NCBI GenBank assembly: GCA_028283825.1
Contig: JAPWJW010000001.1
Location: 248,001 to 312,000 of the forward strand
Direction: 5' to 3'
Origin: Azospirillaceae bacterium
Lineage (GTDB): Bacteria > Pseudomonadota > Alphaproteobacteria > Azospirillales > Azospirillaceae
Length of the DNA: 64,000 bases
The notes below the pieces were generated by a model. It was not told where the DNA came from, did not search any database, and saw only the letters and a list, made by a program, of their open reading frames with translations. Both the position numbers and the translations under genes were made by a program. Positions 1 through 64,000 of this stretch are shown here, in pieces. How positions within the stretch are numbered: the first letter of the stretch is position 1; each line of letters opens with the position of its first letter.

Positions 1-941
1 TGCGTTGTGTGGAGGCCGCTGTCTGCCTGTCCTTTGACGAGGGGCTGGCGGTGGAACGGCGGGAGTTCGGCAAGCTCCTGCATGGTCCCCAGTCGGCAGC
101 GCTGCGCCACCTCTTCGCCGCGGAACGTGCGGCCCAGAAAATCCCCGACCTTGCCGCCGACGCCCCGCCCCCTGCGCTGCGCACCATCGGCATCGTGGGG
201 AATGGCGAACTGGCGGCGGCCCTATCGAAAAGGGCCGCCAAGGCCGGGTACGCCGTGGTGGAAAGCGACGGCGCCGACCTGGTGATCCTCGCCGCCGCGC
301 CAGGGGATTGGGTAGCGCGGTTGGACACCACCTTGCGCCCCGACACCCTCATCGCCATCACCGATGGCCTGGAGAACCTGGACGCCCTGCCAAATCGCCA
401 TCCCGACCGCCTGCTGGGCTTAGGCTTCGCGCGGCCGCCCCATCGGCTGTTGGAAATCGTCCGAGGCGCCGCCACCCATCCCGCCGCGCTGGCGACGGCG
501 ATGCAGCTGGCGAAGAAGCTGGGCAAGGCCGCCGTCGTAACCCGTCCCACCGGCATCGCCAGCCCGCTGGCGACAATCCTCCACCGCCAGGTTCAAGGAC
601 TGGCCGGCGCCCACGCCGCCCTGATGGAGTTTGGCTTCACGGAGGATGTCGGGGGGGAAGACGGCGGCGTTCCGGCGGCGGACACGCTGAAACGCGTGCT
701 CTATCCCGTGGTCAACGAAGCGGCCCGGCTGCTGGAACAGGGCATTGCCGCCCGCGCCTCCGATATCGACCTGGCCGCCGTCACCGGCCTTGGCTGGCCC
801 GCTCATCAGGGAGGGCCGCTGTTCCATGCCGATCTCATCGGCCTTGCCACCGTTGTCGCCGGCCTTGAGGCCATGGGCATAGCCCCCACACCTCTGCTGC
901 TCAAACTGGCGTCGGCTGGCCGGACCTTTACCGGCTCTTGA
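1..941 (+). CDS. 3-hydroxyacyl-CoA dehydrogenase / FadB-like protein, C-terminal part (5' end outside window)
   Basis: The reading frame is open from the first base, so the true start lies upstream. The visible 310 or so residues begin with the linker that joins the crotonase domain to the dehydrogenase domain in FadB/FadJ-type proteins (an F-x-x-L-x-x-x-P-Q-S-x-A segment followed by an AER motif). A weakened Rossmann motif, GIVGNGELAAAL, follows, then a helical C-terminal domain with the typical A-x-D-I-D and GLGWP-x-x-x-GGP segments. In the family this half oxidises 3-hydroxyacyl-CoA with NAD in beta-oxidation. The dinucleotide-binding region is poorly conserved (the family's GxGxMG pattern is altered), so full activity is uncertain. 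The stop codon directly abuts the convergent tetR-type gene. Confidence 0.75.
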   Translation, partial: RCVEAAVCLSFDEGLAVERREFGKLLHGPQSAALRHLFAAERAAQKIPDLAADAPPPALRTIGIVGNGELAAALSKRAAKAGYAVVESDGADLVILAAAPGDWVARLDTTLRPDTLIAITDGLENLDALPNRHPDRLLGLGFARPPHRLLEIVRGAATHPAALATAMQLAKKLGKAAVVTRPTGIASPLATILHRQVQGLAGAHAALMEFGFTEDVGGEDGGVPAADTLKRVLYPVVNEAARLLEQGIAARASDIDLAAVTGLGWPAHQGGPLFHADLIGLATVVAGLEAMGIAPTPLLLKLASAGRTFTGS

Positions 942-1553
942 TCAGCCGGTCAGCACTGACACCAGCTCCTCCGCCACCAAGTCCAGGCTGGCGTCGGCAT
1001 CGATACGGGGTTCGTCCTCCGCCAGCGCGCTGGCCACGTGGTCGACGCGGGCCAAAGCCAGTATCGCGCGGGCATGGCGGTGGCGGGCATTCTCGCCCGT
1101 ACGGGCCAGGGCGGAGAAGGATTCCGCGAGGATGTCGATGACGGCCTCACGGTGGTCGTCCACCAGCTCTCGCGCCTCACCACTGCTGGCCAAGCCGATA
1201 TGGAACAGGCGCATGGCATCGCGATGTCCCCGCAGCACCTGAACATAATCCGTCAGCCATTTCGCCGCGGCCGCCTTGTCCAATCGTGCCGGCAGGCCGC
1301 GGTACAGTTCCCGCACGCCGCGCAGATTGGATGACAGCAGCGCCAGCAACAGCGCGTCCTTGTTGACGAAATGCAGGTACAGGGTGGCCCGACTGACGCC
1401 CGCCGCAGCGGCCACCTGCTCCATCGACGTTCCCTCCACCCCACCTTCATAGAAGCAGGCCCGGGCCGCCCGCGTAATGCGCCGCCGGGTGAGGTCGCGC
1501 TGTTCCTGACGCAAAGTCAGGCGCGGGCCGGGGTGCGCAGCGTCAGCCTTCAT
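942..1553 (-). CDS. TetR/AcrR family transcriptional regulator
   Basis: A 203-residue protein with an N-terminal TetR helix-turn-helix: the segment I-x-x-A-A-R-x-x-F-x-x-x-G-V-E-G-T-S, then VAAAAGVSRATLYLHFVNKD, occupies about residues 25-75. The rest is a helical ligand-binding domain with no further recognisable motif. The gene is divergent from the APH/acyl-CoA dehydrogenase operon starting at 1643, and a near-perfect 20-bp dyad lies between the two starts. It is therefore most likely the local repressor of that operon and of itself, responding to an acyl-CoA or related effector. That role is inferred from layout. Its stop meets the stop of the preceding FadB-like gene with no spacing. Confidence 0.88.
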   Translation of the reverse strand: MKADAAHPGPRLTLRQEQRDLTRRRITRAARACFYEGGVEGTSMEQVAAAAGVSRATLYLHFVNKDALLLALLSSNLRGVRELYRGLPARLDKAAAAKWLTDYVQVLRGHRDAMRLFHIGLASSGEARELVDDHREAVIDILAESFSALARTGENARHRHARAILALARVDHVASALAEDEPRIDADASLDLVAEELVSVLTG

Positions 1554-1610
1554 ATCCGTGATGCCTTGATGGGATCGGTCGCTGGTTCATGGACAAGACA
1601 ATCGCCCACT

Positions 1611-1630
1611 CGCTAGACAATTGTCCAGCG
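1611..1630. promoter_or_regulatory. Candidate TetR operator in the divergent promoter
   Basis: CGCTAGACAATTGTCCAGCG is an inverted repeat with 18 of 20 positions symmetric; the core GACAATTGTC is perfect. It lies 58 bp upstream of the tetR-type start and ends 12 bp before the start of the APH gene, overlapping the region where both promoters must lie. Size and symmetry fit TetR-family operators. Assignment to this regulator is inferred from position. Confidence 0.7.
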
Positions 1631-1642
1631 AGGAGGTCACCC

Positions 1643-2761
1643 ATGACTGAACCCATCACGCGGGCGATCCCGGACGGACAGCCGTCCCTGGAAAGCCTGT
1701 ACCGACCCGAAACCCTGGCGCCATGGCTGGACCGCCATGTTCCAGAGGCCGGCGACGGCCCCGTCCGCGCCACCAAGCTGGCGGGCGGCGCCACCAATGT
1801 GGTGCTGCGCGTCGATCGCGGCGGTATCCCCGTCGTGCTGCGCCGCCCCCCGGCAGCCCCCCGCCCCGACAGCGTCAAGGTGCTGACCCGTGAAGCGCGC
1901 GTGCTGTCGGCCCTGAACGGCAGCGGCGTGCCCGCGCCCCGCTGCTATGCCGCCTGCGACGATCCGGCGGTCATCGGCACGGCCTTCTACGTCATGGAGC
2001 ATATCGACGGCTGGCTGGCGCTGGGGGAAAGAACCCTGCCGCCCGCCTTCCAGGCGCCGGAGGTCCGCCGCCAGCTTCCCCTGGCCCTGGTGGGCGGCAT
2101 CGCCCAGTTGGGGGCCTTGGATTACAAGGCGCTGGGTTTGGAAGGCTTCGGCAAGCCCGACGGGTTCCTGGAGCGGCAGGTGGACCGCTGGCTGCATCAG
2201 CACGCCAGCTACGCGGAGTCCGAGGGCTATGGTTACCGCCCTCTGCCGGACAAGGATGCCGTGGTCGACTGGCTGCGCGCCAACACGCCGGCGATGCCGC
2301 GCGCCGGCATCATCCATGGCGACTATGGCTGGCCGAATGCGCTGATCGCACCCGATATGCCCGTGCGTCTGGCCGCCATGATCGATTGGGAGCTGTCCAC
2401 GATCGGCGATCCGCTGCTCGATCTGGGCTGGACCGTCTACAGCGCCCCCTCGCCGGTCAGCGCGGTGGAGCCGCCCAAGCTGTTCCACGATCCGGCATAT
2501 CCCGATCGCGAGGCGCTGGTGGACCACTACGCCAGCATCACCGGCCGCCCCGTCGCCAACCTCACCTACTACATGGTCCTGGCCCAGTTCAAGCTGGCCA
2601 TGCTGCTGGAGCGGCACTACGCCCGCGGCCTGAACGGCCGCCTGCCCCGCGAACAGGGCGAGGAAATGGGCGCCCTGGTCCTGGACTTGCTGCGCTGCGC
2701 CGCCGAAATGGCGCGCGAGCATGACGGAAAGAACTCTGGCACGCGAAAGGCCCAGTCATGA
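1643..2761 (+). CDS. Phosphotransferase (APH) family protein, ACAD10/11 kinase-domain-like
   Basis: 372 residues starting at the ATG at 1643, chosen because AGGAGG lies at 1631-1636 with ideal spacing; an in-frame start further upstream would run through the operator. The protein has an aminoglycoside-phosphotransferase/kinase fold: a G-G-A-T-N-V nucleotide loop near residue 50, the catalytic HGDYGWPN motif near residue 224 and the metal-binding DWE about 24 residues later. This subfamily corresponds to the kinase part of ACAD10/ACAD11, where it phosphorylates the hydroxyl of 4-hydroxyacyl-CoA before elimination. The stop overlaps the start of the acyl-CoA dehydrogenase gene (ATGA), so the two halves of the ACAD11 architecture are made as separate, translationally coupled proteins. 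The substrate is unknown. Confidence 0.85.
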   Translation: MTEPITRAIPDGQPSLESLYRPETLAPWLDRHVPEAGDGPVRATKLAGGATNVVLRVDRGGIPVVLRRPPAAPRPDSVKVLTREARVLSALNGSGVPAPRCYAACDDPAVIGTAFYVMEHIDGWLALGERTLPPAFQAPEVRRQLPLALVGGIAQLGALDYKALGLEGFGKPDGFLERQVDRWLHQHASYAESEGYGYRPLPDKDAVVDWLRANTPAMPRAGIIHGDYGWPNALIAPDMPVRLAAMIDWELSTIGDPLLDLGWTVYSAPSPVSAVEPPKLFHDPAYPDREALVDHYASITGRPVANLTYYMVLAQFKLAMLLERHYARGLNGRLPREQGEEMGALVLDLLRCAAEMAREHDGKNSGTRKAQS

Positions 2762-4059
2762 TCGACTTCAGCATAGATCCCGTCTTTCAGGAAAAACTGA
2801 CCTGGGTGCGCGGCTTCGTCCGCGACCAGGTCGAACTGGTGGACGCGCTGTTTCCCGACCCCGATGCGCCCTTCAACCCGCATGACGAACAGGCCATGGC
2901 CGTCGTCCGCCCCCTGCAGCAGGAGGTGCGGCGCCAAGGCCTGTGGGGGCTGCACCTGCCGCCCGAACTGGGTGGGCCCGGCTTCGGCCAGGTGGAACTG
3001 TGCCACCTGAACGAGATCCTGGGCGCCACCATCTGGGGCCCCACCATCTTCGGCTGCCAGGCGCCCGACAGCGGCAATTCGGAAATCCTGGCCCGCTTCG
3101 GCACGCCGGAACAGAAGGACCGTTGGCTGAAGCCCCTGCTGGAGAACGAGATCGTCTCCTGCTTCTCCATGACGGAGGTGGAAGGTGGCTCCGACCCCAC
3201 CCAGTTCACACTGAAGGCTGAGCTGGTGGGTGACGAGTGGGTGATCAACGGCGAGAAATGGTTCTCTTCCAACGCCCGGTTCGCGGGCTTCCTCATCGTC
3301 ATGGCGGTGACCGATCCGGACGCCGCCTCCCGGCATGAGCGGATGTCGGCCATCATTGTGCCGGCCGGCACCCCCGGATTGACCTTCGTCAGCGAACCCG
3401 GCATCGCCGGCGAGCCGCTGGAAATGGGGTCCCACGCCCACCTGCGATACGAGAATGTGCGGGTGCCGGCGTCCAGCCTGTTGGGCCCGCGCGGGCAAGG
3501 CTTCATGGTGGCTCAGTCCCGCCTGGGCGGCGGCCGCATCCACCACGCCATGCGGGCCATCGGCATGTGCCGCAAGGCGCTGGAGATGATGTGCGAGCGC
3601 GCCCATTCCCGCACCACGCAAGGGGAGACGCTGTCGCACAAGCAACTGGTGCAGATGGACATCGGCCAGTGCTGGATCGACCTGGAACAGTTCAAGCTGC
3701 TGGTGCTGCGCACCGCCTGGATGTTCGACACGCACCAGGAGGAAGAGGCGCGCAGTTGGATCGCCGCCTGCAAGGTCGCCTGCGCCCAGGTGACCCACAA
3801 GATCATCTTCAAGGCCATGCATCTGCTGGGCTCTCTGGGGATATCCAACCAGACGCCGCTGTCGCGGATGTGGGGCACGGTGCTGATCCTGGGCATGGCC
3901 GACGGCCCGACGGAGATCCATCAGATCTATGCCGGCCGCCATGTGCTGAGAGCCAATAAAGCCACCGCGCCAGGGCGCTTCCCCAGCAACTACCTGCCCC
4001 ACCGCATCGCCGAGGCCGAGGCCCACTTCGGCGTGAAGCGCCAGGGTTTCCGTCCATGA
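2758..4059 (+). CDS. Acyl-CoA dehydrogenase (ACAD10/11-like)
   Basis: 433 residues with the acyl-CoA dehydrogenase architecture: N-terminal helical domain, central beta domain containing CFSMTEVEGGSDP and the W-x-I-N-G-E-K-W-F-S-S segment (about residues 140-180), and a C-terminal helical domain with RIHHAMRAIGMCRKAL and the MADGPTEIHQIYAGR ending. It is an FAD enzyme that introduces alpha-beta unsaturation into acyl-CoA and passes electrons to ETF; etfBA genes lie about 10 kb downstream. It overlaps the kinase gene by four bases and the following SDR gene by four bases (ATGA at both joints), so all three belong to one transcript and probably one pathway. Confidence 0.92.
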   Translation: MIDFSIDPVFQEKLTWVRGFVRDQVELVDALFPDPDAPFNPHDEQAMAVVRPLQQEVRRQGLWGLHLPPELGGPGFGQVELCHLNEILGATIWGPTIFGCQAPDSGNSEILARFGTPEQKDRWLKPLLENEIVSCFSMTEVEGGSDPTQFTLKAELVGDEWVINGEKWFSSNARFAGFLIVMAVTDPDAASRHERMSAIIVPAGTPGLTFVSEPGIAGEPLEMGSHAHLRYENVRVPASSLLGPRGQGFMVAQSRLGGGRIHHAMRAIGMCRKALEMMCERAHSRTTQGETLSHKQLVQMDIGQCWIDLEQFKLLVLRTAWMFDTHQEEEARSWIAACKVACAQVTHKIIFKAMHLLGSLGISNQTPLSRMWGTVLILGMADGPTEIHQIYAGRHVLRANKATAPGRFPSNYLPHRIAEAEAHFGVKRQGFRP

Positions 4060-4796
4060 GCGCCCTGTTCCGCCTGGACGGCAAGGTCGCCCTGGTCACC
4101 GGCGGCAGCCGGGGCCTGGGCCGGCAGATGGCGCTGGCCTTCGCCGAGGCCGGCGCCGACGTTATCGTCGTCAGCCGCAAGCAGGACGCCTGTGAGGTCG
4201 TGGCGGCGGCGATCCGCGACCTCGGCCGCCGCGCCCTGGCCTTGGCCTGCCACATGGGCGAATGGCCCCAGATCGACGCGTTGGTGGAACGGGTTTATGG
4301 CGATTGGGGGCGGATCGACGTCCTGGTCAACAATGCGGGCCTGTCGCCGGTGGAACCCAGCAGCGCCGCCACCAGCGAGGCCCTGTTCGACAAGGTGATG
4401 GACGTCAACTTCAAGGGCCCCTTCCGCCTGGCCGCCTTGGTGGGCGGCCACATGGTGGCGGGAGACGGCGGGACCGTCATCAATGTCTCGTCGCTGGGTG
4501 CCCTGAACCCCCAGCCGGGCATCATCCCCTATGCCGGGGCCAAGGCCGCCCTGAACGCCATGACGGTGGGCCTGGCGCGCGAGTTTGCGCCCAAGGTGCG
4601 GGTCAACACCCTGTCCCCCGGCATGTTCGCCACCGACATTTCCCATCACTGGCAGAACACGGAGGCCATGCAGGCTGGCATCCCGTTGAAGCGCTTCGGC
4701 CAGCCCGTCGAAATCATCGGCAGCGCCCTGTATTTGGCCTCCGACGCGTCATCCTACACGACGGGTGCCAACATCGCCGTGGGGGGCGGAATCTGA
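4056..4796 (+). CDS. SDR family NAD(P)-dependent oxidoreductase
   Basis: 246 residues, a classical short-chain dehydrogenase. The cofactor motif TGGSRGLG lies at residues 14-21, NNAG near residue 90, and the catalytic Ser of NVSS near residue 144 together with Tyr159 and Lys163 of the YAGAK motif. The length and the C-terminal GGGI ending are typical of FabG-like and hydroxyacyl-CoA-oxidising SDRs. In this operon it most plausibly oxidises a hydroxyacyl intermediate formed by the kinase/dehydrogenase pair. It overlaps the acyl-CoA dehydrogenase gene (ATGA) and the following oxidoreductase gene (TGATG). The substrate cannot be read from the sequence. Confidence 0.9.
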   Translation: MSALFRLDGKVALVTGGSRGLGRQMALAFAEAGADVIVVSRKQDACEVVAAAIRDLGRRALALACHMGEWPQIDALVERVYGDWGRIDVLVNNAGLSPVEPSSAATSEALFDKVMDVNFKGPFRLAALVGGHMVAGDGGTVINVSSLGALNPQPGIIPYAGAKAALNAMTVGLAREFAPKVRVNTLSPGMFATDISHHWQNTEAMQAGIPLKRFGQPVEIIGSALYLASDASSYTTGANIAVGGGI

Positions 4797-5797
4797 TGCG
4801 GGCTTGGCGCAGCCACCGGGCCGGCGGCCCGGATACCCTGGTCCTGGATGAGGATGTCGCGCATCCGGTGCCAAAAACGGGCGAGGTGCTGGTGACCGTC
4901 ACGGCCGCCGCCCTGAACTATCCGGATCTGCTGCTGATCCAGGACCTGTACCAGGCCCGCCCACCCCGGCCGTTTACACCAGGATCGGAAATCGCGGGCG
5001 TGGTGGAGGCCGTGGGCACCGGTGTCCAAGGCTTTCAGGTCGGCGACCGTGTGATCGGGCTGCTTGCCCATGGTGGCTTGGCGGAGAAGGCGATCGTGGC
5101 GGCTGACGACTGCGCCCTGGTCCCCGCCGGGGTGGATGACGCATCCGCCGCCGCCCTGCGCGTCACCTACGCCACCAGCCACTATGCCCTGCGCGATCGT
5201 GCCGCCCTGAAGCCGGGCGAAACCCTGGTGGTGCTGGGGGCGGCCGGCGGCGTCGGCCTGGCCGCCGTGCAACTGGGCAAGGTCATGGGCGCGTATGTCG
5301 TCGCAGCCGCCTCCACACCGGAAAAGGCCGCCGTCGCCCGGGAAAACGGGGCGGATGCCGTGTTGGTCTATCCCGGTGCCCTCCACCAGCCGACCACCGC
5401 CAAGGCCCTCACGGCCGAGATCCGCGCCGCCTGTCCTCAAGGCTGGGCCGACGTGATTTACGATCCTGTCGGCGGCGCTTATGCCGAGCCGGCCTTTCGG
5501 GCCCTGGGGTGGAACGGGCGCCACCTGGTGGTCGGCTTCACCGCCGGCATCCCCAAGCTTCCCTTGAACCTGACCTTGCTGAAGGGCGGCGGCGTGCTGG
5601 GGGTCTTCTATGGGGACTTCGCCCGTCGGGAGCCGGCACTGCGCCAGACCTATCTCGATGAAATCATGGCTTGGCTGGCCGATGGGCGGATCAGGCCCCA
5701 CATCGGTATGCGCCTGCCCCTCGCCCGCGCGCGGGAGGGTTTGGAGGCCCTGGGGGCGCGGCAAGCGATGGGTAAGATCGTTATCAACGTGAGTTGA
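4796..5797 (+). CDS. NADPH:quinone oxidoreductase family protein (zinc-free MDR)
   Basis: 333 residues from the ATG at 4796, which overlaps the SDR stop as TGATG; the frame is open further upstream but that part is only a shadow of the SDR gene. The protein has a GroES-like N-terminal domain (A-A-L-N-Y-P-D-L-L, then PGSEIAGVVEAVG) and a Rossmann domain with LGAAGGVGLAAVQLGK near residue 145. The zinc-binding cysteines of alcohol dehydrogenases are absent, as in the quinone oxidoreductase/enoyl reductase branch. It is the last gene of the four-gene coupled operon beginning at 1643 and ends 9 bp from a convergent hydrolase gene. The role in the pathway is uncertain; reduction of an enoyl or quinone intermediate is possible. 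Confidence 0.87.
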   Translation: MRAWRSHRAGGPDTLVLDEDVAHPVPKTGEVLVTVTAAALNYPDLLLIQDLYQARPPRPFTPGSEIAGVVEAVGTGVQGFQVGDRVIGLLAHGGLAEKAIVAADDCALVPAGVDDASAAALRVTYATSHYALRDRAALKPGETLVVLGAAGGVGLAAVQLGKVMGAYVVAAASTPEKAAVARENGADAVLVYPGALHQPTTAKALTAEIRAACPQGWADVIYDPVGGAYAEPAFRALGWNGRHLVVGFTAGIPKLPLNLTLLKGGGVLGVFYGDFARREPALRQTYLDEIMAWLADGRIRPHIGMRLPLARAREGLEALGARQAMGKIVINVS

Positions 5798-5806
5798 GTC
5801 CGCTTA

Positions 5807-6544
5807 TTAGGCCACGCGGGCCGCCAAACACCGCGCCAGCAGGTCGGGATGGGTCAGGAAAGGTTCGTGCGGCGTGTCGATCTCCACCACGTCGGTGGCG
5901 CCGGCACGAGCGGCGAAGCGGTGCTGCCAGGCCGCCGGCAGGATGGGGTCGCGGGCGGTGACGATGAAGCTCGTCGGCCGCAATCCGGGGAACCCGTCCA
6001 GGCGGCTGGCCGCGCCCATCACCGCCGGCGGCCAGATGTCCTGCGCGCATTCCCGCACCACCCAGCCGTAAGTGGCGGCATCCATGTCGGGTGCGAACAT
6101 GACCTGGAATCGCTCCTCATCCGTGCTCGCCGCCAGGTCGAAGGGCCAGCCCATACGGTTAGGGTCTTCCCCACGCCGGCCGGGTCCGAAGGCGTCAAAC
6201 ACCGTTTCACCCTCCGCCGGCACGCAGGTGGCCAGGAAAATGACGCGGGCGAACAGTTCGGGGCGCCGCACCACCATCCTGGGTAACAGCAGGCCGGCAG
6301 CCGAGTGGCCAATCAGGGTCCAGGGGCCCGCTCCAGCCGCCGCGATGTCGGCCAGCAGTTCTTCCACCACGGCCTCGGTGGTGAGGCCATCGACGGCCCG
6401 CGTCCGCTTGGCGCCGCAGCCCGGGATGTCCAGGCACAGGAAGCGGCTGTCGCCCCCCATCTCCTGGACCAGCGGGCCCAGCAACCGCTGCCAGCACCAG
6501 CCACCATGCTGGCCGCCATGCAGAAACACACAATTCTGCGTCAT
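5807..6544 (-). CDS. Alpha/beta hydrolase
   Basis: 245 residues with a complete alpha/beta-hydrolase core: the oxyanion-hole segment FLHGGQHGGWCW near the N terminus, the nucleophile elbow GHSAAG with Ser81, a late acid in TARDPILP and the catalytic His in TPHEPFLTHP near the C terminus. The HGxxHGGWCW signature is typical of the small esterase group related to plant hydroxynitrile lyases/MES esterases and to pyrethroid-type esterases. There is no signal peptide, so it acts in the cytoplasm. It sits between the MDR gene (convergent, 9-bp gap) and the TonB receptor gene on the same strand, separated from the latter by a strong terminator, so it is probably transcribed on its own. Confidence 0.85.
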   Translation of the reverse strand: MTQNCVFLHGGQHGGWCWQRLLGPLVQEMGGDSRFLCLDIPGCGAKRTRAVDGLTTEAVVEELLADIAAAGAGPWTLIGHSAAGLLLPRMVVRRPELFARVIFLATCVPAEGETVFDAFGPGRRGEDPNRMGWPFDLAASTDEERFQVMFAPDMDAATYGWVVRECAQDIWPPAVMGAASRLDGFPGLRPTSFIVTARDPILPAAWQHRFAARAGATDVVEIDTPHEPFLTHPDLLARCLAARVA

Positions 6545-6570
6545 GCCGTGTCCCTCCCCGGAAAAGGATT

Positions 6571-6597
6571 GGGCCGGGCGCCTCTGGCACCCGGCCC
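6571..6597 (-). terminator. Rho-independent terminator after the TonB-receptor gene
   Basis: Read on the minus strand just after the receptor stop codon, GGGCCGGGTGCC and GGCGCCCGGCCC form a 12-bp stem (one G-U pair) closed by an AGA loop, followed by AATCCTTTT. This is a canonical intrinsic terminator shape. Confidence 0.72.
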
Positions 6598-6612
6598 TTG
6601 TCCATCACTTCG

Positions 6613-9078
6613 TTAGAAGCCGTAGCGCAACCGGGCACCGAACATGCGTGGCGCGCCGTAGCTGCCGGAGTAGGTGCCGAAGCTGGGCGAGCCCAGCAGG
6701 ATGTTGTGGATGTATTTGGCGTCGAAGGCGTTGTCGACATAAAGGGTCAGGTCGACGTCCTGCTTCATGATGTTGGAGAAGCGCAGATTGAAGCTGGTCA
6801 GGTCATACGCCGGCAGCAGGACCGACGTCTGCCACACGGACCCCATGTGATAGTAGTCGGCGACAAAATGGGCGTCGAACGCCTCGGTCTGGAAGGGCAG
6901 CTTGTAGTTCAAGCTGGCCGAATAGCTCCAGCGCGGGGTGCCGGAGAATGGGCCCGCCTTGAAGAAGCCACCGGCGCTCAGGAAGGACGCCACGTTCAGG
7001 CTGTCGTACTTCGGGTAGAGGTATGAGGCAGAGTACGTGAAGTCCAGCCCGCGGAAGGGCGAGATCAGGCCGTCCACCTCGACACCCTGGAAGGTGGCGT
7101 CGCCGGCATTCAGCGTCAGGGCGGTATTGGCGGGCTGATTGATCGCAGTCACGCCGGGCAGGCTACCCGCGATGATGCCGGTCGCTTCCAGCTGGTAGTT
7201 GGTATAGGAGGCGGTGAAGGCCGCGATGTTGAACCGGCCGGCCCACTCATCCACGCGCCACTTCACATGCGCGCCGACTTCATAGTCGGTGACCGTCTGC
7301 GGCTGATAGGTCTGGTAAGGCTGCAGGATGGGCGCCTGCGCCGGGGCGTTGATGCCGCCGGCACGGTAGCCGCGCCGGGTGGTAAAGTAGAAGAACAGGT
7401 TGTCGTTGACCTCATAATCCACGCCGAGGGTGTAGGTGGGTGCCTCGAAGCTGGCCGAGCCCTGGTAACTGGCATAATAAGGATTGAGGGCCGAGCCGAC
7501 CGTCCCACCCTTGTCGGCTTGGCACTGCGCCAGCGAATTGTACGGGGCGACCACGCTGAGCCCGGTGGCGAAGTCGATGGAGGCCTTGGAGTTGGCGCAG
7601 ACGCCCTCCTTGTCCCAGGTGTAGCGCAGGCCGGCGTTCAGCTTGAAGCCGTGCAAGGCGTCCGCCACGTGCGACAGGTCGTAGCTGACGTTGGCGAAGA
7701 CCGCCTTGCTTTCATCGGTATACAGGTTGTCGGCCAGCGTTCCTGCAGGCCAGATACCTCCGAACAACTGGGTGATGTAAAGCGACGTGGGCGACGCGCT
7801 CGCGGCGCTGGGACGGAACAAATCCTCCGCCAGATAATCCGGACCGGTAGGCTGTTCCTTCAGATAGAAGGCGCCGACCAGCCAGGTCAGCGACTTGTTG
7901 AACGCCGTGCCGGAGAACTGCAGTTCCTCCGTGAACTGCTCCTCCACCACGGCATTGTAGTTGTTGAACAGGGTGACCGGAGTACCCGCCGCAACCCCCA
8001 GGGAGGCCAGGGGGAAAGGCATAGGCGCCAGGCCGAGGCCGGTGGCGGAGTTGACCTGGTCAACGTCGGAGGAACGGTAGCCGAAGATGTTCTTGATGGA
8101 GAAATCGTCGAATTCCGCCTCGGTGGTGTTGGACACCCCCCAGACCTTCACCTTGCTGAACGGCTGTGTGGTGGAGGCGTTCGTATACGGATTCTGGCCT
8201 TGCAAGGCGGTGATGGCCGGCCACAGCACCGGACTCACCGGCGGCGTCACCGCCACCACGCCCGAATTGTTGTCGTCCGCATGGTAGTAGTCGAACACCG
8301 TCGTGTTCTGCAGCCATTCCGTCGGCTTGAGCAGGACGGAGAAGCGGACGGCCTTGGAGTTGACGTTGTCCTGGTCCTTGCCGGTGGAAATGTTGCTGGT
8401 GTAGCCGTTGCGCTGTTCGATATCACCGGCGATGCGGAAGGCCAGTTTGTTGTCCACCACCGGAATGTTGATGGCGCCCTGGAAGTTGTGCTTTGCATAG
8501 TTGCCGATGTCGGCCTGGACATAGCCATTCACATCGAAGCCCGGCTTCACCGTGTTGACCAGGACGGCACCGCCGGTGGTGTTGCGGCCGAACAGCGTAC
8601 CCTGAGGCCCCTTCAGGATCTGGACGCCGTCGACATCGAAGGTAGGCAGCACCGCCCCCCACCGGGTCAGCGGCACATCGTTCAGGTAGGTCAGCGCCGA
8701 CGGCAAACCCGGGCCGATGACGGCTCGGCTTTGGCCGCGAATGGTGTAGGTAGTATTGGCGTCGGAACCGGAGCCGTTCAGGATCACGCCCGGCACCATG
8801 CGCTGCAGGTCGCTGGTGCTCTCCAGGCCGGCGGAGGCGAGCGTGCTGGAATCGATGACAGTGACGGACACCGGCACGGTTTGCGCGGTTTCGGCATGGC
8901 GGCGGGCGGTGATCACCACCTCCTGCAATTCATCGGACACCGCGGATGCCGGCTGTTGCGGATCGGGCGCCGCCGGGTCCTGGGCTGGAGCGGCGGCAAA
9001 GGCCGCCCCCGCCGCCAGGGCGATCGTGGACGTGCCCATGACAACGGCAAAAAGATAGCGGGATTTCCCTAACGCCAT
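6613..9078 (-). CDS. TonB-dependent outer-membrane receptor
   Basis: 821 residues. The start at 9078 has a strong GGGGAGGA ribosome site upstream. A signal peptide (hydrophobic stretch ending ALAAGAAFAAA, about residues 10-30) is followed by an Ala/Pro-rich linker, a TonB-box-like ELQEVVITARR near residue 50, the plug domain (VPGVILNGSG, TIRGQS, VQILKGPQGTLFGRNTTGGAV) and a 22-stranded barrel region ending in the aromatic FGARLRYGF. The TLFGRNTTGGAV signature is typical of receptors in sphingomonad-like and other alphaproteobacterial catabolic clusters that import non-siderophore substrates. Its place among beta-oxidation-type genes suggests uptake of the lipid or cyclic compound they degrade; no Fur box was recognised upstream. 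Confidence 0.93.
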   Translation of the reverse strand: MALGKSRYLFAVVMGTSTIALAAGAAFAAAPAQDPAAPDPQQPASAVSDELQEVVITARRHAETAQTVPVSVTVIDSSTLASAGLESTSDLQRMVPGVILNGSGSDANTTYTIRGQSRAVIGPGLPSALTYLNDVPLTRWGAVLPTFDVDGVQILKGPQGTLFGRNTTGGAVLVNTVKPGFDVNGYVQADIGNYAKHNFQGAINIPVVDNKLAFRIAGDIEQRNGYTSNISTGKDQDNVNSKAVRFSVLLKPTEWLQNTTVFDYYHADDNNSGVVAVTPPVSPVLWPAITALQGQNPYTNASTTQPFSKVKVWGVSNTTEAEFDDFSIKNIFGYRSSDVDQVNSATGLGLAPMPFPLASLGVAAGTPVTLFNNYNAVVEEQFTEELQFSGTAFNKSLTWLVGAFYLKEQPTGPDYLAEDLFRPSAASASPTSLYITQLFGGIWPAGTLADNLYTDESKAVFANVSYDLSHVADALHGFKLNAGLRYTWDKEGVCANSKASIDFATGLSVVAPYNSLAQCQADKGGTVGSALNPYYASYQGSASFEAPTYTLGVDYEVNDNLFFYFTTRRGYRAGGINAPAQAPILQPYQTYQPQTVTDYEVGAHVKWRVDEWAGRFNIAAFTASYTNYQLEATGIIAGSLPGVTAINQPANTALTLNAGDATFQGVEVDGLISPFRGLDFTYSASYLYPKYDSLNVASFLSAGGFFKAGPFSGTPRWSYSASLNYKLPFQTEAFDAHFVADYYHMGSVWQTSVLLPAYDLTSFNLRFSNIMKQDVDLTLYVDNAFDAKYIHNILLGSPSFGTYSGSYGAPRMFGARLRYGF

Positions 9079-9334
9079 GTTCTTCCTCCCCTAAATGCGC
9101 GGGCCCGCTTCTTCGCCGGACCTACACCGTTATTTCGCGCATGCTTGCGGCCATGGCCCGTCCTACGCAATGCGGCGGCAGGCAAACGGTTCTAACCAGC
9201 ACACTTATGCTTTATTTGGAGAGATGCGCAGGAAGACTCCACATACCTCCGAACGCAACAATGCGCGCTACGCCGGTAATCCGGGAAAGGGTCCGGTACC
9301 GCCCGTCCGTCATTGTGAAAGGGAAAGGGCCCCC

Positions 9335-10069
9335 TCAGGGCTCCAGCAACTGATGGCGCAGCGCTTCGCATGCGTCATCGTCCACGCCCAGGACGTCGGA
9401 CAAATAGGCGGCCACCGTTCCATGCCGGGATTCCACGGTCTCGAACAGGCGGTGAAGATAGGCTACATCCGCTTGCAGAAGCGGCCGCGCAGCCTCAGCC
9501 CGGTCCGGGCTCATGCCGGTGCCGGCCGCCATAAATCGGGCATGCAGCCAATCATAGTGCCGGTTGGTCGCCAGGTAGTCCGCCTCGATCTCCGGGCGCG
9601 AGACTCCCAGCGCCGTCAGCAGCAAGGCCGCCGCTGCCCCGGTGCGGTCCTTACCGGCGGCACAGTGGAACAGCAGCGGCAATCGCCCCTCACCCACCCG
9701 GATGAACAGCAGGCGCAGGGCGGGCGTCTGCTCAAAGGGCAGGCGGGCGTAGATGGAGAGCATCAGGTCACGCAAGGCGGCCGCCCCCTCCAACCGCGCC
9801 CGCGCGAGATCGGCACCGCTGTGATCATAGCTGTGGAAGGCCAGTTCAATGCCGTGGCCGTCCCCCAGAGAGGCGGGCCGTGCCGCCCGTTCCCGGGTGG
9901 TACGCAGGTCCACCACGAGTTTCAAACCCAGGTTCTGCAGCAGAGCGCGGTCATCGTCGGTCAGCGTGTGCAGTTCACCGGCGCGGAACAGCAGTCCTGG
10001 ACGTATCCTCCGGCCATCAGCCGTGGGCAAGCCACCGAGATCGCGGAAATTGGGGCAGCCCGCCAGCAT
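9335..10069 (-). CDS. Tyrosine-protein phosphatase (DSP-like, Y_phosphatase3 type)
   Basis: The start at 10069 is preferred because it overlaps the stop of the upstream TetR gene as ATGA; an in-frame ATG 18 bp earlier at 10087 is the alternative. About 244 residues. Family features are the N-terminal NFRDLGGLPTADGR segment, the V-D-L-R-T-x-x-E motif near residue 55 and the catalytic P-loop HCAAGKDRTG, which fits C-x5-R. It should dephosphorylate phosphotyrosine or another small phosphoester in the cytoplasm. It shares a transcript with the TetR regulator at 10069-10764; such pairs recur next to lipid catabolic genes, but the substrate here is unknown. Confidence 0.88.
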   Translation of the reverse strand: MLAGCPNFRDLGGLPTADGRRIRPGLLFRAGELHTLTDDDRALLQNLGLKLVVDLRTTRERAARPASLGDGHGIELAFHSYDHSGADLARARLEGAAALRDLMLSIYARLPFEQTPALRLLFIRVGEGRLPLLFHCAAGKDRTGAAAALLLTALGVSRPEIEADYLATNRHYDWLHARFMAAGTGMSPDRAEAARPLLQADVAYLHRLFETVESRHGTVAAYLSDVLGVDDDACEALRHQLLEP

Positions 10070-10764
10070 CACCGCTGGCCCGCCCAACCTATCGTCCGGG
10101 CCAAGATGCGGGCCTGGGCCCTCTTCAGTTCAACCGGATGCAGGCTTTCTTCCGGATATTGCAGGGTCACGGCGGCGATCTGCTCAATGGCGGAGAAGAT
10201 GACGATGCCCTCGGCATACGCCTCCATCCGACTGGGCCCTTTGCCGGAACCGTTCCGGACGGCCCCGGCCAGGATCAGGTCGCACAGCCGGTTCAGCACC
10301 GGGATGGCGGTCGCGGTGCGCAGCCGCATGAAACGGGGATTGCCCCGATCCGACTCCAAATTGCGATAGGAAAGGACCACCGCATGCCGCCGCCATAGTT
10401 CATAGAAGGTCTCAACGAAGGCCAGGGCATCTTCCTCGGCATGGCCGGGACGGACGCGTAGATCCAGTTCCCGCAGCTCGGCGCCGGCCTCATCGCTCAA
10501 GGCATACAATACGTCCTGAACGTCGTCGAAGTAGAGATAGAAGGTGGCGGATGCCAAGGCCGCTTCCCGCGCGATGGCCACCACCGTCAAGTCGAAAGGC
10601 GACTGGTGGGCCAGCAGACGGCGGGCGGCATCCGTCAGGCGCCCACGCGTCTCCAGGCCCTTGCGGCCCAGCTTCTGGCCGTTCTTGTTGCTGATGACCG
10701 GCGCAGCCGGGATTTCAGGATCCTGGTGTTGCGCCAAATCAGGAGAGGTGGGGGACAGGGACAT
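10069..10764 (-). CDS. TetR/AcrR family transcriptional regulator
   Basis: 231 residues. A flexible, basic N-terminal 40 residues precede a TetR helix-turn-helix at about residues 38-85 (the segment ending in VAIAREAALASATFYLYFDD). The C-terminal helical domain contains ELWRRHAVVLSYRNLESDRGN. The gene is first in a two-gene minus-strand transcript with the tyrosine phosphatase and is divergent from the hotdog thioesterase starting at 10929. Upstream, a pair of identical 8-bp palindromes at 10789-10810 is a possible site of action. Effector and targets are unknown. Confidence 0.85.
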   Translation of the reverse strand: MSLSPTSPDLAQHQDPEIPAAPVISNKNGQKLGRKGLETRGRLTDAARRLLAHQSPFDLTVVAIAREAALASATFYLYFDDVQDVLYALSDEAGAELRELDLRVRPGHAEEDALAFVETFYELWRRHAVVLSYRNLESDRGNPRFMRLRTATAIPVLNRLCDLILAGAVRNGSGKGPSRMEAYAEGIVIFSAIEQIAAVTLQYPEESLHPVELKRAQARILARTIGWAGQR

Positions 10765-10788
10765 CTTATGGGTCGTGCCAGCGAACGG

Positions 10789-10810
10789 GCCCGGGCGTCA
10801 ATGCCCGGGC
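10789..10810. repeat. Paired 8-bp palindromes upstream of the TetR gene
   Basis: GCCCGGGC occurs twice, separated by GTCAAT, in the divergent intergenic region. Each copy is itself a palindrome and the two together can form an 8-bp hairpin. It could be an operator or an RNA hairpin in the leader of either neighbour. Such GC palindromes can arise by chance in this composition. Confidence 0.35.
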
Positions 10811-10928
10811 GCGCGGCACCACCGCTTCATCACACAGGGGATGCCGGTATCCGTCGGATGCCTCTCTGCCTAGGCCGGGTTGCCCAGTGCTGATAGCTCA
10901 AGGACACGTCTGTTTTCTTGAGGCCATC

Positions 10929-11354
10929 ATGACCGACCAGCCGGAACTCCCCGAGGGCTACAGCCACACCCCCAGCCCCAGCGCTTTCATCAACCATATC
11001 GGCCGCATCTATCATCGCCGCACCACGGCTGAGGACGGCACGGAATTGGTATGGGCGGCGCTACGCATCGAGCCGCACCACGTCAATACCTGGGGCCTGG
11101 CGCACGCCGCCGTCATGGCCGGTATGGCCGACATCGGCACGGCGGGACCCGCCTATGTCGACGGCGGACCGCCGGTGGTGGTCATCGACCTCGCGACCCA
11201 GTTCATCGCGGCACCCAAGTTGGGCGACCTGCTGGAGGTCAAAGGCTGGACCACGAAGCGCACACGCAGCCTGGTCTTCGCCCAGGCGCGCGCCGAGGTG
11301 GCGGGTCAGTTGATCTTCACCGCCACCGCCATCCACAAGATCGTGGGGGCCTGA
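10929..11354 (+). CDS. PaaI-like hotdog-fold thioesterase
   Basis: About 141 residues from the ATG at 10929; the frame is open 42 bp further upstream but that part does not resemble the family. The protein has the hotdog signature: H-x-N-x-x-G-x-x-H-A-A-V-M-A-G-M-A-D near residues 45-65, then VVVIDLATQFIAAPKLGDLLEV. The family hydrolyses acyl-CoA or aryl-CoA thioesters, with the Asn/His/Asp region forming the active site. It stands alone on the plus strand between two minus-strand units, in a region rich in CoA-ester genes, so release of CoA from a dead-end intermediate is plausible. Confidence 0.8.
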   Translation: MTDQPELPEGYSHTPSPSAFINHIGRIYHRRTTAEDGTELVWAALRIEPHHVNTWGLAHAAVMAGMADIGTAGPAYVDGGPPVVVIDLATQFIAAPKLGDLLEVKGWTTKRTRSLVFAQARAEVAGQLIFTATAIHKIVGA

Positions 11355-11365
11355 AGCCCCCCTCC

Positions 11366-12187
11366 TCAGCCCGCCATGGCCTGCGCCAGCAAGCCTTGCA
11401 GGTCGATCTGGCCGGCGGTGATGCCGCCGACAAAGCCGCCATCCACGTTCAAGGCATGGCCGTTGATGAAGGACGCCGCCCCACTGTTAAGGAAGATCAG
11501 CGGGTAGGCCTGCTCTTCCGGCTTGGACCGCCGGCCGATGGGGGTGGTGAAGACGTCGATGATGCGTGCACTCGCCGTCCTTTCGAAGGCCGGCATCATT
11601 GGCGTCTCCGTCGGGCCGGGGCAAATGCAGTTGGTGCGCACGCCCTGAGCGATGGTGCGGGTGCCCATCATCATGGTCCAGACGATGCTGGCCTCCTTCG
11701 AAAAGGCATAGCCATCGCCCACGAGATCGGCATGACGTTCACACCAGTCGGCCGCCGCCTCGAACCCGGGCGTCGCCAGCAGTTCTAGGATCTGCGGCAG
11801 GTGCTGGAAATAGGCGAACCCGGCGGTGGAGGAGATGGAGGCGATGGCGCCGCCCGGTCGTATCATCGGCAGGGCCTTCTCCGTCCAGTGACGCAGGCCG
11901 ATGAAATTCACCTTCATGACGTCGCCGGCCGGGAAGGTCTGGGGCAGGCCGGCGCAGTTGAACAACGCGTCTATGGGCCCGCCTATCGCATCCAGCGCGG
12001 CATCGATCGACAGCGGGTCGCGTAAGTCCACCGTGTGGAAGGACGCCATCCGGACCGGTGAGGGTCGCATGTCGGCGCCGTGCACCTCAGCCCCCAATCG
12101 CACGAGTTCACGCGCCGCCGCTTCGCCCATGCCGGAATAGCAGCCGGCGATCACCACCCGCTTGCCTTCGTATGTCCAGACGCTCAT
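11366..12187 (-). CDS. SDR family oxidoreductase (3-alpha-hydroxysteroid / coniferyl-alcohol dehydrogenase-like)
   Basis: 273 residues. The cofactor motif is an altered form, AGCYSGMG, at about residues 14-21, followed by VDLRDPLSID and NCAG. The catalytic Ser is in ASISST and the Tyr-Lys pair in GYAFSKEA. Compared with ordinary SDRs it has an insertion of about 25 residues between the catalytic Ser and Tyr, in the region that contains ELLATPGFEAAADWCERH. This insertion and the GCYSGMG motif are typical of the 3-alpha-HSD/carbonyl reductase and coniferyl-alcohol dehydrogenase group. It would act on a hydroxyl of a cyclic or aromatic substrate, consistent with a catabolic cluster. It is divergent from the DUF35/thiolase operon. 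Confidence 0.85.
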   Translation of the reverse strand: MSVWTYEGKRVVIAGCYSGMGEAAARELVRLGAEVHGADMRPSPVRMASFHTVDLRDPLSIDAALDAIGGPIDALFNCAGLPQTFPAGDVMKVNFIGLRHWTEKALPMIRPGGAIASISSTAGFAYFQHLPQILELLATPGFEAAADWCERHADLVGDGYAFSKEASIVWTMMMGTRTIAQGVRTNCICPGPTETPMMPAFERTASARIIDVFTTPIGRRSKPEEQAYPLIFLNSGAASFINGHALNVDGGFVGGITAGQIDLQGLLAQAMAG

Positions 12188-12391
12188 CGCGCTCCTCCAT
12201 TATTTTGGTTGCCTTTCCTTCCTACCCCCAACCCACGCCCGGGGCCGCTGTAACCGCAATTTGATCATCTATGGGATATCAGCGCCCCGTTCGGTTCGGT
12301 TCCCTGTCTCGGCATAAGGAAAACTGACACTGTTTCATCTCACCTCAATCGCCCCGGCCTCATCCGGTGGCGCCTCACGGGAGAGAGATCG

Positions 12392-12871
12392 GTGACAGCC
12401 ACAGCGGCCAAAGCCACCACGGCACCAGCGGCGGAGACCACCTTCGTGCCGGGATACGCCCCCGGCGTGCCTTTCCTGAAAGCCGATGCGCATGGCCAGC
12501 CCTACATCGAAGGGCATCGGTGCGGCGCCTGCGGTGCGGCCTACACCTTGCCCCGCCTGGCCTGCCCCCGTTGCTTCAGCCGTGACGCGCTGGTTCCCTT
12601 CCGTTCCAGCGGTCGCGGCCATGTCCACACCTACACCGTGGTGCATCGCAGCTATCCCGGCATCAAGGTGCCCTTCGTCTCCGCCATCGTCGATCTGGAT
12701 GACGGGTTGGTGCTGAAGGGCAACCTGACCGGTGTGCCCATCGACCCGACGCAAATCCCCTTCGGACTGCCCATCCGCGTCGTCTTCGACGAGGTTCCGG
12801 GTCAGAAGGATGCCCAGGGCCTGCCCTACCTCACCTATTTCTTCGCCCCTGAGAAGGACGCCGCAGCATGA
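12392..12871 (+). CDS. DUF35 / OB-fold zinc-ribbon acyl-CoA-associated protein
   Basis: 159 residues starting at GTG (12392), preceded by GGGAGAGAGA. A zinc ribbon with two C-x-x-C pairs (CGACG and CPRC, about residues 48-66) is followed by an OB fold with the YTVVHRSYPG and VPFVSAIVDLDDGLVLKGNL segments. DUF35 proteins bind thiolase-like enzymes and are needed for their activity, for example the aldolase partner of Ltp2 and the HMG-CoA synthase partner in archaea. The overlap with the next gene (ATGA at 12868) makes that thiolase-like protein the obvious partner. Confidence 0.87.
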   Translation: MTATAAKATTAPAAETTFVPGYAPGVPFLKADAHGQPYIEGHRCGACGAAYTLPRLACPRCFSRDALVPFRSSGRGHVHTYTVVHRSYPGIKVPFVSAIVDLDDGLVLKGNLTGVPIDPTQIPFGLPIRVVFDEVPGQKDAQGLPYLTYFFAPEKDAAA

Positions 12872-14007
12872 CTGACGTATATGTCGCCGGTATCGACATG
12901 ATCCGGTTCGGCCGCTACCCCGGCAAGACGCCGGCGGACCTGGGCGCGCAAGCCACCCTGCTGGCACTGGACGACGCCGGGCTCGGCATCGGGGACGTCC
13001 AGGCGGTCTATTGCTCCAACCTGTTCCAAGCCAGCGGCCTGATGGGGCAGCAGATCCTGCGTCTGATTGGCCAGACCGGCGTTCCGGTCACCAACGTGTC
13101 CAACGCCTGCGCCTCGGGCGCCACAGCCTTCCGCGACGCCTGGATCGCGATTAAGGCCGGCCTCTACGACGTGGTGCTGGCCGTGGGGACGGAGCAGGTG
13201 CCCAAGGGCATGTTGCCGGTGGGCGGCGCCATGGGCGCGGAACCGGAAGGCGTCATGGGATCGCACGCCATGCCCGCCGTCTTCGCCGAGGCCGGCATGG
13301 TCCACGCCAACAAGTACGGCACCAGTTTCGAGCAATTCGCCCGCGTGTCGGTGAAGAACCACCACCACTCCACCATGAACCCCAAAGCCATGCACCAGGT
13401 GGAAACCCCGCTGGAGCAGGTGCTGGCGTCGGAGATGATCGCCTATCCCAACACCAAGCTGATGTGCTCGGTGAACACCGATGGGGCCGCCGCCGCCATC
13501 CTGGTGTCGGAAAAAAAGGCGCGGGAGCTGGGCATGGGCCGCATGGTCAAGGTCCGCGCCTCCGCGCTGGCCTCCGACCCGTATGAGCCGCGCAGCCCCA
13601 CCCTGTTCGATGCCAATACCCCGACGCGCCTGGCGGCCCGCTGGGCCTACGAAATGGCTGGGCTGGGACCGCAGGACGTGAACTTGGTGGAACTGCACGA
13701 CTGTTTCGCCACGGCGGAGATCCTGCATTACGAGAACCTGGGCCTGTGCGGCGAGGGCGAGGCCGGACAGTTGATCGACAGCGGCGCCACGGCGCTGGGC
13801 GGCCGTATCCCCGTCAACGTCTCCGGCGGCCTTTTGTCCAAGGGCCATCCTATCGGCGCCACCGGCATCGCCAACATCTATGAGATCGCCCAGCACCTGC
13901 GGGGCGAGGCCGGCGCCCGGCAAGTACAAGGCGCCCGTATCGGCCTGACCCATGTCCTGGGCTGGGGCACGGCCGTCGGCGTGCACATCCTGGAGAAGGC
14001 GGCGTGA
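12868..14007 (+). CDS. Thiolase-like protein (SCP2/lipid-transfer type; possible retro-aldolase)
   Basis: 379 residues with a thiolase fold of the SCP-x/Ltp group: the nucleophile region [17 protein letters not shown] near residue 75, [19 protein letters not shown] near 275 and the [14 protein letters not shown] histidine motif near 315. The C-terminal end [18 protein letters not shown] lacks the second catalytic Cys that true thiolases carry in a C-x-G motif, so thiolytic cleavage is doubtful. Paired with a DUF35 protein, as in Ltp2/DUF35, a retro-aldol cleavage of a beta-hydroxyacyl-CoA side chain is a reasonable alternative. It overlaps the DUF35 gene and etfB. Confidence 0.85.
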
Positions 14008-14756
14008 TGAAGGTCCTGGTCGCAGTGAAACGCCTGGTCGACTACAACGTGAAGGTCAGGGTGAAGCCCGACGGCAGCGGCATCGACCTTACCAACGTCA
14101 AGATGTCGATGAACCCGTTCGACGAGATCGCGGTTGAGGAGGCGGTCCGCCTGAAAGAGGCGGGCAAGGCCACGGAGATCGTGGTGGTGAGCGTGGGCCC
14201 GACCCAGGCGCAGGAAACGTTACGCACGGCCCTGGCCATGGGTGCGGACCGGGCCATCCTGGTGCAGACGGATGCGGAGACGCAGTCGCTGGGCGTGGCC
14301 AAGGCGCTGAAGGCGCTGGCCGAGAAGGAACAGCCCGGCCTGGTCATCCTGGGCAAGCAGGCCATCGACGACGACGCCAACCAGACCGGCCAGATGCTGG
14401 CGGCGTTGCTGGGCTGGGCCCAGGGCACCTTCGCCAGCAAGGTGGTGCCGGCGGAAGGCACGGTTGCCGTGACCCGCGAGATCGACGGCGGCCTGGAGAC
14501 GGTTGAGCTGAAGCTGCCGGCGGTGGTGACCACCGACCTGCGCCTGAACGAGCCGCGCTACGCCTCGCTGCCCAACATCATGAAGGCGAAGAAGAAGCCG
14601 CTTGAGGTGGTGGATGCCGCCGGCCTGGGTGTGGACCTGAGCCCGCGCCTGAAGACGCTGAAGGTGGTGGAGCCGCCCAAGCGTGCCGGTGGGGTGAAGG
14701 TGGGCTCCGTCGAGGAGCTGGTGGCCAAGCTGAAGACCGAAGCGCGGGTGATCTGA
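14007..14756 (+). CDS. etfB: Electron transfer flavoprotein subunit beta
   Basis: The ATG at 14007 gives the family's usual [20 protein letters not shown]-like start and overlaps the thiolase-like stop as TGATG; a GTG at 14004 is the alternative. About 249 residues, full length. Hallmarks are [16 protein letters not shown], the AMP-binding [14 protein letters not shown] region near residue 120 and the conserved [20 protein letters not shown] segment near residue 190 (methylated lysines and the recognition loop in homologues). It forms a heterodimer with EtfA and carries electrons from acyl-CoA dehydrogenases to ETF:quinone oxidoreductase. Confidence 0.97.
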
Positions 14757-14758
14757 CC

Positions 14759-15694
14759 ATGACGACTCTTGTTATCGCTGAGCCCTCGGTTGAGGGCGTG
14801 AAGGTCCCGACGCTGACCACCCTGGGTGCCGCCGCGAAGCTGGGCGGCGACGTGCATGTACTGGTGACCGGCCAGGGCCTCGCCGGTGTCGCCGACGCCA
14901 CCGCCAAGGTCGCCGGTGTCGCCAAGGTGCTGACGGCCGATGCCGCCGAGCTGGCGCACGGCCTGGCGGAGAACGTGGCCCCGCTGGTGGTCGCCCTCGT
15001 GAAGTCCGGCGGCTACAGCCACGTGCTGGCGCCCTCCACCACCTTCGGCAAGAACGTGGCGCCGCGCGTCGCGGCCTTGCTGGACGTGGCGCAGATCAGC
15101 GACATCACCGGCGTGGAGGGTGCCGATACCTTCACCCGCCCCATCTACGCCGGCAACGCCATCGCCACCGTGCAGTCCAGCGACCCGGTGAAGGTGGCGA
15201 CGGTGCGCGGCACGGCGTTCGAGGCGGTGGCGGCCACGGGCGGCAGTGCTGCCGTCGAGGCGGCGTCCGGCGTCACCGACTCCGGCCTGTCCAAGTTCGT
15301 GAGCAATGAGGTCTCCAAGTCCGAACGTCCGGAGCTGACGTCGGCCCGGGTGATCGTCTCGGGTGGTCGCGGCATGCAGTCGGGCGACAACTTCCCGCTG
15401 CTGGAGGCCCTGGCCGACAAGCTGGGTGCCGCCGTGGGCGCGTCGCGCGCGGCGGTGGACGCGGGCTTCGTGCCCAATGACTACCAGGTCGGGCAGACGG
15501 GCAAGATCGTGGCGCCGGAACTGTACATCGCCGTCGGCATCTCGGGCGCCATCCAGCATCTGGCCGGCATGAAGGACAGCAAGGTCATCGTCGCCATCAA
15601 CAAGGATGAAGAGGCGCCGATCTTCCAGATCGCCGACTACGGCCTGGTCGCCGACCTGTTCAAGGCCGTGCCGGAATTGACCGGCCAAGTCTGA
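14759..15694 (+). CDS. etfA: Electron transfer flavoprotein subunit alpha
   Basis: 311 residues, full length, starting two bases after the etfB stop. The N-terminal domain (TTLVIAEP...VHVLVTG) is followed by the FAD-binding C-terminal domain: [13 protein letters not shown] near residue 200, [23 protein letters not shown] near 240 and the family signature [17 protein letters not shown] followed by [11 protein letters not shown] near 270. It binds FAD and pairs with EtfB to accept electrons from acyl-CoA dehydrogenases, two of which are encoded in this window (2758 and 59946). Confidence 0.97.
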
Positions 15695-15803
15695 AGCCGC
15701 CTTTTTCAGGAAATCAGCCGCGCGGAGCGGATGCCGTCCATGGGTATTCCGGCCAGGCGAAATCCCGGGCGGACAAGGCCCAGGCGGACAAGGAAGGTAG
15801 AAA

Positions 15804-16994
15804 ATGTTGATCGACAATGACGTTGTCATCGTAGGAGCGGTGCGGACCGCCGTGGGCACCTTCCTGGGGACGCTGAAGGACGTCAAGCCGGCGGACCTCG
15901 GCGCCCTGGTCATTGCCGAGGCCTTGCGCCGCGCCGGCACGGCACCGCAAGACGTCGGCCAGGTGGTGATGGGCCAAGTCATCCCCAGTCATCCCCATGA
16001 CGCCTATCTGGCCCGGGTCGCCGCCATGCGCGCCGGCATTCCGGCGGCGGCTCCGGCGATGACGCTGAACCGTCTCTGCGGATCGGGCATGCAGGCCATC
16101 ATCTCCGCAGCGCAATCGATCCGCCTGAACGAGTGCCACGTCGCTGTGGCCGGCGGCGCGGAGAGCATGAGCAATGCCCCGCACGTGCTCACATCATCCC
16201 GCACAGGCACCAAGATGGGCGACGCCACGCTGGTCGATGCCATGCTCACCGTCCTGACCGATCCCTTCGGCCACGGCCATATGGGCGTGACGGCTGAGAA
16301 CGTGGCCAGCCGCTGTGGCATCACCCGCCAGGATCAGGACGCCTTCGCCGCCGAGAGCCATCGGCGGGCCGCACGGGCGATCGCCGAGGGACGTTTCCGC
16401 AGCCAGATCGTCCCCGTTGAAATCAAAGGCAGGAAGGGCACGACCCTTTTCGATACCGACGAGCATGTGCGGCCCGATGCCGACGCATCGCAGCTGGCCA
16501 CCCTGCGTCCGGCTTTCCAACGGGATGGGACCGTCACCGCCGGCAACGCCTCCGGAATCAACGATGGCGCTGCGGCGTTGGTTCTCATGTCCGCCGGGGA
16601 GGCGGAGCGACGGGGCCTGCCCGTATTGGCGCGGATCATGTCCTGGGGCCTCGCCGGCGTCGCGCCAGAGATCATGGGTCTGGGACCGGTGGACGCCGTG
16701 CGCGTCGCGTTGGCACGTGCCGGGCTGACAGTCGCCGACATGGACGTGATCGAAAGCAACGAAGCCTTTGCCGCCCAGGCCTGTGCCGTGTCGCAACAAC
16801 TGGAGCTGCCGCCGGAAAAAACCAATCCCAATGGCGGCGCGATCGCCCTGGGGCATCCCCTGGGCGCTAGCGGCGCCATCATCACAGTCAAGGCCCTGTA
16901 TGAACTGGAACGCAGCGACAGCCGTTACGGCCTTGTCACCATGTGCATCGGCGGTGGGCAAGGGATCGCCCTGGTGCTGGAGCGTCCAAGCTGA
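15804..16994 (+). CDS. Acetyl-CoA C-acetyltransferase (thiolase)
   Basis: 396 residues, a complete thiolase: VGAVRTAVGTFLGTL at the N terminus, the acyl-accepting Cys in LNRLCGSGMQA near residue 90, the NPNGGAIALGHPLGASGA histidine motif near residue 350 and the second catalytic Cys in MCIGGGQGIALVLE near residue 383. It cleaves 3-ketoacyl-CoA or condenses two acetyl-CoA molecules. It lies 109 bp downstream of etfA on the same strand, and contrasts with the thiolase-like protein at 12868, which lacks the second Cys. It probably supplies the terminal thiolysis step of the local pathway, though a role in PHB metabolism with the PHA synthase at 28312 is also possible. Confidence 0.93.
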   Translation: MLIDNDVVIVGAVRTAVGTFLGTLKDVKPADLGALVIAEALRRAGTAPQDVGQVVMGQVIPSHPHDAYLARVAAMRAGIPAAAPAMTLNRLCGSGMQAIISAAQSIRLNECHVAVAGGAESMSNAPHVLTSSRTGTKMGDATLVDAMLTVLTDPFGHGHMGVTAENVASRCGITRQDQDAFAAESHRRAARAIAEGRFRSQIVPVEIKGRKGTTLFDTDEHVRPDADASQLATLRPAFQRDGTVTAGNASGINDGAAALVLMSAGEAERRGLPVLARIMSWGLAGVAPEIMGLGPVDAVRVALARAGLTVADMDVIESNEAFAAQACAVSQQLELPPEKTNPNGGAIALGHPLGASGAIITVKALYELERSDSRYGLVTMCIGGGQGIALVLERPS

Positions 16995-17198
16995 GGACCC
17001 ATCTTATCGATGGTTTGATCACGACGCTCTTTGGTCATCAAGCGCTTGGAAGCCCACATTGGTCCACATAGTCCCGTCTAGTGGATTAACCACTGCCTTT
17101 AAGGCGTCGATGGGTATTGAGTATCGCTTCATCATAAAAATATCATGCAAAATCAGTTATTTACAATACAGAGAAACTTTTAAATGGGCGCCCATAGT
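16995..17198. other. AT-richer intergenic stretch at the island edge
   Basis: About 200 bases after the thiolase stop with visibly lower GC than the flanks (for example the stretch around 17135-17180). I see no gene, no tRNA fragment and no copy of the tRNA-Glu 3' end that would mark the far attachment site. A weak CCATC/GATGG hairpin at 17000-17014 could serve as a terminator. Confidence 0.4.
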
Positions 17199-17441
17199 TT
17201 ACATGATGGGGGCCTTTCCGCCCAGTTCCCAAAGGGCATCAATGCCTTGTAAGTAAGCGACGACACGCCACTCCTCGTCGTTAATGATACCCGAACCTGT
17301 GTAATGCGGTCCCTCTCCGGGTACCTTGGCTCGATGGAACCAGCCGAACTGGACTGTCCAACTGTCATCGCCACCGTCCTCTGCGATCTCGCGAATATGA
17401 TCGATCAGATCTTCTTTTGAGTCTTCCAAGGGGCCGGCCAT
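17199..17441 (-). CDS. Hypothetical protein, possibly 5'-truncated by the adjacent IS element
   Basis: 80 residues, acidic and Trp-rich (EDGGDDSWTVQFGWFHRAK and NDEEWRVVAYLQGIDALWELGG). I do not recognise the family. The ATG is 10 bp from the end of the IS3 element, there is no Shine-Dalgarno sequence in front of it, and the frame stays open through FDQ up to the IS end. The visible ORF is therefore probably the 3' part of a gene whose beginning was removed when the IS inserted or recombined. Lower GC than its surroundings agrees with a foreign origin, in an island bordered by the tRNA-Glu/integrase remnant. Confidence 0.45.
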   Translation of the reverse strand: MAGPLEDSKEDLIDHIREIAEDGGDDSWTVQFGWFHRAKVPGEGPHYTGSGIINDEEWRVVAYLQGIDALWELGGKAPIM

Positions 17442-17490
17442 CTGATCGAACTGAACCGCGCCGGGATTGTCGGAGGCCGTTTGGTTTGAG

Positions 17491-18396
17491 TCAGGCGGCC
17501 ATCGCCGGGGTGTCCGTCATGGCGTGGAAGCGAGCCTCAGCTTCGGCGGGTGGGATGTTGCCGATGGGGCCCAGGATCCGCCGGTGGTTGAACCAATCGA
17601 CCCATTCCAGGGTGGCGTATTCGACGGCCTCGAAGGATCGCCATGGCCCACGCCGGTGGATCACCTCGGCCTTGTAGAGGCCGTTGATGGTTTCCGCCAG
17701 GGCGTTGTCGTAGCTGTCGCCGACACTGCCGACCGAGGGCTCGATCCCGGCGTCCGCCAGGCGCTCGGTGTACTTGATGCTGACGTATTGAACGCCCCTG
17801 TCCGAATGATGAACCAGGCCGCCGTGCTTGGCCGGTTGCCGTTCATGCAGGGCTTGCTCCAGTGCGTCGAGCACGAAGGCGGCATGGGCCGTCCGCGATA
17901 CCCGCCAGCCGACGATGCGCCGGGCGTAGGCGTCGATGACGAAGGCCACGTAGACGAAGCCCTGCCAGGTGGCAACGTAGGTGAAGTCCGACAGCCACAG
18001 CATGTTCGGCCGGGGCGCATGGAATTGCCGATTGACATGGTCCAGCGGACAGGGTGCCGCCTTGTCGCTCACCGTCGTCCTCACCGGCTTGCCCCGGATC
18101 ACACCTCGCAGGCCCAGGTCCCGCATCAGCCGGGCGACCGTGCAACGCGCGATGGCTTGGCCCTCCCGCTTGAGCTGGTGCCAGACCTTGCGCACGCCAT
18201 AGACGGCGAAGTTCTCGTCGAACACCCGCCGTATTGCGACCTTCAACCGTGTGTCCCGCTTGGCCCGCGCCGGCAGGCGGTCCGGGTTGGAACGCCGCGA
18301 CGCATGCCGGTGATAGGTCGACGGGGCGATCGGCAACACCTGGCAGATCGGCTCGACCCCGTGCGCACCCCGATGCTCATCGATGAAGGCAATCAT
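17491..18396 (-). CDS. IS3 family transposase OrfB (DDE integrase domain)
   Basis: 301 residues. It starts [18 protein letters not shown], followed by an HTH_21-like region ([14 protein letters not shown]) and an rve-type catalytic core with all three acidic residues visible: D in LSDFTYV, D in HHSDRGVQY and E in [12 protein letters not shown]. Length and motif spacing are those of an intact IS3 OrfB. Its start overlaps the OrfA stop (ATGA); many IS3 elements make an OrfAB fusion by -1 frameshifting, and the TTTTG run near the end of orfA on the minus strand (around 18426-18430) is a possible slip site, unproven. Confidence 0.93.
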
Positions 18397-18719
18397 GGCT
18401 TGAACCGGCGGTCGAGCTCCGCCGCCGCAAAATACGCGCTCGCCTTGCGCAGGATGTCATTCGCTTGGCGCAGTTCCCGGTTCTCCCGTTCCAGCGCCTT
18501 CAGCCGTTCCGCGACATCGCTGGGAACACCGGCCCGCGTGCCTGCTTCAACCTCGGCCTTCTTCACCCATTCGTTCAGCGTCTGTCCGGAACAGCCGATC
18601 TTCGCCGCGATCGACATCACCGCCGCCCAACGGGACGGATGATCCTTCTCGTGATCCAACACCAGCCGCACCGCGCGGGCACGAACTTCGGGGGAAAACT
18701 TGTTCGTCGTCTTGCTCAT
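18393..18719 (-). CDS. IS3 family transposase OrfA
   Basis: 108 residues with a Tnp_1-type helix-turn-helix ([17 protein letters not shown], then [20 protein letters not shown]) and a C-terminal leucine-zipper-like segment [25 protein letters not shown]. It binds the terminal inverted repeats and mediates dimerisation. It overlaps orfB by four bases. No disruption is visible, so the element may still be mobile. Confidence 0.92.
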
Positions 18720-18772
18720 CGTGGCTTCAGTCTCTCAGGAGTGAAAGCCTCCGACAATCCCGGCGCGGTTCA

Positions 18773-19404
18773 TGGTGGCATTGCTCCACCTCCGCGCCGC
18801 CACTCGGATCCAGCTGGCGCAGCACTTCCACCCTGGCGGGTTGCAGGCGGCGCTCCCGCTTCCGGTCCGCGCCCTTTGGGCGGGCCGTCAATTTGGCTTC
18901 CGCCGGGTTTGTGGGCAGGTGCATGCCCCATTCCCGTCGGCCATGGGCAATCACGGTGGCAATCAGGTTGAGGCGTCGCACGACCGTGGCGGGCGCGTAG
19001 TCGACGGCCAGCATCCTGTCCCGATAGCTGGCGATGTCCTGGGAGGCAAGGCCGCTCAGCCGGCGCAGACAGATCTCGTCGTCCTCGATGACAAGCAGGT
19101 GGCCAGCTTCCTGCACCGCGCCCCGCTTGGTTGGCGTAACCTCCTCGCGGTAGCGGTGGAGCAGGGCCCCCAAGGTGGTGCTGTCGGCTTGGCTATGATC
19201 CACGAAGACCCGGCGATCCATGTCCGTCTCGATGGATTTGGCCCAGCGCTCGGCATCCTTCTTTTTCTCGAAGGTCTTGGAAACCGGTTTATGGCCCACG
19301 CGACGAACCTTGGCCTGATAGCCAATGATCTGACCTTCGCGATTCTCTCGGGGGATGATGGTAGCCATGAGGGGAAAGGCCTTCGCAGTGTTCCGCGAAG
19401 ACAA
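18773..19404 (-). pseudogene. Tyrosine recombinase (phage-type integrase), truncated by the IS
   Basis: The N-terminal 200 or so residues of an integrase are present: an arm-type domain (YQAKVRRVGHKPVSKTFEKKKDAERWA) and a core-binding SAM-like domain (TTLGALLHRYREEVTPTKRGA, then IASYRDRMLAVDYAPATVVRRLNLIATVIAHGRREWG). The frame then runs into the IS3 end at 18772 and stops within it at 18727, so the catalytic domain with its R-H-R-Y residues is gone. An alternative start is ATG at 19368. It starts just beyond the 3' end of tRNA-Glu and points away from it, the classic arrangement of an island integrated in a tRNA gene. Confidence 0.85.
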
Positions 19405-19450
19405 CTGTCCCCAAACTGTCCCGCAAAATCCAGCCGAAACGCTGGAAGCG

Positions 19451-19526
<76 letters not shown>

Positions 19527-19537
19527 GGCGAGGCGGA

Positions 19538-19566
19538 TAGATAATGATCCGGCCTCGAGAAGGCAA
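19538..19566 (-). promoter_or_regulatory. Candidate sigma-70-type promoter for tRNA-Glu
   Basis: On the minus strand TTGCCT (19561-19566) and TATCTA (19538-19543) are spaced by 17 bp. Transcription would begin a few bases before the mature tRNA 5' end. The match is moderate and based on spacing and position. Confidence 0.45.
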
Positions 19567-19677
19567 GCGGATAAATAAGGCCCCTTCGTCGGTTTTCGCG
19601 CATAGGGGGTCTGCCGGATTGCACGGCCGGATTGGGCGGGGAAACGGCATCCGGCCGGGCGGGCAACGGAAACGATC

Positions 19678-21207
19678 TCAGCGGAACCGGTCGATGGCGC
19701 GGTCCGCCTTCAGGATCAGGTCCAGCATGGGTTCGGTCTTGGGCATGGCGCGCAGCACCTTTTCCAGCGCCTGCAACTGGGCGGTGACGGCCTTGTTCTT
19801 GCCGCGAGCGCGCAGATATTCGAAGCGGAAGCTGATGGCGGTGTGGAAAGTGGTTTCCAGATCCGCCTCCTTGGCGCGGATGGAGCGGTCGAAACCTTCC
19901 TTCTCCGCCACCTTGCGGCAGGCGGTGAACAGGGTGGCGGCCGCCTGGGCCACCGCCACCTCTTCATCGCCGGGGATGCGCGCCATGTCCGGCACCAACC
20001 GCACCTCCTGCTTTTCGCGCATCTCACGCTGCGGCAACACCAGGCAGGCGTCACGCACCGCCACGCTGGCGAACTGGTCCGCGGCCTGGGTCACCTTCTG
20101 CCGCGCCTCCACCATCATGGTGTCCCATTTGGCATGGCCCCCATGGGCGTGAGCGAAATCCCGCGCCTCTTCCGCCATGCCCTGCACCATGGCGCCAGCG
20201 TCGGAGATCAGGCGGGCGCAGGTCATCAGCCACACCCGCCGCGTCATGCCCCGGTCCCCCGTCGCCGTGCGGCCGATCTCCGCCAAGGTGCGGGTCAGGT
20301 CGCCGAACAGCCGGGCCGGGATCGCCTGCAGGCCGGCCGCCCCCTCATCCCCCGTGCGCAGCAGGTCGGCCGACAACAGGCGCACCAGGCGCAGCGACTG
20401 CCACGGCTGGGCCAAGAGGCGCAGCAGGCCGTGGAAATAATAGTCCACCACCTCACGGTCGGCGGCGTGCAGGTGCATGTAGCCGTTCTTGGCAACCACC
20501 GTACCCTGGGGCCTGAAGTCCTGTACGCGCCCATCGGGTGTGCGGGGACAGACGGCCCGGATCTGGTCGAACCACGGCGTCAGCAAGGGGTCAAGTCCCA
20601 GGATGCGGGCGATTTCCCCCGCATCCGCCATGGCCCGGTCACTGCCCAGCAGCACCTGGACCTCCCGCCGGCGCACGGGCGATTCCGCCGCCTCCGCCAG
20701 CAGCAGGGTGGTGGCCTCGGCCGCGATGCTGCGCCCGAACTGGATGACGCTGTCGATCTCATCCTGCCGCTCCGCCATCATGGCGTTGCGGTATTCCGCC
20801 GTGGCGGCCGCCAGGCGCGGCCGGTAACCGGAGCCCATCAGCAGGCGCCACCACGGCGCCAGGCTGGACCGCGCCACCACCGCGCGGCGGGCGCCCACCA
20901 CCGCCTCGCCATCCACCAGATAGGGTTCCAGGCAGACGCACAGCGCCCGCTGGAAGGTAGGCACGCGCACGGGGCGCAGGCTGCGCAGCATGGGCCGCAG
21001 GCAGGTCAGGATCTGTTCGTCCGACGCCGCCCCGGTTTCCGTGGCGCGCGCCTTTTCCACGGCGTTGGCCACCCGGACCAAGGCACCGTCATCAAGCGTG
21101 CGGAAATGCGATTCCAGCTTGCTGAGCGAGGACTCCACGCCAGACGATTCAACGTCGGCGTCCGGTGCGGCCGTCGCCGCCCGATCAGCCCCTGGCTGTC
21201 CTGACAT
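19678..21207 (-). CDS. Conserved-looking protein of unknown function, mostly helical
   Basis: 509 residues, no signal peptide and no membrane segment. I do not recognise a catalytic motif. The sequence reads as an alpha-helical, Ala/Arg-rich cytoplasmic protein: an N-terminal segment SSLSKLESHFRTLDDGALVR, a central part with YRNAMMAERQDEIDSVIQFGRSI and YYFHGLLRLLAQPWQSLRLVRLLSADLL, and a C-terminal half with alternating charged helices ending in LDLILKADRAIDRFR. Regular codon use and consistent third-position GC support a real gene. A TTGACA-type promoter about 160 bp upstream (21364-21392) would drive it. Its neighbours (tRNA-Glu and recJ) give no functional hint. Confidence 0.72.
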   Translation of the reverse strand: MSGQPGADRAATAAPDADVESSGVESSLSKLESHFRTLDDGALVRVANAVEKARATETGAASDEQILTCLRPMLRSLRPVRVPTFQRALCVCLEPYLVDGEAVVGARRAVVARSSLAPWWRLLMGSGYRPRLAAATAEYRNAMMAERQDEIDSVIQFGRSIAAEATTLLLAEAAESPVRRREVQVLLGSDRAMADAGEIARILGLDPLLTPWFDQIRAVCPRTPDGRVQDFRPQGTVVAKNGYMHLHAADREVVDYYFHGLLRLLAQPWQSLRLVRLLSADLLRTGDEGAAGLQAIPARLFGDLTRTLAEIGRTATGDRGMTRRVWLMTCARLISDAGAMVQGMAEEARDFAHAHGGHAKWDTMMVEARQKVTQAADQFASVAVRDACLVLPQREMREKQEVRLVPDMARIPGDEEVAVAQAAATLFTACRKVAEKEGFDRSIRAKEADLETTFHTAISFRFEYLRARGKNKAVTAQLQALEKVLRAMPKTEPMLDLILKADRAIDRFR

Positions 21208-21623
21208 CGGTTCCCCCTACCCCGGAGCGTGTCCGCCCCGCGACCGGCAGGCCGCGGAATCGTTTCCACCCGTCACTGCCTTGGGCCTTGATTTTTTTGG
21301 CGGCCGCCCATTAGCGCCCACCCCATCGGGAATAACGACAGGTGGAATGACTTCGGATGGTTAAGCATCGTTTAATGCAGGGGTGCTGTCAATCCAGTCG
21401 CGGGATAGTTCCAGATTCGCGATCAAAATGATGGAACGGTGACAGCCAATAGGTATTCAAGCAGAAGTTGCCGTCGGATCTTCCCGCTACTGTCATGCCA
21501 TTTCAATAAACTTTGGTTAATGAATCGCCGGGATTTCGAAACGAAAAGGCGATCCCTTTCCCGGATTTACGGGATAATCATTTAGTATTTTAGATAAATT
21601 ATAAGTTTTGGTTGGCGCCGCCC
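21208..21623. other. AT-rich intergenic region, no gene seen
   Basis: 416 bases between the recJ stop and the start of the 509-residue protein, both minus strand. The part at 21400-21600 is distinctly AT-rich for this genome. Besides the promoter noted at 21364-21392 I see only short hairpins (for example around 21563-21576) and no open frame with a ribosome site. Confidence 0.5.
21364..21392 (-). promoter_or_regulatory. Candidate promoter for the 509-residue protein
   Basis: On the minus strand a perfect TTGACA (21387-21392) is followed after 17 bp by GATGCT (21364-21369), giving a leader of roughly 150 nt. The -35 is consensus and the -10 is weak. Confidence 0.45.
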
Positions 21624-23471
21624 TCACGCGCCACCGGGCAGGGCCGCGTCGTCGATCATCAGCTGCACGCCCTCCGCCCCGTTCCAACGGTCGGGACGCA
21701 AGGTGCCGGCCAGGTGCAGCGGCCGGCCGCCATGCTGCAGCAGGGCCGGCCCCAGATCCTCATCCATGGCGCGGAAGGCAATGGCCTTCAGGCGCGCGCC
21801 GTCGGCCGAAGCCAGGACGCAGCGCACATGGTTACCGCCGACCACGTCGGCCCGCACCACCTTGGCGTCCGCCACCGCCAGGCGCGGTTCGGAATTGCCG
21901 GTGCCAAAGGGACCCAGCCGGGTGATGTGGCCCAGCAGGTCGGTGGAGGCGCCACGCACGCTGACCACCCCGTCCAGGTGCAGGGTGGGCACCACCGGGC
22001 CCTGCCCTTCCAACTGCTGGGCGATGCGGTCGGCCAGGAAGTCGCGCAGCGCCGGCAGCTTGTCCTCCGCCACCGTGAAACCCGCCGCCATGGCATGGCC
22101 GCCGCCGGCCATCAGCAGGCCGGCCTGGCGGGCGGCGATGACGGCGGAGCCCAGGTCGATGCCGCGCACCGACCGGCCCGAGGCCTTGCCGATGCCGCCT
22201 TCCAGCGCCACGACACAGGCCGGGCGGCCATAGCGTTCCTTGAGGCGGGAGGCGACGATGCCGATGACGCCGGGGTGCCAGCCCGGGGCGGCCACCACCA
22301 GCGATCCCCCGGCCGTGGGATTGGCCGCAACTTGCGCCTCCACCAGGGCCAGCGCCTCTTCCAGCACCAGGGCCTCGATGGCCCGGCGTTCGGCGTTCAG
22401 CGCGTGCAGTTGGGCCGCCAGGTCGCGGGCCTCCACCGGATCATCGGTGGACAAGAGGCGGGTGCCCAGATCAGCGCGGCCCACCCGGCCGCCGGCGTTG
22501 ACGCGCGGCCCCAGGATGTAGCCGGCGTGGTAGGCGTCCATGCGTTCGTTGATGGTGGCGACATCGGCCAGCGCCGCGATGCCGATATTGTCGCGCCGGC
22601 CCATGACCCGCAGGCCCTGCGCCACCAGGGCGCGGTTCAGGCCCACCAGGGGCACGACGTCGCACACGGTACCCAGCGCCACCAGGTCCAGCCAGGCCAT
22701 CAGGTCAGGCTCTTTCCGGTTGGCGTACCAGCCGGCCTGGCGCAGGGCGCGGTTGACCGCCACCACCAGCAGGAAGGCGACGCCCACGGCAGCCAGGTTG
22801 CCCAGGCTGGCCGTCATCGTCTCATCCAGGCGGTTGGGGTTGACCACGGCGGTGGCCGTGGGCAGCACCATCTCCGCCTTGTGGTGGTCGACGACGATGA
22901 CCTCCAGCCCGGCCTGGGCGGCGGCGGCCAGCGGCTCAAACGAGGTGACGCCGCAATCCACCGTGATGACCAGATCCACGCCGCCCTCGCGCAGGCGCAG
23001 CAGCGCCGGGGCGTTGGGGCCGTAGCCTTCGTTGATGCGGTCGGGGATGTAAGTCTGGATATCGGCGCCCACGGCGCGGAAGAAACGCACCAGCAGGGCG
23101 GAGGATGTCGCGCCATCGACATCATAGTCGCCGAACACCGCCAGCTTTTCCCCCCGGCGCACGGCATGGCTCAGGCGGTCGGCGGCGGCGGCCATGTCCA
23201 GCAGGGAATGCGGATCGGGCAGGAAACGCTTCAGCGTCGGGGCCAGGAAATCCTCGGCCGCGTCCAGATCCACCCCACGGGCCGCCAGGACGCGGCCCAC
23301 CAGTTCCGGTAGCCCCCCGCGCTGGGCATGCGCCAGGGCCAGCCGTTCGTCATGCGGACGGGCCAGCCAACGCCGGCCGGTGGCGGAATGGGAGACACCC
23401 AACAGGGGGCGAGGCTCGCCGCCGGGAACATCCCCCAGCAGCGAGCCCGTAAACGCTTGGTTATTCAGCAT
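21624..23471 (-). CDS. recJ: Single-stranded-DNA-specific exonuclease RecJ
   Basis: The start at 23471 (MLNNQAFTG) is chosen because the homologous part begins there; an open frame extends 120 bp further upstream inside glpX. About 615 residues. All RecJ motifs are visible: the DHH-domain motifs VFGDYDVDGATSSALL, TVDCGVTSFE and VVDHHK, then YILGPRVNAGGRVG, the DHHA1 region SGRSVRGIDLGSAV and GGGHAMAAGFTV, and a C-terminal OB fold. It is a 5'-3' ssDNA exonuclease acting in recombinational and mismatch repair. It overlaps the end of glpX by 11 bp, so the two are co-transcribed. Confidence 0.95.
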   Translation of the reverse strand: MLNNQAFTGSLLGDVPGGEPRPLLGVSHSATGRRWLARPHDERLALAHAQRGGLPELVGRVLAARGVDLDAAEDFLAPTLKRFLPDPHSLLDMAAAADRLSHAVRRGEKLAVFGDYDVDGATSSALLVRFFRAVGADIQTYIPDRINEGYGPNAPALLRLREGGVDLVITVDCGVTSFEPLAAAAQAGLEVIVVDHHKAEMVLPTATAVVNPNRLDETMTASLGNLAAVGVAFLLVVAVNRALRQAGWYANRKEPDLMAWLDLVALGTVCDVVPLVGLNRALVAQGLRVMGRRDNIGIAALADVATINERMDAYHAGYILGPRVNAGGRVGRADLGTRLLSTDDPVEARDLAAQLHALNAERRAIEALVLEEALALVEAQVAANPTAGGSLVVAAPGWHPGVIGIVASRLKERYGRPACVVALEGGIGKASGRSVRGIDLGSAVIAARQAGLLMAGGGHAMAAGFTVAEDKLPALRDFLADRIAQQLEGQGPVVPTLHLDGVVSVRGASTDLLGHITRLGPFGTGNSEPRLAVADAKVVRADVVGGNHVRCVLASADGARLKAIAFRAMDEDLGPALLQHGGRPLHLAGTLRPDRWNGAEGVQLMIDDAALPGGA

Positions 23472-24486
23472 CCGGAACGAATTTGGTCTTGGTGCGGAGG
23501 TTATGGTGCGCCTCAACATAGCGCACCGTGCCGCTCTTCGACCGCATAATAACGGAATGGGTGTAGGCGCCGCCCGGATACCGGCGCACACCGCGCAGCA
23601 TGGTGCCGGTGGTGACGCCGGTGGCGGCGAACATGACGTTGCCGCTGGCCAGATCCGTCAGGCCGTACTTCCGGTCCAGGTCGGTGACGCCCCAGCGCTT
23701 GGCGCGGGCGCGTTCATCGTCGTTGCGGAACAGCAGGCGGCCCTGCATCTGGCCGCCGATGCAGCGCAAGGCCGCGGCGGCCAGCACGCCTTCCGGAGCG
23801 CCACCGGAACCGACATACATGTCGATGCCGCTGTCGGGCTGGGAGGTGGAGATGACACCCGAGACGTCGCCGTCGCCGATCAGCATGATGCGGGCGCCGG
23901 CGGCGCGCACCCGGCCGATCAGGTCGCGGTGGCGGGGACGGTCCAGGATGCAGACCACCAGTTCCGACACGTCGGCGTGCTTGGCCCGGGCCAGGTTCTT
24001 CAGGTTGGTCTCGATCTTCTCATCGATGTCGATCACGCCCTCGGGCAGGCCGGCACCGACGGCGATCTTGTCCATGTAGACGTCGGGCGCGTTCAGGAAC
24101 CCCCCTGATTCGGCCATGGCGATGACCGCCAGGGCGTTGGGGCCGCCGGTGGCGGTGATGGTGGTGCCTTCCAGCGGGTCCAGCGCGATGTCGATCTTGG
24201 GACCGGCGCCGGAGCCCACCTTTTCACCAATGTACAGCATGGGGGCCTCATCACGCTCCCCCTCGCCGATCACCACGGTGCCTTCGATGGCCAGGCTGTT
24301 CAGCGCCTTGCGCATCGCGTCCACGGCGGCCTGGTCGGCCGCCTTCTCGTCACCCCGGCCCATCAGCAGCGAGGCCGACAGGGCCGCGGCCTCGGTCACG
24401 CGCACCGCCTCAAGGGCCAGGTTGCGATCCATCACCAGGCTGATATCGCCCCTCGGATCGACGGGCGCCTCAGTAGCCTTGCTCAT
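23461..24486 (-). CDS. glpX: Class II fructose-1,6-bisphosphatase
   Basis: 341 residues. Motifs of the GlpX family are present: VIGEGERDEAPMLYIGE near residue 75, the metal/substrate motif DIALDPLEGTT near residue 98 and VGSGGAPEGVLAAAALRCIGG near residue 215. It removes the 1-phosphate of fructose-1,6-bisphosphate in gluconeogenesis, and in some autotrophs also acts on sedoheptulose bisphosphate. It lies between hom and recJ on one strand; this order (aminotransferase-hom-glpX-recJ) is familiar from alphaproteobacteria. A strong inverted repeat separates it from hom. Confidence 0.94.
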   Translation of the reverse strand: MSKATEAPVDPRGDISLVMDRNLALEAVRVTEAAALSASLLMGRGDEKAADQAAVDAMRKALNSLAIEGTVVIGEGERDEAPMLYIGEKVGSGAGPKIDIALDPLEGTTITATGGPNALAVIAMAESGGFLNAPDVYMDKIAVGAGLPEGVIDIDEKIETNLKNLARAKHADVSELVVCILDRPRHRDLIGRVRAAGARIMLIGDGDVSGVISTSQPDSGIDMYVGSGGAPEGVLAAAALRCIGGQMQGRLLFRNDDERARAKRWGVTDLDRKYGLTDLASGNVMFAATGVTTGTMLRGVRRYPGGAYTHSVIMRSKSGTVRYVEAHHNLRTKTKFVPDAE

Positions 24487-24514
24487 AATTGTCTTTCCCC
24501 GAGTGTGTTTCCGT

Positions 24515-24543
24515 CGGACCCCTTATTATAAGGACGGGGTCCG
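24515..24543 (-). repeat. Hairpin between hom and glpX
   Basis: CGGACCCC (24515-24522) and GGGGTCCG (24536-24543) form a perfect 8-bp stem around a 13-nt AT-rich loop that can itself pair (CCTTAT/ATAAGG). No T-run follows on the minus strand, so it is more likely an intra-operon processing or attenuation hairpin than a full terminator. Confidence 0.55.
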
Positions 24544-24556
24544 TGACGGTGGTGTG

Positions 24557-25882
24557 TCAATAATCCTCGATACGGATCATCCGCGGGGTTTCCTGTACCG
24601 CGCCCAGTCCGCCAATGACGGCCAGGGCGCGCAGCATTGCCACTTCTTCCGTATCGTGGGTGGTCAACACCACCGGAACGGCCTCACCCGGCGCCCGGCC
24701 CCGTTGCAGGAACGACTCCATGGAGACGTTCTGGTCACGCAGGGCCGCGGCGACATCGGCGATGACGCCCGGACGGTCAACCACCATCAGGCGCACATAA
24801 TACCGTCCGCGCCGCGCCGACAAGGGGGCAGGCGTGAGGGTGGACAATTGGCCGGCCGGCACGGCGAAGGTGGGGGTGCGGCGACCGATGGCGATATCCA
24901 CCAGATCCGCCACCACGGCGGAAGCGGTAGGCCCCGCCCCGGCGCCGCGCCCGACCAGGGCCACCTTGTCCGCGAAATCACCGTCGGCCACCACGGCGTT
25001 GAACACGCCATCGGTGGCAGCGATCAGCGAGCCGATGGGCACCATGCAGGGGTTGACCCGCTGTTCGATGCCGTTTTCGGTGCGCCGGGCGATGCCCAGC
25101 AGCTTGATGCGATAGCCCAGCTGGCCGGCATAATCGATGTCCAGGGCCGACACGTGGCGGATGCCCTCGACATGCACATTGGCGAAATCGACCTTGGTGC
25201 CAAAGGCGACGGAGGTGAGGATGGCCAGCTTATGGGCCGCGTCCACGCCGTCGATATCGAAGCTGGGGTCGGCCTCGGCATAACCCTTGGCCTGAGCCTC
25301 CGCCAGGACGTCGGCGAAGTCGCGGCCGGTCGTTCGCATCTCCGTCAGGATGTAGTTGCAGGTGCCGTTGAGGATGCCGTGCACCTCGCGCACCGCGTTG
25401 GCGGCCAGGCCTTCGCGCAGGCCCTTGATCACCGGGATGCCGCCGGCCACCGCCGCCTCGAACGCCAGGGTCAGGCCCTTCTCCTCGGCCTGAAGCGCCA
25501 GCGCCGTGCCGTGGTGGGCCAGCAGGGCCTTGTTGGCGGTCACCACATGCTTGCCATGGGCCAGCGCGGTCTCGACGGTGCGGGCGGCGATGCCGTCCGA
25601 CCCGCCGATCAGTTCCACCACCACGTCGACCTCAGGGTCGGACGCCAGGTCCACGGCGTTGTCGTGCCAGCGCGCCACCGTCAGGTCCACCCCACGGTCG
25701 CGGTTGCGATCGCGGGCGCTGACGGCGGTCACCACCAGGGGGCGACCGCCGCGCCGGGACAGGAGGTCGGCTTGGGTGGCCAGCACCTTCAGGACCCCGC
25801 CACCCACGGTGCCGAGACCGGCGATGCCCACGCGCAGCGGTGCCGTACCCATGCTTTCCCCCTTATCCCTAACGATCGCCAT
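24557..25882 (-). CDS. hom: Homoserine dehydrogenase
   Basis: 441 residues from 25882; an internal ATG at 25852 (MGTAPLRVG) is an equally good start. Domains in order: Rossmann NAD(P)-binding (VGIAGLGTVGGGVLKVL), the catalytic domain with ELIGGSDG, TANKALLAHHG, EAAVAGGIPVIKGLREGL and NGTCNYILTEM, the family pattern GYAEADPSFDIDGVDAAHKLAIL near residue 215, and a C-terminal ACT domain (YYVRLMVVDRPGVIADVAAALRD) for feedback control by threonine. It converts aspartate semialdehyde to homoserine for threonine and methionine synthesis. The aminotransferase gene ends 5 bp upstream, indicating one operon. Confidence 0.96.
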   Translation of the reverse strand: MAIVRDKGESMGTAPLRVGIAGLGTVGGGVLKVLATQADLLSRRGGRPLVVTAVSARDRNRDRGVDLTVARWHDNAVDLASDPEVDVVVELIGGSDGIAARTVETALAHGKHVVTANKALLAHHGTALALQAEEKGLTLAFEAAVAGGIPVIKGLREGLAANAVREVHGILNGTCNYILTEMRTTGRDFADVLAEAQAKGYAEADPSFDIDGVDAAHKLAILTSVAFGTKVDFANVHVEGIRHVSALDIDYAGQLGYRIKLLGIARRTENGIEQRVNPCMVPIGSLIAATDGVFNAVVADGDFADKVALVGRGAGAGPTASAVVADLVDIAIGRRTPTFAVPAGQLSTLTPAPLSARRGRYYVRLMVVDRPGVIADVAAALRDQNVSMESFLQRGRAPGEAVPVVLTTHDTEEVAMLRALAVIGGLGAVQETPRMIRIEDY

Positions 25883-25887
25883 CAGGC

Positions 25888-27159
<1,272 letters not shown>

Positions 27160-27325
27160 GGGAGGGTCGCCAGGGGTTTGTATCGTCCCGGCACGCGGCC
27201 GGCGACAGCAATTTCCACAGGGCGGGCATCCCGTTTCAAGACATTTGCTTACAAGATTACCCGCCCCAGCCTAATTTTCCGCCCCGACTCCGGTCAGTTG
27301 GCCTATCGGCCAAAAGCTGCCCGGA

Positions 27326-28108
27326 TCAGTTCTGGGGGGTCTGGCTGGTACCGTTGGCGGCGGGGGTACCAGCCTGGCTAGCGGCGCCGGTGGCTGGCGC
27401 GGCAGGAACCGCGGCGGCGGCGGGGGCGCCGGCGGTGTGGGCGTTCACTTGAGGGGTCGCCACGGGAATGGCGGACGTGGCCTCCGGCACGCGTCCGGGA
27501 ACGGCGGGCGGCGCGCTGGGCACCACCGGCAGCTTGGACGGGGCGGGCTGGCCGGCATCCTTGGCGCCGTCCTTGGGGGCAGACGGCCCGAACAGGGAAT
27601 CGCCGGAGCCGGAGGCGCGCTGCACCCCCTGCTGGTCCGGGGAGTTCTGGTAGACGGTCAGCTGGGTCGCGGCCTGGCCGGCGGTGTTGCGGTCAGCCAG
27701 CAGGCTGTCCACATCCTTCTGCCGGGCGGCGGGATCGGGAATATTCTTCGGCCGCTCAGGCACGGCCGCCAGGTTGGTCCAGGCATCCGGCGCCGGTCCG
27801 ACATGGCGCACCGGGCGCTCGCCCAGCAGCAGCGCCTTGGAACTGTCGTCGTTGGCCATCGGCTCCGGATCTTCCGGACCGTCATGGAAGATCGCCTTGG
27901 GCACGAACTGGCCAGCACAGCCGCCAAGCCCCAAGGCACCGACCGACAGGGCCAGCAACAGCACCGCACGCCCAGCCACGCCCCGACGGGTGCCGGCCGA
28001 AAGGGTACCAGCCAAGGGGGCGCCGGAGTTGTCCGGCCGGCCGTCGCGGGTGATGTCCGTGTTCAGGGCGTCCACCAGGGGCCTTGCGTCTGCGTCGGTG
28101 AAAATCAT
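27326..28108 (-). CDS. Putative lipoprotein, Pro/Ala-rich
   Basis: About 260 residues from the ATG at 28108, or about 217 from a GTG at 27979 that would place a normal short lipoprotein signal (AVLLLALSVGALGLGGC) directly at the N terminus. The lipobox LGGC predicts lipid attachment and an outer-membrane or inner-membrane anchored periplasmic protein. After the Cys come FVPKAIFHDGPEDPEPM, LLLGERPVRHVGPAPDAWTNLAAVPERPKNIPDPAAR and a low-complexity Ala/Pro/Thr tail of about 90 residues. The middle segment is of a type seen in uncharacterised alphaproteobacterial lipoproteins. A TTGGCC/GGCCAA hairpin at 27298-27313 lies just after the stop but has no T-run. Confidence 0.65.
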   Translation of the reverse strand: MIFTDADARPLVDALNTDITRDGRPDNSGAPLAGTLSAGTRRGVAGRAVLLLALSVGALGLGGCAGQFVPKAIFHDGPEDPEPMANDDSSKALLLGERPVRHVGPAPDAWTNLAAVPERPKNIPDPAARQKDVDSLLADRNTAGQAATQLTVYQNSPDQQGVQRASGSGDSLFGPSAPKDGAKDAGQPAPSKLPVVPSAPPAVPGRVPEATSAIPVATPQVNAHTAGAPAAAAVPAAPATGAASQAGTPAANGTSQTPQN

Positions 28109-28311
28109 GGCCGGATCGTGTATTAAATCCCCACCGGCCGCAAGCGCCGTCACCAGCCGCAACCCTGCCTTCTTTTCGGCGGCGGAACGGCCGGTCGGCG
28201 GGCGGGCCGGCGGGCGTCGCAGCGGAACCGGCGCCCATCCCGCCCCCCTGATCCCGACCAAGCCTTACTAAGAAGCCCCACTGGTAACCGAGGCGAAGGA
28301 AGCAAGAAAGC

Positions 28312-30780
28312 ATGGCCGACACCCCGCCCAAGCGTACCCGGACCCCACGCGTTTCCGCCACCGCGCCCCAGACCGCACCGGCCCCGAAACCCGCCGCATC
28401 CCGCGCCGCCAAGGCGCCGGCCAAGGGGAAGAGCACAACCGCCCCGCCCGAGGCCCCGCGCGCCAAGGTCGTCGCCAGCGCCCAGGTGAAAGAATCGGCG
28501 GCACCGGCATCAGCGCCCAAGACGGCCACCGCCCGGAAGATCACCGCCACCAAAGCCACCGTCGCCGCCGCACCCGCGGCCAAGGCCACGCCCGCCAAGG
28601 CGGCGGCCACGAAGAAGATCGTGAAGGCCACGCCCATCGCCCCGCCGGTGCCGGGCGCGCCGCACCTGAAAGCGCACAAGAACCTGCAGTCCGAACCGCT
28701 GGCCCCCATGCCCGTGGCGGGCGTGACGGCGGAACCGGCCAAGGCGCCCCCCGGCCGGAAGACGGCCAAGGCCGCCACCGCCACGGCCACCCGGCGCAAG
28801 TCCGCCCCCCTGCCCCCGTCCGTGAAGATGCCGGCGGCGGCACAGCCCGCGGCGCCTGAGGCGCCCAAGCCGCCGCCCTTCACCAAGGCCAACGCGCCCA
28901 AGCCGGCCGCGACCGTCACGGCCGCCCCGAAGGACGGCGAAGTCCGCCGGCCGGACCCGATGGAACTGACCCTGGCCGTGAACCGCATCGCCGAGCAGGC
29001 GCAGCGGCTGGTGGCGGATTTCCTGGCCCGCCAGACGCCGCCGCCAGCGGACGGTGCGGCCACCGCCGACCCCATGTCGTTCGGCGCCCCCTTTGGCAAC
29101 CTGCCGACCTCCATGGCCAACCTGGACCCGTTCAACCTGGGCAGCGCCTTCATGGAGATGACGGCCCGCATGATGGCCGACCCCAACCGCCTGATCGAGG
29201 CGCAGATCGGCCTGTGGCAGGACTATCTGGAACTGTGGCAGCGCACCGCCCAGCGCCTGATGGGGGAGGAGGCGCAGCCGGTCATCAGCCCGGCCAAAGA
29301 GGACAAGCGGTTCCGCGACAAGTCGTGGGATGAGAACGCCGTCTTCGACTTCATCAAGCAGTCCTACCTGCTGACCGCCAAGTACGTGCAGGGGGCCGTG
29401 CGCGGGGTGGAGGGGCTGGAGGGCAAGACCGCCCGGAAGCTGGACTTCTTCACCCGCCAGTTCGTGGACGCGCTGTCGCCCAGCAACTTCCCCCTGACCA
29501 ATCCCGAGGTGCTGCGCGTCACCCTGGAATCGGGCGGCGACAACCTGGTGAAGGGGCTGGAGAACCTGCTGGGGGATCTGGAGCGCGGCCACGGGCAACT
29601 GGCCATCTCCATGACCGACTATTCCGCGTTCGAGGTGGGCCGCAACATCGCCGTCACCCCTGGCAAGGTGGTCTTCCAGAACGACCTGATGCAGCTGATC
29701 CAGTACTCAGCCACGACGGAAAGCGTCCACCAGCGGCCCCTGCTGATCATCCCGCCCTGGATCAACAAGTTCTACATCCTGGACCTGAAGCCGGCCAATT
29801 CGCTGATCAGGTGGCTGGTGGACCAGGGCCACACCGTCTTCGTCATCTCCTGGGTCAATCCCAACGAGGCCCTGGCGGCCAAGGATTTCGAGGACTACAT
29901 GGCCGACGGGCCGCTGGCGGCCCTGGACGCCATCAAACAGGCGACCGGCGAGGATGAGGTCAACGCCATCGGCTATTGCATCGGCGGCACCCTGCTGTCC
30001 GGCACGCTGGCCTACATGGCGGCCAAGAAGGACCAGCGCATCAAGAGTGCGATGTACCTGGTGACGCTGACCGACTTCACCGACGTGGGCGAACTGTCCG
30101 TCTTCATCGATGAGGAACAGCTGGGCGCCCTGGAGACCCGCATGAAAAGCCGGGGCTATCTGGACGGCCAGTCCATGGCCACCACCTTCAACATGCTGCG
30201 GTCCAACGACCTGATCTGGTCCTTCGTCGTCAACAACTACCTGCTGGGCCGGGACCCCTTCCCCTTCGACCTGCTGTACTGGAATTCCGACAGCACGCGC
30301 ATGCCCCCGGCCATGCACAGCTTCTACCTGCGCAACATGTACCAGAAGAACCTGCTGGTCCGGCCGGGCGGCATCAGCCTGAAGGGCGTGCCCATCGATT
30401 TGCGCACCATCAAGACGCCCACCTTCATGCTGTCGACGCGCGAGGACCACATCGCGCCGTGGAAAAGCACCTACGCCGCCACCCAGCTGTACGGCGGCCC
30501 GGTGAAGTTCGTGCTGGCGGCGTCCGGCCACATCGCCGGCGTGGTCAACCCGCCGGCGGCCAACAAGTACAGCCATTTCCTCAACGACACGCTGCCGGCG
30601 TCGCCCGACGACTGGCTGGCCGGCACCACCCAGGTCAACGGCAGCTGGTGGCCCGTCTACGCCGCCTGGGTGGCCGAGCACGCCGGCCCCAAGGTCCCCG
30701 CCCGCACGCCCGGCGACGGCAAGCTGAAGCCCATTGAGGACGCGCCGGGGTCGTATGTGAAGGTGCGGGTGGTGGAATGA
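28312..30780 (+). CDS. phaC: Class I polyhydroxyalkanoate synthase with long basic N-terminal extension
   Basis: 822 residues against about 590 for typical class I PhaC. The extra 215 or so N-terminal residues are low-complexity Ala/Pro/Lys/Thr, resembling histone H1-like or PhaF-type tails. The normal PhaC_N domain follows (DPFNLGSAFMEMTARM, then FIKQSYLLTAKYVQGAV) and an alpha/beta-hydrolase core with the synthase box GYCIGG (Cys556), Asp712 in STREDHIAPW and His740 in ASGHIAGVVNPP, the expected catalytic triad. It polymerises 3-hydroxyacyl-CoA into PHA at the granule surface. No phaAB or phasin gene adjoins it, and a hairpin terminator follows. Confidence 0.95.
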   Translation: MADTPPKRTRTPRVSATAPQTAPAPKPAASRAAKAPAKGKSTTAPPEAPRAKVVASAQVKESAAPASAPKTATARKITATKATVAAAPAAKATPAKAAATKKIVKATPIAPPVPGAPHLKAHKNLQSEPLAPMPVAGVTAEPAKAPPGRKTAKAATATATRRKSAPLPPSVKMPAAAQPAAPEAPKPPPFTKANAPKPAATVTAAPKDGEVRRPDPMELTLAVNRIAEQAQRLVADFLARQTPPPADGAATADPMSFGAPFGNLPTSMANLDPFNLGSAFMEMTARMMADPNRLIEAQIGLWQDYLELWQRTAQRLMGEEAQPVISPAKEDKRFRDKSWDENAVFDFIKQSYLLTAKYVQGAVRGVEGLEGKTARKLDFFTRQFVDALSPSNFPLTNPEVLRVTLESGGDNLVKGLENLLGDLERGHGQLAISMTDYSAFEVGRNIAVTPGKVVFQNDLMQLIQYSATTESVHQRPLLIIPPWINKFYILDLKPANSLIRWLVDQGHTVFVISWVNPNEALAAKDFEDYMADGPLAALDAIKQATGEDEVNAIGYCIGGTLLSGTLAYMAAKKDQRIKSAMYLVTLTDFTDVGELSVFIDEEQLGALETRMKSRGYLDGQSMATTFNMLRSNDLIWSFVVNNYLLGRDPFPFDLLYWNSDSTRMPPAMHSFYLRNMYQKNLLVRPGGISLKGVPIDLRTIKTPTFMLSTREDHIAPWKSTYAATQLYGGPVKFVLAASGHIAGVVNPPAANKYSHFLNDTLPASPDDWLAGTTQVNGSWWPVYAAWVAEHAGPKVPARTPGDGKLKPIEDAPGSYVKVRVVE

Positions 30781-30794
30781 GCTGATGCATCGCC

Positions 30795-30819
30795 ACACGG
30801 GGATTTTCAATCCCCGTGT
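30795..30819 (+). terminator. Hairpin terminator after phaC
   Basis: ACACGGGGAT and ATCCCCGTGT form a perfect 10-bp stem around TTTCA, 14 bases after the phaC stop; GTTTTC follows about 10 bases later. Probably terminates phaC transcription, though the T-run is short and displaced. Confidence 0.55.
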
Positions 30820-30904
30820 CGGTGGGCGTTTTCATGGCCCCTGGACGCAGCCCCGACATGGGACAATATTAGGAATGCCATTATGAGTTTGGAACCCTGA
30901 GATC

Positions 30905-31102
30905 ATGCCGAAGCGTTCCACCGTTCCCGCCGCGACCACCCCGTTGAGACTAGGGGATCCCGGCTTTTTGCAGGCGTTCCAGAAGGCGGCCCCATCCCTT
31001 TCGGGCGACCCTGAAACGGCCCGCCGGCGAGCGCTCGACTTTCTGCAGCGGGCGGGGGTTGTCGATGAAGATGGCAAACTTTCCAAACCCTACAGATCGT
31101 AA
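30905..31102 (+). CDS. Small protein preceding the ART-like gene (possible antitoxin or partner)
   Basis: 65 residues: a basic, Pro/Thr-rich start, then a compact helical part (FLQAFQKAAPSLSGDPETARRRALDFLQRAGVVDEDGKL) ending KPYRS. No family recognised. Its TAA stop is directly followed by the GTG start of the ART-like gene with no spacer, and that gene has no Shine-Dalgarno sequence of its own, so translation is coupled. The order small protein first, enzyme second, with tight coupling, is that of many toxin-antitoxin pairs. The role is inference. Confidence 0.6.
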   Translation: MPKRSTVPAATTPLRLGDPGFLQAFQKAAPSLSGDPETARRRALDFLQRAGVVDEDGKLSKPYRS

Positions 31103-31675
31103 GTGCATAAGCTAACTTACGGGTTTGTTCTGGGTTATCATGGCTGCCCGCAAACGGTCGCCAAGGCCTTGTTGGCGGGCGCCCCCTTCAAGGCATCTGA
31201 GAACGACTACGACTGGTTGGGTCATGGAGTCTACTTCTGGGAAGCAAACCCCAAGCGCGGCTTGGCTTTCGCCAAAGAGGCGCTGAAACGCAAGAATTCC
31301 AGAAAACGCCCGGCGGTCATCGGAACCGTTATCGACTTGGGCCATTGCCTCGACCTGACCACAGAAGCCGGAATCGATATCCTGAAAACCGCACATGCGG
31401 TCTTGAAGGCAAATCTCGATCTCTTGGGCCGCCCCCTGCCCGTGAACGGCCCGAATCTTCGACGATTGGATTGCGCTGTAATCGAAGCCGCTCACACACT
31501 CGCGTCCGAAGGTCGGGACATGCCGCCCTTCGACACGGTCAAAGGCGTATTCGTTGAAGGCACGGAGGCCTATCCGGGCTCCGGCTTCAACGACAAGACG
31601 CATATCCAGATCGCCGTCCGGAACCCGAAGATGATCAAGGGCGTGTTCCGGGTGGACGACGAACTCCTGAAGTAA
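31103..31675 (+). CDS. Putative ADP-ribosyltransferase-fold (PARP-like) protein
   Basis: 190 residues starting at GTG, immediately after the preceding stop. The sequence has the layout of PARP-type ART domains: an N-terminal strand with GYHGC (His13), a helix (TVAKALLAGAPFKAS), then WLGHGVYFWE with Tyr44, similar to the H and Y of the H-Y-E triad, and a late strand region VKGVFVEGTEAYPGSGFNDKTHIQIAVRNP with a candidate Glu. The middle contains GTVIDLGHCLDLTTEAGID. No signal peptide or membrane segment. If active it would transfer ADP-ribose from NAD to a cellular target; as part of a two-gene cassette it may be a toxin. Assignment rests on motif pattern only. Confidence 0.6.
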   Translation: MHKLTYGFVLGYHGCPQTVAKALLAGAPFKASENDYDWLGHGVYFWEANPKRGLAFAKEALKRKNSRKRPAVIGTVIDLGHCLDLTTEAGIDILKTAHAVLKANLDLLGRPLPVNGPNLRRLDCAVIEAAHTLASEGRDMPPFDTVKGVFVEGTEAYPGSGFNDKTHIQIAVRNPKMIKGVFRVDDELLK

Positions 31676-31678
31676 GGA

Positions 31679-32287
31679 TCATCCATCCTCACGCTTGCGC
31701 CGCCTGAACTCCGCCACCTTGGCCTGGGTGCCGCAGGCCTTCATGGAACACCAGCGCCGGTCGCCGGCGCGTGAGGTGTCGACGAAGAACAGGGTGCAGG
31801 TGGGCGACTGGCATTGCCGGATGTGGCCGCCCATCTCGCCGCCGAACAAATGCACCGCATCCCGTGCCAGGGTGGCGATGAAGGCCGCCATGTCGCCGCG
31901 CAACATCACATCCGCCGTGTCGCCCAGCGTCAGCACCGGTGTCGCCGCCGGCTGGGCGGCTGCGTGATTAAGGACATCCAGCGCCGCCTCCACACCGCCG
32001 CCGGCCGCCCCCTTGCCGCCATGCAGGCGGGTGGCCAGGTCGTAGATGGCCTCGCGCACCTGCCGCATCAGCACCAGGTCCGCCTCATTCGCCGAGGGCG
32101 GGTCATTGGTCAGGCCGGCAGCGGCCACCCATCGTTCCACGTCCCGGGGTGTGGCCAGCAATTCGCGGGGCGCCGGCTTCAGCCGCGCCTGGAAGGTGGC
32201 CGGCAGGTCGATGGCGGGGCAGCCGCCCCGGAAACGGAAACCGTCCCGTTCCTCAACCTCGCCGGCCTTGATGTCTTCATGTTTCAT
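31679..32287 (-). CDS. CGNR zinc-finger (ABATE-domain) transcriptional regulator
   Basis: About 202 residues from ATG 32287; the frame is open further upstream but only the MKHEDIKAGEVEERDGFRFRGG start resembles the family and it leaves the promoter region free. An N-terminal ABATE domain (CPAIDLPATFQAR, then DLATRLHGG) is followed by the C-terminal CGNR-type zinc finger: C-x4-C in CQSPTCTLFFVDTSRAGDRRWCSMKACGTQAKVAEFRRRK, with a variant CGTQ in place of CGNR. These proteins are thought to bind DNA through the zinc finger with the ABATE part as sensor. It is divergent from the lipocalin-like gene across a nested dyad, the likely binding site. Confidence 0.87.
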   Translation of the reverse strand: MKHEDIKAGEVEERDGFRFRGGCPAIDLPATFQARLKPAPRELLATPRDVERWVAAAGLTNDPPSANEADLVLMRQVREAIYDLATRLHGGKGAAGGGVEAALDVLNHAAAQPAATPVLTLGDTADVMLRGDMAAFIATLARDAVHLFGGEMGGHIRQCQSPTCTLFFVDTSRAGDRRWCSMKACGTQAKVAEFRRRKREDG

Positions 32288-32358
32288 GTAACCGTATTGA
32301 CAGGTTTCAAACGCGGTGGCAACACAGAGGCATTGAAACCTGATGAGCCAGTTACATG
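32285..32358. promoter_or_regulatory. Nested double inverted repeat between CGNR regulator and lipocalin-like gene
   Basis: Two pairs of perfect inverted repeats share one centre: CATGTAAC (32285-32292) with GTTACATG (32351-32358), and CAGGTTTCAA (32301-32310) with TTGAAACCTG (32333-32342). The outer and inner arms are separated by 8 bp on each side and the centre is 22 bp. This equals two opposed copies of a bipartite site. A TTGACA at 32297-32302 lies in it. The position in the divergent promoter fits control by the CGNR protein. Confidence 0.75.
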
Positions 32359-32372
32359 AGAGGAGCCCGCGA

Positions 32373-32888
32373 ATGCGCCGTGACAAATTGTTGCCCGTCC
32401 TCACCGTCCTGATGGCGCTGGGCGCGCCCGTCGGCCTGCCGGCCTACGCTATGGCCGCCGACCTTCCGTCGCTGGAAGGCACCTGGGTGATGGAGGCCGC
32501 CTACGAGATTCACGCCGACGGTGGCCGCACCACCAACTATGGGGAGCATCCGATGGGCCTGCTGACCGTGGATGCGGCGGGCCGTTACAACATGCAGATC
32601 TTCAAGGTGGGCCGGCCCGCGTTCGCCAGCGGCGTCAAGACGCAGGGCACGGCTGAGGAGTATCGGCTGGCCGTGCTGGGCTCCAGCACCCACTTCGGCA
32701 CGGTCCATATCGACCGGGCCCAGCATCAGCTGGTGTTCGACGTCCAGGCGGCCTCCTTCCCCAATTGGGAGGGCAAGCGCCAGGTGCGGGACTACACCTA
32801 TGACGACGGGCTGCTGAGTTATGGCGTGCCGGCCAGCGCGTCCGGCGACGGCACCGTGGCCTATTCGGTGTGGCGCAAGGCGCCGTAG
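32373..32888 (+). CDS. Secreted lipocalin-like domain protein
   Basis: 171 residues from the ATG at 32373, which has AGGAG about 8 bases upstream; an earlier in-frame ATG at 32343 would lie in the dyad. A signal peptide (MRRDKLLPVLTVLMALGAPVG...AMAA) is followed by a lipocalin-like domain: LEGTWVMEAAYEIHADGG, GLLTVDAAGRYNMQIFKVGRP and a C-terminal DGTVAYSVWRKAP. The domain is common in proteins of unknown ligand. Export to the periplasm is expected. Divergent from, and probably controlled by, the CGNR regulator. Confidence 0.78.
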   Translation: MRRDKLLPVLTVLMALGAPVGLPAYAMAADLPSLEGTWVMEAAYEIHADGGRTTNYGEHPMGLLTVDAAGRYNMQIFKVGRPAFASGVKTQGTAEEYRLAVLGSSTHFGTVHIDRAQHQLVFDVQAASFPNWEGKRQVRDYTYDDGLLSYGVPASASGDGTVAYSVWRKAP

Positions 32889-32944
32889 CATCCTGCGGGC
32901 CTCTCTCTTGTGAAGCCATCTCGACTCGCTTAAAAGAGGGGCCC

Positions 32945-33961
32945 ATGTCCATCCTGACCCCCTTCCTCTGCCTGTTCCTGCCCTTCCTGCTGGCGCTTGG
33001 CCTGACGGGGGGTGCCACCTGGTGGCTCAAGCGCCGCCAGGTCATGGACCGGCCCAATGAACGATCCAGCCACACCCTGCCCACGCCGCGCGGCGGCGGG
33101 CTGGGCGTGGTGCCGGCGCTGCTGGGCGCCTGGGCCGTGACCGGCGCCTTCGCGGGCGACATGGACGTGCTGTGGCCCGTCATCGCCGCCACCCTGCCGC
33201 TGGCCGCCATTTCCTGGGCCGATGATCTGTGGGGCGTGCCGCCCGGCTGGCGCCTGGTGGCGCAAGTGCTGGCGGTGGCCATCGCCCTGACAGCCTTGCC
33301 GTCCGACGCCCTGGTGTTCCAGGGCTGGCTGCCGCACTGGCTGGACCGCCTGGTGGCCGGCCTGGCCTGGGTATGGTTCGTCAATTTGTTCAACTTCATG
33401 GATGGCATCGACGGCATCAGCGCGGTTGAGACGCTGTGCCTGGGCCTGGGCCTGGCCGCCGCCTACTTCGCCGCCGGCCAGATGGGCTTCATGAGCTCCT
33501 ACGCCCTGGCACTCGCCGGCGTGGCGCTGGGCTTCATCGCCTGGAACTGGCATCCGGCCAAGGTTTTCCTGGGCGATGTCGGCAGCGTGCCACTGGGTTT
33601 CCTGTCCGGCTGGATGCTGCTGCGCGCGGCCGCCGACGGCCTGTGGCTGCCGGCACTGATCCTGCCGCTGTACTACCTGGCCGACGCCAGCGTCACCCTG
33701 GCCAAGCGGCTGTGGCGGCGGGAACCGGTGTGGCAGGCCCACCGCCAGCATTTCTATCAGCAGGCGGTGCGCCGGCTGGGCCGGCACGACCTGGTGGCCC
33801 TGGCCATCCTGGCGGCCAACACGGCCCTGGTGGCCACCGCCATCCTGGCCTTCACCGAGCCCGGCTGGGCGGTGGCCGCCCCCCTGACGGTGGCCGCCCT
33901 GCTGTTCTGGATGGCGCGCGGCGTCACACCCGCGGCGAGGAAGCCGGACACGGCCGCCTGA
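32945..33961 (+). CDS. Glycosyltransferase family 4 (WecA/MraY-like polyprenyl-phosphate sugar-1-phosphate transferase)
   Basis: 338 residues from the ATG at 32945 (an open frame 75 bp longer lacks homology). A polytopic membrane protein with roughly ten hydrophobic segments. Family motifs: DRPNERSSHTLPTPRGGGLG near residue 35, the metal-binding Asp pair in SWADD near residue 95, NLFNFMDGIDG near residue 145, HPAKVFLGDVGSVPLGF near residue 205 and the sugar-recognition HRQHFYQQA near residue 265. It transfers a sugar-1-phosphate from UDP-sugar to undecaprenyl phosphate, starting O-antigen or exopolysaccharide synthesis. No polysaccharide genes adjoin it, so it may serve a locus elsewhere. Confidence 0.92.
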   Translation: MSILTPFLCLFLPFLLALGLTGGATWWLKRRQVMDRPNERSSHTLPTPRGGGLGVVPALLGAWAVTGAFAGDMDVLWPVIAATLPLAAISWADDLWGVPPGWRLVAQVLAVAIALTALPSDALVFQGWLPHWLDRLVAGLAWVWFVNLFNFMDGIDGISAVETLCLGLGLAAAYFAAGQMGFMSSYALALAGVALGFIAWNWHPAKVFLGDVGSVPLGFLSGWMLLRAAADGLWLPALILPLYYLADASVTLAKRLWRREPVWQAHRQHFYQQAVRRLGRHDLVALAILAANTALVATAILAFTEPGWAVAAPLTVAALLFWMARGVTPAARKPDTAA

Positions 33962-34016
33962 AAAAGTTCCCAGCCCAGCCTTGCGCTGCCGGGATGCCGC
34001 CCTCTGAAATTTTAGC

Positions 34017-34043
34017 TTGCACGCCGTGTGGAATCGCTTAAAT
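34017..34043 (+). promoter_or_regulatory. Candidate promoter for the decarboxylase leader
   Basis: TTGCAC (34017-34022) and TTAAAT (34038-34043) spaced by 15 bp; TAAATA one base on gives 16 bp. Local AT content is higher than average. It would yield a leader of about 430 nt. Confidence 0.42.
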
Positions 34044-34477
34044 AGAAAGTTCGCGACGCACCCGCACGTGCCACTGGCCCCTGGGTCCCCGCCGCCGTGA
34101 ACCGGCAGCCGGCCCCTTGGATGTTAAGCAACGACGTTAGGCGTCCTTTTTGAGCAGATCCGGCCGACGGCCGGGCCTTGAGAGGGAACCAACATCATGC
34201 TTTCCACCCCGACACGGGCGGTGAGGCGGTAAGCCCCTTCTGATCCGCCGCGTCTGTTGACGCTTTGAGGTCTTAAGGTCGTGAAAACGGCCCGATGACC
34301 CGGTAATCACGGCGCTGGATCAGATCATTCCCCTTCTCCCCCGATTGCAGCACCCGGAAATCGGCCCGGTCCTGACAGGACCACGCCCCATTTCTCGCGC
34401 AATCTCTGGATCAGCCGAATGACAACCGGATTCGCCGTACGCCTGAGGGCGCGGTGACCGGACAGGGATATCGCCCG
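34044..34477 (+). ncRNA. Long structured 5' leader of the decarboxylase gene (speF-type leader candidate)
   Basis: About 430 bases without a normal gene, directly upstream of a polyamine decarboxylase. It contains a GACG/CGTC hairpin followed by TTTTT (34136-34151), a CCGGCC-GAC-GGCCGG hairpin (34160-34174), an 11-codon reading frame (34197-34232) with its own ribosome site, and a GGTCCTGACAGGACC palindrome (34368-34382) near the gene start. Long conserved leaders called the speF motif are known upstream of ornithine decarboxylase genes in alphaproteobacteria. Length and position agree; I could not verify the consensus structure. Confidence 0.5.
34197..34232 (+). CDS. Leader peptide, 11 residues, arginine-rich end
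   Basis: ATG at 34197 is preceded by AGAGGGA (34181-34187) with near-ideal spacing. It encodes MLSTPTRAVRR then TAA; three of the last five codons are Arg (CGG, AGG, CGG). A strong hairpin precedes the ribosome site, and a GGCGG...CCGCC pairing overlaps the stop. This is the geometry of a translational attenuator sensing arginine or ornithine supply for the downstream polyamine enzyme. The role is inference; a frame this short could be chance, but the ribosome site is better than that of the main gene. Confidence 0.45.
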   Translation: MLSTPTRAVRR

Positions 34478-35833
34478 ATGGCCTATCGTTTCCGTTCCGC
34501 CGTTTCGCCGCTGCGCCGCGTGCGCGCCCAGACCACTGCCTCCGCCTTCCCCGCCCAAGCCCCCACTGTGGACAGCCTGGTCGCCAGCCTGGCCCCGGCG
34601 GAGCCCATGCACTGCCTGCGCCCGCGCCAGGTGGCCCAGAACGCGCGTGAGTTCATCGCCGCCTTCCACGGCGCCGTGGAACAGGCGCTGGGCGACGGCG
34701 CGCGCGGTTCCGTGCTGTACGCGGTGAAGTGCAATCCCGATCCCACCATGCTGCGCGCCCTGACGGCGGGCGGCCTGCATCATTTCGACTGCGCGTCGCC
34801 GGCCGAAATCCGCCTGGCCCGCCAGATGTACCCGGCCGCCGGCGTGCACTACATGCACCCGGTGAAGAACCGTGCCGCCATCCGCACCGCCTATTTCGAA
34901 CAGGCGGTGCGCGACTTCTCGCTCGATTCGGCCGATGAACTGGCCAAGATCGTCCAGGTGGCGGCGGAGGGCATGCCCGGCATCGACGGCGTGGATGCCC
35001 GCCTGGATCCGGTGGCGGCCGATCTGGGCCTGGTGATTCGCCTGGCCATGCCCAAGGGCCAGGCCGCCTACGACCTGTCCGCCAAGTTCGGCGCCGCCTT
35101 CGACGACGCGGTGGCCCTGCTGCGCGCCGCGCGGCCCCTGGCCCTGCGCGTGGGCGTCTGCTTCCACGTCGGTTCGCAGTGCATGGACCCGCAGGCCTAC
35201 ACCCGCGCCCTGGCCATCGCCGACGCCGTGGTGAAGGCCGCCGGTGTCGCCATCGACATCGTCGATGTGGGCGGCGGCTTCCCCGCGCGCTATCCGGACA
35301 TGGACCCGCCCCCGCTGGCCGACTACATGGCCGCCATCCGCGACGGGCTGAAGGCCATGGACCTGGCGCCGGGCGTGCGGGTGTGGTGCGAGCCGGGCCG
35401 CGCCCTAGTCGCCACCGGCGCTTCCGTCGTCGTGCAGGTGGAACGCCGCCGGGGTTCGGAACTTTTCATCAATGACGGCGCCTATGGCAGCCTGGCCGAC
35501 GCCGGCGCCTTGGGCATGCAGTTCCCCGTGCGCCTGGTGCGCCGGACGGAGGCGGAGGAACTGCAGGCGTTCAGCTTCTGGGGCCCCACCTGCGACAGTG
35601 CCGACTATATGCGCGGTCCCTTCCTGTTGCCCGCCGACATCCGCGAGGGCGACTGGATCGAGATCGGGCAACTGGGCGCCTATGGCGCGGCCTTGCGCAC
35701 GGCGTTCAACGGCTTCGACCAGGCCCGCCTGGTGGAGGTGCGCGACGCCCCGCTGGTGGTCACCGCAGGTCTGGCCCCCACCACGGTTCGACGGAATTAT
35801 CGATACGGCGTATTGCGTCGCCGCATCGCTTAA
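34478..35833 (+). CDS. Fold-III PLP-dependent ornithine/lysine-type decarboxylase
   Basis: 451 residues from the ATG at 34478 (MAYRFRSAVSPLRR), preceded by AGGGA; an in-frame start at 34454 is possible. Alanine-racemase-fold decarboxylase: PLP Lys84 in SVLYAVKCNPD, FDCASPAEIRLARQMYP, VGVCFHVGSQC near residue 230, VDVGGGFPARYP near residue 265, CEPGRALVA near residue 310, and the second-subunit active-site Cys in FWGPTCDSADYM near residue 370. It makes putrescine from ornithine (or cadaverine from lysine). The homospermidine synthase gene begins 114 bp downstream, which favours ornithine as substrate and putrescine as product. Confidence 0.9.
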   Translation: MAYRFRSAVSPLRRVRAQTTASAFPAQAPTVDSLVASLAPAEPMHCLRPRQVAQNAREFIAAFHGAVEQALGDGARGSVLYAVKCNPDPTMLRALTAGGLHHFDCASPAEIRLARQMYPAAGVHYMHPVKNRAAIRTAYFEQAVRDFSLDSADELAKIVQVAAEGMPGIDGVDARLDPVAADLGLVIRLAMPKGQAAYDLSAKFGAAFDDAVALLRAARPLALRVGVCFHVGSQCMDPQAYTRALAIADAVVKAAGVAIDIVDVGGGFPARYPDMDPPPLADYMAAIRDGLKAMDLAPGVRVWCEPGRALVATGASVVVQVERRRGSELFINDGAYGSLADAGALGMQFPVRLVRRTEAEELQAFSFWGPTCDSADYMRGPFLLPADIREGDWIEIGQLGAYGAALRTAFNGFDQARLVEVRDAPLVVTAGLAPTTVRRNYRYGVLRRRIA

Positions 35834-35947
35834 GGCAAACACGGCGCTCTTAATCCAACAAAGGGGTCGGCGGCTGGAAGGTCGTCGGCGAATTCGCGAC
35901 AGCAACAGACGGTCGGTCAACCGTTAGTAAAGCCCGGAGACAGTATC

Positions 35948-37370
35948 ATGCCCCAGTTCCCCAAACATGCCGCCATCCCCGGGCGACTCTTTATCATCGG
36001 TTTCGGCAGTATCGGCCAAGGCGTGCTGCCGTTGTTGTTGCGCCACCTGGACATCACGGCCGACCGCATCACCATCATCACGGCCGACGAGCGCGGCCGG
36101 GACGAGGCGGCGCGGTACCAGGTCGATTTCCAGATCCGTCCCCTGACCCGTGACAACCACCGCGACATCCTGGTGCCGCATCTGCGCCGGGGCGACTTCG
36201 TGCTGAACCTGTCGGTGGACGTCTCGTCCCTGGCGCTGGTGGAACTGTGCCAGGAGGCGGGCGCCTTTTACCTGGACACCTGCATCGAGCCCTGGGCCGG
36301 CGGCTACACCGATGCCAGCCTGACGCCGTCGTTGCGCAGCAACTACGCCCTGCGCGAGGAAGCGCTGGCCCTGAAGGCCCGCTGCGCCGGCGGTCCCACC
36401 GCCGTGCTGACCCACGGGGCCAACCCCGGCCTGGTGTCGCACTTCATGAAGCAGGCGCTGCTGAACATCGCGCAGGACAGCGGCCTGGACGTGGCCGTGC
36501 CCCAGGATCGCCAGGGTTGGGCCGAACTGGCGCAGCACCTGGGCATCAAGACCGTGCACGTGGCCGAGCGCGACACCCAGGTGGCCGACCGCCCGCGCGA
36601 ACGGGGGGAGTTCGTCAACACCTGGTCGATCGACGGCTTCGTCAGCGAAGGCTGCCAGCCGGCCGAACTGGGCTGGGGCACGCATGAGCGCCACTTCCCC
36701 GTGGATGGCCAGCGCCACGCGTTCGGCGATCAGGCCGCCATCTTCCTGAACCGCCCCGGCATCAGCACCAAGGTGCGCACCTGGACCCCCATGGAAGGCC
36801 CCTTCCACGGTTTCCTGGTGACGCATAACGAAGCCATCTCCATCGCCGACTATTTCACGGCGGTCGATTCGGAGGGCAAGGCGGTCTACCGCCCCACCTG
36901 CCACTACGCCTACCACCCCTGCGACGACGCCATCACCTCGATCCATGAGTTCGTGGGCAAGGGTTATGTCCAGCAGGAACGCCAGCGCCTGCTGATGACC
37001 GAGATCGTCGACGCGCATCGACGAGCTGGGCGTGCTGCTGTGTGGGCATGAGAAGGGCGCCTACTGGTACGGCTCGCAACTGACCGTGACCGAGGCGCGC
37101 GAACTGGTGCCCTACAACAACGCCACCAGCCTGCAGGTCTGCGCCACCGTGCTGGGCGGCATGGTCTGGGCCCTGGAGAACCCCGCCCTGGGCCCGGTGG
37201 AGGCCGATGAGGTCTCGTTCGAGCGGGTGATGGAAATCGCCACGCCCTACCTGGGCCCGGTGGTCGGCGTCTACACCGACTGGACCCCCCTGGACGGCCG
37301 CGAGGCCCTGTTCCCGGAAGATCTGGACCGCGACGACGCCTGGCAGTTCAAGAACGTCCGGGTTTCCTGA
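35948..37370 (+). pseudogene. hss: Homospermidine synthase, one-base frameshift near 37014
   Basis: The first frame (35948-37051) encodes the NAD-binding FIIGFGSIGQGVLPLLLRH, DTCIEPWAGGYTD, THGANPGLVSHFMKQAL and the segment up to QQERQRLLMTEIVD. The family continues GIDELGVLLCGHEKGAYWYGSQL, and exactly this is found in the +1-shifted frame to 37370, ending with YLGPVVGVYTDWTPLDGREALFPEDL. The bases GCGC at 37013-37016 hold one base too many. With it removed the protein is about 473 residues, full length. The enzyme joins two putrescines into homospermidine. Everything except this one base is intact, so a sequencing error is likelier than gene decay. Confidence 0.9.
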
Positions 37371-37389
37371 CCCTGCCACCAAGGTAGTC

Positions 37390-37507
37390 AATCTCCCCGG
37401 AGCGTAGCGACAAGGCCGCGACCGCGGCCGCCGCAGTTTTCCGGGGAACGGAGCGGACTGGAAAACGAGGAAGCCCAGCCACCGGAGGTGGCGCCCGGCG
37501 CCTGAGG
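37390..37507 (+). repeat. Structured intergenic repeat, copy A
   Basis: It lies about 20 bases after the hss stop and before hisZ. It contains hairpin 2 GGCCGCGACCGCGGCC (37414-37429), a long stem GTTTTCC/GGAAAAC (about 37437-37466), hairpin 3 GCCACC-GGA-GGTGGC (37478-37492) and the tail GGCGCCTGAGG. Copies B, C and D at 40184, 58615 and 61748 share the order and the unpaired bases while the stems differ by compensating changes. Confidence 0.8.
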
Positions 37508-37631
37508 GCGAAAGACACATATCCCCTCCCCGGCGGGCGCGGGGCTTAAACAATTGCGCGCCGGCCACGCTGCGATTAAAGACCCGTAACGGGCACTGTC
37601 GCCCTTTCGACGCCCGGGACCCTTCTGCATT

Positions 37632-38783
37632 ATGACTGACAGCGCCGACGAGGCCATTGCGGCCAAGGCCCTGCTGCCGGCCGGCTTGCGCGATCTGCTG
37701 CCGCCCGCCGCCCAGCATGAGGCCCGCATCGTGGAACAGCTGATGGCGGACTTCGCCCGCCATGGGTATGACCGGGTCAAGCCGCCGCTGCTTGAGTTCG
37801 AGGAAGGCCTGCTGGCCGGCCCGGGCGCCAAGCTGGCGCACCAGACCTTCCGCCTGATGGACCCGGTGTCCCAGCGCATGATGGGCCTGCGCGCCGACAT
37901 GACGCCGCAGGTGGCCCGTATCGCCCAGACCCGCCTGGGCAACGCCCCGCGCCCCTTGCGCCTCTCCTACTCCGGCCAGGTGCTGCGGGTTAAGGGCTCG
38001 CAGTTGCGCCACCAGCGCCAGTTCGGCCAGGTGGGCGTGGAACTGATCGGCAGCCTGCGCGCCGAGGCCGACGCCGAGATCGTGCTGCTGGCGACGGAGG
38101 CCCTGACCAATCTGGGCGCCGACGGCCTGACCGTCGACCTGACCGTGCCGACCCTGGTGCCCGCATTGTTCCGCTCACTGGGCCTGGATGAGGCCACGCA
38201 GCGTGCCGCGCGCGAAGCGCTGGACCACCGCGATGCCGCCGGCATCAAGGCCATCGGCGGCACGGCCGCCGATCTGCTGGGCCGGGTCATGGCCTGCTGC
38301 GGCAACGCCCCGGCCGCCGTGGAGGCCCTGGCCGCCGTGGAACTGCCGGCCGAGGCCGAGCCGGAGCGCCAGCGCCTGGCCACCGTGGTCAACCTGATCG
38401 TCAGCGCCGCGCCCCATGTGCAGATCACCATCGACCCGGTGGAGCAGCGCGGTTTCGAATATCAGACGGGCGTCAGCTTCACCCTGTTCGCCCGCGGCGT
38501 ACGCGGTGAGATCGGCCGGGGCGGGCGCTACCGCACCGATGCCGGGGAACCCGCCACCGGCTTCACGCTTTTCACCGACACGGTGATCGAAGCCGTGCCC
38601 GGTCCCACCCCCGCCCGCCGCCTGCTGGTGCCCCACGGCACGCCGGCGGCGCAGGCCCAGCGCCTGCGTGAGAAGGGTTGGGAAACGGTGGCGGCGCTGG
38701 AGCCGTTGGCCGATGATGCGGCGGAAGCCAAGCGCCTGGGCTGCACCCATCTGCTGCGGGACGGCTGGACCGTCGAGGTCTGA
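37632..38783 (+). CDS. hisZ: ATP phosphoribosyltransferase regulatory subunit
   Basis: 383 residues, a histidyl-tRNA-synthetase paralogue: [18 protein letters not shown] at the start, [20 protein letters not shown], then [23 protein letters not shown] (motif 2 region) and QVGVELIGS, with a shortened late region [16 protein letters not shown] replacing the synthetase signature. It is shorter than HisRS and lacks the anticodon-binding domain, as HisZ does. It combines with the short HisG to form the first enzyme of histidine synthesis. The hisZ-purA neighbourhood is familiar in alphaproteobacteria. No clear ribosome site was seen. Confidence 0.94.
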
Positions 38784-38871
38784 CCGAACCGCCCTATCTG
38801 TTTATCCTGCGGGCGGCATCGCGCCGGCCCCGCGTCTGAATTCTCGCGTTTGCGTTCAAGGGAGAACCATC

Positions 38872-40164
38872 ATGGCCAATGTCGCGGTCGTCGGCTCGCA
38901 GTGGGGTGACGAGGGCAAGGGCAAGATCGTCGATTGGCTGTCCAGCCGCGCCGATGTCGTCGTCCGTTTCCAGGGCGGCCACAACGCCGGCCATACGCTG
39001 GTCATCAACGGCGTCGTCTACAAGCTGTCGCTGCTGCCCTCGGGCGTGGTGCGGCCCGGCAAGCTGTCGGTCATCGGCAACGGCGTGGTGGTCGACCCCT
39101 GGGCGCTGCTGCGCGAGATCGACAATATCGCCGGCCAGGGTGTGACGATCACCCCGGAAAGCCTGATCGTGGCCGAGAACGCCACCCTGATCCTGCCGCT
39201 GCACAGCGCGGTGGACAAGGCGCGCGAGGAAGCCAAGGGTGCCGGCAAGATCGGCACCACTGGCCGCGGCATCGGCCCGGCGTACGAGGACAAGGTGGCC
39301 CGCCGCGCCATCCGCCTGTGCGACCTGGCGGACGAGGCGGTGCTGGAACACAAGGTGGACCAGCTGCTGTTCCACCATAACGCCCTGCTGCGCGGCCTGA
39401 ACGCGCCGGAAATCGACCGGGCGGAACTGCTGGCCCAGATCCGTGAGATCGCGCCCCGCATCCTGCCCTACAGCGCCGTCGTCTGGCAGCGCCTGGAAGA
39501 GGCCCGCGCCCAGGGCAAGCGCATCCTGTTCGAAGGCGCCCAGGGCGCCATGCTGGACGTGGACCACGGCACGTATCCCTTCGTCACCTCGTCCAACACC
39601 GTGTCGGGCAACGCCGCCGCCGGCAGCGGCATGGGCCCCGGCGCGGTGGGTTACGTGCTGGGCATCACCAAGGCCTACACCACCCGCGTCGGCTCCGGCC
39701 CCTTCCCGACAGAGCTGCTGAACGACATCGGTGAGCTGATCGGCGCCAAGGGCAAGGAATTCGGCGTGGTGACGGGCCGCAAGCGCCGCTGCGGCTGGTT
39801 CGACGCCGTGCTGGTGCGCCAGGCGGTGAAGGTCGGCGGCATCACCGGCATCGCGCTCACCAAGCTGGACGTGCTGGACGGCATCGAAGAGCTGAAGGTG
39901 TGCACCGGCTATCGCTACAAGGGCGAGATCATCCACCACCTGCCGGCCAGCCAGACCGCCCAGGCGGAAGTGGAACCGATCTACGAGACCTTCGAAGGCT
40001 GGACCGACAGCACCTACGGCGCCCGGTCCTGGGCCGACCTGCCGGCCACGGCCATCAAGTACATCCGCCGCATCGAGGAACTGATTGAGGCGCCGGTGAC
40101 CCTGCTGTCCACCAGCCCCGAGCGCGACGACACCATCCTGATGCGTGATCCTTTCCAGGGGTAA
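38872..40164 (+). CDS. purA: Adenylosuccinate synthetase
   Basis: 430 residues from the ATG at 38872 with GGGAGA upstream; the frame is open earlier but overlaps hisZ. Signature segments: [19 protein letters not shown] (P-loop and catalytic Asp), [12 protein letters not shown], the [14 protein letters not shown] loop near residue 125, [24 protein letters not shown] near residue 220, and TKLDVLDG near residue 330. It joins IMP and aspartate using GTP, the first committed step to AMP. It is followed by repeat copy B and aroA on the same strand. Confidence 0.98.
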
Positions 40165-40183
40165 GGGTTGTCTTAGGAAAAGG

Positions 40184-40297
40184 CCCGATGGCGTACATCA
40201 CGCCATCGGGTAGCCCGCGACCGCGGGCGCCGGAGCGAGTACCGCAGGGCGGAGCGAGGATAGCCAAGCGGCCGGATGGCCGCGCCGGCGCTTGAGG
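40184..40297 (+). repeat. Structured intergenic repeat, copy B
   Basis: Begins 19 bases after the purA stop. Hairpin 1 is CCCGATGGCGT/ACGCCATCGGG (11 bp, perfect; 40184-40210), hairpin 2 GCCCGCGACCGCGGGC (40213-40228), then GAGGATAGCC, hairpin 3 GCGGCCGGATGGCCGC (40269-40284) and the tail GGCGCTTGAGG. Hairpin 3 is identical to that of copy D. The central long stem of copies A and D is shortened here. Confidence 0.85.
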
Positions 40298-40309
40298 AAC
40301 AGGGAAAAA

Positions 40310-41563
40310 ATGGCGACTATCATCATCCCGCCACAGGATCCACTGATGGGCCGGGTGGCGCCGCCGGGGTCCAAGTCCATCACCAATCGCGCCCTGCTGC
40401 TGGCAGGCCTGGCCCAAGGCACCAGCCGGCTGACCGGCGCCCTGAAAAGCGACGACACCCGCTATATGGCCCAGGCCCTGCGCGACATGGGTGTCGCGGT
40501 GGATGAGCCGGACGACACCACCTTCGTCGTCCACGGCACCGGCCGGCTGGCGGCACCCGCCCAACCCCTGTTCCTGGGCAACGCCGGCACCGCCACCCGC
40601 TTCCTGACGGCGGCGGTCGCTGCGGCGGTGGACGGCACCGTGGTGGTGGACGGCGACGCCCACATGCGCAAGCGCCCCATCGCCCCCCTGGTCGCGGCCC
40701 TGAAGACCCTGGGCGTGGACATTACCGCCGAGACCGGCTGCCCCCCCGTCACCGTCAATGGTCGGGGCGGCTATGCCGGCGGCCGGGTGGAGATCGACGG
40801 CGGCCTGTCCAGCCAATACGTCTCCGCCCTTCTGATGATGGGCGCGCTGGGCCGCCAGGCCACCGACGTGGTGCTGACCGGCGCCGACATCGGCGCCAAG
40901 GGCTACGTCGATCTGACCACCGCCGCCATGGCGGCCTTCGGCGCCCAGGTCAGCCACCCCAGCGACACCGTCTGGACCGTGGCCGCCACCGGCTACCGGG
41001 CCGCCGATTTCCATATCGAACCCGACGCGTCAGCCGCCACATATCTTTGGGCGGCGGAGGCCCTGACGGGCGGCGCCATCGACCTGGGCACGCCGGCCGC
41101 CGCCTTCACCCAGCCCGACGCCCGCGCCTACGATTTTATCCGCCTGTTCCCCCACCTGCCAGCCGTCATCGACGGATCGCAGATGCAGGACGCCATCCCC
41201 ACCCTGGCCGTCCTGGCGGCCTTCAACACCACGCCGGTGCGCTTCACCGGCATCGCCAACCTGCGGGTCAAGGAATGCGACCGGGTGGCCGCTCTGGCCA
41301 CCGAACTGGCGCGCATCCGCCCCGGCCTGGGCGTTGAAGAGGGCGACGATCTGCTGGTGGCCAGCGACCCGGCCCTGGTCGGCCAGACCCTGCCCACCCG
41401 TATCGAGACGTACGCCGACCACCGCATCGCCATGAGTTTCGCCCTGGCCGGCCTGAAAATCCACGGGCTGACCATCCTGGATCCCGGCTGTGTCGCCAAG
41501 ACCTATCCCGGCTACTGGGATGCGTTGGCCAGCCTGGGCGTGAAGCTGCAAGACGCGGCGTAA
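40310..41563 (+). CDS. aroA: 3-phosphoshikimate 1-carboxyvinyltransferase (EPSP synthase)
   Basis: 417 residues from the ATG at 40310. It follows the E. coli-type (class I) pattern: PGSKSITNRALLLAGLA, SDDTRYM, LFLGNAGTATRFLTAA near residue 88, RKRPIAPLVAALK, GGLSSQYVSALLM, RVKECDRV near residue 325, ADHRIAMSFALAGL near residue 370 and GCVAKTYPGYW. It condenses shikimate-3-phosphate with PEP. The residue equivalent to E. coli Pro101 is Phe and Met99 is Thr, as in the fungal AROM-type loop; this position affects glyphosate binding. It follows purA and repeat copy B. Confidence 0.96.
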   Translation: MATIIIPPQDPLMGRVAPPGSKSITNRALLLAGLAQGTSRLTGALKSDDTRYMAQALRDMGVAVDEPDDTTFVVHGTGRLAAPAQPLFLGNAGTATRFLTAAVAAAVDGTVVVDGDAHMRKRPIAPLVAALKTLGVDITAETGCPPVTVNGRGGYAGGRVEIDGGLSSQYVSALLMMGALGRQATDVVLTGADIGAKGYVDLTTAAMAAFGAQVSHPSDTVWTVAATGYRAADFHIEPDASAATYLWAAEALTGGAIDLGTPAAAFTQPDARAYDFIRLFPHLPAVIDGSQMQDAIPTLAVLAAFNTTPVRFTGIANLRVKECDRVAALATELARIRPGLGVEEGDDLLVASDPALVGQTLPTRIETYADHRIAMSFALAGLKIHGLTILDPGCVAKTYPGYWDALASLGVKLQDAA

Positions 41564-41566
41564 GGG

Positions 41567-42079
41567 TCAAGGCAGCAGCGGCAACGCCCGGGCAAAATCC
41601 TGAACCCAATCGCGCTGCCCTTCCGTATCCGGCACGGGCACGCCGCGCGCCTGGGCGATACGGGCGAACGCCTGCCCCACATCCAAGCCGCCGCAAGCCA
41701 TCACGCCGGCCACCATCAGCGAAGACCGGCCGATACCCGCCCGACAATGCACGGCAACGGATTGGCCGGTTGCCAGCGCCTGGATCAGACGGCGGGTCAG
41801 CGCGGCTGTCTGGCGTATCGAATCCGGCACGCCCCGGTCGGGAATCGGGAATGCCGTGAAGGCCTGGCCGCTGGCCCGACACAGGGCCGCCTCCTCTTCC
41901 AACCCCAGTTCCCTGACCTCCGCCGGCTCCAGCAGGCTGACCACCTCGCCCACGCCGGCATCGCGCCAGCCAGCGATTTCATCCTCCAGCCAATCGCCGG
42001 AACGGGGGCGCGCCATGATGGCCAGCCGGCCTGTCCAAGACAGGCCCTCGCTATTGATCCAATAAAGGGCGGGCCGCAT
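41567..42079 (-). CDS. Dual-specificity-type protein phosphatase
   Basis: About 170 residues from the ATG at 42079 (MRPALYWI); the longer open frame to 42136 lacks family features. Contains the general-acid Asp loop FPIPDRGVP near residue 85 and the P-loop HCRAGIGRSS with the C-x5-R signature near residue 112, flanked by MVAGVMACGGLDVGQAFARIAQARG. Cytosolic. It overlaps nothing and is convergent with aroA (3-bp gap). The substrate is unknown; a second, unrelated phosphatase with the same loop is at 9335. Confidence 0.85.
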   Translation of the reverse strand: MRPALYWINSEGLSWTGRLAIMARPRSGDWLEDEIAGWRDAGVGEVVSLLEPAEVRELGLEEEAALCRASGQAFTAFPIPDRGVPDSIRQTAALTRRLIQALATGQSVAVHCRAGIGRSSLMVAGVMACGGLDVGQAFARIAQARGVPVPDTEGQRDWVQDFARALPLLP

Positions 42080-42189
42080 GCCGGGCGTCCTTCGGGTGGG
42101 CACAAATTGTCGGGGAGGACGCCGCAATGACGCCAAACCCGGTCAGAAGGCCCGCGAACGGACCGGCAGTCAAGACGGGACAGCTCCCC

Positions 42190-42225
42190 TTGACGCCCCC
42201 TTCGAATCGATTCTACATTGTAGAA
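42190..42225 (+). promoter_or_regulatory. padR promoter with overlapping operator
   Basis: TTGACG (42190-42195) and TACATT (42214-42219) are 18 bp apart, and the perfect palindrome TTCTACATTGTAGAA (42211-42225) covers the -10. The PadR gene starts 22 bp later. The arrangement predicts autorepression by blocking RNA polymerase. Confidence 0.65.
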
Positions 42226-42247
42226 GAAATCAGGGAGGGCAAACCCC

Positions 42248-42586
42248 ATGGGCAGAAACACGCTGGGCGCCTTGGAACAGGCGATCATGATGGTCATCCT
42301 GGCGCTGGGCGACGGCGCCTACGGCGTCGCCATCCGGGATGAGCTGTCGCGGCGCACGCAGCGCGACCATTCCTTCGGCGCCGTCTACACCACGCTGGAC
42401 CGGCTGGTGGCCAAGGAGTTGCTGATCACCCACCTGGGCGAACCGACCCAGAAGCGCGGCGGCCGGGCCAAGCGTTTCTTCACACTGACGCCGGAGGGCC
42501 GGCAGGCGCTGGACGGGGCGGTGAACGCGCGCCAGGAACTGGAAAGCGGCCTGGGCCTGGCCTCCTCGCTGCTGGCCGGGCGGTGA
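42248..42586 (+). CDS. PadR family transcriptional regulator
   Basis: 112 residues with GGGAGGG upstream of the ATG. The winged-helix PadR domain is complete: LGALEQAIMMVILALGDGAYGVAIRDELSRRT, FGAVYTTLDRLVAKELL and GRAKRFFTLTPEGRQAL, with a short C-terminal dimerisation helix. The short form and the adjacent membrane protein with a prefix-like N terminus match the PadR-permease pairs found in many bacteria. A dyad overlapping the -10 of its promoter supports autorepression. The effector is unknown. Confidence 0.9.
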   Translation: MGRNTLGALEQAIMMVILALGDGAYGVAIRDELSRRTQRDHSFGAVYTTLDRLVAKELLITHLGEPTQKRGGRAKRFFTLTPEGRQALDGAVNARQELESGLGLASSLLAGR

Positions 42587-42590
42587 TCCC

Positions 42591-43433
42591 ATGACGACGA
42601 CGCCAAGGTCCCATTCCGCCGCCGTCATCACCCCTCTGAACCTGCCCCTGTTCCCCCGCCTGTGCCTGATGCTGGTCGCCACCGCCGACGAGGTGGAGGA
42701 CCGCATGGGCGATTTACAGGAGGTCTACGCCAACAACCTGGCGGCCTGGGGCGAGGAAGAGGCCTTGCGGCGCTACCGGCGCGACATCGCGTCCTGCATC
42801 CTGGCCATCGCCTATCGGCGGCTGGAAAACCTGGTGCTGCTGCGGTTCCTGGACCGGCTGAAGGCGCTGGAATCCATCCTGGCTGGGGCGTTTTCCCTGG
42901 CCCTGGCCTTTGTTCTGCTATCGCAGTTGGTGCCGCCGCCCTGGTGGATGCGGGCGGGGCTGGCCCACAACCCCGGCACCTTCCTGGGCGGCAACCTGGT
43001 GGAATACCCGTTCTGCCAGGGCTGGACGGATTACAAGGGCGGCAACCGCATGCAGGCGGCCCTGGACACCCCCGGCGCCCACGTCACGGAAGTCGGGACC
43101 CAGGAACCCTTCCGCGCCGGGTCGGAGCAGAACCTGCGCGTCCTGCTGCCCGCGACGGCCCAGGTGGTCGCCGTCTATTGCGGCATCTCGCAGCGTGCGG
43201 CCGCCATGGACGAATGCGCGCTGCGCGCCACCTGCGGCAAGGGCGTCTGGCCCGCCCTGAGGGATGAGCAATACAGCAGCAGCCGTATCCTGACAGTGAG
43301 CATGCTCAACAAGACGGTCCTGGGCCGCGACCACACCGTCGGCCATTTCTGGGTCGTGTGGAAGGACGGGGCCCCCCCGGCGTCCGCCAAGCCACCCCCG
43401 GCCGCCCCACGGGTGGGCCCAAACCCGACCTGA
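42591..43433 (+). CDS. PadR-associated single-pass membrane protein (permease-prefix-like N terminus)
   Basis: 280 residues, starting 4 bp after the padR stop. The first 80 residues (ATADEVEDRMGDLQEVYANNLAAWGEEEALRRYRRDIASC) resemble the prefix domain found in front of FtsX-type permeases encoded next to PadR genes. One clear membrane segment follows (ILAGAFSLALAFVLLSQLV, about residues 98-117), then a Cys-containing extracytoplasmic part with QNLRVLLPATAQVVAVYCGISQRAAAMDECALRATCGKG, and a Pro-rich tail. The permease part itself is missing. The function is unknown; it is probably regulated by the PadR protein. Confidence 0.7.
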   Translation: MTTTPRSHSAAVITPLNLPLFPRLCLMLVATADEVEDRMGDLQEVYANNLAAWGEEEALRRYRRDIASCILAIAYRRLENLVLLRFLDRLKALESILAGAFSLALAFVLLSQLVPPPWWMRAGLAHNPGTFLGGNLVEYPFCQGWTDYKGGNRMQAALDTPGAHVTEVGTQEPFRAGSEQNLRVLLPATAQVVAVYCGISQRAAAMDECALRATCGKGVWPALRDEQYSSSRILTVSMLNKTVLGRDHTVGHFWVVWKDGAPPASAKPPPAAPRVGPNPT

Positions 43434-43497
43434 CATATAGGCGGACATCACCGCGTTCAGGCTTGCCACAACCGCGCAAACCGGCGGAGGGATGATC

Positions 43498-45015
43498 ATG
43501 CCTGCACGATGGGTTCATGCCACCGGCCTGGCGCTTGTCCTGGCGATCACCCCGCCGGCCTCAGCCCAGACCGCACCGGACACGCAAATGGCCGACGCCG
43601 GCCGCTGGTCGGTGTGGGGCAGCAGCCCCACCTTCATGGCCGACGACCAGATGCCCGGCGGCACCGTAGTATCCGTGGCGGCATACGGTCCCGACGGCGT
43701 GGACTGGTCAAACGGCGCGGGGATGATGGTGCCCCACGCGCTGAAGGCGGGTGACCGGATCAGCGGCGTCTTCTGGGCGCGATCGGCACGGCCGGCGCGG
43801 GTGCTGGCCACCCTTCAGGGCCAGGCGCCCGGCTACGCCGTCCTGGCCCTGGCGCCCATCGACCTGACGCCGACATGGACACGCTACACCATCAGCGGCG
43901 TGGCGTCCTCGGATCTGGCCGCCGGCACGCAGTTCCTGACCCTGCAACTGGGCAAGGCGGCGGCCGGCGCCACCTTGGGACCGGTGCTGTTCATGGCCGG
44001 CGAGCCCGATGACACCCGTATCCAGGCGACCTTCGCCCACTTCCAGCCGGTGGAGGTGGTGCGGGATGTACGCATCCCCTCCGACCCCGGAGTGACCTTG
44101 GCGGGACGGCTGCGTCTGCCGGGCCGGCATGGACCGGGGCCGTTCCCCGTGGTCATCCTGCTGAACGGCAGCGGGCCGGGCCGGCGGGGCGTCTTTCCCC
44201 GCATCGAGGACCGGCTGCTGGCCGACGGCATCGCCACCCTGGACTACGACAAGCGTGGAGTGGGCGAATCCACCGGCGATTTCGTCGATACTTTGGAATT
44301 GATGGAACGGGACGCCACGGCGGCCGTGGCCTATCTGCGCGCCCGGCCCGACGTGGACGGGGCCCGCATCGGTTTCCTGGGCCTGAGCCAGGGCGGCGTG
44401 GTCGGCCCGGGCGCCGCCGCGAACGATCCGCGCATCGCCGCCATCGTCATGCTGGCCGGCCCGGTGGGGGCCAAGGGCACGATGTTCCTGGACGCCATGG
44501 CGAACACGCTCGCCGCCGGCGGCATGGCCGCCGACAGGATCGCCCCCATCATCGCCGCCGCCCGTACCCTGATGGAGGCCCGCGCCGCCGGCGCGTCACC
44601 GACAACGGCCGCCCGGCAGGCGCTGCTGGACGCCTTCATCGCCGCGGGCTGGACGCCGGAGCAAGCAGGCGGCGCGCTGGCCACGCTGGACACGCCTGTG
44701 ACCTTGTCGATGTACCTGGCGCCCTTGGATGATGTCCTGGCCAAGGTGCGCGCCCCCGTGCTGGCCGTCTACGCCGGGGACGACCATATCGTCTCAACCC
44801 CGAAAAGCATGGCCGCCGCCGAGGTCGCCCTGCGCGGCAATCCCGACGCCACGGTGGTGGAACTGCCAGGCCTTGATCACGTCTTTCATGAACCCGGCCT
44901 GGGAGACATCAGCCGGTTGCCGGTGGTGCCGCCGGCGGCGGCGGCACCCGAGATGGTGGATCTGGTCGGACGCTGGCTGGATGCCCGCCTGCGGCCAGCG
45001 CCACCGGTGGACTGA
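43498..45015 (+). CDS. Secreted alpha/beta hydrolase (acyl-peptidase/esterase type) with N-terminal beta domain
   Basis: About 505 residues; ATG at 43498 is spaced correctly from GGCGGAGGG, while an ATG at 43492 is too close. A signal peptide (WVHATGLALVLAITPPASAQ) is followed by a carbohydrate-binding-like beta domain (residues about 30-175), then a hydrolase core: LLNGSGPGRRG, TLDYDKRGVGESTG, the nucleophile GLSQGG near residue 300, AGDDHIV with the acid Asp and GLDHVFHEPG with the catalytic His. It resembles periplasmic esterases/acyl-peptide hydrolase-like proteins. The substrate is unknown. It stands alone after the PadR operon. Confidence 0.85.
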   Translation: MPARWVHATGLALVLAITPPASAQTAPDTQMADAGRWSVWGSSPTFMADDQMPGGTVVSVAAYGPDGVDWSNGAGMMVPHALKAGDRISGVFWARSARPARVLATLQGQAPGYAVLALAPIDLTPTWTRYTISGVASSDLAAGTQFLTLQLGKAAAGATLGPVLFMAGEPDDTRIQATFAHFQPVEVVRDVRIPSDPGVTLAGRLRLPGRHGPGPFPVVILLNGSGPGRRGVFPRIEDRLLADGIATLDYDKRGVGESTGDFVDTLELMERDATAAVAYLRARPDVDGARIGFLGLSQGGVVGPGAAANDPRIAAIVMLAGPVGAKGTMFLDAMANTLAAGGMAADRIAPIIAAARTLMEARAAGASPTTAARQALLDAFIAAGWTPEQAGGALATLDTPVTLSMYLAPLDDVLAKVRAPVLAVYAGDDHIVSTPKSMAAAEVALRGNPDATVVELPGLDHVFHEPGLGDISRLPVVPPAAAAPEMVDLVGRWLDARLRPAPPVD

Positions 45016-45019
45016 AACC

Positions 45020-48000
45020 TTACCTCGGCACTTCGCCGCCGGACGCGGTCACACCATCCTGCGGTTCGGCGGCAGCGGGCTTGGACGGCTTCCTCTTCGG
45101 CGCCGGCTTTTCCACCTTGCCGTCGTCATCGGTGGGCGACAGGAAGAACAGGTTGCGCAGGAAGCCGGGGGCCAGCACGGCCAGCGGGTTGACCGACACG
45201 TCCAAATCGTCCAGCGGCCCCTTCACCTTGTAGGTCGCCGACAGCAGGCCCTGGCCCTCACCGCCCGTCAGCAGGTCGCCCACCAGGGGAATGGCGCCCA
45301 GCAGCTTGTTGAAGGTGGAGAAGGGCACGATGGTGCCCTGCAGGTCGGCCGTGCCCTGGCGCATGTTGATATCGCCCTCCATGGTCAGGCCGATGGCCGC
45401 ACCGGAGGTGCGCACGTCATGGAAGGACACGCCGGTGTCGGTCCAGTGGAAACCGCCCTCCAGCTTGCTGAAATTGATGGGCGCGCCGGTCATGAAGTCG
45501 GAGAAGCCCTGGAAGCTGGCGGCCGACAGCAGGCGCGCCATCACCGGCGCCTCCACCACCTGGTAGTCGCGGACATCCAGGGTGCCGTCCACCACCTCGT
45601 GCGGGTCGCCGGGCACGCTGTGCCCCTTCACCACCAGCTTGCCGCCGCGCAGATGGTCCAGCACGTCGAACTGCTGCAAGGCGGCACCGGCATCGTCGGA
45701 AACAATGGTCAGCGCCATGGCGCCGCCATCGGGCACGTAATGCACGGACAGATGGCCGGCATCGTCCTTGCCCACGCGGGTCTCCAGCGTGACGTTGCGC
45801 CAGCTGCGCCCCTGGCGCAGGAAATGGCCCTTGGTGGCGCCGATCTCACGGCCCGTGCCGTTGGCGGCCACCACCCGCTCGAAATTGAAATCGATATCCA
45901 GCGGCGGCCGCGCGTCCAGCGCCTTCAGTTCGACGTCGGTGTAGGGGCGGTTGGCGCCGCCGCCGGCGCTGGCGGAGCGGCGGAAGGGCCGCGCGTCCAT
46001 TGAGGGGCCGGCCGCCTTCACCCGCATGCCGCCGCCCTCGTCCACGTCCACCGTCATGGCGACGTCGGTGCGACCCTGGCGGTAGCGGTCCACCGCCAGA
46101 TGGCCGATGGAATAGTCGGGCTTCAAATCCAGGCTGCCGGAGGCCTGCGCCCCATCGGACTTCAGCTGGAAGCGGGTGATGTGCAGCGGGCGGCCCTGGT
46201 CGAACCCGACCTCCACATGCGCCGTCGCCGCCGTGCCCGGCATCTTGCGCCAGTCCATCAGGGACACCGCCAGGGAGGAACCGGTCAGGTCCAGATCGGC
46301 CAGGATGCTCTCCCGATGCTCGGCATCGCGGGTGTAGACCATGGCGACACCCACCGGGCCGCGCACCCAGTCGGGAAAGTCCAGGTGGAATTGCTGCCGG
46401 TCGCGCTCCGTGGCCGTGGCCTGCAGGGCGACACGGGTGCCGATCGGCGCCTCCGCCGGGAAGTTCTCACGCCACAGGATGCGGGCCGGCATGCCGTTCA
46501 GGCGGGCGGTGCCGATTGGTGTCCATGCCCTTGTTGTCCAGCACCAGGTCGGCCTGGCCGTCCGTGGCGCGGACGCCGGCCACCAGGCCGTCGGCCGCCA
46601 TGTCCTTCAGGTGCGCACGCACGCCCAGATCCACCTGGTCCATCTTCAGGGTGGCGACCAGGGGGAAACTGAAATGCAGCTTCATGTCCGCGGTGCCGGC
46701 GACCGAGGCCGGCACCAGCCCGACCTTGCGCGCATAGCCCAGCGGCGGCGTGTCGATGACGGTGAGCGCGGCGGAGATGGGGCCGGTCACCGGCAGTTCC
46801 ATGTCCATCTTCTGCTGGGACTTGTCGAGGCCGGTGATGTCCAGCTTGGACGTGCCCAGCGACAGGTCCAGCAAATGCCCCTGCGTCAGTTCGATGGCCA
46901 GGCGGCTGCCGTCGAAGGTGGCACTGCCGCCCACGCCCTTCACCTTGGGCAGCCCGTCCATATAGTTCACGGTGGCGCCGGAGAAGGTGAAGCCGGCCGC
47001 CATGCGCGTGGGCACCAGGTCCGACAGGTCGGCGGGCGCCGTCCCTTCCATGGTGAAGGTCACCTTGTCGAAGGCGCCGTCGGACAGGTTCTGCATGATC
47101 CAGGCACGCGGCTTGGGCAACGCGTCCAGGGGCCACAGCGCATCCAGGGCGCCCAGGGGCACCGCCTTGACCTCGGTCGCCAGCCCGACCTTGTAGCTGC
47201 CGTCGTCACGCTTGGCGGCCTTGCCGTTCAGGGTGATGGCGGAACCGGGCCCGGCCCCGTTGGCCCCGGGCAGATCCAGGTTCAGGTGCGACAGGGTCAC
47301 CCCACCGGCATCCAGCCGGGCCTGAAGGTCCAGGTTGGCCACGGCCAGCGGCGCCTTCAGCCGCCCCGGCAGGGTGACGGTGCCCGCCGTGCCGCTGAGC
47401 GCCACGTCGAAGATGCGGGGGGAGAAGTCGGACGCCAGGTCCAGGGTGACGGTGCCGGCCAGCGGCATGTCGATGCCGCCCACCGCCGCCAGAACGCCGT
47501 CCGACGCCTTGGTGACGCGCGCCAGGTCCGCCGGGCTGACGCCGGAGAAGTGGGCCACGGCGCTGACGGTGCCGTCGGCCAGGCGATAGCCCAAATCGGC
47601 CGACACCTCGGTCATGTGTCCGCCCAGATCCACCTGAAGCAGGGCGCTGCCGGCGATGCCGGTGCGGTCGCGCGACAGGGTGATGTCGGCCCGGGGCGCC
47701 GACCACACCAGGCCCAGCTGGCGGTTATCGACCGACAGCTTGGCCTGCGACACCACCAGCTTGGTCAGGGCGCCCAACGGTTCCAGCGGGTCCGGCGGCC
47801 GCTGCAACGCCGCGACCAGGTCGTTCACGAAGTCGTTGCCGTTGTCGGTGTCGTCGTCCGACATCAGCGCCAGGCGGAAACGGCCGTCCACCTCGCGGAT
47901 GGCGTTCAGCCGCGGGCGCACCAGCACGATGCGGGTGGGCGCCAAACGGCCACGCAGCAAGGCCGGCACCGACAGGGCGATGCGGAATTCCGGCAGGGTC

Positions 48001-48539
48001 GCCACCAGGGCGCCATCCTTGCCGGTCAGCACCACGTCGTCGGCCAGCACCTCCACCGTCGCCCCCTTGGGCGCCTTGGCCAGCATGACCTTATGGATGG
48101 CGACATGCAGGGGACCGCTGGCGTTGGCCGCCTGTTCCAGATAGGGGGCGAACCAGGACATGGGCATGGGGCCCCGGCTGAGCCGCCAGGTCAGCAGGCC
48201 GGCGCTGACCAGGACCACCAGCAGCACGCCGGCCGCCAGTTCGAACAGCACCAGCAGCGTATGGCCGAAAGCGCTGCCCAGGAAACCGCGGCGCTTGCGC
48301 CCGCGCGGCTTGGGCTCCTTGCGCGATGCGTCACCCTCAGGCGCCTGCAGCCCGGGGGACGCCGGTTCAGGCGCCTCGGCGGGGGGGATGGGAGGCGTCG
48401 GACGGGGCAAAGGTTCAGACTTCCGGCATGGCTTGACCGCGTTGGCGGGCCATGGGCACTCTGCCCCGGCCCCCTCGGACGGTGAACGGGGCCCCCGCCC
48501 CCGGACAACCATCCGATTCCCAACAACATAGGGGAACAT
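45020..48539 (-). pseudogene. AsmA/YhdP-like (DUF3971) protein, one-base frameshift near 46515
   Basis: Read from the start near 48539 (a longer frame begins at 48578), the first frame carries a Pro-rich cytoplasmic segment, one membrane helix (HTLLVLFELAAGVLLVVLVSAGLLTW) and a long beta-rich periplasmic region up to VLDNKGMD. It then changes frame; the second frame continues IGTARLNGMPARILWREN and runs to 45020 with FSKLEGGFHWTDTGVSFHDVRTSG and NPLAVLAPGFLRNLFFLSP, the usual AsmA_2 ending. Removing one base in the minus-strand ACCAATCGG joins both into one protein of about 1170 residues. AsmA-like proteins bridge the periplasm in lipid transport to the outer membrane. A sequencing error is likely. 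Confidence 0.85.
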
Positions 48540-48595
48540 TGGACAGGTTACACGGGGGCAAGGCCCAATTCCTGGCATAGCCCGGTCAGATAGCC

Positions 48596-51595
48596 ATGTT
48601 CAATGTGAAATCCCTACCCCTGGCGGGAGATGTAGGCCTTCTGGCCCGCGGCCTGGACACCTGGCACCGCCGGGCAGAGGAATCAGGCGACGCGGAACTG
48701 GCCGATTTCGCGCGTCGTTACGCTGCCGAACCAGCTGGATCCGCCCTGCTGGCCGCCATCCTGGGCAACAGCCCCTTCCTGGGCCAGGCCCTGCTGCGCG
48801 AGCAGGCGTTCTTCCGCCAGGTGGCGGAAGACGGGTTCGACGCCGCCTTCATGGACATGCTGGAAAGCCTATGGTCGACATGCGGCGGCGCCACCACCAC
48901 CGACGCCCTGATGAAGACCCTGCGCGTGGCCAAGCGCCGCGCCGCCCTGCTGATCGCCGCCGCCGATATCGCCGAGGCCTGGCCCCTGGAACAGGTGACG
49001 GGCGCGCTCAGCCAGTTCGCGGAAACGGCCCTGCGCCTGACCGCCCGCCACCTGCTGCGCCAATTGGCGGCCAAGGGTGAGATCCGCCTGCCCGACGCGG
49101 AGAACGACCCGGAGCTGGGCAGCGGCCTGATCGTGCTGGCCATGGGCAAGTTAGGCGCCCTGGAACTGAACTATTCCAGCGACATCGACCTGATCGTCTT
49201 CTTTGATGACGGCGTGGTCCAGGCCCGCGACCCCGATGAGCTGACGCGCCTGTTCGTGCGCCTGGCCCGCGACCTGGTCCGCATCATGGAGGAGCGGACG
49301 GCCGACGGCTACGTCTTCCGCACCGACCTGCGCTTGCGCCCCGACCCCGGCGCCACGCCGCTGGCCGTGTCCGTCTCCGCCGCCGAGGCCTATTACGGCA
49401 GCCTGGGCCAGAACTGGGAACGGGCGGCCATGATCAAGGCGCGGCCGGTGGCGGGCGACCGCAAGGCCGGCCAGGACTTCATGGGCCTGATCCGCCATTT
49501 CGTCTGGCGCCGCAGCCTGGATTTCGCCGCCATCCAGGACATCCATTCCATCAAGCGCCAGATCGGCGCCCACAAGGGCCACCGCGACAAGGCGGTGAAT
49601 GGCCACGATATCAAGCTGGGCCGGGGCGGCATCCGCGAGATCGAGTTCTTCGCCCAGACCCAGCAGCTGATCTTCGGCGGTCGCGACGCCCACCTGCGCA
49701 TTCCCGCCACCATGATGGCGCTGGACGCGCTGGTGGCCGCCGGCCGGGTGACGGAGACGGCGGCGGATGAGTTGAAGGCGGCCTACCGCTTCCTGCGCCG
49801 GGTGGAACACCGGGTGCAGATGGTGGACGACCAGCAGACCCACAAGCTGCCGGCCAGCGACGAGGGCGTGGCCGCCATCGCCACCTTCTTAGGCTATGCC
49901 GACGCCGGCCGCTTCCGCGCCGACCTGCTGGCCACCCTGGGCCGGGTGGAGGACCGCTACGCCGCCCTGTTCGAGGAGGCGCCGCCCCTGTCCGGTCCCG
50001 GCAACCTGGTCTTCACCGGCACGGACGACGACCCCGACACCATCGCCACCCTGCGGGGCCTGGGCTTCCAGAACCCATCCGCCGTGGCGGCCCAGATCCG
50101 CGCCTGGCACCACGGCCGTTACCGCGCCACGCGCAGCACCCGGGCGCGCGAACTGCTGACCGAGTTGGTGCCCAGCCTGCTGGCCGCATTGGGCGGCACC
50201 GCCCACCCCGACCAGGCCTTCCTGAAGTTCGATGAGTTCCTGGGCCGCCTGCCGGCCGGCGTGCAGCTGTTCAGCCTGTTCTATGCCAATCCGAAACTGC
50301 TGGAACTGGTGGCCCTGATCATGGGCACAGCACCCCGCCTGGCCGACAGCCTGGCCCGGCGGCCGTCGCAGCTGGACGCGGTGCTGACCCCCGGCTTCTT
50401 CGGCAGCCTGCCGGATGCCGGTGAATTGTGGGAAAGCCTGACCCGATTGCTGGCCGACGCCCACCATTTCGAGGAAGTGCTGGACCTGACGCGGCGCTGG
50501 ACCAACGAACAGCGCCTGCGCGCCGGCGTCCAGATCCTGCGCCACCTGACCGACGGCGACCGCTGCGGCCCCTTCCTGACCCTGGTGGCGGACACCGCAC
50601 TCGCCACCTTGCAGGAACGGGTGGAGGCGGAATACGCCCCCCGCCACGGCCGCTTCCCCGACGGCGACGGCGGCACCGGCACCACCGGCATGGCCATCCT
50701 GGCCATGGGCCGGCTGGGCGCCGGCTCATTGTCCCTGGGCTCCGACCTGGACCTCATCACCGTCTTTCAGGTGCCGGAGGGGGCGGAGCAGTCGGATGGC
50801 CCCAAGCCGCTGTCGCCCAGCGAGTATTTCATCCGCCTGACCCAGCGCCTGATCAACGCCATCACCGTGCCCACGGCCGAGGGGCCGTTGTACGAGGTGG
50901 ACATGCGCCTGCGCCCCTCCGGCAACAAGGGGCCGCTGGCCGTCAGCCTGGACGCCTTCGGCCGCTACCAACGCGACAGTGCCTGGACGTGGGAGCACAT
51001 GGCCCTGACCCGCGCCCGGGTGCTGACCGGCCCGGCGGACCTGCGCCAGCGCCTGGAGCAGGAGATCCGCGCCGTGCTGATCCGGCCGCGCGATCCTGAC
51101 AAGCTGCTGGCCGACGTCGCCGACATGCGGGTGCGCATGGACAAGGAGCACCACACCAAGGACCCGTGGGCGGTGAAGCACGTGCGCGGCGGCATGGTCG
51201 ACATCCAGTTCCTGGTGCAGTACCTGACCCTGCGCCACGCCGCCGACCATCCCGACATCCTGGACCCCAACACCACCGGCGCCCTGGCCCGACTGCGCGA
51301 CGCGGGATTGCTGGCGGCCGAGGACGCCGACACCCTGATCGACATCCACCGCCTGTGGCGGCGGGTGCAGGCCTTCCTGCGCCTGACGCTGGATGGCGAA
51401 GGCAAGGTGGCCGACGCCCCGCCGGCCCTGCGCCTGGCCCTGGCCACGGCGGTCAGCCCGGAGGCGGAGGGCGGCCTTGACTTCGCGGCGGCGGAAACCA
51501 AAATCCGTGCCGCCGCGGGGCAGGCCTACGCCCTGTTCCGCAAAATCGTGGAGGAGCCGGCATCCCGCCTGGCACCCCCGCCCGACAAGACCTGA
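48596..51595 (+). CDS. glnE: Bifunctional glutamine-synthetase adenylyltransferase/deadenylase
   Basis: 999 residues with the two nucleotidyltransferase domains of GlnE: the N-terminal deadenylase half has GKLGALELNYSSDIDLIVFF near residue 190 and DLRLRPDPG, and the C-terminal adenylylase half has MGRLGAGSLSLGSDLDLITVF near residue 715 and DMRLRPSGNKGP. Linker helices include KLGRGGIREIEFFAQTQQLIFGG and VRGGMVDIQFLVQYL. It adds or removes AMP on glutamine synthetase under PII control, an important nitrogen switch in diazotrophic relatives. Divergent from the AsmA-like gene and followed 14 bp later by bcp. Confidence 0.97.
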   Translation: MFNVKSLPLAGDVGLLARGLDTWHRRAEESGDAELADFARRYAAEPAGSALLAAILGNSPFLGQALLREQAFFRQVAEDGFDAAFMDMLESLWSTCGGATTTDALMKTLRVAKRRAALLIAAADIAEAWPLEQVTGALSQFAETALRLTARHLLRQLAAKGEIRLPDAENDPELGSGLIVLAMGKLGALELNYSSDIDLIVFFDDGVVQARDPDELTRLFVRLARDLVRIMEERTADGYVFRTDLRLRPDPGATPLAVSVSAAEAYYGSLGQNWERAAMIKARPVAGDRKAGQDFMGLIRHFVWRRSLDFAAIQDIHSIKRQIGAHKGHRDKAVNGHDIKLGRGGIREIEFFAQTQQLIFGGRDAHLRIPATMMALDALVAAGRVTETAADELKAAYRFLRRVEHRVQMVDDQQTHKLPASDEGVAAIATFLGYADAGRFRADLLATLGRVEDRYAALFEEAPPLSGPGNLVFTGTDDDPDTIATLRGLGFQNPSAVAAQIRAWHHGRYRATRSTRARELLTELVPSLLAALGGTAHPDQAFLKFDEFLGRLPAGVQLFSLFYANPKLLELVALIMGTAPRLADSLARRPSQLDAVLTPGFFGSLPDAGELWESLTRLLADAHHFEEVLDLTRRWTNEQRLRAGVQILRHLTDGDRCGPFLTLVADTALATLQERVEAEYAPRHGRFPDGDGGTGTTGMAILAMGRLGAGSLSLGSDLDLITVFQVPEGAEQSDGPKPLSPSEYFIRLTQRLINAITVPTAEGPLYEVDMRLRPSGNKGPLAVSLDAFGRYQRDSAWTWEHMALTRARVLTGPADLRQRLEQEIRAVLIRPRDPDKLLADVADMRVRMDKEHHTKDPWAVKHVRGGMVDIQFLVQYLTLRHAADHPDILDPNTTGALARLRDAGLLAAEDADTLIDIHRLWRRVQAFLRLTLDGEGKVADAPPALRLALATAVSPEAEGGLDFAAAETKIRAAAGQAYALFRKIVEEPASRLAPPPDKT

Positions 51596-51609
51596 AGGAA
51601 AACAGCACC

Positions 51610-52074
51610 ATGGCCGCTGAGGTTGGAACCGACGCCCCCGATTTCACCATGCCCACCGACGGCGGCGGCAGCGTCACGCTGTCGGCGCTGAAAGGCCGGC
51701 CGGTCGTGCTGTACTTCTACCCCAAGGACGACACCACCGGCTGTACGGCGGAGGCCTGCGGCTTTGGTGAGTCCCTGCCGCATTTTGAGAAAGTGGACGC
51801 CACCATCATCGGCGTGTCCAAGGACAGTGTGGCCAGCCACGACAAGTTCAAGAAAAAGTACAACCTGCCCTTCACCCTGGCGTCCGACGCCGACACCGGC
51901 GTGTGTGAGGCCTACGGCGTGTGGGTGGAAAAGAACATGTACGGCCGCAAATACTTCGGCATCGAACGCGCCACCTTCCTGATCGACAAGGACGGCCGCG
52001 TCGCCCAGGTGTGGCGCAAGGTCAAGGTGCCCGGCCACGTGGAGGCCGTGCTGGCGGCGGTGAAGGGGCTGTGA
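51610..52074 (+). CDS. bcp: Thioredoxin-dependent thiol peroxidase (peroxiredoxin Q/BCP)
   Basis: 154 residues. Peroxiredoxin motif P-x-x-x-T-x-x-C in YPKDDTTGCTAEACGF near residues 36-52, where the first Cys is the peroxidatic one and the second, five residues on, the resolving one as in the BCP group. The usual Pro before Gly-Cys is Thr here. FTLASDADTGVCEAYGVW, RATFLIDKDGRVAQVWRKVKVPGH complete the fold. It reduces hydroperoxides in the cytoplasm. Probably co-transcribed with glnE. Confidence 0.95.
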   Translation: MAAEVGTDAPDFTMPTDGGGSVTLSALKGRPVVLYFYPKDDTTGCTAEACGFGESLPHFEKVDATIIGVSKDSVASHDKFKKKYNLPFTLASDADTGVCEAYGVWVEKNMYGRKYFGIERATFLIDKDGRVAQVWRKVKVPGHVEAVLAAVKGL

Positions 52075-52107
52075 CATCCTGACCTGAGCCAAGGCGAAAG
52101 AGTTCTG

Positions 52108-52941
52108 ATGTCCGACGTCCGTTCCCTGACTGTCACCGGTTTCAAGTCGATCCGGAGCTTGTGCGATTTCAAGCTGAACCCGCTGAACGTCCTGATCGGC
52201 GCCAACGGCGCCGGCAAGAGCAACTTCATCGGCCTCTTTCGCCTGCTCAACCAGATGTATGAGCAACGTCTGCAAACCTACGTCCAAACCCAAGGTGGCC
52301 CTGATGCCCTTTTGCATTTTGGCCGAAAGCTAACAAAAAAGATTCACGCTGAATTCTATTTTGATAGAAATGCATATAAGTTTGACCTCATTCCAACGAC
52401 AGACAATCGCCTTATTTATGAGCGAGAGGTCAGTTGGTTTGGGGGTGTTTATTATGACACCACGCCCAGTGCCATTTTGGGAACTGGCCATAGCGAATCA
52501 AAACTAAAATCTGCGAAGGATCTATATTCTCCTTTCGTACGTAGGTCGGTGGAAAATTGGCGCGTCTATCACTTCCACGACACAAGTGACACCGCTTTGG
52601 TGAAACAACGCCATGCCATGAATGACAACCTGATACTCAAGATAGATGCGGCAAATCTAGCCGCCTATTTGGAGTTTCTTCATCACAGGCACGACCACGA
52701 ATATAGCCGTATCGTTGAGACCATCCGCCTGGTCGCCCCTTTCTTTGGCGACTTCGTTCACCGGGACGATGCTGATTACGTGGAACTGGAGTGGACGCAG
52801 GCCGGCCGGCCGGACACGCCCTTCAAAGCACACATGCTGTCGGACGGCACGTTACGCTTCATCTGTTTGGCGACCCTGCTGCTGCAACCAACTACAAAGT
52901 GGGAAACGAGAGGGGTTGGGATACACCCACGTCCTCGGTGA
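52108..52941 (+). pseudogene. AAA family ATPase (AAA_15/AAA_21, RecF-like), 3' part destroyed
   Basis: The N-terminal 260 or so residues are sound: a RecF/SMC-like start VTGFKSIRSLCDFKLNPLNVLIGANGAGKSNFIGLFRLLNQM with an intact Walker A, then a middle region of clearly lower GC (52320-52700), and LSDGTLRFICLATLLLQP, which normally immediately precedes the Walker B strand. From about 52890 the sequence degenerates and passes into a G-only tract; Walker B and the end of the protein are absent. Such ATPases often form two-gene modules with a DUF4276 protein, many implicated in phage defence. The low GC suggests transfer. The damage looks like a sequence artefact. Confidence 0.75.
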
Positions 52942-52950
52942 AATCTGGAC

Positions 52951-53013
52951 GAGGGGACAGGGCGGGTGGGGGAGGGGGGGTGGTGGGAGGGGGGGGGGGG
53001 GAGGGGGGGGGGC
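52951..53013. other. G-only low-complexity tract, probable sequencing or assembly artefact
   Basis: About 60 bases consist almost entirely of G with a few A, T and C, with uninterrupted runs of 13, 9 and more G. Nothing comparable occurs elsewhere. It interrupts a gene at a point where conserved sequence should continue. Poly-G of this kind is typical of loss of signal in two-colour sequencing. Confidence 0.75.
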
Positions 53014-53054
53014 GAAAGCCCGGGTACCACAAGACCCGGCACGGCCCTCTGGCG

Positions 53055-53141
53055 GCGGAAAAAATCACTCTGGCCGTAATCGAACGTGAGTGCCCGCACT
53101 TCCACGGTTGGATGGAAGCCCTTCGCGGCCTGGCCCGATAG
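53055..53141 (+). pseudogene. C-terminal remnant of a DUF4276-like protein
   Basis: After the G tract a coherent frame reads AAEKITLAVIERECPHFHGWMEALRGLAR and stops at 53141. The ending with CPHF-x-x-W-x-x-x-L resembles the C terminus of DUF4276 proteins, the usual partners of AAA_15-type ATPases. If right, the end of the ATPase gene and most of the partner gene are missing here. The fragment is short and the assignment tentative. Confidence 0.35.
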
Positions 53142-53144
53142 CCC

Positions 53145-53813
53145 TCACGCGCTGGCCTTGCTGGCGCCGGCGGTGAGGGTGCCGCCCAGGCGGGCAAGGA
53201 TTTCGCCGGCCAGGGCGGCGATCTCTTCCGAGCCCTTGGCCCGGCGGTCGGTTTCCTGCAGGGACAGGCCGTCCATCATGGCGCCGGCGAAGCCCACGCG
53301 GTTGCCGATGGCGGCGTCGGCCATGGGCACGCCCAGACCGGCCACCGCCTCTGTCAGGCGGTCGGCCAGCTTGGCGCGGGGCGGCACGCGGTTGAGGGTC
53401 AGCAGCACCGGGCGTTTTTCCGCCTTGGCCATCTCCAGGGTCGGGCGGGTGGCCCACAGATCCATGGGGCTGGGTTGTACCGGCACCACCACCAGGTCGG
53501 CCACGCGGACGGCGATGCGCGCCTCCGTCTCGGCATGTGGGGGGCTGTCGACCACCACGACGTCGTGTTCGCGGGCCAGGCGCTCCACCTCTTTCTGGGT
53601 ACGCCAGCCGTTGATCTGCATGTGGGTCAGGCCGGGATCGCCCAGGGTCTGGCCGCGCAGGCCGAACCAGGCGGTCAGGCTGCCCTGGGGATCGATGTCC
53701 ACCACCGCCACCCGCAGGCCCGCCAGGGACCAGGCCACGGCCAGCTGGATGGCCAGCGTGGTCTTGCCGGCCCCGCCCTTTTGCTGCGCGATGGTGACGA
53801 CGTGTCCCGCCAT
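53145..53813 (-). CDS. ParA family ATPase
   Basis: 222 residues from the ATG at 53813; the longer open frame is not family-like. Deviant Walker A KGGAGKTT at residues 12-19, switch I DIDPQGS near residue 40, Walker B VVVDSPPH near residue 85 and VPVQPSPMDLWA near residue 110. No parB gene is adjacent. Single ParA-like proteins of this size commonly position cellular cargo or small plasmid-type elements on the nucleoid. The role here is open. Confidence 0.88.
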   Translation of the reverse strand: MAGHVVTIAQQKGGAGKTTLAIQLAVAWSLAGLRVAVVDIDPQGSLTAWFGLRGQTLGDPGLTHMQINGWRTQKEVERLAREHDVVVVDSPPHAETEARIAVRVADLVVVPVQPSPMDLWATRPTLEMAKAEKRPVLLTLNRVPPRAKLADRLTEAVAGLGVPMADAAIGNRVGFAGAMMDGLSLQETDRRAKGSEEIAALAGEILARLGGTLTAGASKASA

Positions 53814-53985
53814 GATGGTTCCCCCCGGGGCCGGTTTAGGTCGGGCGCAGTGTGGACCCCGCCGCCGTGCCCGGCAAGTGTGCACCGCACAAAACCCACC
53901 CTTCCAAAAGGGGGAGCCGGCCTTGCGGCATCGCCCCTTGGACAGGGCGGTGTCGGGAAGGCTAGATAGGGGGACGCAAAGCAAG

Positions 53986-55002
53986 ATGGCCGCCCCCGTG
54001 ACCGAACCGAAGACCCTTCCGCCCTCTGGTCCCGCCCCGGACATGTCCCCGCCCACGCCGCCGGCCCTGGCGCGCGCCGCCGAGGCGCTGGCGCAGGGCA
54101 AACTGGTGGCCTTCCCGACGGAGACGGTCTACGGCCTGGGCGGTGATGCCGGCAACGATCAGGCGGTGGCCGACATCTTCGCCGCCAAGGGCCGCCCCAG
54201 CTTCAACCCCCTGATCGTGCACCTGCCCGACGTCGCGGCGGTGGAGCGCTACGCCGTGATGGATGAGCGCGCGCACCAGATGGCGGATCTGTATTGGCCG
54301 GGGCCGTTGACCCTGGTGCTGCCCCGCCGGCCCGACGCGCCCCTGTCGCTGCTGGTCAGCGCCGGGCTGGACACGGTGGCCATCCGCGTGCCGCGCCATC
54401 CCACCGCCCGCGCCCTGCTGCAGGCCAGCGGCCGCCCCATCGCGGCGCCCAGCGCCAACCGGTCCGGCCATGTCAGCCCCACCGCCCCCGTCCATGTGCG
54501 CGAGGAATTTCCCGAGGGCGGCGGCGGGCGCCTGGCCCTGATCCTGGCCGACGGCCGCTGCCCGGTGGGGGTGGAATCCACCGTGCTGGACCTGTCCGGC
54601 GCGGTGCCGGTGCTGCTGCGCCCCGGTTCCATCACGCCGGAGGAGATCGAGGCCGTGCTGGGCCCCCTCCAGCGCGCCGCCGCCGGCGCCGCCGTCAAGG
54701 CGCCCGGCATGCTGGAAAGCCACTACGCCCCCGGCATCCCCGTCCGCCTGAACGCGCTGAACGCCGCCAAGGATGAGGCGCTGTTGGGCTTCGGCCCCGA
54801 CCGTTTCGTCCTGGGCGGTGCCGAACGGCTGAACCTGTCGCCCAGCGGCGATCTGAACGAGGCGGCCGCCAACCTGTTCGCCATGCTGCGCCGCCTGGAC
54901 AAGCCGGAGTTGGCTGGCATCGCCGTCATGACCATCCCCGACGTCGGCCTGGGCCTGGCCATCAACGACCGCCTGCGCCGGGCGGCGGCCCCCCGGGCTT
55001 GA
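53986..55002 (+). CDS. L-threonylcarbamoyladenylate synthase (Sua5/YwlC type)
   Basis: 338 residues from the ATG at 53986. N-terminal YrdC domain: KLVAFPTETVYGLGGDAGN, IFAAKGRPSFNPLIVHL, YWPGPLTLVLPRR, VAIRVPRHPTARALL and IAAPSANRSGHVSPTAPVHV (about residues 40-170), then the C-terminal Sua5 domain after the linker SPGM-type segment KAPGMLESHYAPGIPVRL near residue 245. It makes threonylcarbamoyl-AMP for the t6A37 modification of ANN-decoding tRNAs. The two-domain form makes it Sua5 rather than TsaC. Confidence 0.95.
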   Translation: MAAPVTEPKTLPPSGPAPDMSPPTPPALARAAEALAQGKLVAFPTETVYGLGGDAGNDQAVADIFAAKGRPSFNPLIVHLPDVAAVERYAVMDERAHQMADLYWPGPLTLVLPRRPDAPLSLLVSAGLDTVAIRVPRHPTARALLQASGRPIAAPSANRSGHVSPTAPVHVREEFPEGGGGRLALILADGRCPVGVESTVLDLSGAVPVLLRPGSITPEEIEAVLGPLQRAAAGAAVKAPGMLESHYAPGIPVRLNALNAAKDEALLGFGPDRFVLGGAERLNLSPSGDLNEAAANLFAMLRRLDKPELAGIAVMTIPDVGLGLAINDRLRRAAAPRA

Positions 55003-55069
55003 CCTTGGCCCATCGGCGGGTAAACGGTTAGGTTCCCAGGCACCCCCGTCCTTTGCCCCAAGGCCCCCC

Positions 55070-55603
55070 ATGGATCCCCGGCAGATCGTCCTTCTGGCCC
55101 AGTACAACAGCTGGATGAACGCCAAGCTGTTTGAGGCCGCGGCACGCCTGCCGGCGGCGGAGCTGGCGGCCGACCGGGGCGCCTTCTTCCGTTCCCTCCT
55201 GGGCACGCTGAACCACCTGCTGGTGGTTGACCTGTTGTGGCTGCGCCGCTTCCGCGAGCATCCGCCGGGCTATCCCGCGCTGGATCCGGTGCTGGAGTTG
55301 CCCCGTCCTGATCGGCTGGACCAGATTCTATACCGGGAGCTGGACGGCTTGGCCGAGGCGCGGCGCCGGATGGACCAGGCCATGGAAGCCTGGGCGGCCA
55401 CCCTGCCGGCCGAGGTGCTGGATCAAACCCTGCGCTTCACCAGTTACCGGGGCGATGCCTACGCCAAGCGTTTCGGCGACATCGTCCTGCATCTTTTCAA
55501 CCACCAGACCCACCATCGCGGCCAAGCCACCACCCTGCTGAGCCAGGCCGGCCAGGATGTGGGCGCCACCGACCTGTCGGCCCTGATTCCGGATGAGGCA
55601 TGA
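55070..55603 (+). CDS. DinB family protein
   Basis: 177 residues, four-helix DinB/YfiT-like fold: the first metal-ligand His in LLGTLNHLLVVDLLWLRRF near residue 50 and the later pair in LFNHQTHHRGQATTLLSQAG near residue 145. These proteins bind a divalent metal and include thiol-dependent transferases; many are stress-induced. The overlap ATGA with the following FAD oxidase gene shows co-transcription. Confidence 0.9.
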   Translation: MDPRQIVLLAQYNSWMNAKLFEAAARLPAAELAADRGAFFRSLLGTLNHLLVVDLLWLRRFREHPPGYPALDPVLELPRPDRLDQILYRELDGLAEARRRMDQAMEAWAATLPAEVLDQTLRFTSYRGDAYAKRFGDIVLHLFNHQTHHRGQATTLLSQAGQDVGATDLSALIPDEA

Positions 55604-57042
55604 TGACCACCCCCTCCCCTGATACCGTCCGCGACCTTCTGGCCGCCCTGGCCGACCTGCTGGGCCCCACCGGCGTGCTGACCGCGGCGGACGCGCAGGA
55701 ACCTTACCTGACGGAGGCGCGGGGCAACGGCGTCAGCACGCCCCTGGCCGTGCTGCGCCCGTCCACCACGGACGAGGTGGCGGCCGTGGTGCGCCTGACG
55801 CGGGCCGCCGGCATCGCCCTGGTGCCCCAGGGCGGCAACACCGGGCTGGTGGGCGGCGCCCTGGCGGGACAAGGCACCTTGCTGCTGAACCTGGGACGCC
55901 TGAACCGCATCCGCGAGATCGACGCCCTGGACCACACCCTGACGGTGGAGGCCGGCGTCATCCTGGCCACGGTGCAGCAGGCGGCCCATGACGTGGACCT
56001 GATGTTCCCCCTGAGCCTGGGTGCCGAGGGCAGTTGCACCATCGGCGGCAACCTGTCGACCAACGCCGGCGGCATCCTGACCCTGCGCTACGGCAACGCC
56101 CGCGCCCAGGTGCTGGGGCTGGAGGTGGTGCTGCCCGACGGGCAGGTGTGGAACGGCCTGCGCCGCCTGCGCAAGGACAACACCGGCTATGACCTGAAGC
56201 AGCTGTTCCTGGGCGCCGAAGGCACGCTGGGCATCATCACCGCCGCCGTCCTGTCGCTGGTGCCCCGGCCGCGCCAGCTGGAAACGGCGCTGGTGGCCGT
56301 GCCCGACATCGATGCCGCCCTGCGCCTGCTGAAGCGCCTGCGCCAGGCCAGCGGCGACGCCGTGTCGGCGTTCGAGCTGATGCCCCGCTTCGCCATCGAT
56401 GGGGCCGCCCGCTACCTGGGCGAACAGAACGACCCGCTGGCCGAGCCGTCCCCCTGGTACATCCTGACCGAACTGACGGCGGGCACGGCCGGCGACGCCC
56501 TGCGCCAGACCATCGAGGCGGCGTTGGGCGAGGCCATGGAGGCCGGCGACGTCACCGACGCCACCCTGGCCGCCAGCGGCGACCAGCGGCAGAAGCTGTG
56601 GCGCCTGCGCGAGGGCCTGCCGGAGATCGGGCGCAAGGTGGGCGGCGCCCTGCACCACGACGTGGCGGTGCCGGTCAGCCGCATCCCGCAGTTGATCGCG
56701 CGGGCGGACAAGGCGGTGGCCACACTTTGCCCCGGCGCCCGCCCCTACCCCTTCGGCCATCTGGGCGACGGCAACATCCATTACAACATCGCCCGGCCGA
56801 TTGGTGACGATGCCGCCGGGCGCCAGGCCTTCCTGGACCAGGGCCCCGCCATCATGCGCGCGGTGCACGACGTGGTGCTGGACCTGGGCGGGTCCATCAG
56901 CGCCGAACACGGCATCGGCAGCCGCAAACGCGACGAACTGGCCCGTGCCCGCGACGCACTGGAAGTAACGCTGATGGCAAGCGTCAAACGCCTGCTGGAC
57001 CCGGACAACCTCATGAATCCGGGAAAAATACTACCCCGATAG
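55600..57042 (+). CDS. FAD-binding oxidoreductase (GlcD / D-2-hydroxyglutarate dehydrogenase-like)
   Basis: 480 residues. FAD_binding_4 domain with VPQGGNTGLVGGAL near residue 75, GAEGSCTIGGNLSTNAGGILTLRYGNARAQVLGLEVVLPDG near residue 140 and KQLFLGAEGTLGIITAAVLSL near residue 205; then an FAD-oxidase C domain with GHLGDGNIHYN and SAEHGIGSRKRDEL near residue 445. The GDGN-x-H-x-N metal motif and the EHGIG end are typical of D-2-hydroxyacid dehydrogenases that give electrons to the quinone pool or ETF. Overlaps dinB. Likely substrate D-2-hydroxyglutarate, D-lactate or glycolate. Confidence 0.92.
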   Translation: MMTTPSPDTVRDLLAALADLLGPTGVLTAADAQEPYLTEARGNGVSTPLAVLRPSTTDEVAAVVRLTRAAGIALVPQGGNTGLVGGALAGQGTLLLNLGRLNRIREIDALDHTLTVEAGVILATVQQAAHDVDLMFPLSLGAEGSCTIGGNLSTNAGGILTLRYGNARAQVLGLEVVLPDGQVWNGLRRLRKDNTGYDLKQLFLGAEGTLGIITAAVLSLVPRPRQLETALVAVPDIDAALRLLKRLRQASGDAVSAFELMPRFAIDGAARYLGEQNDPLAEPSPWYILTELTAGTAGDALRQTIEAALGEAMEAGDVTDATLAASGDQRQKLWRLREGLPEIGRKVGGALHHDVAVPVSRIPQLIARADKAVATLCPGARPYPFGHLGDGNIHYNIARPIGDDAAGRQAFLDQGPAIMRAVHDVVLDLGGSISAEHGIGSRKRDELARARDALEVTLMASVKRLLDPDNLMNPGKILPR

Positions 57043-57163
57043 GCAGGCCATCGCGGCTGGCGCCCCCTACAAGCCTAGACCGACCCTGACCTTTGGCGTG
57101 AATTGACGCCGACTCGACGGCCGTGCGACCCTTGGTAGTAGATAAAGGAGCCCCGTGGTGCCG

Positions 57164-57179
57164 CCCCCGTTCGCGGGGG
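57164..57179 (+). repeat. CCCCCG-TTCG-CGGGGG hairpin
   Basis: Perfect 6-bp stem with a TTCG loop, 25 bases before the ATG of the small frame at 57205. No T-run follows. It may be a leader hairpin of that frame. Confidence 0.45.
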
Positions 57180-57204
57180 TAGCCTGGACAGAGGGAGAGA
57201 GCCG

Positions 57205-57420
57205 ATGCCTGCCAAGACCTCGACCACCCCGACCACCTCCGCATCCGCGCCCACCTACATGCGGTTGCTGCGGGGGACCCTCAGCCGCCGTCCCACCTCG
57301 CAATCTTACGACGCCGACGGCCAGGACGATGCTGGCGATAGCCGGCAGATGTCCGGCAGCTGCGGCAACGGCCAGATGGTGGCCGGTCGCGCCGACGACC
57401 CGGCACTCGTCCACTTCTAG
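57205..57420 (+). CDS. Small hypothetical protein
   Basis: 71 residues with a good GAGGGAGAGA ribosome site. Polar, Ser/Thr/Gly/Asp-rich, with a short basic stretch YMRLLRGTLSRRP in the first third and no membrane or export signal. No family recognised. It fills an otherwise empty 467-base gap before the histidine kinase. The good ribosome site is the main support. Confidence 0.4.
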   Translation: MPAKTSTTPTTSASAPTYMRLLRGTLSRRPTSQSYDADGQDDAGDSRQMSGSCGNGQMVAGRADDPALVHF

Positions 57421-57509
57421 TGGTCCTGTTTTCGCGGGCCGCGTAACCAAAAGGATGTGTTCGGCCGGGGGTTGTGATCAAGGATAGTGTGACGGTCCGG
57501 GAGGGCGGT

Positions 57510-58604
57510 ATGATCCGCCCCATGAAGTCTGTCATCGCCGCCCTTTTGCCCCTGCGCCGGCGCCCAGCATCGTTGCGTTATGCCGGCGCCGCCCTGCTGG
57601 TCCTGCTTGCCTTCGGGTTGCGCGTCGTCCTGGATGATTTCCTGGACGGTTATCCCGTCATCCAATTCTTTCCGGCGCTGGTGCTGGGCACCCTGTGCTT
57701 TGGCCGGGGGCCCGGCCTGGCGGCCGTGGCGCTAAGCACCCTGCTGGCCCTGCCCTTCATCGCACCTGCCGATGACGGCATGACCTTGATGCGGCAGGCC
57801 GCCACCCTGGGCGACCGGCTGGCGGCGATGCCGCCCCGGGGATGGATGGGCCCTGCCCTGTTCATCGTCATCAGCCTGGTGGTCGTGGCCATCGTCGCCG
57901 CCCTGCATCACACCATGGACAGCCTGGAACGGGCGGAACAGCAGCAGGCGATGCTGCTGCGTGAGATTTATCACCGCATCCGCAACGACCTTCAGTCCAT
58001 CTCCAGCCTGCTGATGGTGGCGGAGACGCGGGCGGGCGGGGCCGAGGCGGCGGAACTGGCCAAGGCCGGCGAACGGGTGCGGGTGCTGGGCCTGGTCTAT
58101 TCCAGCCTGCAACGGTTGCAGCGCGAACCCTTCGTGCCGGCGCGAACCTTCCTGGGCCAGTTGGTCGACAATCTGGCCGCCGCCCATGCCGGCGGCCGGC
58201 CCATCACCTTCGCGGTGGAGGTCGGGGATCTGAACCTGCCGCAGCGCGCCGCCGTGACGCTGGGCCTGGCGGCCAACGAACTGGTGATCAACGCCCTGAA
58301 ATACGCCTTCCCGGACGGCCGCGCCGGCACCATCGTCGTGCGCCTGGCGGCGGAGGGGGACCAGTGGGTGCTGCGGGTGGAGGATGACGGCGTGGGCCTG
58401 CCGCCCACGGCAACTTCCGCCCCGCCGGGCACGCCAGGGCCGGCAGAAGATTCCGGTCCCGCCGGCAAGACCCTGCGGCCGCGCACCGGCCTGGGCCGGC
58501 CCCTGCTGGAGCAGCTGGCCCGGCAATGCGGCGGACAGTTGGGCCAGGCCAGCGACGGTGGCCTGAAAGCCTGGCTATCGGTGCCCGTAACGCCCGAGAC
58601 TTAA
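57510..58604 (+). CDS. Membrane-bound sensor histidine kinase (HisKA_2 / HWE-like group)
   Basis: 364 residues from the ATG at 57510, preceded by GGGAGGG (a GTG at 57474 in frame is less likely). The N-terminal half has four hydrophobic segments like a DUF4118 sensor (AGAALLVLLAFGLRVVL, FFPALVLGTLCFG, LAAVALSTLLALPF, ALFIVISLVVVAIVAAL). The phosphoacceptor box LLREIYHRIRNDLQSISSLL follows near residue 155, then the ATPase domain with AANELVINALKYAFPDGRAG (N box) near residue 255 and VEDDGVGLPP (G1). No response regulator adjoins, so it is an orphan kinase. Repeat copy C starts 10 bases after its stop. Confidence 0.9.
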   Translation: MIRPMKSVIAALLPLRRRPASLRYAGAALLVLLAFGLRVVLDDFLDGYPVIQFFPALVLGTLCFGRGPGLAAVALSTLLALPFIAPADDGMTLMRQAATLGDRLAAMPPRGWMGPALFIVISLVVVAIVAALHHTMDSLERAEQQQAMLLREIYHRIRNDLQSISSLLMVAETRAGGAEAAELAKAGERVRVLGLVYSSLQRLQREPFVPARTFLGQLVDNLAAAHAGGRPITFAVEVGDLNLPQRAAVTLGLAANELVINALKYAFPDGRAGTIVVRLAAEGDQWVLRVEDDGVGLPPTATSAPPGTPGPAEDSGPAGKTLRPRTGLGRPLLEQLARQCGGQLGQASDGGLKAWLSVPVTPET

Positions 58605-58614
58605 AATCATCCAG

Positions 58615-58729
58615 GCGGCATGGGATTTTGGCTCATGCCGCTAGGACGCTCCCCTCGTCCGCCGGAGCGTTTTGGGAAGCGTCAGCGAACTGAAATGCGA
58701 GGATAAGCCCAGGCGACCGGCGTTTGAGG
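58615..58729 (+). repeat. Structured intergenic repeat, copy C
   Basis: Starts 10 bases after the histidine-kinase stop. Hairpin 1 is GCGGCATGGG/CTCATGCCGC (58615-58641). The middle part differs: ACGCTCC/GGAGCGT followed by TTTT looks like an intrinsic terminator. The tail GAGGATAAGCCCAGGCGACCGGCGTTTGAGG keeps the family consensus. It is the most diverged of the four copies. Confidence 0.7.
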
Positions 58730-58737
58730 GCCGCGCC

Positions 58738-59647
58738 TCATGCATTAACCATATAGGCGGCGGCCATGTTGGGCGCGCGGTTGGTGGTCATGCGGTCCTG
58801 CTGCTGGTCGTAGCCGTCCTGCTTTTCCTGATCATCATCGTCGGTGGGGGCGGCCAGGGCGTTCAGCATCATGATGGTGTAGGTGGACAGCGGCATCTTC
58901 GACGAGCTGGCGCCCCGCACCATGTCCCAGGGCTGGGAAGAGCTGTCGGCCGTCTGCACCGTGCCCAGGGTGGTGGACCCGGCATATTTGTCCGAGGTGG
59001 CGCCGTCGAACTTCTTGGCGAAATGGTCGTAGACCTGGCCCAGGGACAGGGCCTTGCCGTTGTCGTCGTAGAACACCGCGTCGTTGGCGTCGGCCGCGTC
59101 GGGTACCACGGCATCAGCCGACTGGTTGGGGTTTTTCTTCAGCGCGTTCAGGAACTTGGAGGCGCCACCGGCACCCAGGAAATGGGCCAGGTACAGCTCC
59201 GTGCTGCCGATGCTGCCGCCCACCTGCTGCTGCAGCGTGGTCTTGTTGTCCTGCGCCAGCTGGGCCGCCATCATGGCCGAGGTGCCGGCATCCTTGCGCA
59301 GGTACGAGAATCTTTTGCCGGGTGGCGGCGTCGGCGACATAGAGGCTGCCGTCGCTGCGGGTCTTGATGGCGCTGGCGTACTGGCCCAGGCCGACCTCGC
59401 TTCCATGCTGCTGCACCATGTTCAGCCATGTGGAGTCGGTGAACTGATACAGGCCGGTGGCGCTGCTGGTGCTGGCTTTGGCGTTGACGTTGTATCCGCT
59501 TTCCACGGACGCCTGCTTCATCAGATAGGAAAAATCTACCCCGGCCCGGTTGCTGGCCTGCTGAACGGCGGCCACGATCCGGGCGGGGGCCGAGGTGCCG
59601 AAACCCTGTGCTGCAGTCAACTGCGTGGTGGACAGTGCGGTGTTCAC
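58738..59647 (-). pseudogene. Lytic transglycosylase (SLT) domain protein, one-base frameshift near 59303
   Basis: The first frame from 59647 encodes an SLT-like domain: VAAVQQASNRAGVDFSYLMKQASVESGYNVNAKA with the catalytic Glu, and TGLYQFTDSTWLNMVQQHG, up to AATRQKIL. The second frame resumes LRKDAGTSAMMAAQLAQDNK and runs to 58738 with GSTELYLAHFLGAGGASKFLNALKKNPNQSA. One inserted base in the minus-strand CTCGTACCTGCG restores a single protein of about 302 residues. Family members cleave peptidoglycan glycan strands, often during assembly of envelope-spanning structures. No Sec signal is evident at the start. A sequence error is likely. Confidence 0.85.
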
Positions 59648-59945
59648 GACCGTGCCTCACATAACTGGAAAACGACCGGCCGACGGGGCCGACCCATTGT
59701 TGGCCGAATAGGAAAGCAAGGGACGTGCCAAGTGCGGCGACATGGGCCGCCGCGCGCCAAAGCTTGCCCACGCCGCACCATCCCGGCAGGATGGTGCCCG
59801 CGTCGACGGGACGCGGCCCTGGCTGTTCAATGACGGGCCCGCCCGCCCAACAACATTGAGCATTCCGCCGGCAGCAGCGGGCCCGCCTCCGGAAACCTGA
59901 GCCCGGGAGCGTTGGGCCGCCACCGGCGGGTCCCCGGGAGGACCC
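59648..59945. other. Divergent promoter region, with a 9-bp inverted repeat
   Basis: 298 bases between the SLT gene (minus) and the acyl-CoA dehydrogenase (plus). No frame with a ribosome site. It contains a perfect inverted repeat GCACCATCC/GGATGGTGC around CGGCA at 59775-59797, a candidate operator or leader hairpin. Confidence 0.5.
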
Positions 59946-61734
59946 ATGACTTACCGCGCCCCGCTGAAGGAAATCCGTTTCGTCCTGAATTCCGTGGTCG
60001 GGCTGGACCGCATCACCCAGTTCCCCGCCTTCGAGGCCGCCGACGCCGACCTGGTGGACGCCGTGCTGGAGGAAGGGGCCAAACTGGCCGACAACGTGCT
60101 GGCCCCCCTGAACGTGGTGGGTGACCGCCAGGGGGCCAAGCTGACGGATGAGGGCGTGCGCACCGCCGAGGGCTTCAAGGACGCCTACCGCCAGTTCGTG
60201 GAGGGCGGCTGGAACAGCGTGCCCTTCGCGCCCGACCATGGCGGCCAGGGCCTGCCCTGGACCCTGTCCACCGCCCTGATGGAAACCTGGACCAGCGCCA
60301 ACATGTCCTTCGCGCTGGGGCCGCTGCTGACGCAAGGGTCGGTGGAACTGCTGACCGCCCACGGGTCGGAGGAGCAGAAGAAGGCCTATCTGGAAAAGCT
60401 GATCACCGGCGAATGGACCGGCACCATGAACCTGACGGAACCGCAGGCCGGTTCCGACGTGGGTGCCGTGCGCACCCGCGCGGTGCGCCAGGACGACGGC
60501 ACCTACCGCATCAGCGGCCAGAAGATCTTCATCACCTATGGCGACCATGACTGGTCGGACAACATCGTCCACCTGGTGCTGGCCCGCACGCCGGAGGCAC
60601 CGGCGGGCACCAAGGGCATCTCACTGTTCATCGTCCCGAAATACCTGCTGAACGCCGACGGCACACCGGGCGCCCGCAACGACGCCCGCTGCGTCAGCCT
60701 GGAACACAAGCTGGGCATCCACGGCAGTCCGACGGCGGTGATGAGCTACGGCGACGAGGGCGCTTGCGTCGGCTATCTGGTCGGGCAGGAGAACCGCGGC
60801 ATCGTAATACATGTTCACCATGATGAACAACGCCCGCCTGGGCGTCGGCCTGCAAGGTGTCGCCATTGGTGAACGCGCCTACCAGCAGGCGGTGGACTAT
60901 GCCAAGACGCGGGTGCAGAGCCGCGACCTGGCCGGCGGACCGCAGCCGGTGACCATCATCCATCACCCCGACGTGCGCCGCATGCTGCTGACCCAGCGAT
61001 CCAAGGTGGAGGCGGCGCGCGCCATCGTCTATTTCACCGCCGCGGCCTTGGACGGCCGGCACAGCGATCCCGACCCGGAAGCCGCCAGGGCGTCCGGCCT
61101 GTTGAACGACCTGCTGACCCCCGTGGCGAAAGCATGGAGCACCGACATCGGGGTGGAGGTCGCCAGCCTGGGTGTGCAGGTGCACGGCGGCATGGGCTTC
61201 ATCGAAGAGACGGGGGCCGCCCAGTATTACCGTGACGCCCGCATCGCCCCGATTTACGAGGGCACCAACGGCATCCAGGCCAATGACCTGGTGTTCCGCA
61301 AGCTGGGCCGCGATGGCGGGGCCGCCGCCCACACCCTGTTCGCCCTGATGCGGGAGACGGCGGAGGATGCCGCCGGCCAGCCGGGCGACGATTTGGCCAC
61401 CATCGCCCAGGGCCTGACGCGGGGCATCGCGGCGCTGGAGGGCGCCACCGCCTGGCTGGTGGATCATCTGAAGGCCGATCCGCGCGCGGCGGCCGCCGGT
61501 GCCGTCCCCTACCTGACCCTGTTCGGCAACGTCACCGGCGCCTTCCTGCTGGCCCGCGGCGCCATCGCCGCCAACCAGGCGCTGATGCGCGGCCAGGACG
61601 CGGCCTTCCATGAGGCCAAGCTGATCACCGCGCGGTTCTTCGTGGAACAGGTGCTCAACCCCTCCCTGGGCCTGGCCGACGTCATCCGCGACGGCCACCG
61701 CACCGTAGTGGCGCTGGGCGAGGATCAGTTCTGA
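59946..61734 (+). pseudogene. Acyl-CoA dehydrogenase (about 596 residues), one-base frameshift near 60805
   Basis: The first frame from 59946 has the N-terminal and middle domains: YRAPLKEIRFVLNSVVGLDR, MNLTEPQAGSDVG, ISGQKIFITYGDHD and KLGIHGSPTAVMSYGDEGACVGYLVGQENRG. The usual continuation M-x-Y-M-F-T-M-M-N-N-A-R-L-G-V-G-L-Q-G is found in the second frame, which runs to 61734 with VQVHGGMGFIEETGAAQYYRDARIAPIYEGTNGIQANDL and the C-terminal extra domain of the long ACAD group. One extra base at 60801-60809 separates the frames. It would desaturate acyl-CoA with ETF as acceptor. Otherwise intact, so an error is likelier than loss. Confidence 0.88.
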
Positions 61735-61747
61735 AGAGAGCCCACCA

Positions 61748-61876
61748 GCGGCATGAGGTCTACCTCATGCCGCCATAGGCTGCGACCGCAGCAGCCGCAG
61801 GTTTTACGGGGAGCCGCAGGCGGACTGGAAACCGAGGATAGCCCAGCGGCCGGATGGCCGCGCCCGCCGTTTGAGG
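61748..61876 (+). repeat. Structured intergenic repeat, copy D
   Basis: Starts 13 bases after the acyl-CoA dehydrogenase stop. Hairpin 1 GCGGCATGAGG/CCTCATGCCGC with loop TCTA (61748-61773), hairpin 2 GCTGCG-AC-CGCAGC (61779-61792), a long stem GGTTT/AAACC (about 61800-61833), then GAGGATAGCCCA, hairpin 3 GCGGCCGGATGGCCGC (61846-61861) and the tail CGCCGTTTGAGG. It is the most complete copy. Confidence 0.85.
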
Positions 61877-61888
61877 GAAGCAGTGTAA

Positions 61889-63047
61889 TCAAGCCGATAC
61901 GACTTGGTTGCGGCCGCCCCGCTTGGCGCGGTACAGCGCGGCATCGGCGGCGCGGATAAGGGCGTGGGGATCGGCGTCGGCGGGATCGAAGGCCGCCACG
62001 CCGACGCTGACCGTCAGGCCCAGGGGCTCCCCACCATCGCGCATCACCTGGTACTCCGCCCGGCACAGGCGCTGGGCGATGGACTGCCCCTGGAACACCG
62101 CCGTGTGGGGCAGCAGGATGCAGAACTCATCGCCGCCGAAGCGGCCGGCCATGTCGTAGGGCCGCAGCAGGCCGGTGATGGTCCGGCCGACCTGGCGGAT
62201 GGCGGCGTCGCCCGCCAGATGGCCGTAACAGTCGTTGATGGCCTTGAAATGATCGATGTCCAGCATCAGCACCGACAACGGCTGGCTGGTGCGCGACGCG
62301 CGCTCCATCTCCCGTGCCAGGGCGCGTTCCACAGCGCGGCGGGTGCCCAGGCCGCTCAGCTCGTCGGTGTTGGACAGGTCCTGCAACTGCTTCATCACGC
62401 GTTCTGCATGGATGGACACCAGGCCCACGCCCCAGAACACCTGCATGAACATCTGCAGGGCCGCCAGCAGGAACAGATCCACGGGCAGGCCATGCGCATC
62501 CCCCTGGATCGGACGCCACAGCGCCAGGGGAATGCGCGCCCCGATGAGAAGGCCGAATACCAGGAAGGAAGCGGCGAGCGCCAGATCCACCGGCCGCCGG
62601 CGCCGGTCCCGGTCCCGCGCCACCATCAGCGGCACGGCCATTGCCGCCCCGCCGGTCAGGGCCGACATCAGGCAGACGCGAACGCCGATATCCGGCCGGT
62701 AGGCGGAATGGATGTGCAGCGCCACGGCGCACGCCAGCGCCAGCAGCCCGTAGACCATCAAGCGCCGGGGGCCGACCCCCGCCCCCAGGAAAAGCCGTAA
62801 GCCGCCACACCAGGGTCAGCATGGCGGCGTACAGCATGGTGTTGGCGACGACGATGCTGAGAAAATCCGGGAAAACGCCGCGTGCACCCAGGAGGGCATG
62901 GCCGCCGGCGTTCAGCAGGAAGGTTACGGTCCAGACCAGCAGGTGGCGGTCGCGGTCACGCCGCCACAGCAGGAACAGGAACAGCGCCACGGCCAGGCTG
63001 ACCGAAGACATGAACAGGAATAGCGCCCTGCCGTCCAGCCCCGTCAT
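61889..63047 (-). pseudogene. Membrane-bound diguanylate cyclase (GGDEF), one-base frameshift near 62800
   Basis: The frame from 63047 encodes the N-terminal membrane helices (ALFLFMSSVSLAVALFLFLLW, then LLVWTVTFLLNAGGHALL and MLYAAMLTLVW). It then leaves frame in the GC-rich stretch 62770-62812. The second frame resumes LMVYGLLALACAVALHIHSAYRPDIG and carries more helices and a complete GGDEF domain: LDIDHFKAINDCYGHLAGD, an RPYD inhibitory site and GRFGGDEF exactly five residues later, ending at 61889. Total about 385 residues. It would make c-di-GMP with product inhibition. The single-base nature of the break suggests an error. Confidence 0.87.
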
Positions 63048-63154
63048 AGCCCCCTCTTGCACGATTGTCCCAAGCCGTAGCCTACACGAAAGGCGGTGTC
63101 TGGGAAGTGCTGCGGCGCAACAACGACAAATTTAGACCTCGACTGGGCGCATGG

Positions 63155-64000
63155 CTATTTCATTATTTTCACCACCGTGGCGACAGCCGCAATTACAAAA
63201 AAACTAATAGCTGCCACAGTAAGTGCTAAAAATACTGCAGGATACTCTCTGATTGCCACGTCTTGTGACGCTGATATATAGATTCTTCTCATAAACCTGG
63301 GGATTAATCTGACAATAAAGGCAATAATCTTTCCGAAAATTAACACAAACATCCATATTATTATAAAGAAACTTGCCAAGAATGAATGCAAGAATGGATA
63401 AGCATAACCAGCAACGGGATACCTACCAGTAGTATCTACATAATCTGCCAAATTCATCCCGTTCAATGATACAGGAATTCTTAAAAACGTCGCCTGAATT
63501 TTTCCATGAGAGATATTTGATAGAAACTCAACCACGTACGAGGACGACTCATTAAAATTATATCGGACTCCAGCAAAAAAATAATCAAACCAGCTGCTTA
63601 TGTGTACAGTTGATCCTCCCGGCATATTCAGATCAAATGGCAGATTAACTCCATACATCGAAACGACGGAAACCAATGAATAACCGATAGGGAATAGAAT
63701 CAGGAAAAAAGCTGGGGTTAATATTGTATCTATCAATAAAAAAAATATTCTCATCCTAATTTTTCCGCTTGATGCTCTTATGAAGAATATTGTCTTTTGG
63801 GTAGAAACAATATCTATGAATAGCGTAACGACAAAGAGCCCAATGGCACCCTCAGCCATCCACCTAGTGTATATTCTAATCGCCCCAAATAACTGGTAAT
63901 TAGCTGATGGCAAAAATACACCATACATCGCAGTAACAAATAAAAAAGACATGACGGTAGAAACGAGAACAGCAAAGACTCTCTTTATTGAAAAGATGCT
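63155..64000 (-). CDS. Polytopic membrane protein of unknown function, low GC (5' end outside window)
   Basis: At least 265 residues from the ATG at 63952, but the frame stays open to the window edge with further hydrophobic residues (S-I-F-S-I-K-R-V-F-A-V-L-V-S-T-V), so the real start probably lies beyond 64000. Five or more membrane segments are visible (GLFVVTLFIDIV, ILTPAFFLILFPIGYSLVSVV, FLASFFIIIWMFVLIFGKIIAFIV, VFLALTVAAISFFVIAAVATVV) with a large loop between. No family recognised. The AT-rich sequence contrasts sharply with the rest of the window and marks acquired DNA. Confidence 0.65.
   Translation of the reverse strand, partial: SIFSIKRVFAVLVSTVMSFLFVTAMYGVFLPSANYQLFGAIRIYTRWMAEGAIGLFVVTLFIDIVSTQKTIFFIRASSGKIRMRIFFLLIDTILTPAFFLILFPIGYSLVSVVSMYGVNLPFDLNMPGGSTVHISSWFDYFFAGVRYNFNESSSYVVEFLSNISHGKIQATFLRIPVSLNGMNLADYVDTTGRYPVAGYAYPFLHSFLASFFIIIWMFVLIFGKIIAFIVRLIPRFMRRIYISASQDVAIREYPAVFLALTVAAISFFVIAAVATVVKIMK

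Follow-up and report, generated by a model that had tools for sequence, protein, structure and literature searches.

MITEs, such as Correia/Nemis, ERIC and RUP, are short, non-coding, high-copy and foldable elements that duplicate their target and carry no gene of their own. Rickettsia palindromic elements and the rhizobial RIME are palindromic repeats of Alphaproteobacteria, about 100–150 bp in size. CGTC-tagged REPs, from Caulobacter, Rhodopseudomonas and others, are described in an extract of one study as single palindromes of 20–40 bp with a CGTC end (PMC3733652). Elements of the IS1031 group, in the extract that treats them, have a TNA preference and a 3-bp repeat (PMC12016507).

Four repeats (A–D) lie in a 64,000-nucleotide stretch, here called the window, of an Azospirillaceae genome that is probably of the genus Nitrospirillum. 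They are members of a large, apparently undescribed family of mobile DNA that occurs in many Alphaproteobacteria and reaches hundreds of copies in some genomes. In our judgement they are probably copies, mostly incomplete, of a non-autonomous mobile element that has spread through this class. The copy number, shared architecture, covariation, TNA repeats at the ends, empty sites and placement at gene ends were all observed directly.

Architecture of the repeats

A full copy consists of TACC, hairpin 1, hairpin 2, a mid hairpin, hairpin 3, TTGAGG, hairpin 4 and GTA, in this order, between 3-bp TNA repeats. The complete 3' end is GTA, usually GGTA. The loop of hairpin 2 is GACC and that of hairpin 3 is GGAT, while the mid hairpin is long in Nitrospirillum and short elsewhere. 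The motif (G)TAGG precedes hairpin 2 and is internal to the element. Delimited copies (n=23) span 144–194 bp, 22 of these being 144–171 bp, with no gene inside. Hairpin 4 is present in only 12 of 54 copies sampled from the same genome. The parts of the window copies are as follows.

37396..37412, + strand: copy A, alternative 5' module CGGAGCGTAGCGAC replacing hairpin 1 (from sequence)
37412..37508, + strand: copy A, core (93.7 bits, model R1)
37414–37429, + strand: copy A, hairpin 2
37436–37442 paired with 37460–37466, + strand: copy A, long stem
within 37412..37508, + strand: copy A, box GAGGAAGCC
37478–37492, + strand: copy A, hairpin 3
37502–37507, + strand: copy A, tail CTGAGG
40184..40210, + strand: copy B, hairpin 1 CCCGATGGCGT/ACGCCATCGGG (from sequence and fold)
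40211..40298, + strand: copy B, core with short mid hairpin, between purA and aroA (71.7 bits)
40213–40228, + strand: copy B, hairpin 2
40256–40265, + strand: copy B, box GAGGATAGCC
40268–40283, + strand: copy B, hairpin 3
40292–40297, + strand: copy B, tail TTGAGG
58607–58609 and 58738–58740: copy C, TCA flanks, a weak candidate target repeat
58615..58641, + strand: copy C, hairpin 1 GCGGCATGGG..CTCATGCCGC (from sequence and fold)
58641..58730, + strand: copy C, degenerate core, hairpin 2 eroded and hairpin 3 deleted (64.5 bits)
within 58641..58730, + strand: copy C, tail TTTGAGG
61748..61773, + strand: copy D, hairpin 1 GCGGCATGAGG/CCTCATGCCGC (from sequence and fold)
61775..61878, + strand: copy D, core (93.9 bits)
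61779–61792, + strand: copy D, hairpin 2
61800–61804 paired with 61829–61833, + strand: copy D, long stem
61834–61843, + strand: copy D, box GAGGATAGCC
61846–61861, + strand: copy D, hairpin 3
61870–61876, + strand: copy D, tail TTTGAGG

The TCA at 58738–58740 doubles as the stop codon of the neighbouring gene.

The first-pass annotation had described a four-membered family with a common order of elements. This order is borne out for A, B and D, which also share the GAGGA(T)AGCC box, the GGA(T) loop and the TTGAGG/CTGAGG tail; C is a damaged member. The hairpin 2 centre GCGACCGC, reported as invariant, is so in only three of the four copies, since C has GCTCCCCTC, and hairpin 3, assigned to every copy, is deleted in C. 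A gene-proximal long hairpin is found in B, C and D as hairpin 1; A has another 5' module, CCCCGGAGCGTAGCGAC, which in the form GGAGCGNAGCGAC precedes 4 of the 54 sampled copies. The long stem is common to A and D, but B has a short mid hairpin instead, and the outermost pair of the proposed hairpin 2 of D is broken in the pair table.

A covariance model (R1), built on 39 copies from the same genome including A, B and D, finds exactly four places in the window, ranked D, A, B and C (93.9 to 64.5 bits, as listed); the next-best match scores 12 bits. The decamer GAGGATAGCC is not enriched in the window (3 matches with at most one mismatch, versus 2.9 expected), so the evidence lies in the whole architecture rather than in that box.

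Copy number and distribution

The first-pass annotation had proposed a covariance-model search of this and related genomes, and named as contrary outcomes an absence of further copies or of covariation among more copies. Further copies were found in both, and the covariation persists (see below); the count of four is too low by about two orders of magnitude. In the same genome, 150 of 150 scored candidates match (E≤1.3e-16), giving at least 150 copies among the matches listed, and we estimate the total at roughly 300–650. Copy D as a BLAST query gives 43 matches there. Each of six congeners has matches at 101–102 of 102 scored candidates. The sequence GCGAGGATAGCC occurs at 25 places in the genome, versus none for the reversed control. 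Reading of these places covered all except C5:869711: 21 of 22 inspected by eye are copies of the element (L019 is not), and two further ones are copy B and the model match C3:2658900-2658998. A substantial share of the intergenic repeats in Nitrospirillum and its relatives belongs to this family.

The same architecture occurs in other alphaproteobacterial families; 22 of the 40 genomes searched, some of the same family among them, have no match. In one metagenome-assembled genome (G010, CAIXKV01), the 3' end of the element occurs 452 times (≤3 mismatches; reversed control 0), and near-identical full copies lie in differing surroundings. The phage records had no match, and the plasmid records one, from Niveispirillum. 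The repeat had not been recognised as a named family, in agreement with the lack of a match at gathering score in A–D: Rfam has two matches in the window, neither at A–D. Relaxing the threshold (E≤5) gave three matches in seven related loci, at 19.1–21.7 bits versus gathering scores of 50–75. One of these sub-threshold matches, Pseudomon-groES (L100 250–349), falls in the element region. No description of the family was found in the openly licensed literature.

Ends and target repeats

The flanking TNA triplets are equal in 15 of 19 copies (permuted mean 5.9, maximum 13 in 10,000). With hairpin-defined ends they are equal in 13 of 23 (permuted mean 3.9, maximum 11), in a sample that overlaps the first. 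Within the genus, the hairpin-defined set has equal triplets in 4 of 10, a level reached in 291 of 10,000 permutations. Unequal triplets flank L340, L342, L343, L345 and L348. Among 19 copies of the genus with hairpin 4, six have the same TNA at both ends when a TACC-like start is used (L130, L162, L200, L318, L327 and L328); a seventh apparent case, L013, proved spurious on visual inspection. TNA target repeats are thus not general and are weaker in this genus.

The loops TGAC of hairpin 1 and GGTCA of hairpin 4 are complementary. TGAC in the first loop is associated with the presence of hairpin 4 (7, 3, 9, 25; Fisher p 0.022), by a hairpin detector that also counted unrelated hairpins (L309, L326). 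Descent of subfamilies can explain this association.

Genomic placement

Copies sit at the 3' ends of genes, directly past stop codons. Among 71 copies (70 distinct), 41 lie between convergent genes, 14 + 14 between codirectional genes and 2 between divergent genes; copy-free neighbouring pairs at the same loci comprise 3 convergent, 38 codirectional and 13 divergent. Such a setting, together with the strong folding of A–D (z −2.3 to −3.7) and the presence of an element 3' of purA in all six congeners, could point to a cis-acting RNA kept at each locus, i.e. a bidirectional terminator, mRNA stabiliser or processing site at the 3' end, with hairpin 1 as the terminator. We regard such a role as improbable. 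In codirectional settings, 14 distinct copies are sense and 13 antisense (one twice-fetched locus removed), and this lack of strand bias towards transcription speaks against a function as sense-strand RNA. The purA element is reversed in two of the congeners, and no copy occupies the site of C in any of the six. No T-run follows A–D (by eye, in these four), as an intrinsic terminator would require. The + strand folds better in 109 of 121 cases; this is mostly an effect of composition (90% versus 82% of shuffles), and strand preference from folding energy was, therefore, discarded. Copy-free convergent pairs are separated by only 0–11 nt in 6 of 8 cases, and any insert there would adjoin two stop codons.

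Mobility is further indicated by the congener G003, where an element lies inside a gene, with TGA on both sides, and the gene of relatives has no insert. Divergent pairs of elements occur at 8 loci. No replication-strand preference was seen on C1 and C3 among the matches listed.

Covariation

The hairpins covary across 123 distinct sequences, with 97.8% of cells paired and a score of 0.427 versus 0.125 for shuffled data. Double changes affect 277 cells (sum of the pair table), often from G-C to C-G. The compensating changes had been taken as a sign that structure is selected for, either in RNA or in single-stranded DNA. Although the covariation itself is genuine, that conclusion is insecure, given the mobility of the element, its lack of orientation preference, the rarity of G-U and the double changes at same sites. 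As the element is mobile, its stems differ from one lineage of copies to another. Copies that occupy one and the same site in two species have double changes in 6 of 26 pairs (three comparisons), about as many as random family members (mean 5.36); neither vertical descent alone nor a simple insertion accounts for such copies. The purA-aroA copies look vertically inherited; their double changes number only 0–1 and their broken pairs at most 2.

The covariation, as opposed to the mobility, may instead stem from a mutational process, in which template switching copies one arm onto the other during replication or gene conversion swaps hairpins; we give this somewhat less than an even chance. An extract of PMC8794818 describes template switching as creating and maintaining hairpins. 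Hairpins 2 and 3 contain only 13 G-T and 5 A-C among 1439 cells, few intermediates for so many double changes, and exchanges of G-C for C-G cannot pass via G-U. The mid hairpin of the purA-aroA copy is of the long type in G002 and of the short type in the genome studied here, the rest of the copy being alike, as if one hairpin had been swapped. However, the strong conservation of loops and linkers shows that the sequence is under some constraint; G-T pairs are common in the long stem (46, the constitutive pair left out, versus 5 A-C), as expected if one strand folds; and the purA copies keep their broken pairs uncorrected.

Covariation need not, then, mean selection on RNA: folding may be required for the element to propagate as DNA, and the same pattern could arise from arm-to-arm template switching in the absence of such selection. 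The family is a warning that even spectacular covariation of base pairs can be the mark of mobile DNA and does not necessarily imply a functional RNA.

Search for the mobilising enzyme

An element of REP/BIME type mobilised by a RAYT (a Y1 tyrosine transposase) would also be palindromic, intergenic, present in hundreds of copies and found in divergent pairs, and (G)TAGG ahead of hairpin 2 recalls such elements. G010, whose copies are the most homogeneous, has two Y1 transposase matches, one of them strong. However, no REP-type transposase (Y1/RAYT, PF01797) was found in any of seven Nitrospirillum genomes (E≤0.001), and among 11 other genomes in which the element was matched, only 5 have one. 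Target repeats are not expected of the RAYT/Y1 mechanism either. RAYT was, therefore, rejected as the mobiliser, and this origin appears highly improbable.

The TNA target would suit a MITE that belongs to an insertion sequence of the IS5 family (IS1031 type), an origin that we consider unlikely. G010 lacks the corresponding transposase (PF13340, DUF4096), and the IS5-type copies that could be delimited in the genome studied here have AGAGTCC-type end repeats, not TACC; IS5/IS1031 was set aside on these grounds. The insertion-sequence search covered the IS5-type family.

A gene-bearing autonomous partner was absent from the 20 of 38 places in this genome at which the 5' end was inspected. These 20 loci start with TRCCAGCGGCRYGAG; 19 have the core and L336 is hairpin 1 alone. 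Only TACC/GTA is common to the ends. In G010, 12 of the 3' ends that lack a typical core were inspected, and none bears a gene: the core of six is a variant containing an additional box, three consist of a palindrome alone and three are partial. The survey of recurrent neighbours covered the first 60 residues of one representative from each of the 45 largest clusters of neighbouring ORFs; a transposase there is possible.

For the non-autonomous element that we favour, an enzyme acting in trans would recognise the folded or palindromic ends (TACC..GTA), to which the complementary loops of hairpins 1 and 4 may belong, and would insert the element at a TNA triplet that becomes duplicated. Copies would survive between gene ends, where harm is least. 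The boxes of the core (GCCG, GAGGATAGCC, CGGATG, CGCCCGGCG, TTGAGG) suggest, at the sequence level, that propagation requires the core as well. This candidate route leaves copies without hairpin 4, i.e. most of those sampled in this genome, unexplained. More speculatively, and with a rather low probability, the mobile form could be a folded single strand (DNA or RNA), whose hairpin architecture is read by an enzyme outside the known REP/MITE systems that joins the ends via the hairpin 1/4 loops (TGAC/GTCA) and inserts at TNA, the folding core being the recognition unit in place of long terminal repeats. The family spans a bacterial class, and its mobilising enzyme, if found, would show a folding core directing transposition in that manner.

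Comparison with known systems

The element resembles MITEs in its short length, lack of a gene, high copy number, foldability and target duplication. It differs from them in its TNA target, its terminal repeat of only ~4 bp, its composition of four or five distinct hairpins, which include a conserved structured core, and the lack of a related autonomous element at the loci inspected. By description, it is like the Rickettsia palindromic elements and RIME in host class, palindromes and size. CGTC-tagged REPs are likewise alphaproteobacterial palindromic repeats without a dedicated transposase, and are set apart by their description in the extract cited above (PMC3733652). With REPs and REPINs associated with RAYT, as the same extract presents them, it has in common that they are extragenic palindromes, present in hundreds of copies and arranged in pairs or tandem; it differs in its size (~100–170 bp versus 20–40 bp), its target repeats and the lack of RAYT in the genus (PMC3733652). 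It is not a 20–40 bp palindrome with a GTAG tag, but an array of four or five hairpins.

Copies in the window and its genome

A family of four repeats with a shared order of elements (a gene-proximal long hairpin, hairpin 2, a long stem, hairpin 3 and a TTGAGG or CTGAGG tail) had been read from the sequence at four places of the window by the first-pass annotation. This architecture stands for copies A, B and D, but not for C, which is degenerate. All four fold better than their own shuffles (z of -2.34, -3.66, -2.47 and -2.69 for A to D, respectively), and a covariance model built from 39 copies of the same genome, A, B and D among them, found all four places in the window and nothing else of note. 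Two further RNA features of the window are listed with the cores; the ALIL pseudoknot is a frameshift signal of IS3-type insertion sequences.

18322-18438, strand -, ALIL pseudoknot (RF01497, 115 bits)
19454-19526, strand -, tRNA gene (Rfam RF00005)
37412-37508, strand +, core of copy A
40211-40298, strand +, core of copy B
58641-58730, strand +, core of copy C
61775-61878, strand +, core of copy D

Further copies abound in the genome, inferred to be a Nitrospirillum: the model recovered at least 150, with all 150 scored candidates matching (worst E 1.3e-16). GCGAGGATAGCC occurs 25 times (reversed control, 0), and copy D as a BLAST query gave 43 matches. Rough totals are ~450 copies when scaled from 4 per 64 kb and, using motif frequencies among sampled copies chosen by score rather than at random, ~340 from 38 matches of TRCCAGCGGCRYGAG (carried by 6/54) and ~650 from the 25 matches of GCGAGGATAGCC (carried by 2/54). 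One locus (L009) is a tandem array of three copies, and divergent pairs with facing 5' ends occur at 8 loci.

Structure of the full element

Outside Nitrospirillum the core measures ~74 bp, because a short mid hairpin stands in place of the long stem. The core lies within a larger unit that runs from TACC and hairpin 1 (loop often TTGAC) through hairpin 2, the mid hairpin and AAGCCAAG to hairpin 3 (loop GGAT), CGCCCGGCG, TTTGAGG, hairpin 4 (loop GGTCA) and GGTA. This full form is also present in Nitrospirillum, where hairpin 4 was seen in 12 of the 54 sampled copies. The 23 copies that could be delimited span 144–194 bp, 22 of them within 144–171 bp.

Several variants were observed. Six loci of the metagenome-assembled genome CAIXKV01 (L108, L110, L112, L115, L124 and L127) have a variant core with the box GCCCCAGTGTGTGGACT(CT)AGGGGG, or a close relative, in the interval between the mid hairpin and hairpin 3. 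Another locus of that genome (L116, 1643-1684) consists of a TACC..GGTA palindrome alone, 42 bp long and bordered by TCA at each end, possibly the smallest mobile unit. At L355 (165-330), the long stem is lengthened to a long perfect palindrome.

Covariation and turnover of copies

The covariation proposed for the hairpins persisted as copies were added. With 39 copies, pairing holds in 97.8% of cells, and double changes occur at 16 of 26 pairs; among 126 matches (123 distinct), in an alignment itself fitted to the covariance model, the values are 97.8% and 17 of 26. For the 123 distinct sequences, 17 such pairs were reached by 8 of 500 shuffles, double-change cells number 450 versus 116.6 shuffled, and the covariation score is 0.427 versus 0.125 shuffled and at most 0.054 when slid. 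Intermediate states are few in hairpins 2 and 3 (13 G-T and 5 A-C cells of 1439).

Same-site copies from two species (copy A and its counterpart in the congener G004; L020/L186; L040/L042, aligned on one flank only) each differ by 6 double changes per 26 pairs, with 0–1 G-T changes and 1–2 broken pairs; random family pairs differ by a mean of 5.36 double changes (5451 pairs). The purA copies show 0–1 double changes and 0–2 broken pairs over 15–20 comparable pairs. Therefore, double changes track the turnover of copies or hairpins, not slow repair at a locus. L330 and L242, compared by eye, have paired changes too. Template switching or gene conversion may lie behind the double changes; PMC8794818 describes the former as a process that generates and preserves hairpins.

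Occupancy of the window's sites varies among six congeners. Site C is empty in all six, with an intergenic gap of 5–31 nt versus 133 in the window. At site A, G004 has a copy and N. iridis DSM 22198 (G005) a degenerate remnant, judged by eye; different genes lie there in the other four (G001, G002, G003 and G006). At site B, which follows purA, all six carry a copy; its orientation matches the window's in G001, G002, G003 and G006 and is reversed in G004 and G005 (L131, L133-L135 versus window 40165-40310); G001 has two tandem copies, with aroA not adjoining. The G002 copy at this site (L128, 2904-3000) shares hairpins 2 and 3 with window 40211-40298, whereas its mid hairpin is long and that of the window short, which is a swap of one hairpin. 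At site D, G001 has a copy 3' of a terminator-like hairpin; none was seen within the stretches inspected from the other five.

Target repeats and placement

Mobility is indicated by the flanks. Among 278 copies screened, 19 had one findable TNA-TACC-like start and one GTA-like-TNA end; 15 of these carried the same TNA triplet on both sides, against a mean of 5.9 and a maximum of 13 in 10,000 permutations. With ends defined by hairpins, in an overlapping sample from 355 cores, the triplets agreed in 13/23 (permuted mean 3.9, maximum 11): 9/13 outside the genus and 4/10 within Nitrospirillum. In the window's own genome, triplets are equal at L318, L327, L328, L349 (by eye) and L352, and unequal at L340, L342, L343, L345 and L348. 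In N. amazonense BR 11880 (G003), a full copy with TGA on both sides (L130, ~831-980) splits a small gene, which we take to be PIN-like and which is uninterrupted in G001, G002 and N. viridazoti CBAmc (G006).

None of 79 hits (78 distinct) from 61 own loci and the window overlaps a gene called by a crude finder based on codons. Both neighbouring genes were present for 71 complete copies: convergent genes flank 41 and divergent genes 2, and those between codirectional genes are 14 sense and 14 antisense (13 distinct). Copy-free neighbouring pairs number 3 convergent, 38 codirectional and 13 divergent at the same loci, and 8, 32 and 9 in the window. This gene-end placement fits insertion being tolerated there. 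A reading of the copies as sense-strand RNA does not fit the placement pattern. Orientation follows no trend along replicons C1 (33 copies) or C3 (85 copies).

Distribution and nature of the family

Matches were found in 18 of 40 genomes searched (22 had none): in all seven Nitrospirillum genomes (101–102 of 102 scored in each) and in 11 of 33 outside the genus (1 to 98 apiece). An exact 26-base core pattern matches at least 120 stretches of genome contigs; genera named among the matches listed are Nitrospirillum, Niveispirillum, Oleisolibacter, Aerophototrophica, Roseomonas, Falsiroseomonas, Roseococcus, Acidiphilium, Telmatospirillum, Paramagnetospirillum, Terasakiella, Sphingorhabdus, Sphingomonas and Sphingopyxis. 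Among these listed matches, all titles giving a class or finer rank are alphaproteobacterial, and some metagenome-assembled genomes are labelled just Proteobacteria.

The pattern also matches 24 stretches of viral contigs. In one viral-classed contig (IMGVR_UViG_2708742415_000004; L287, L288), the core forms tandem arrays with 108-bp spacing. Several element-bearing viral-classed contigs and a Sphingomonadaceae contig (L187, L274-L294) have one phage-like gene cluster in common, perhaps a gene transfer agent.

Candidate mobilisers were sought in the genomes. A Y1 transposase is present in 13 of 40, with two in CAIXKV01, and absent from all seven Nitrospirillum genomes. PF13340 was not found in CAIXKV01; the window's own genome has eight, and those that could be delimited have ends unlike the element's.

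The repeats had not been recognised as a named family, and neither Rfam nor the literature searched describes them; as far as these sources go, the element family is apparently undescribed. We consider it likely that the repeats belong to a family, spread across the class, of folded and non-autonomous mobile elements that target TNA.
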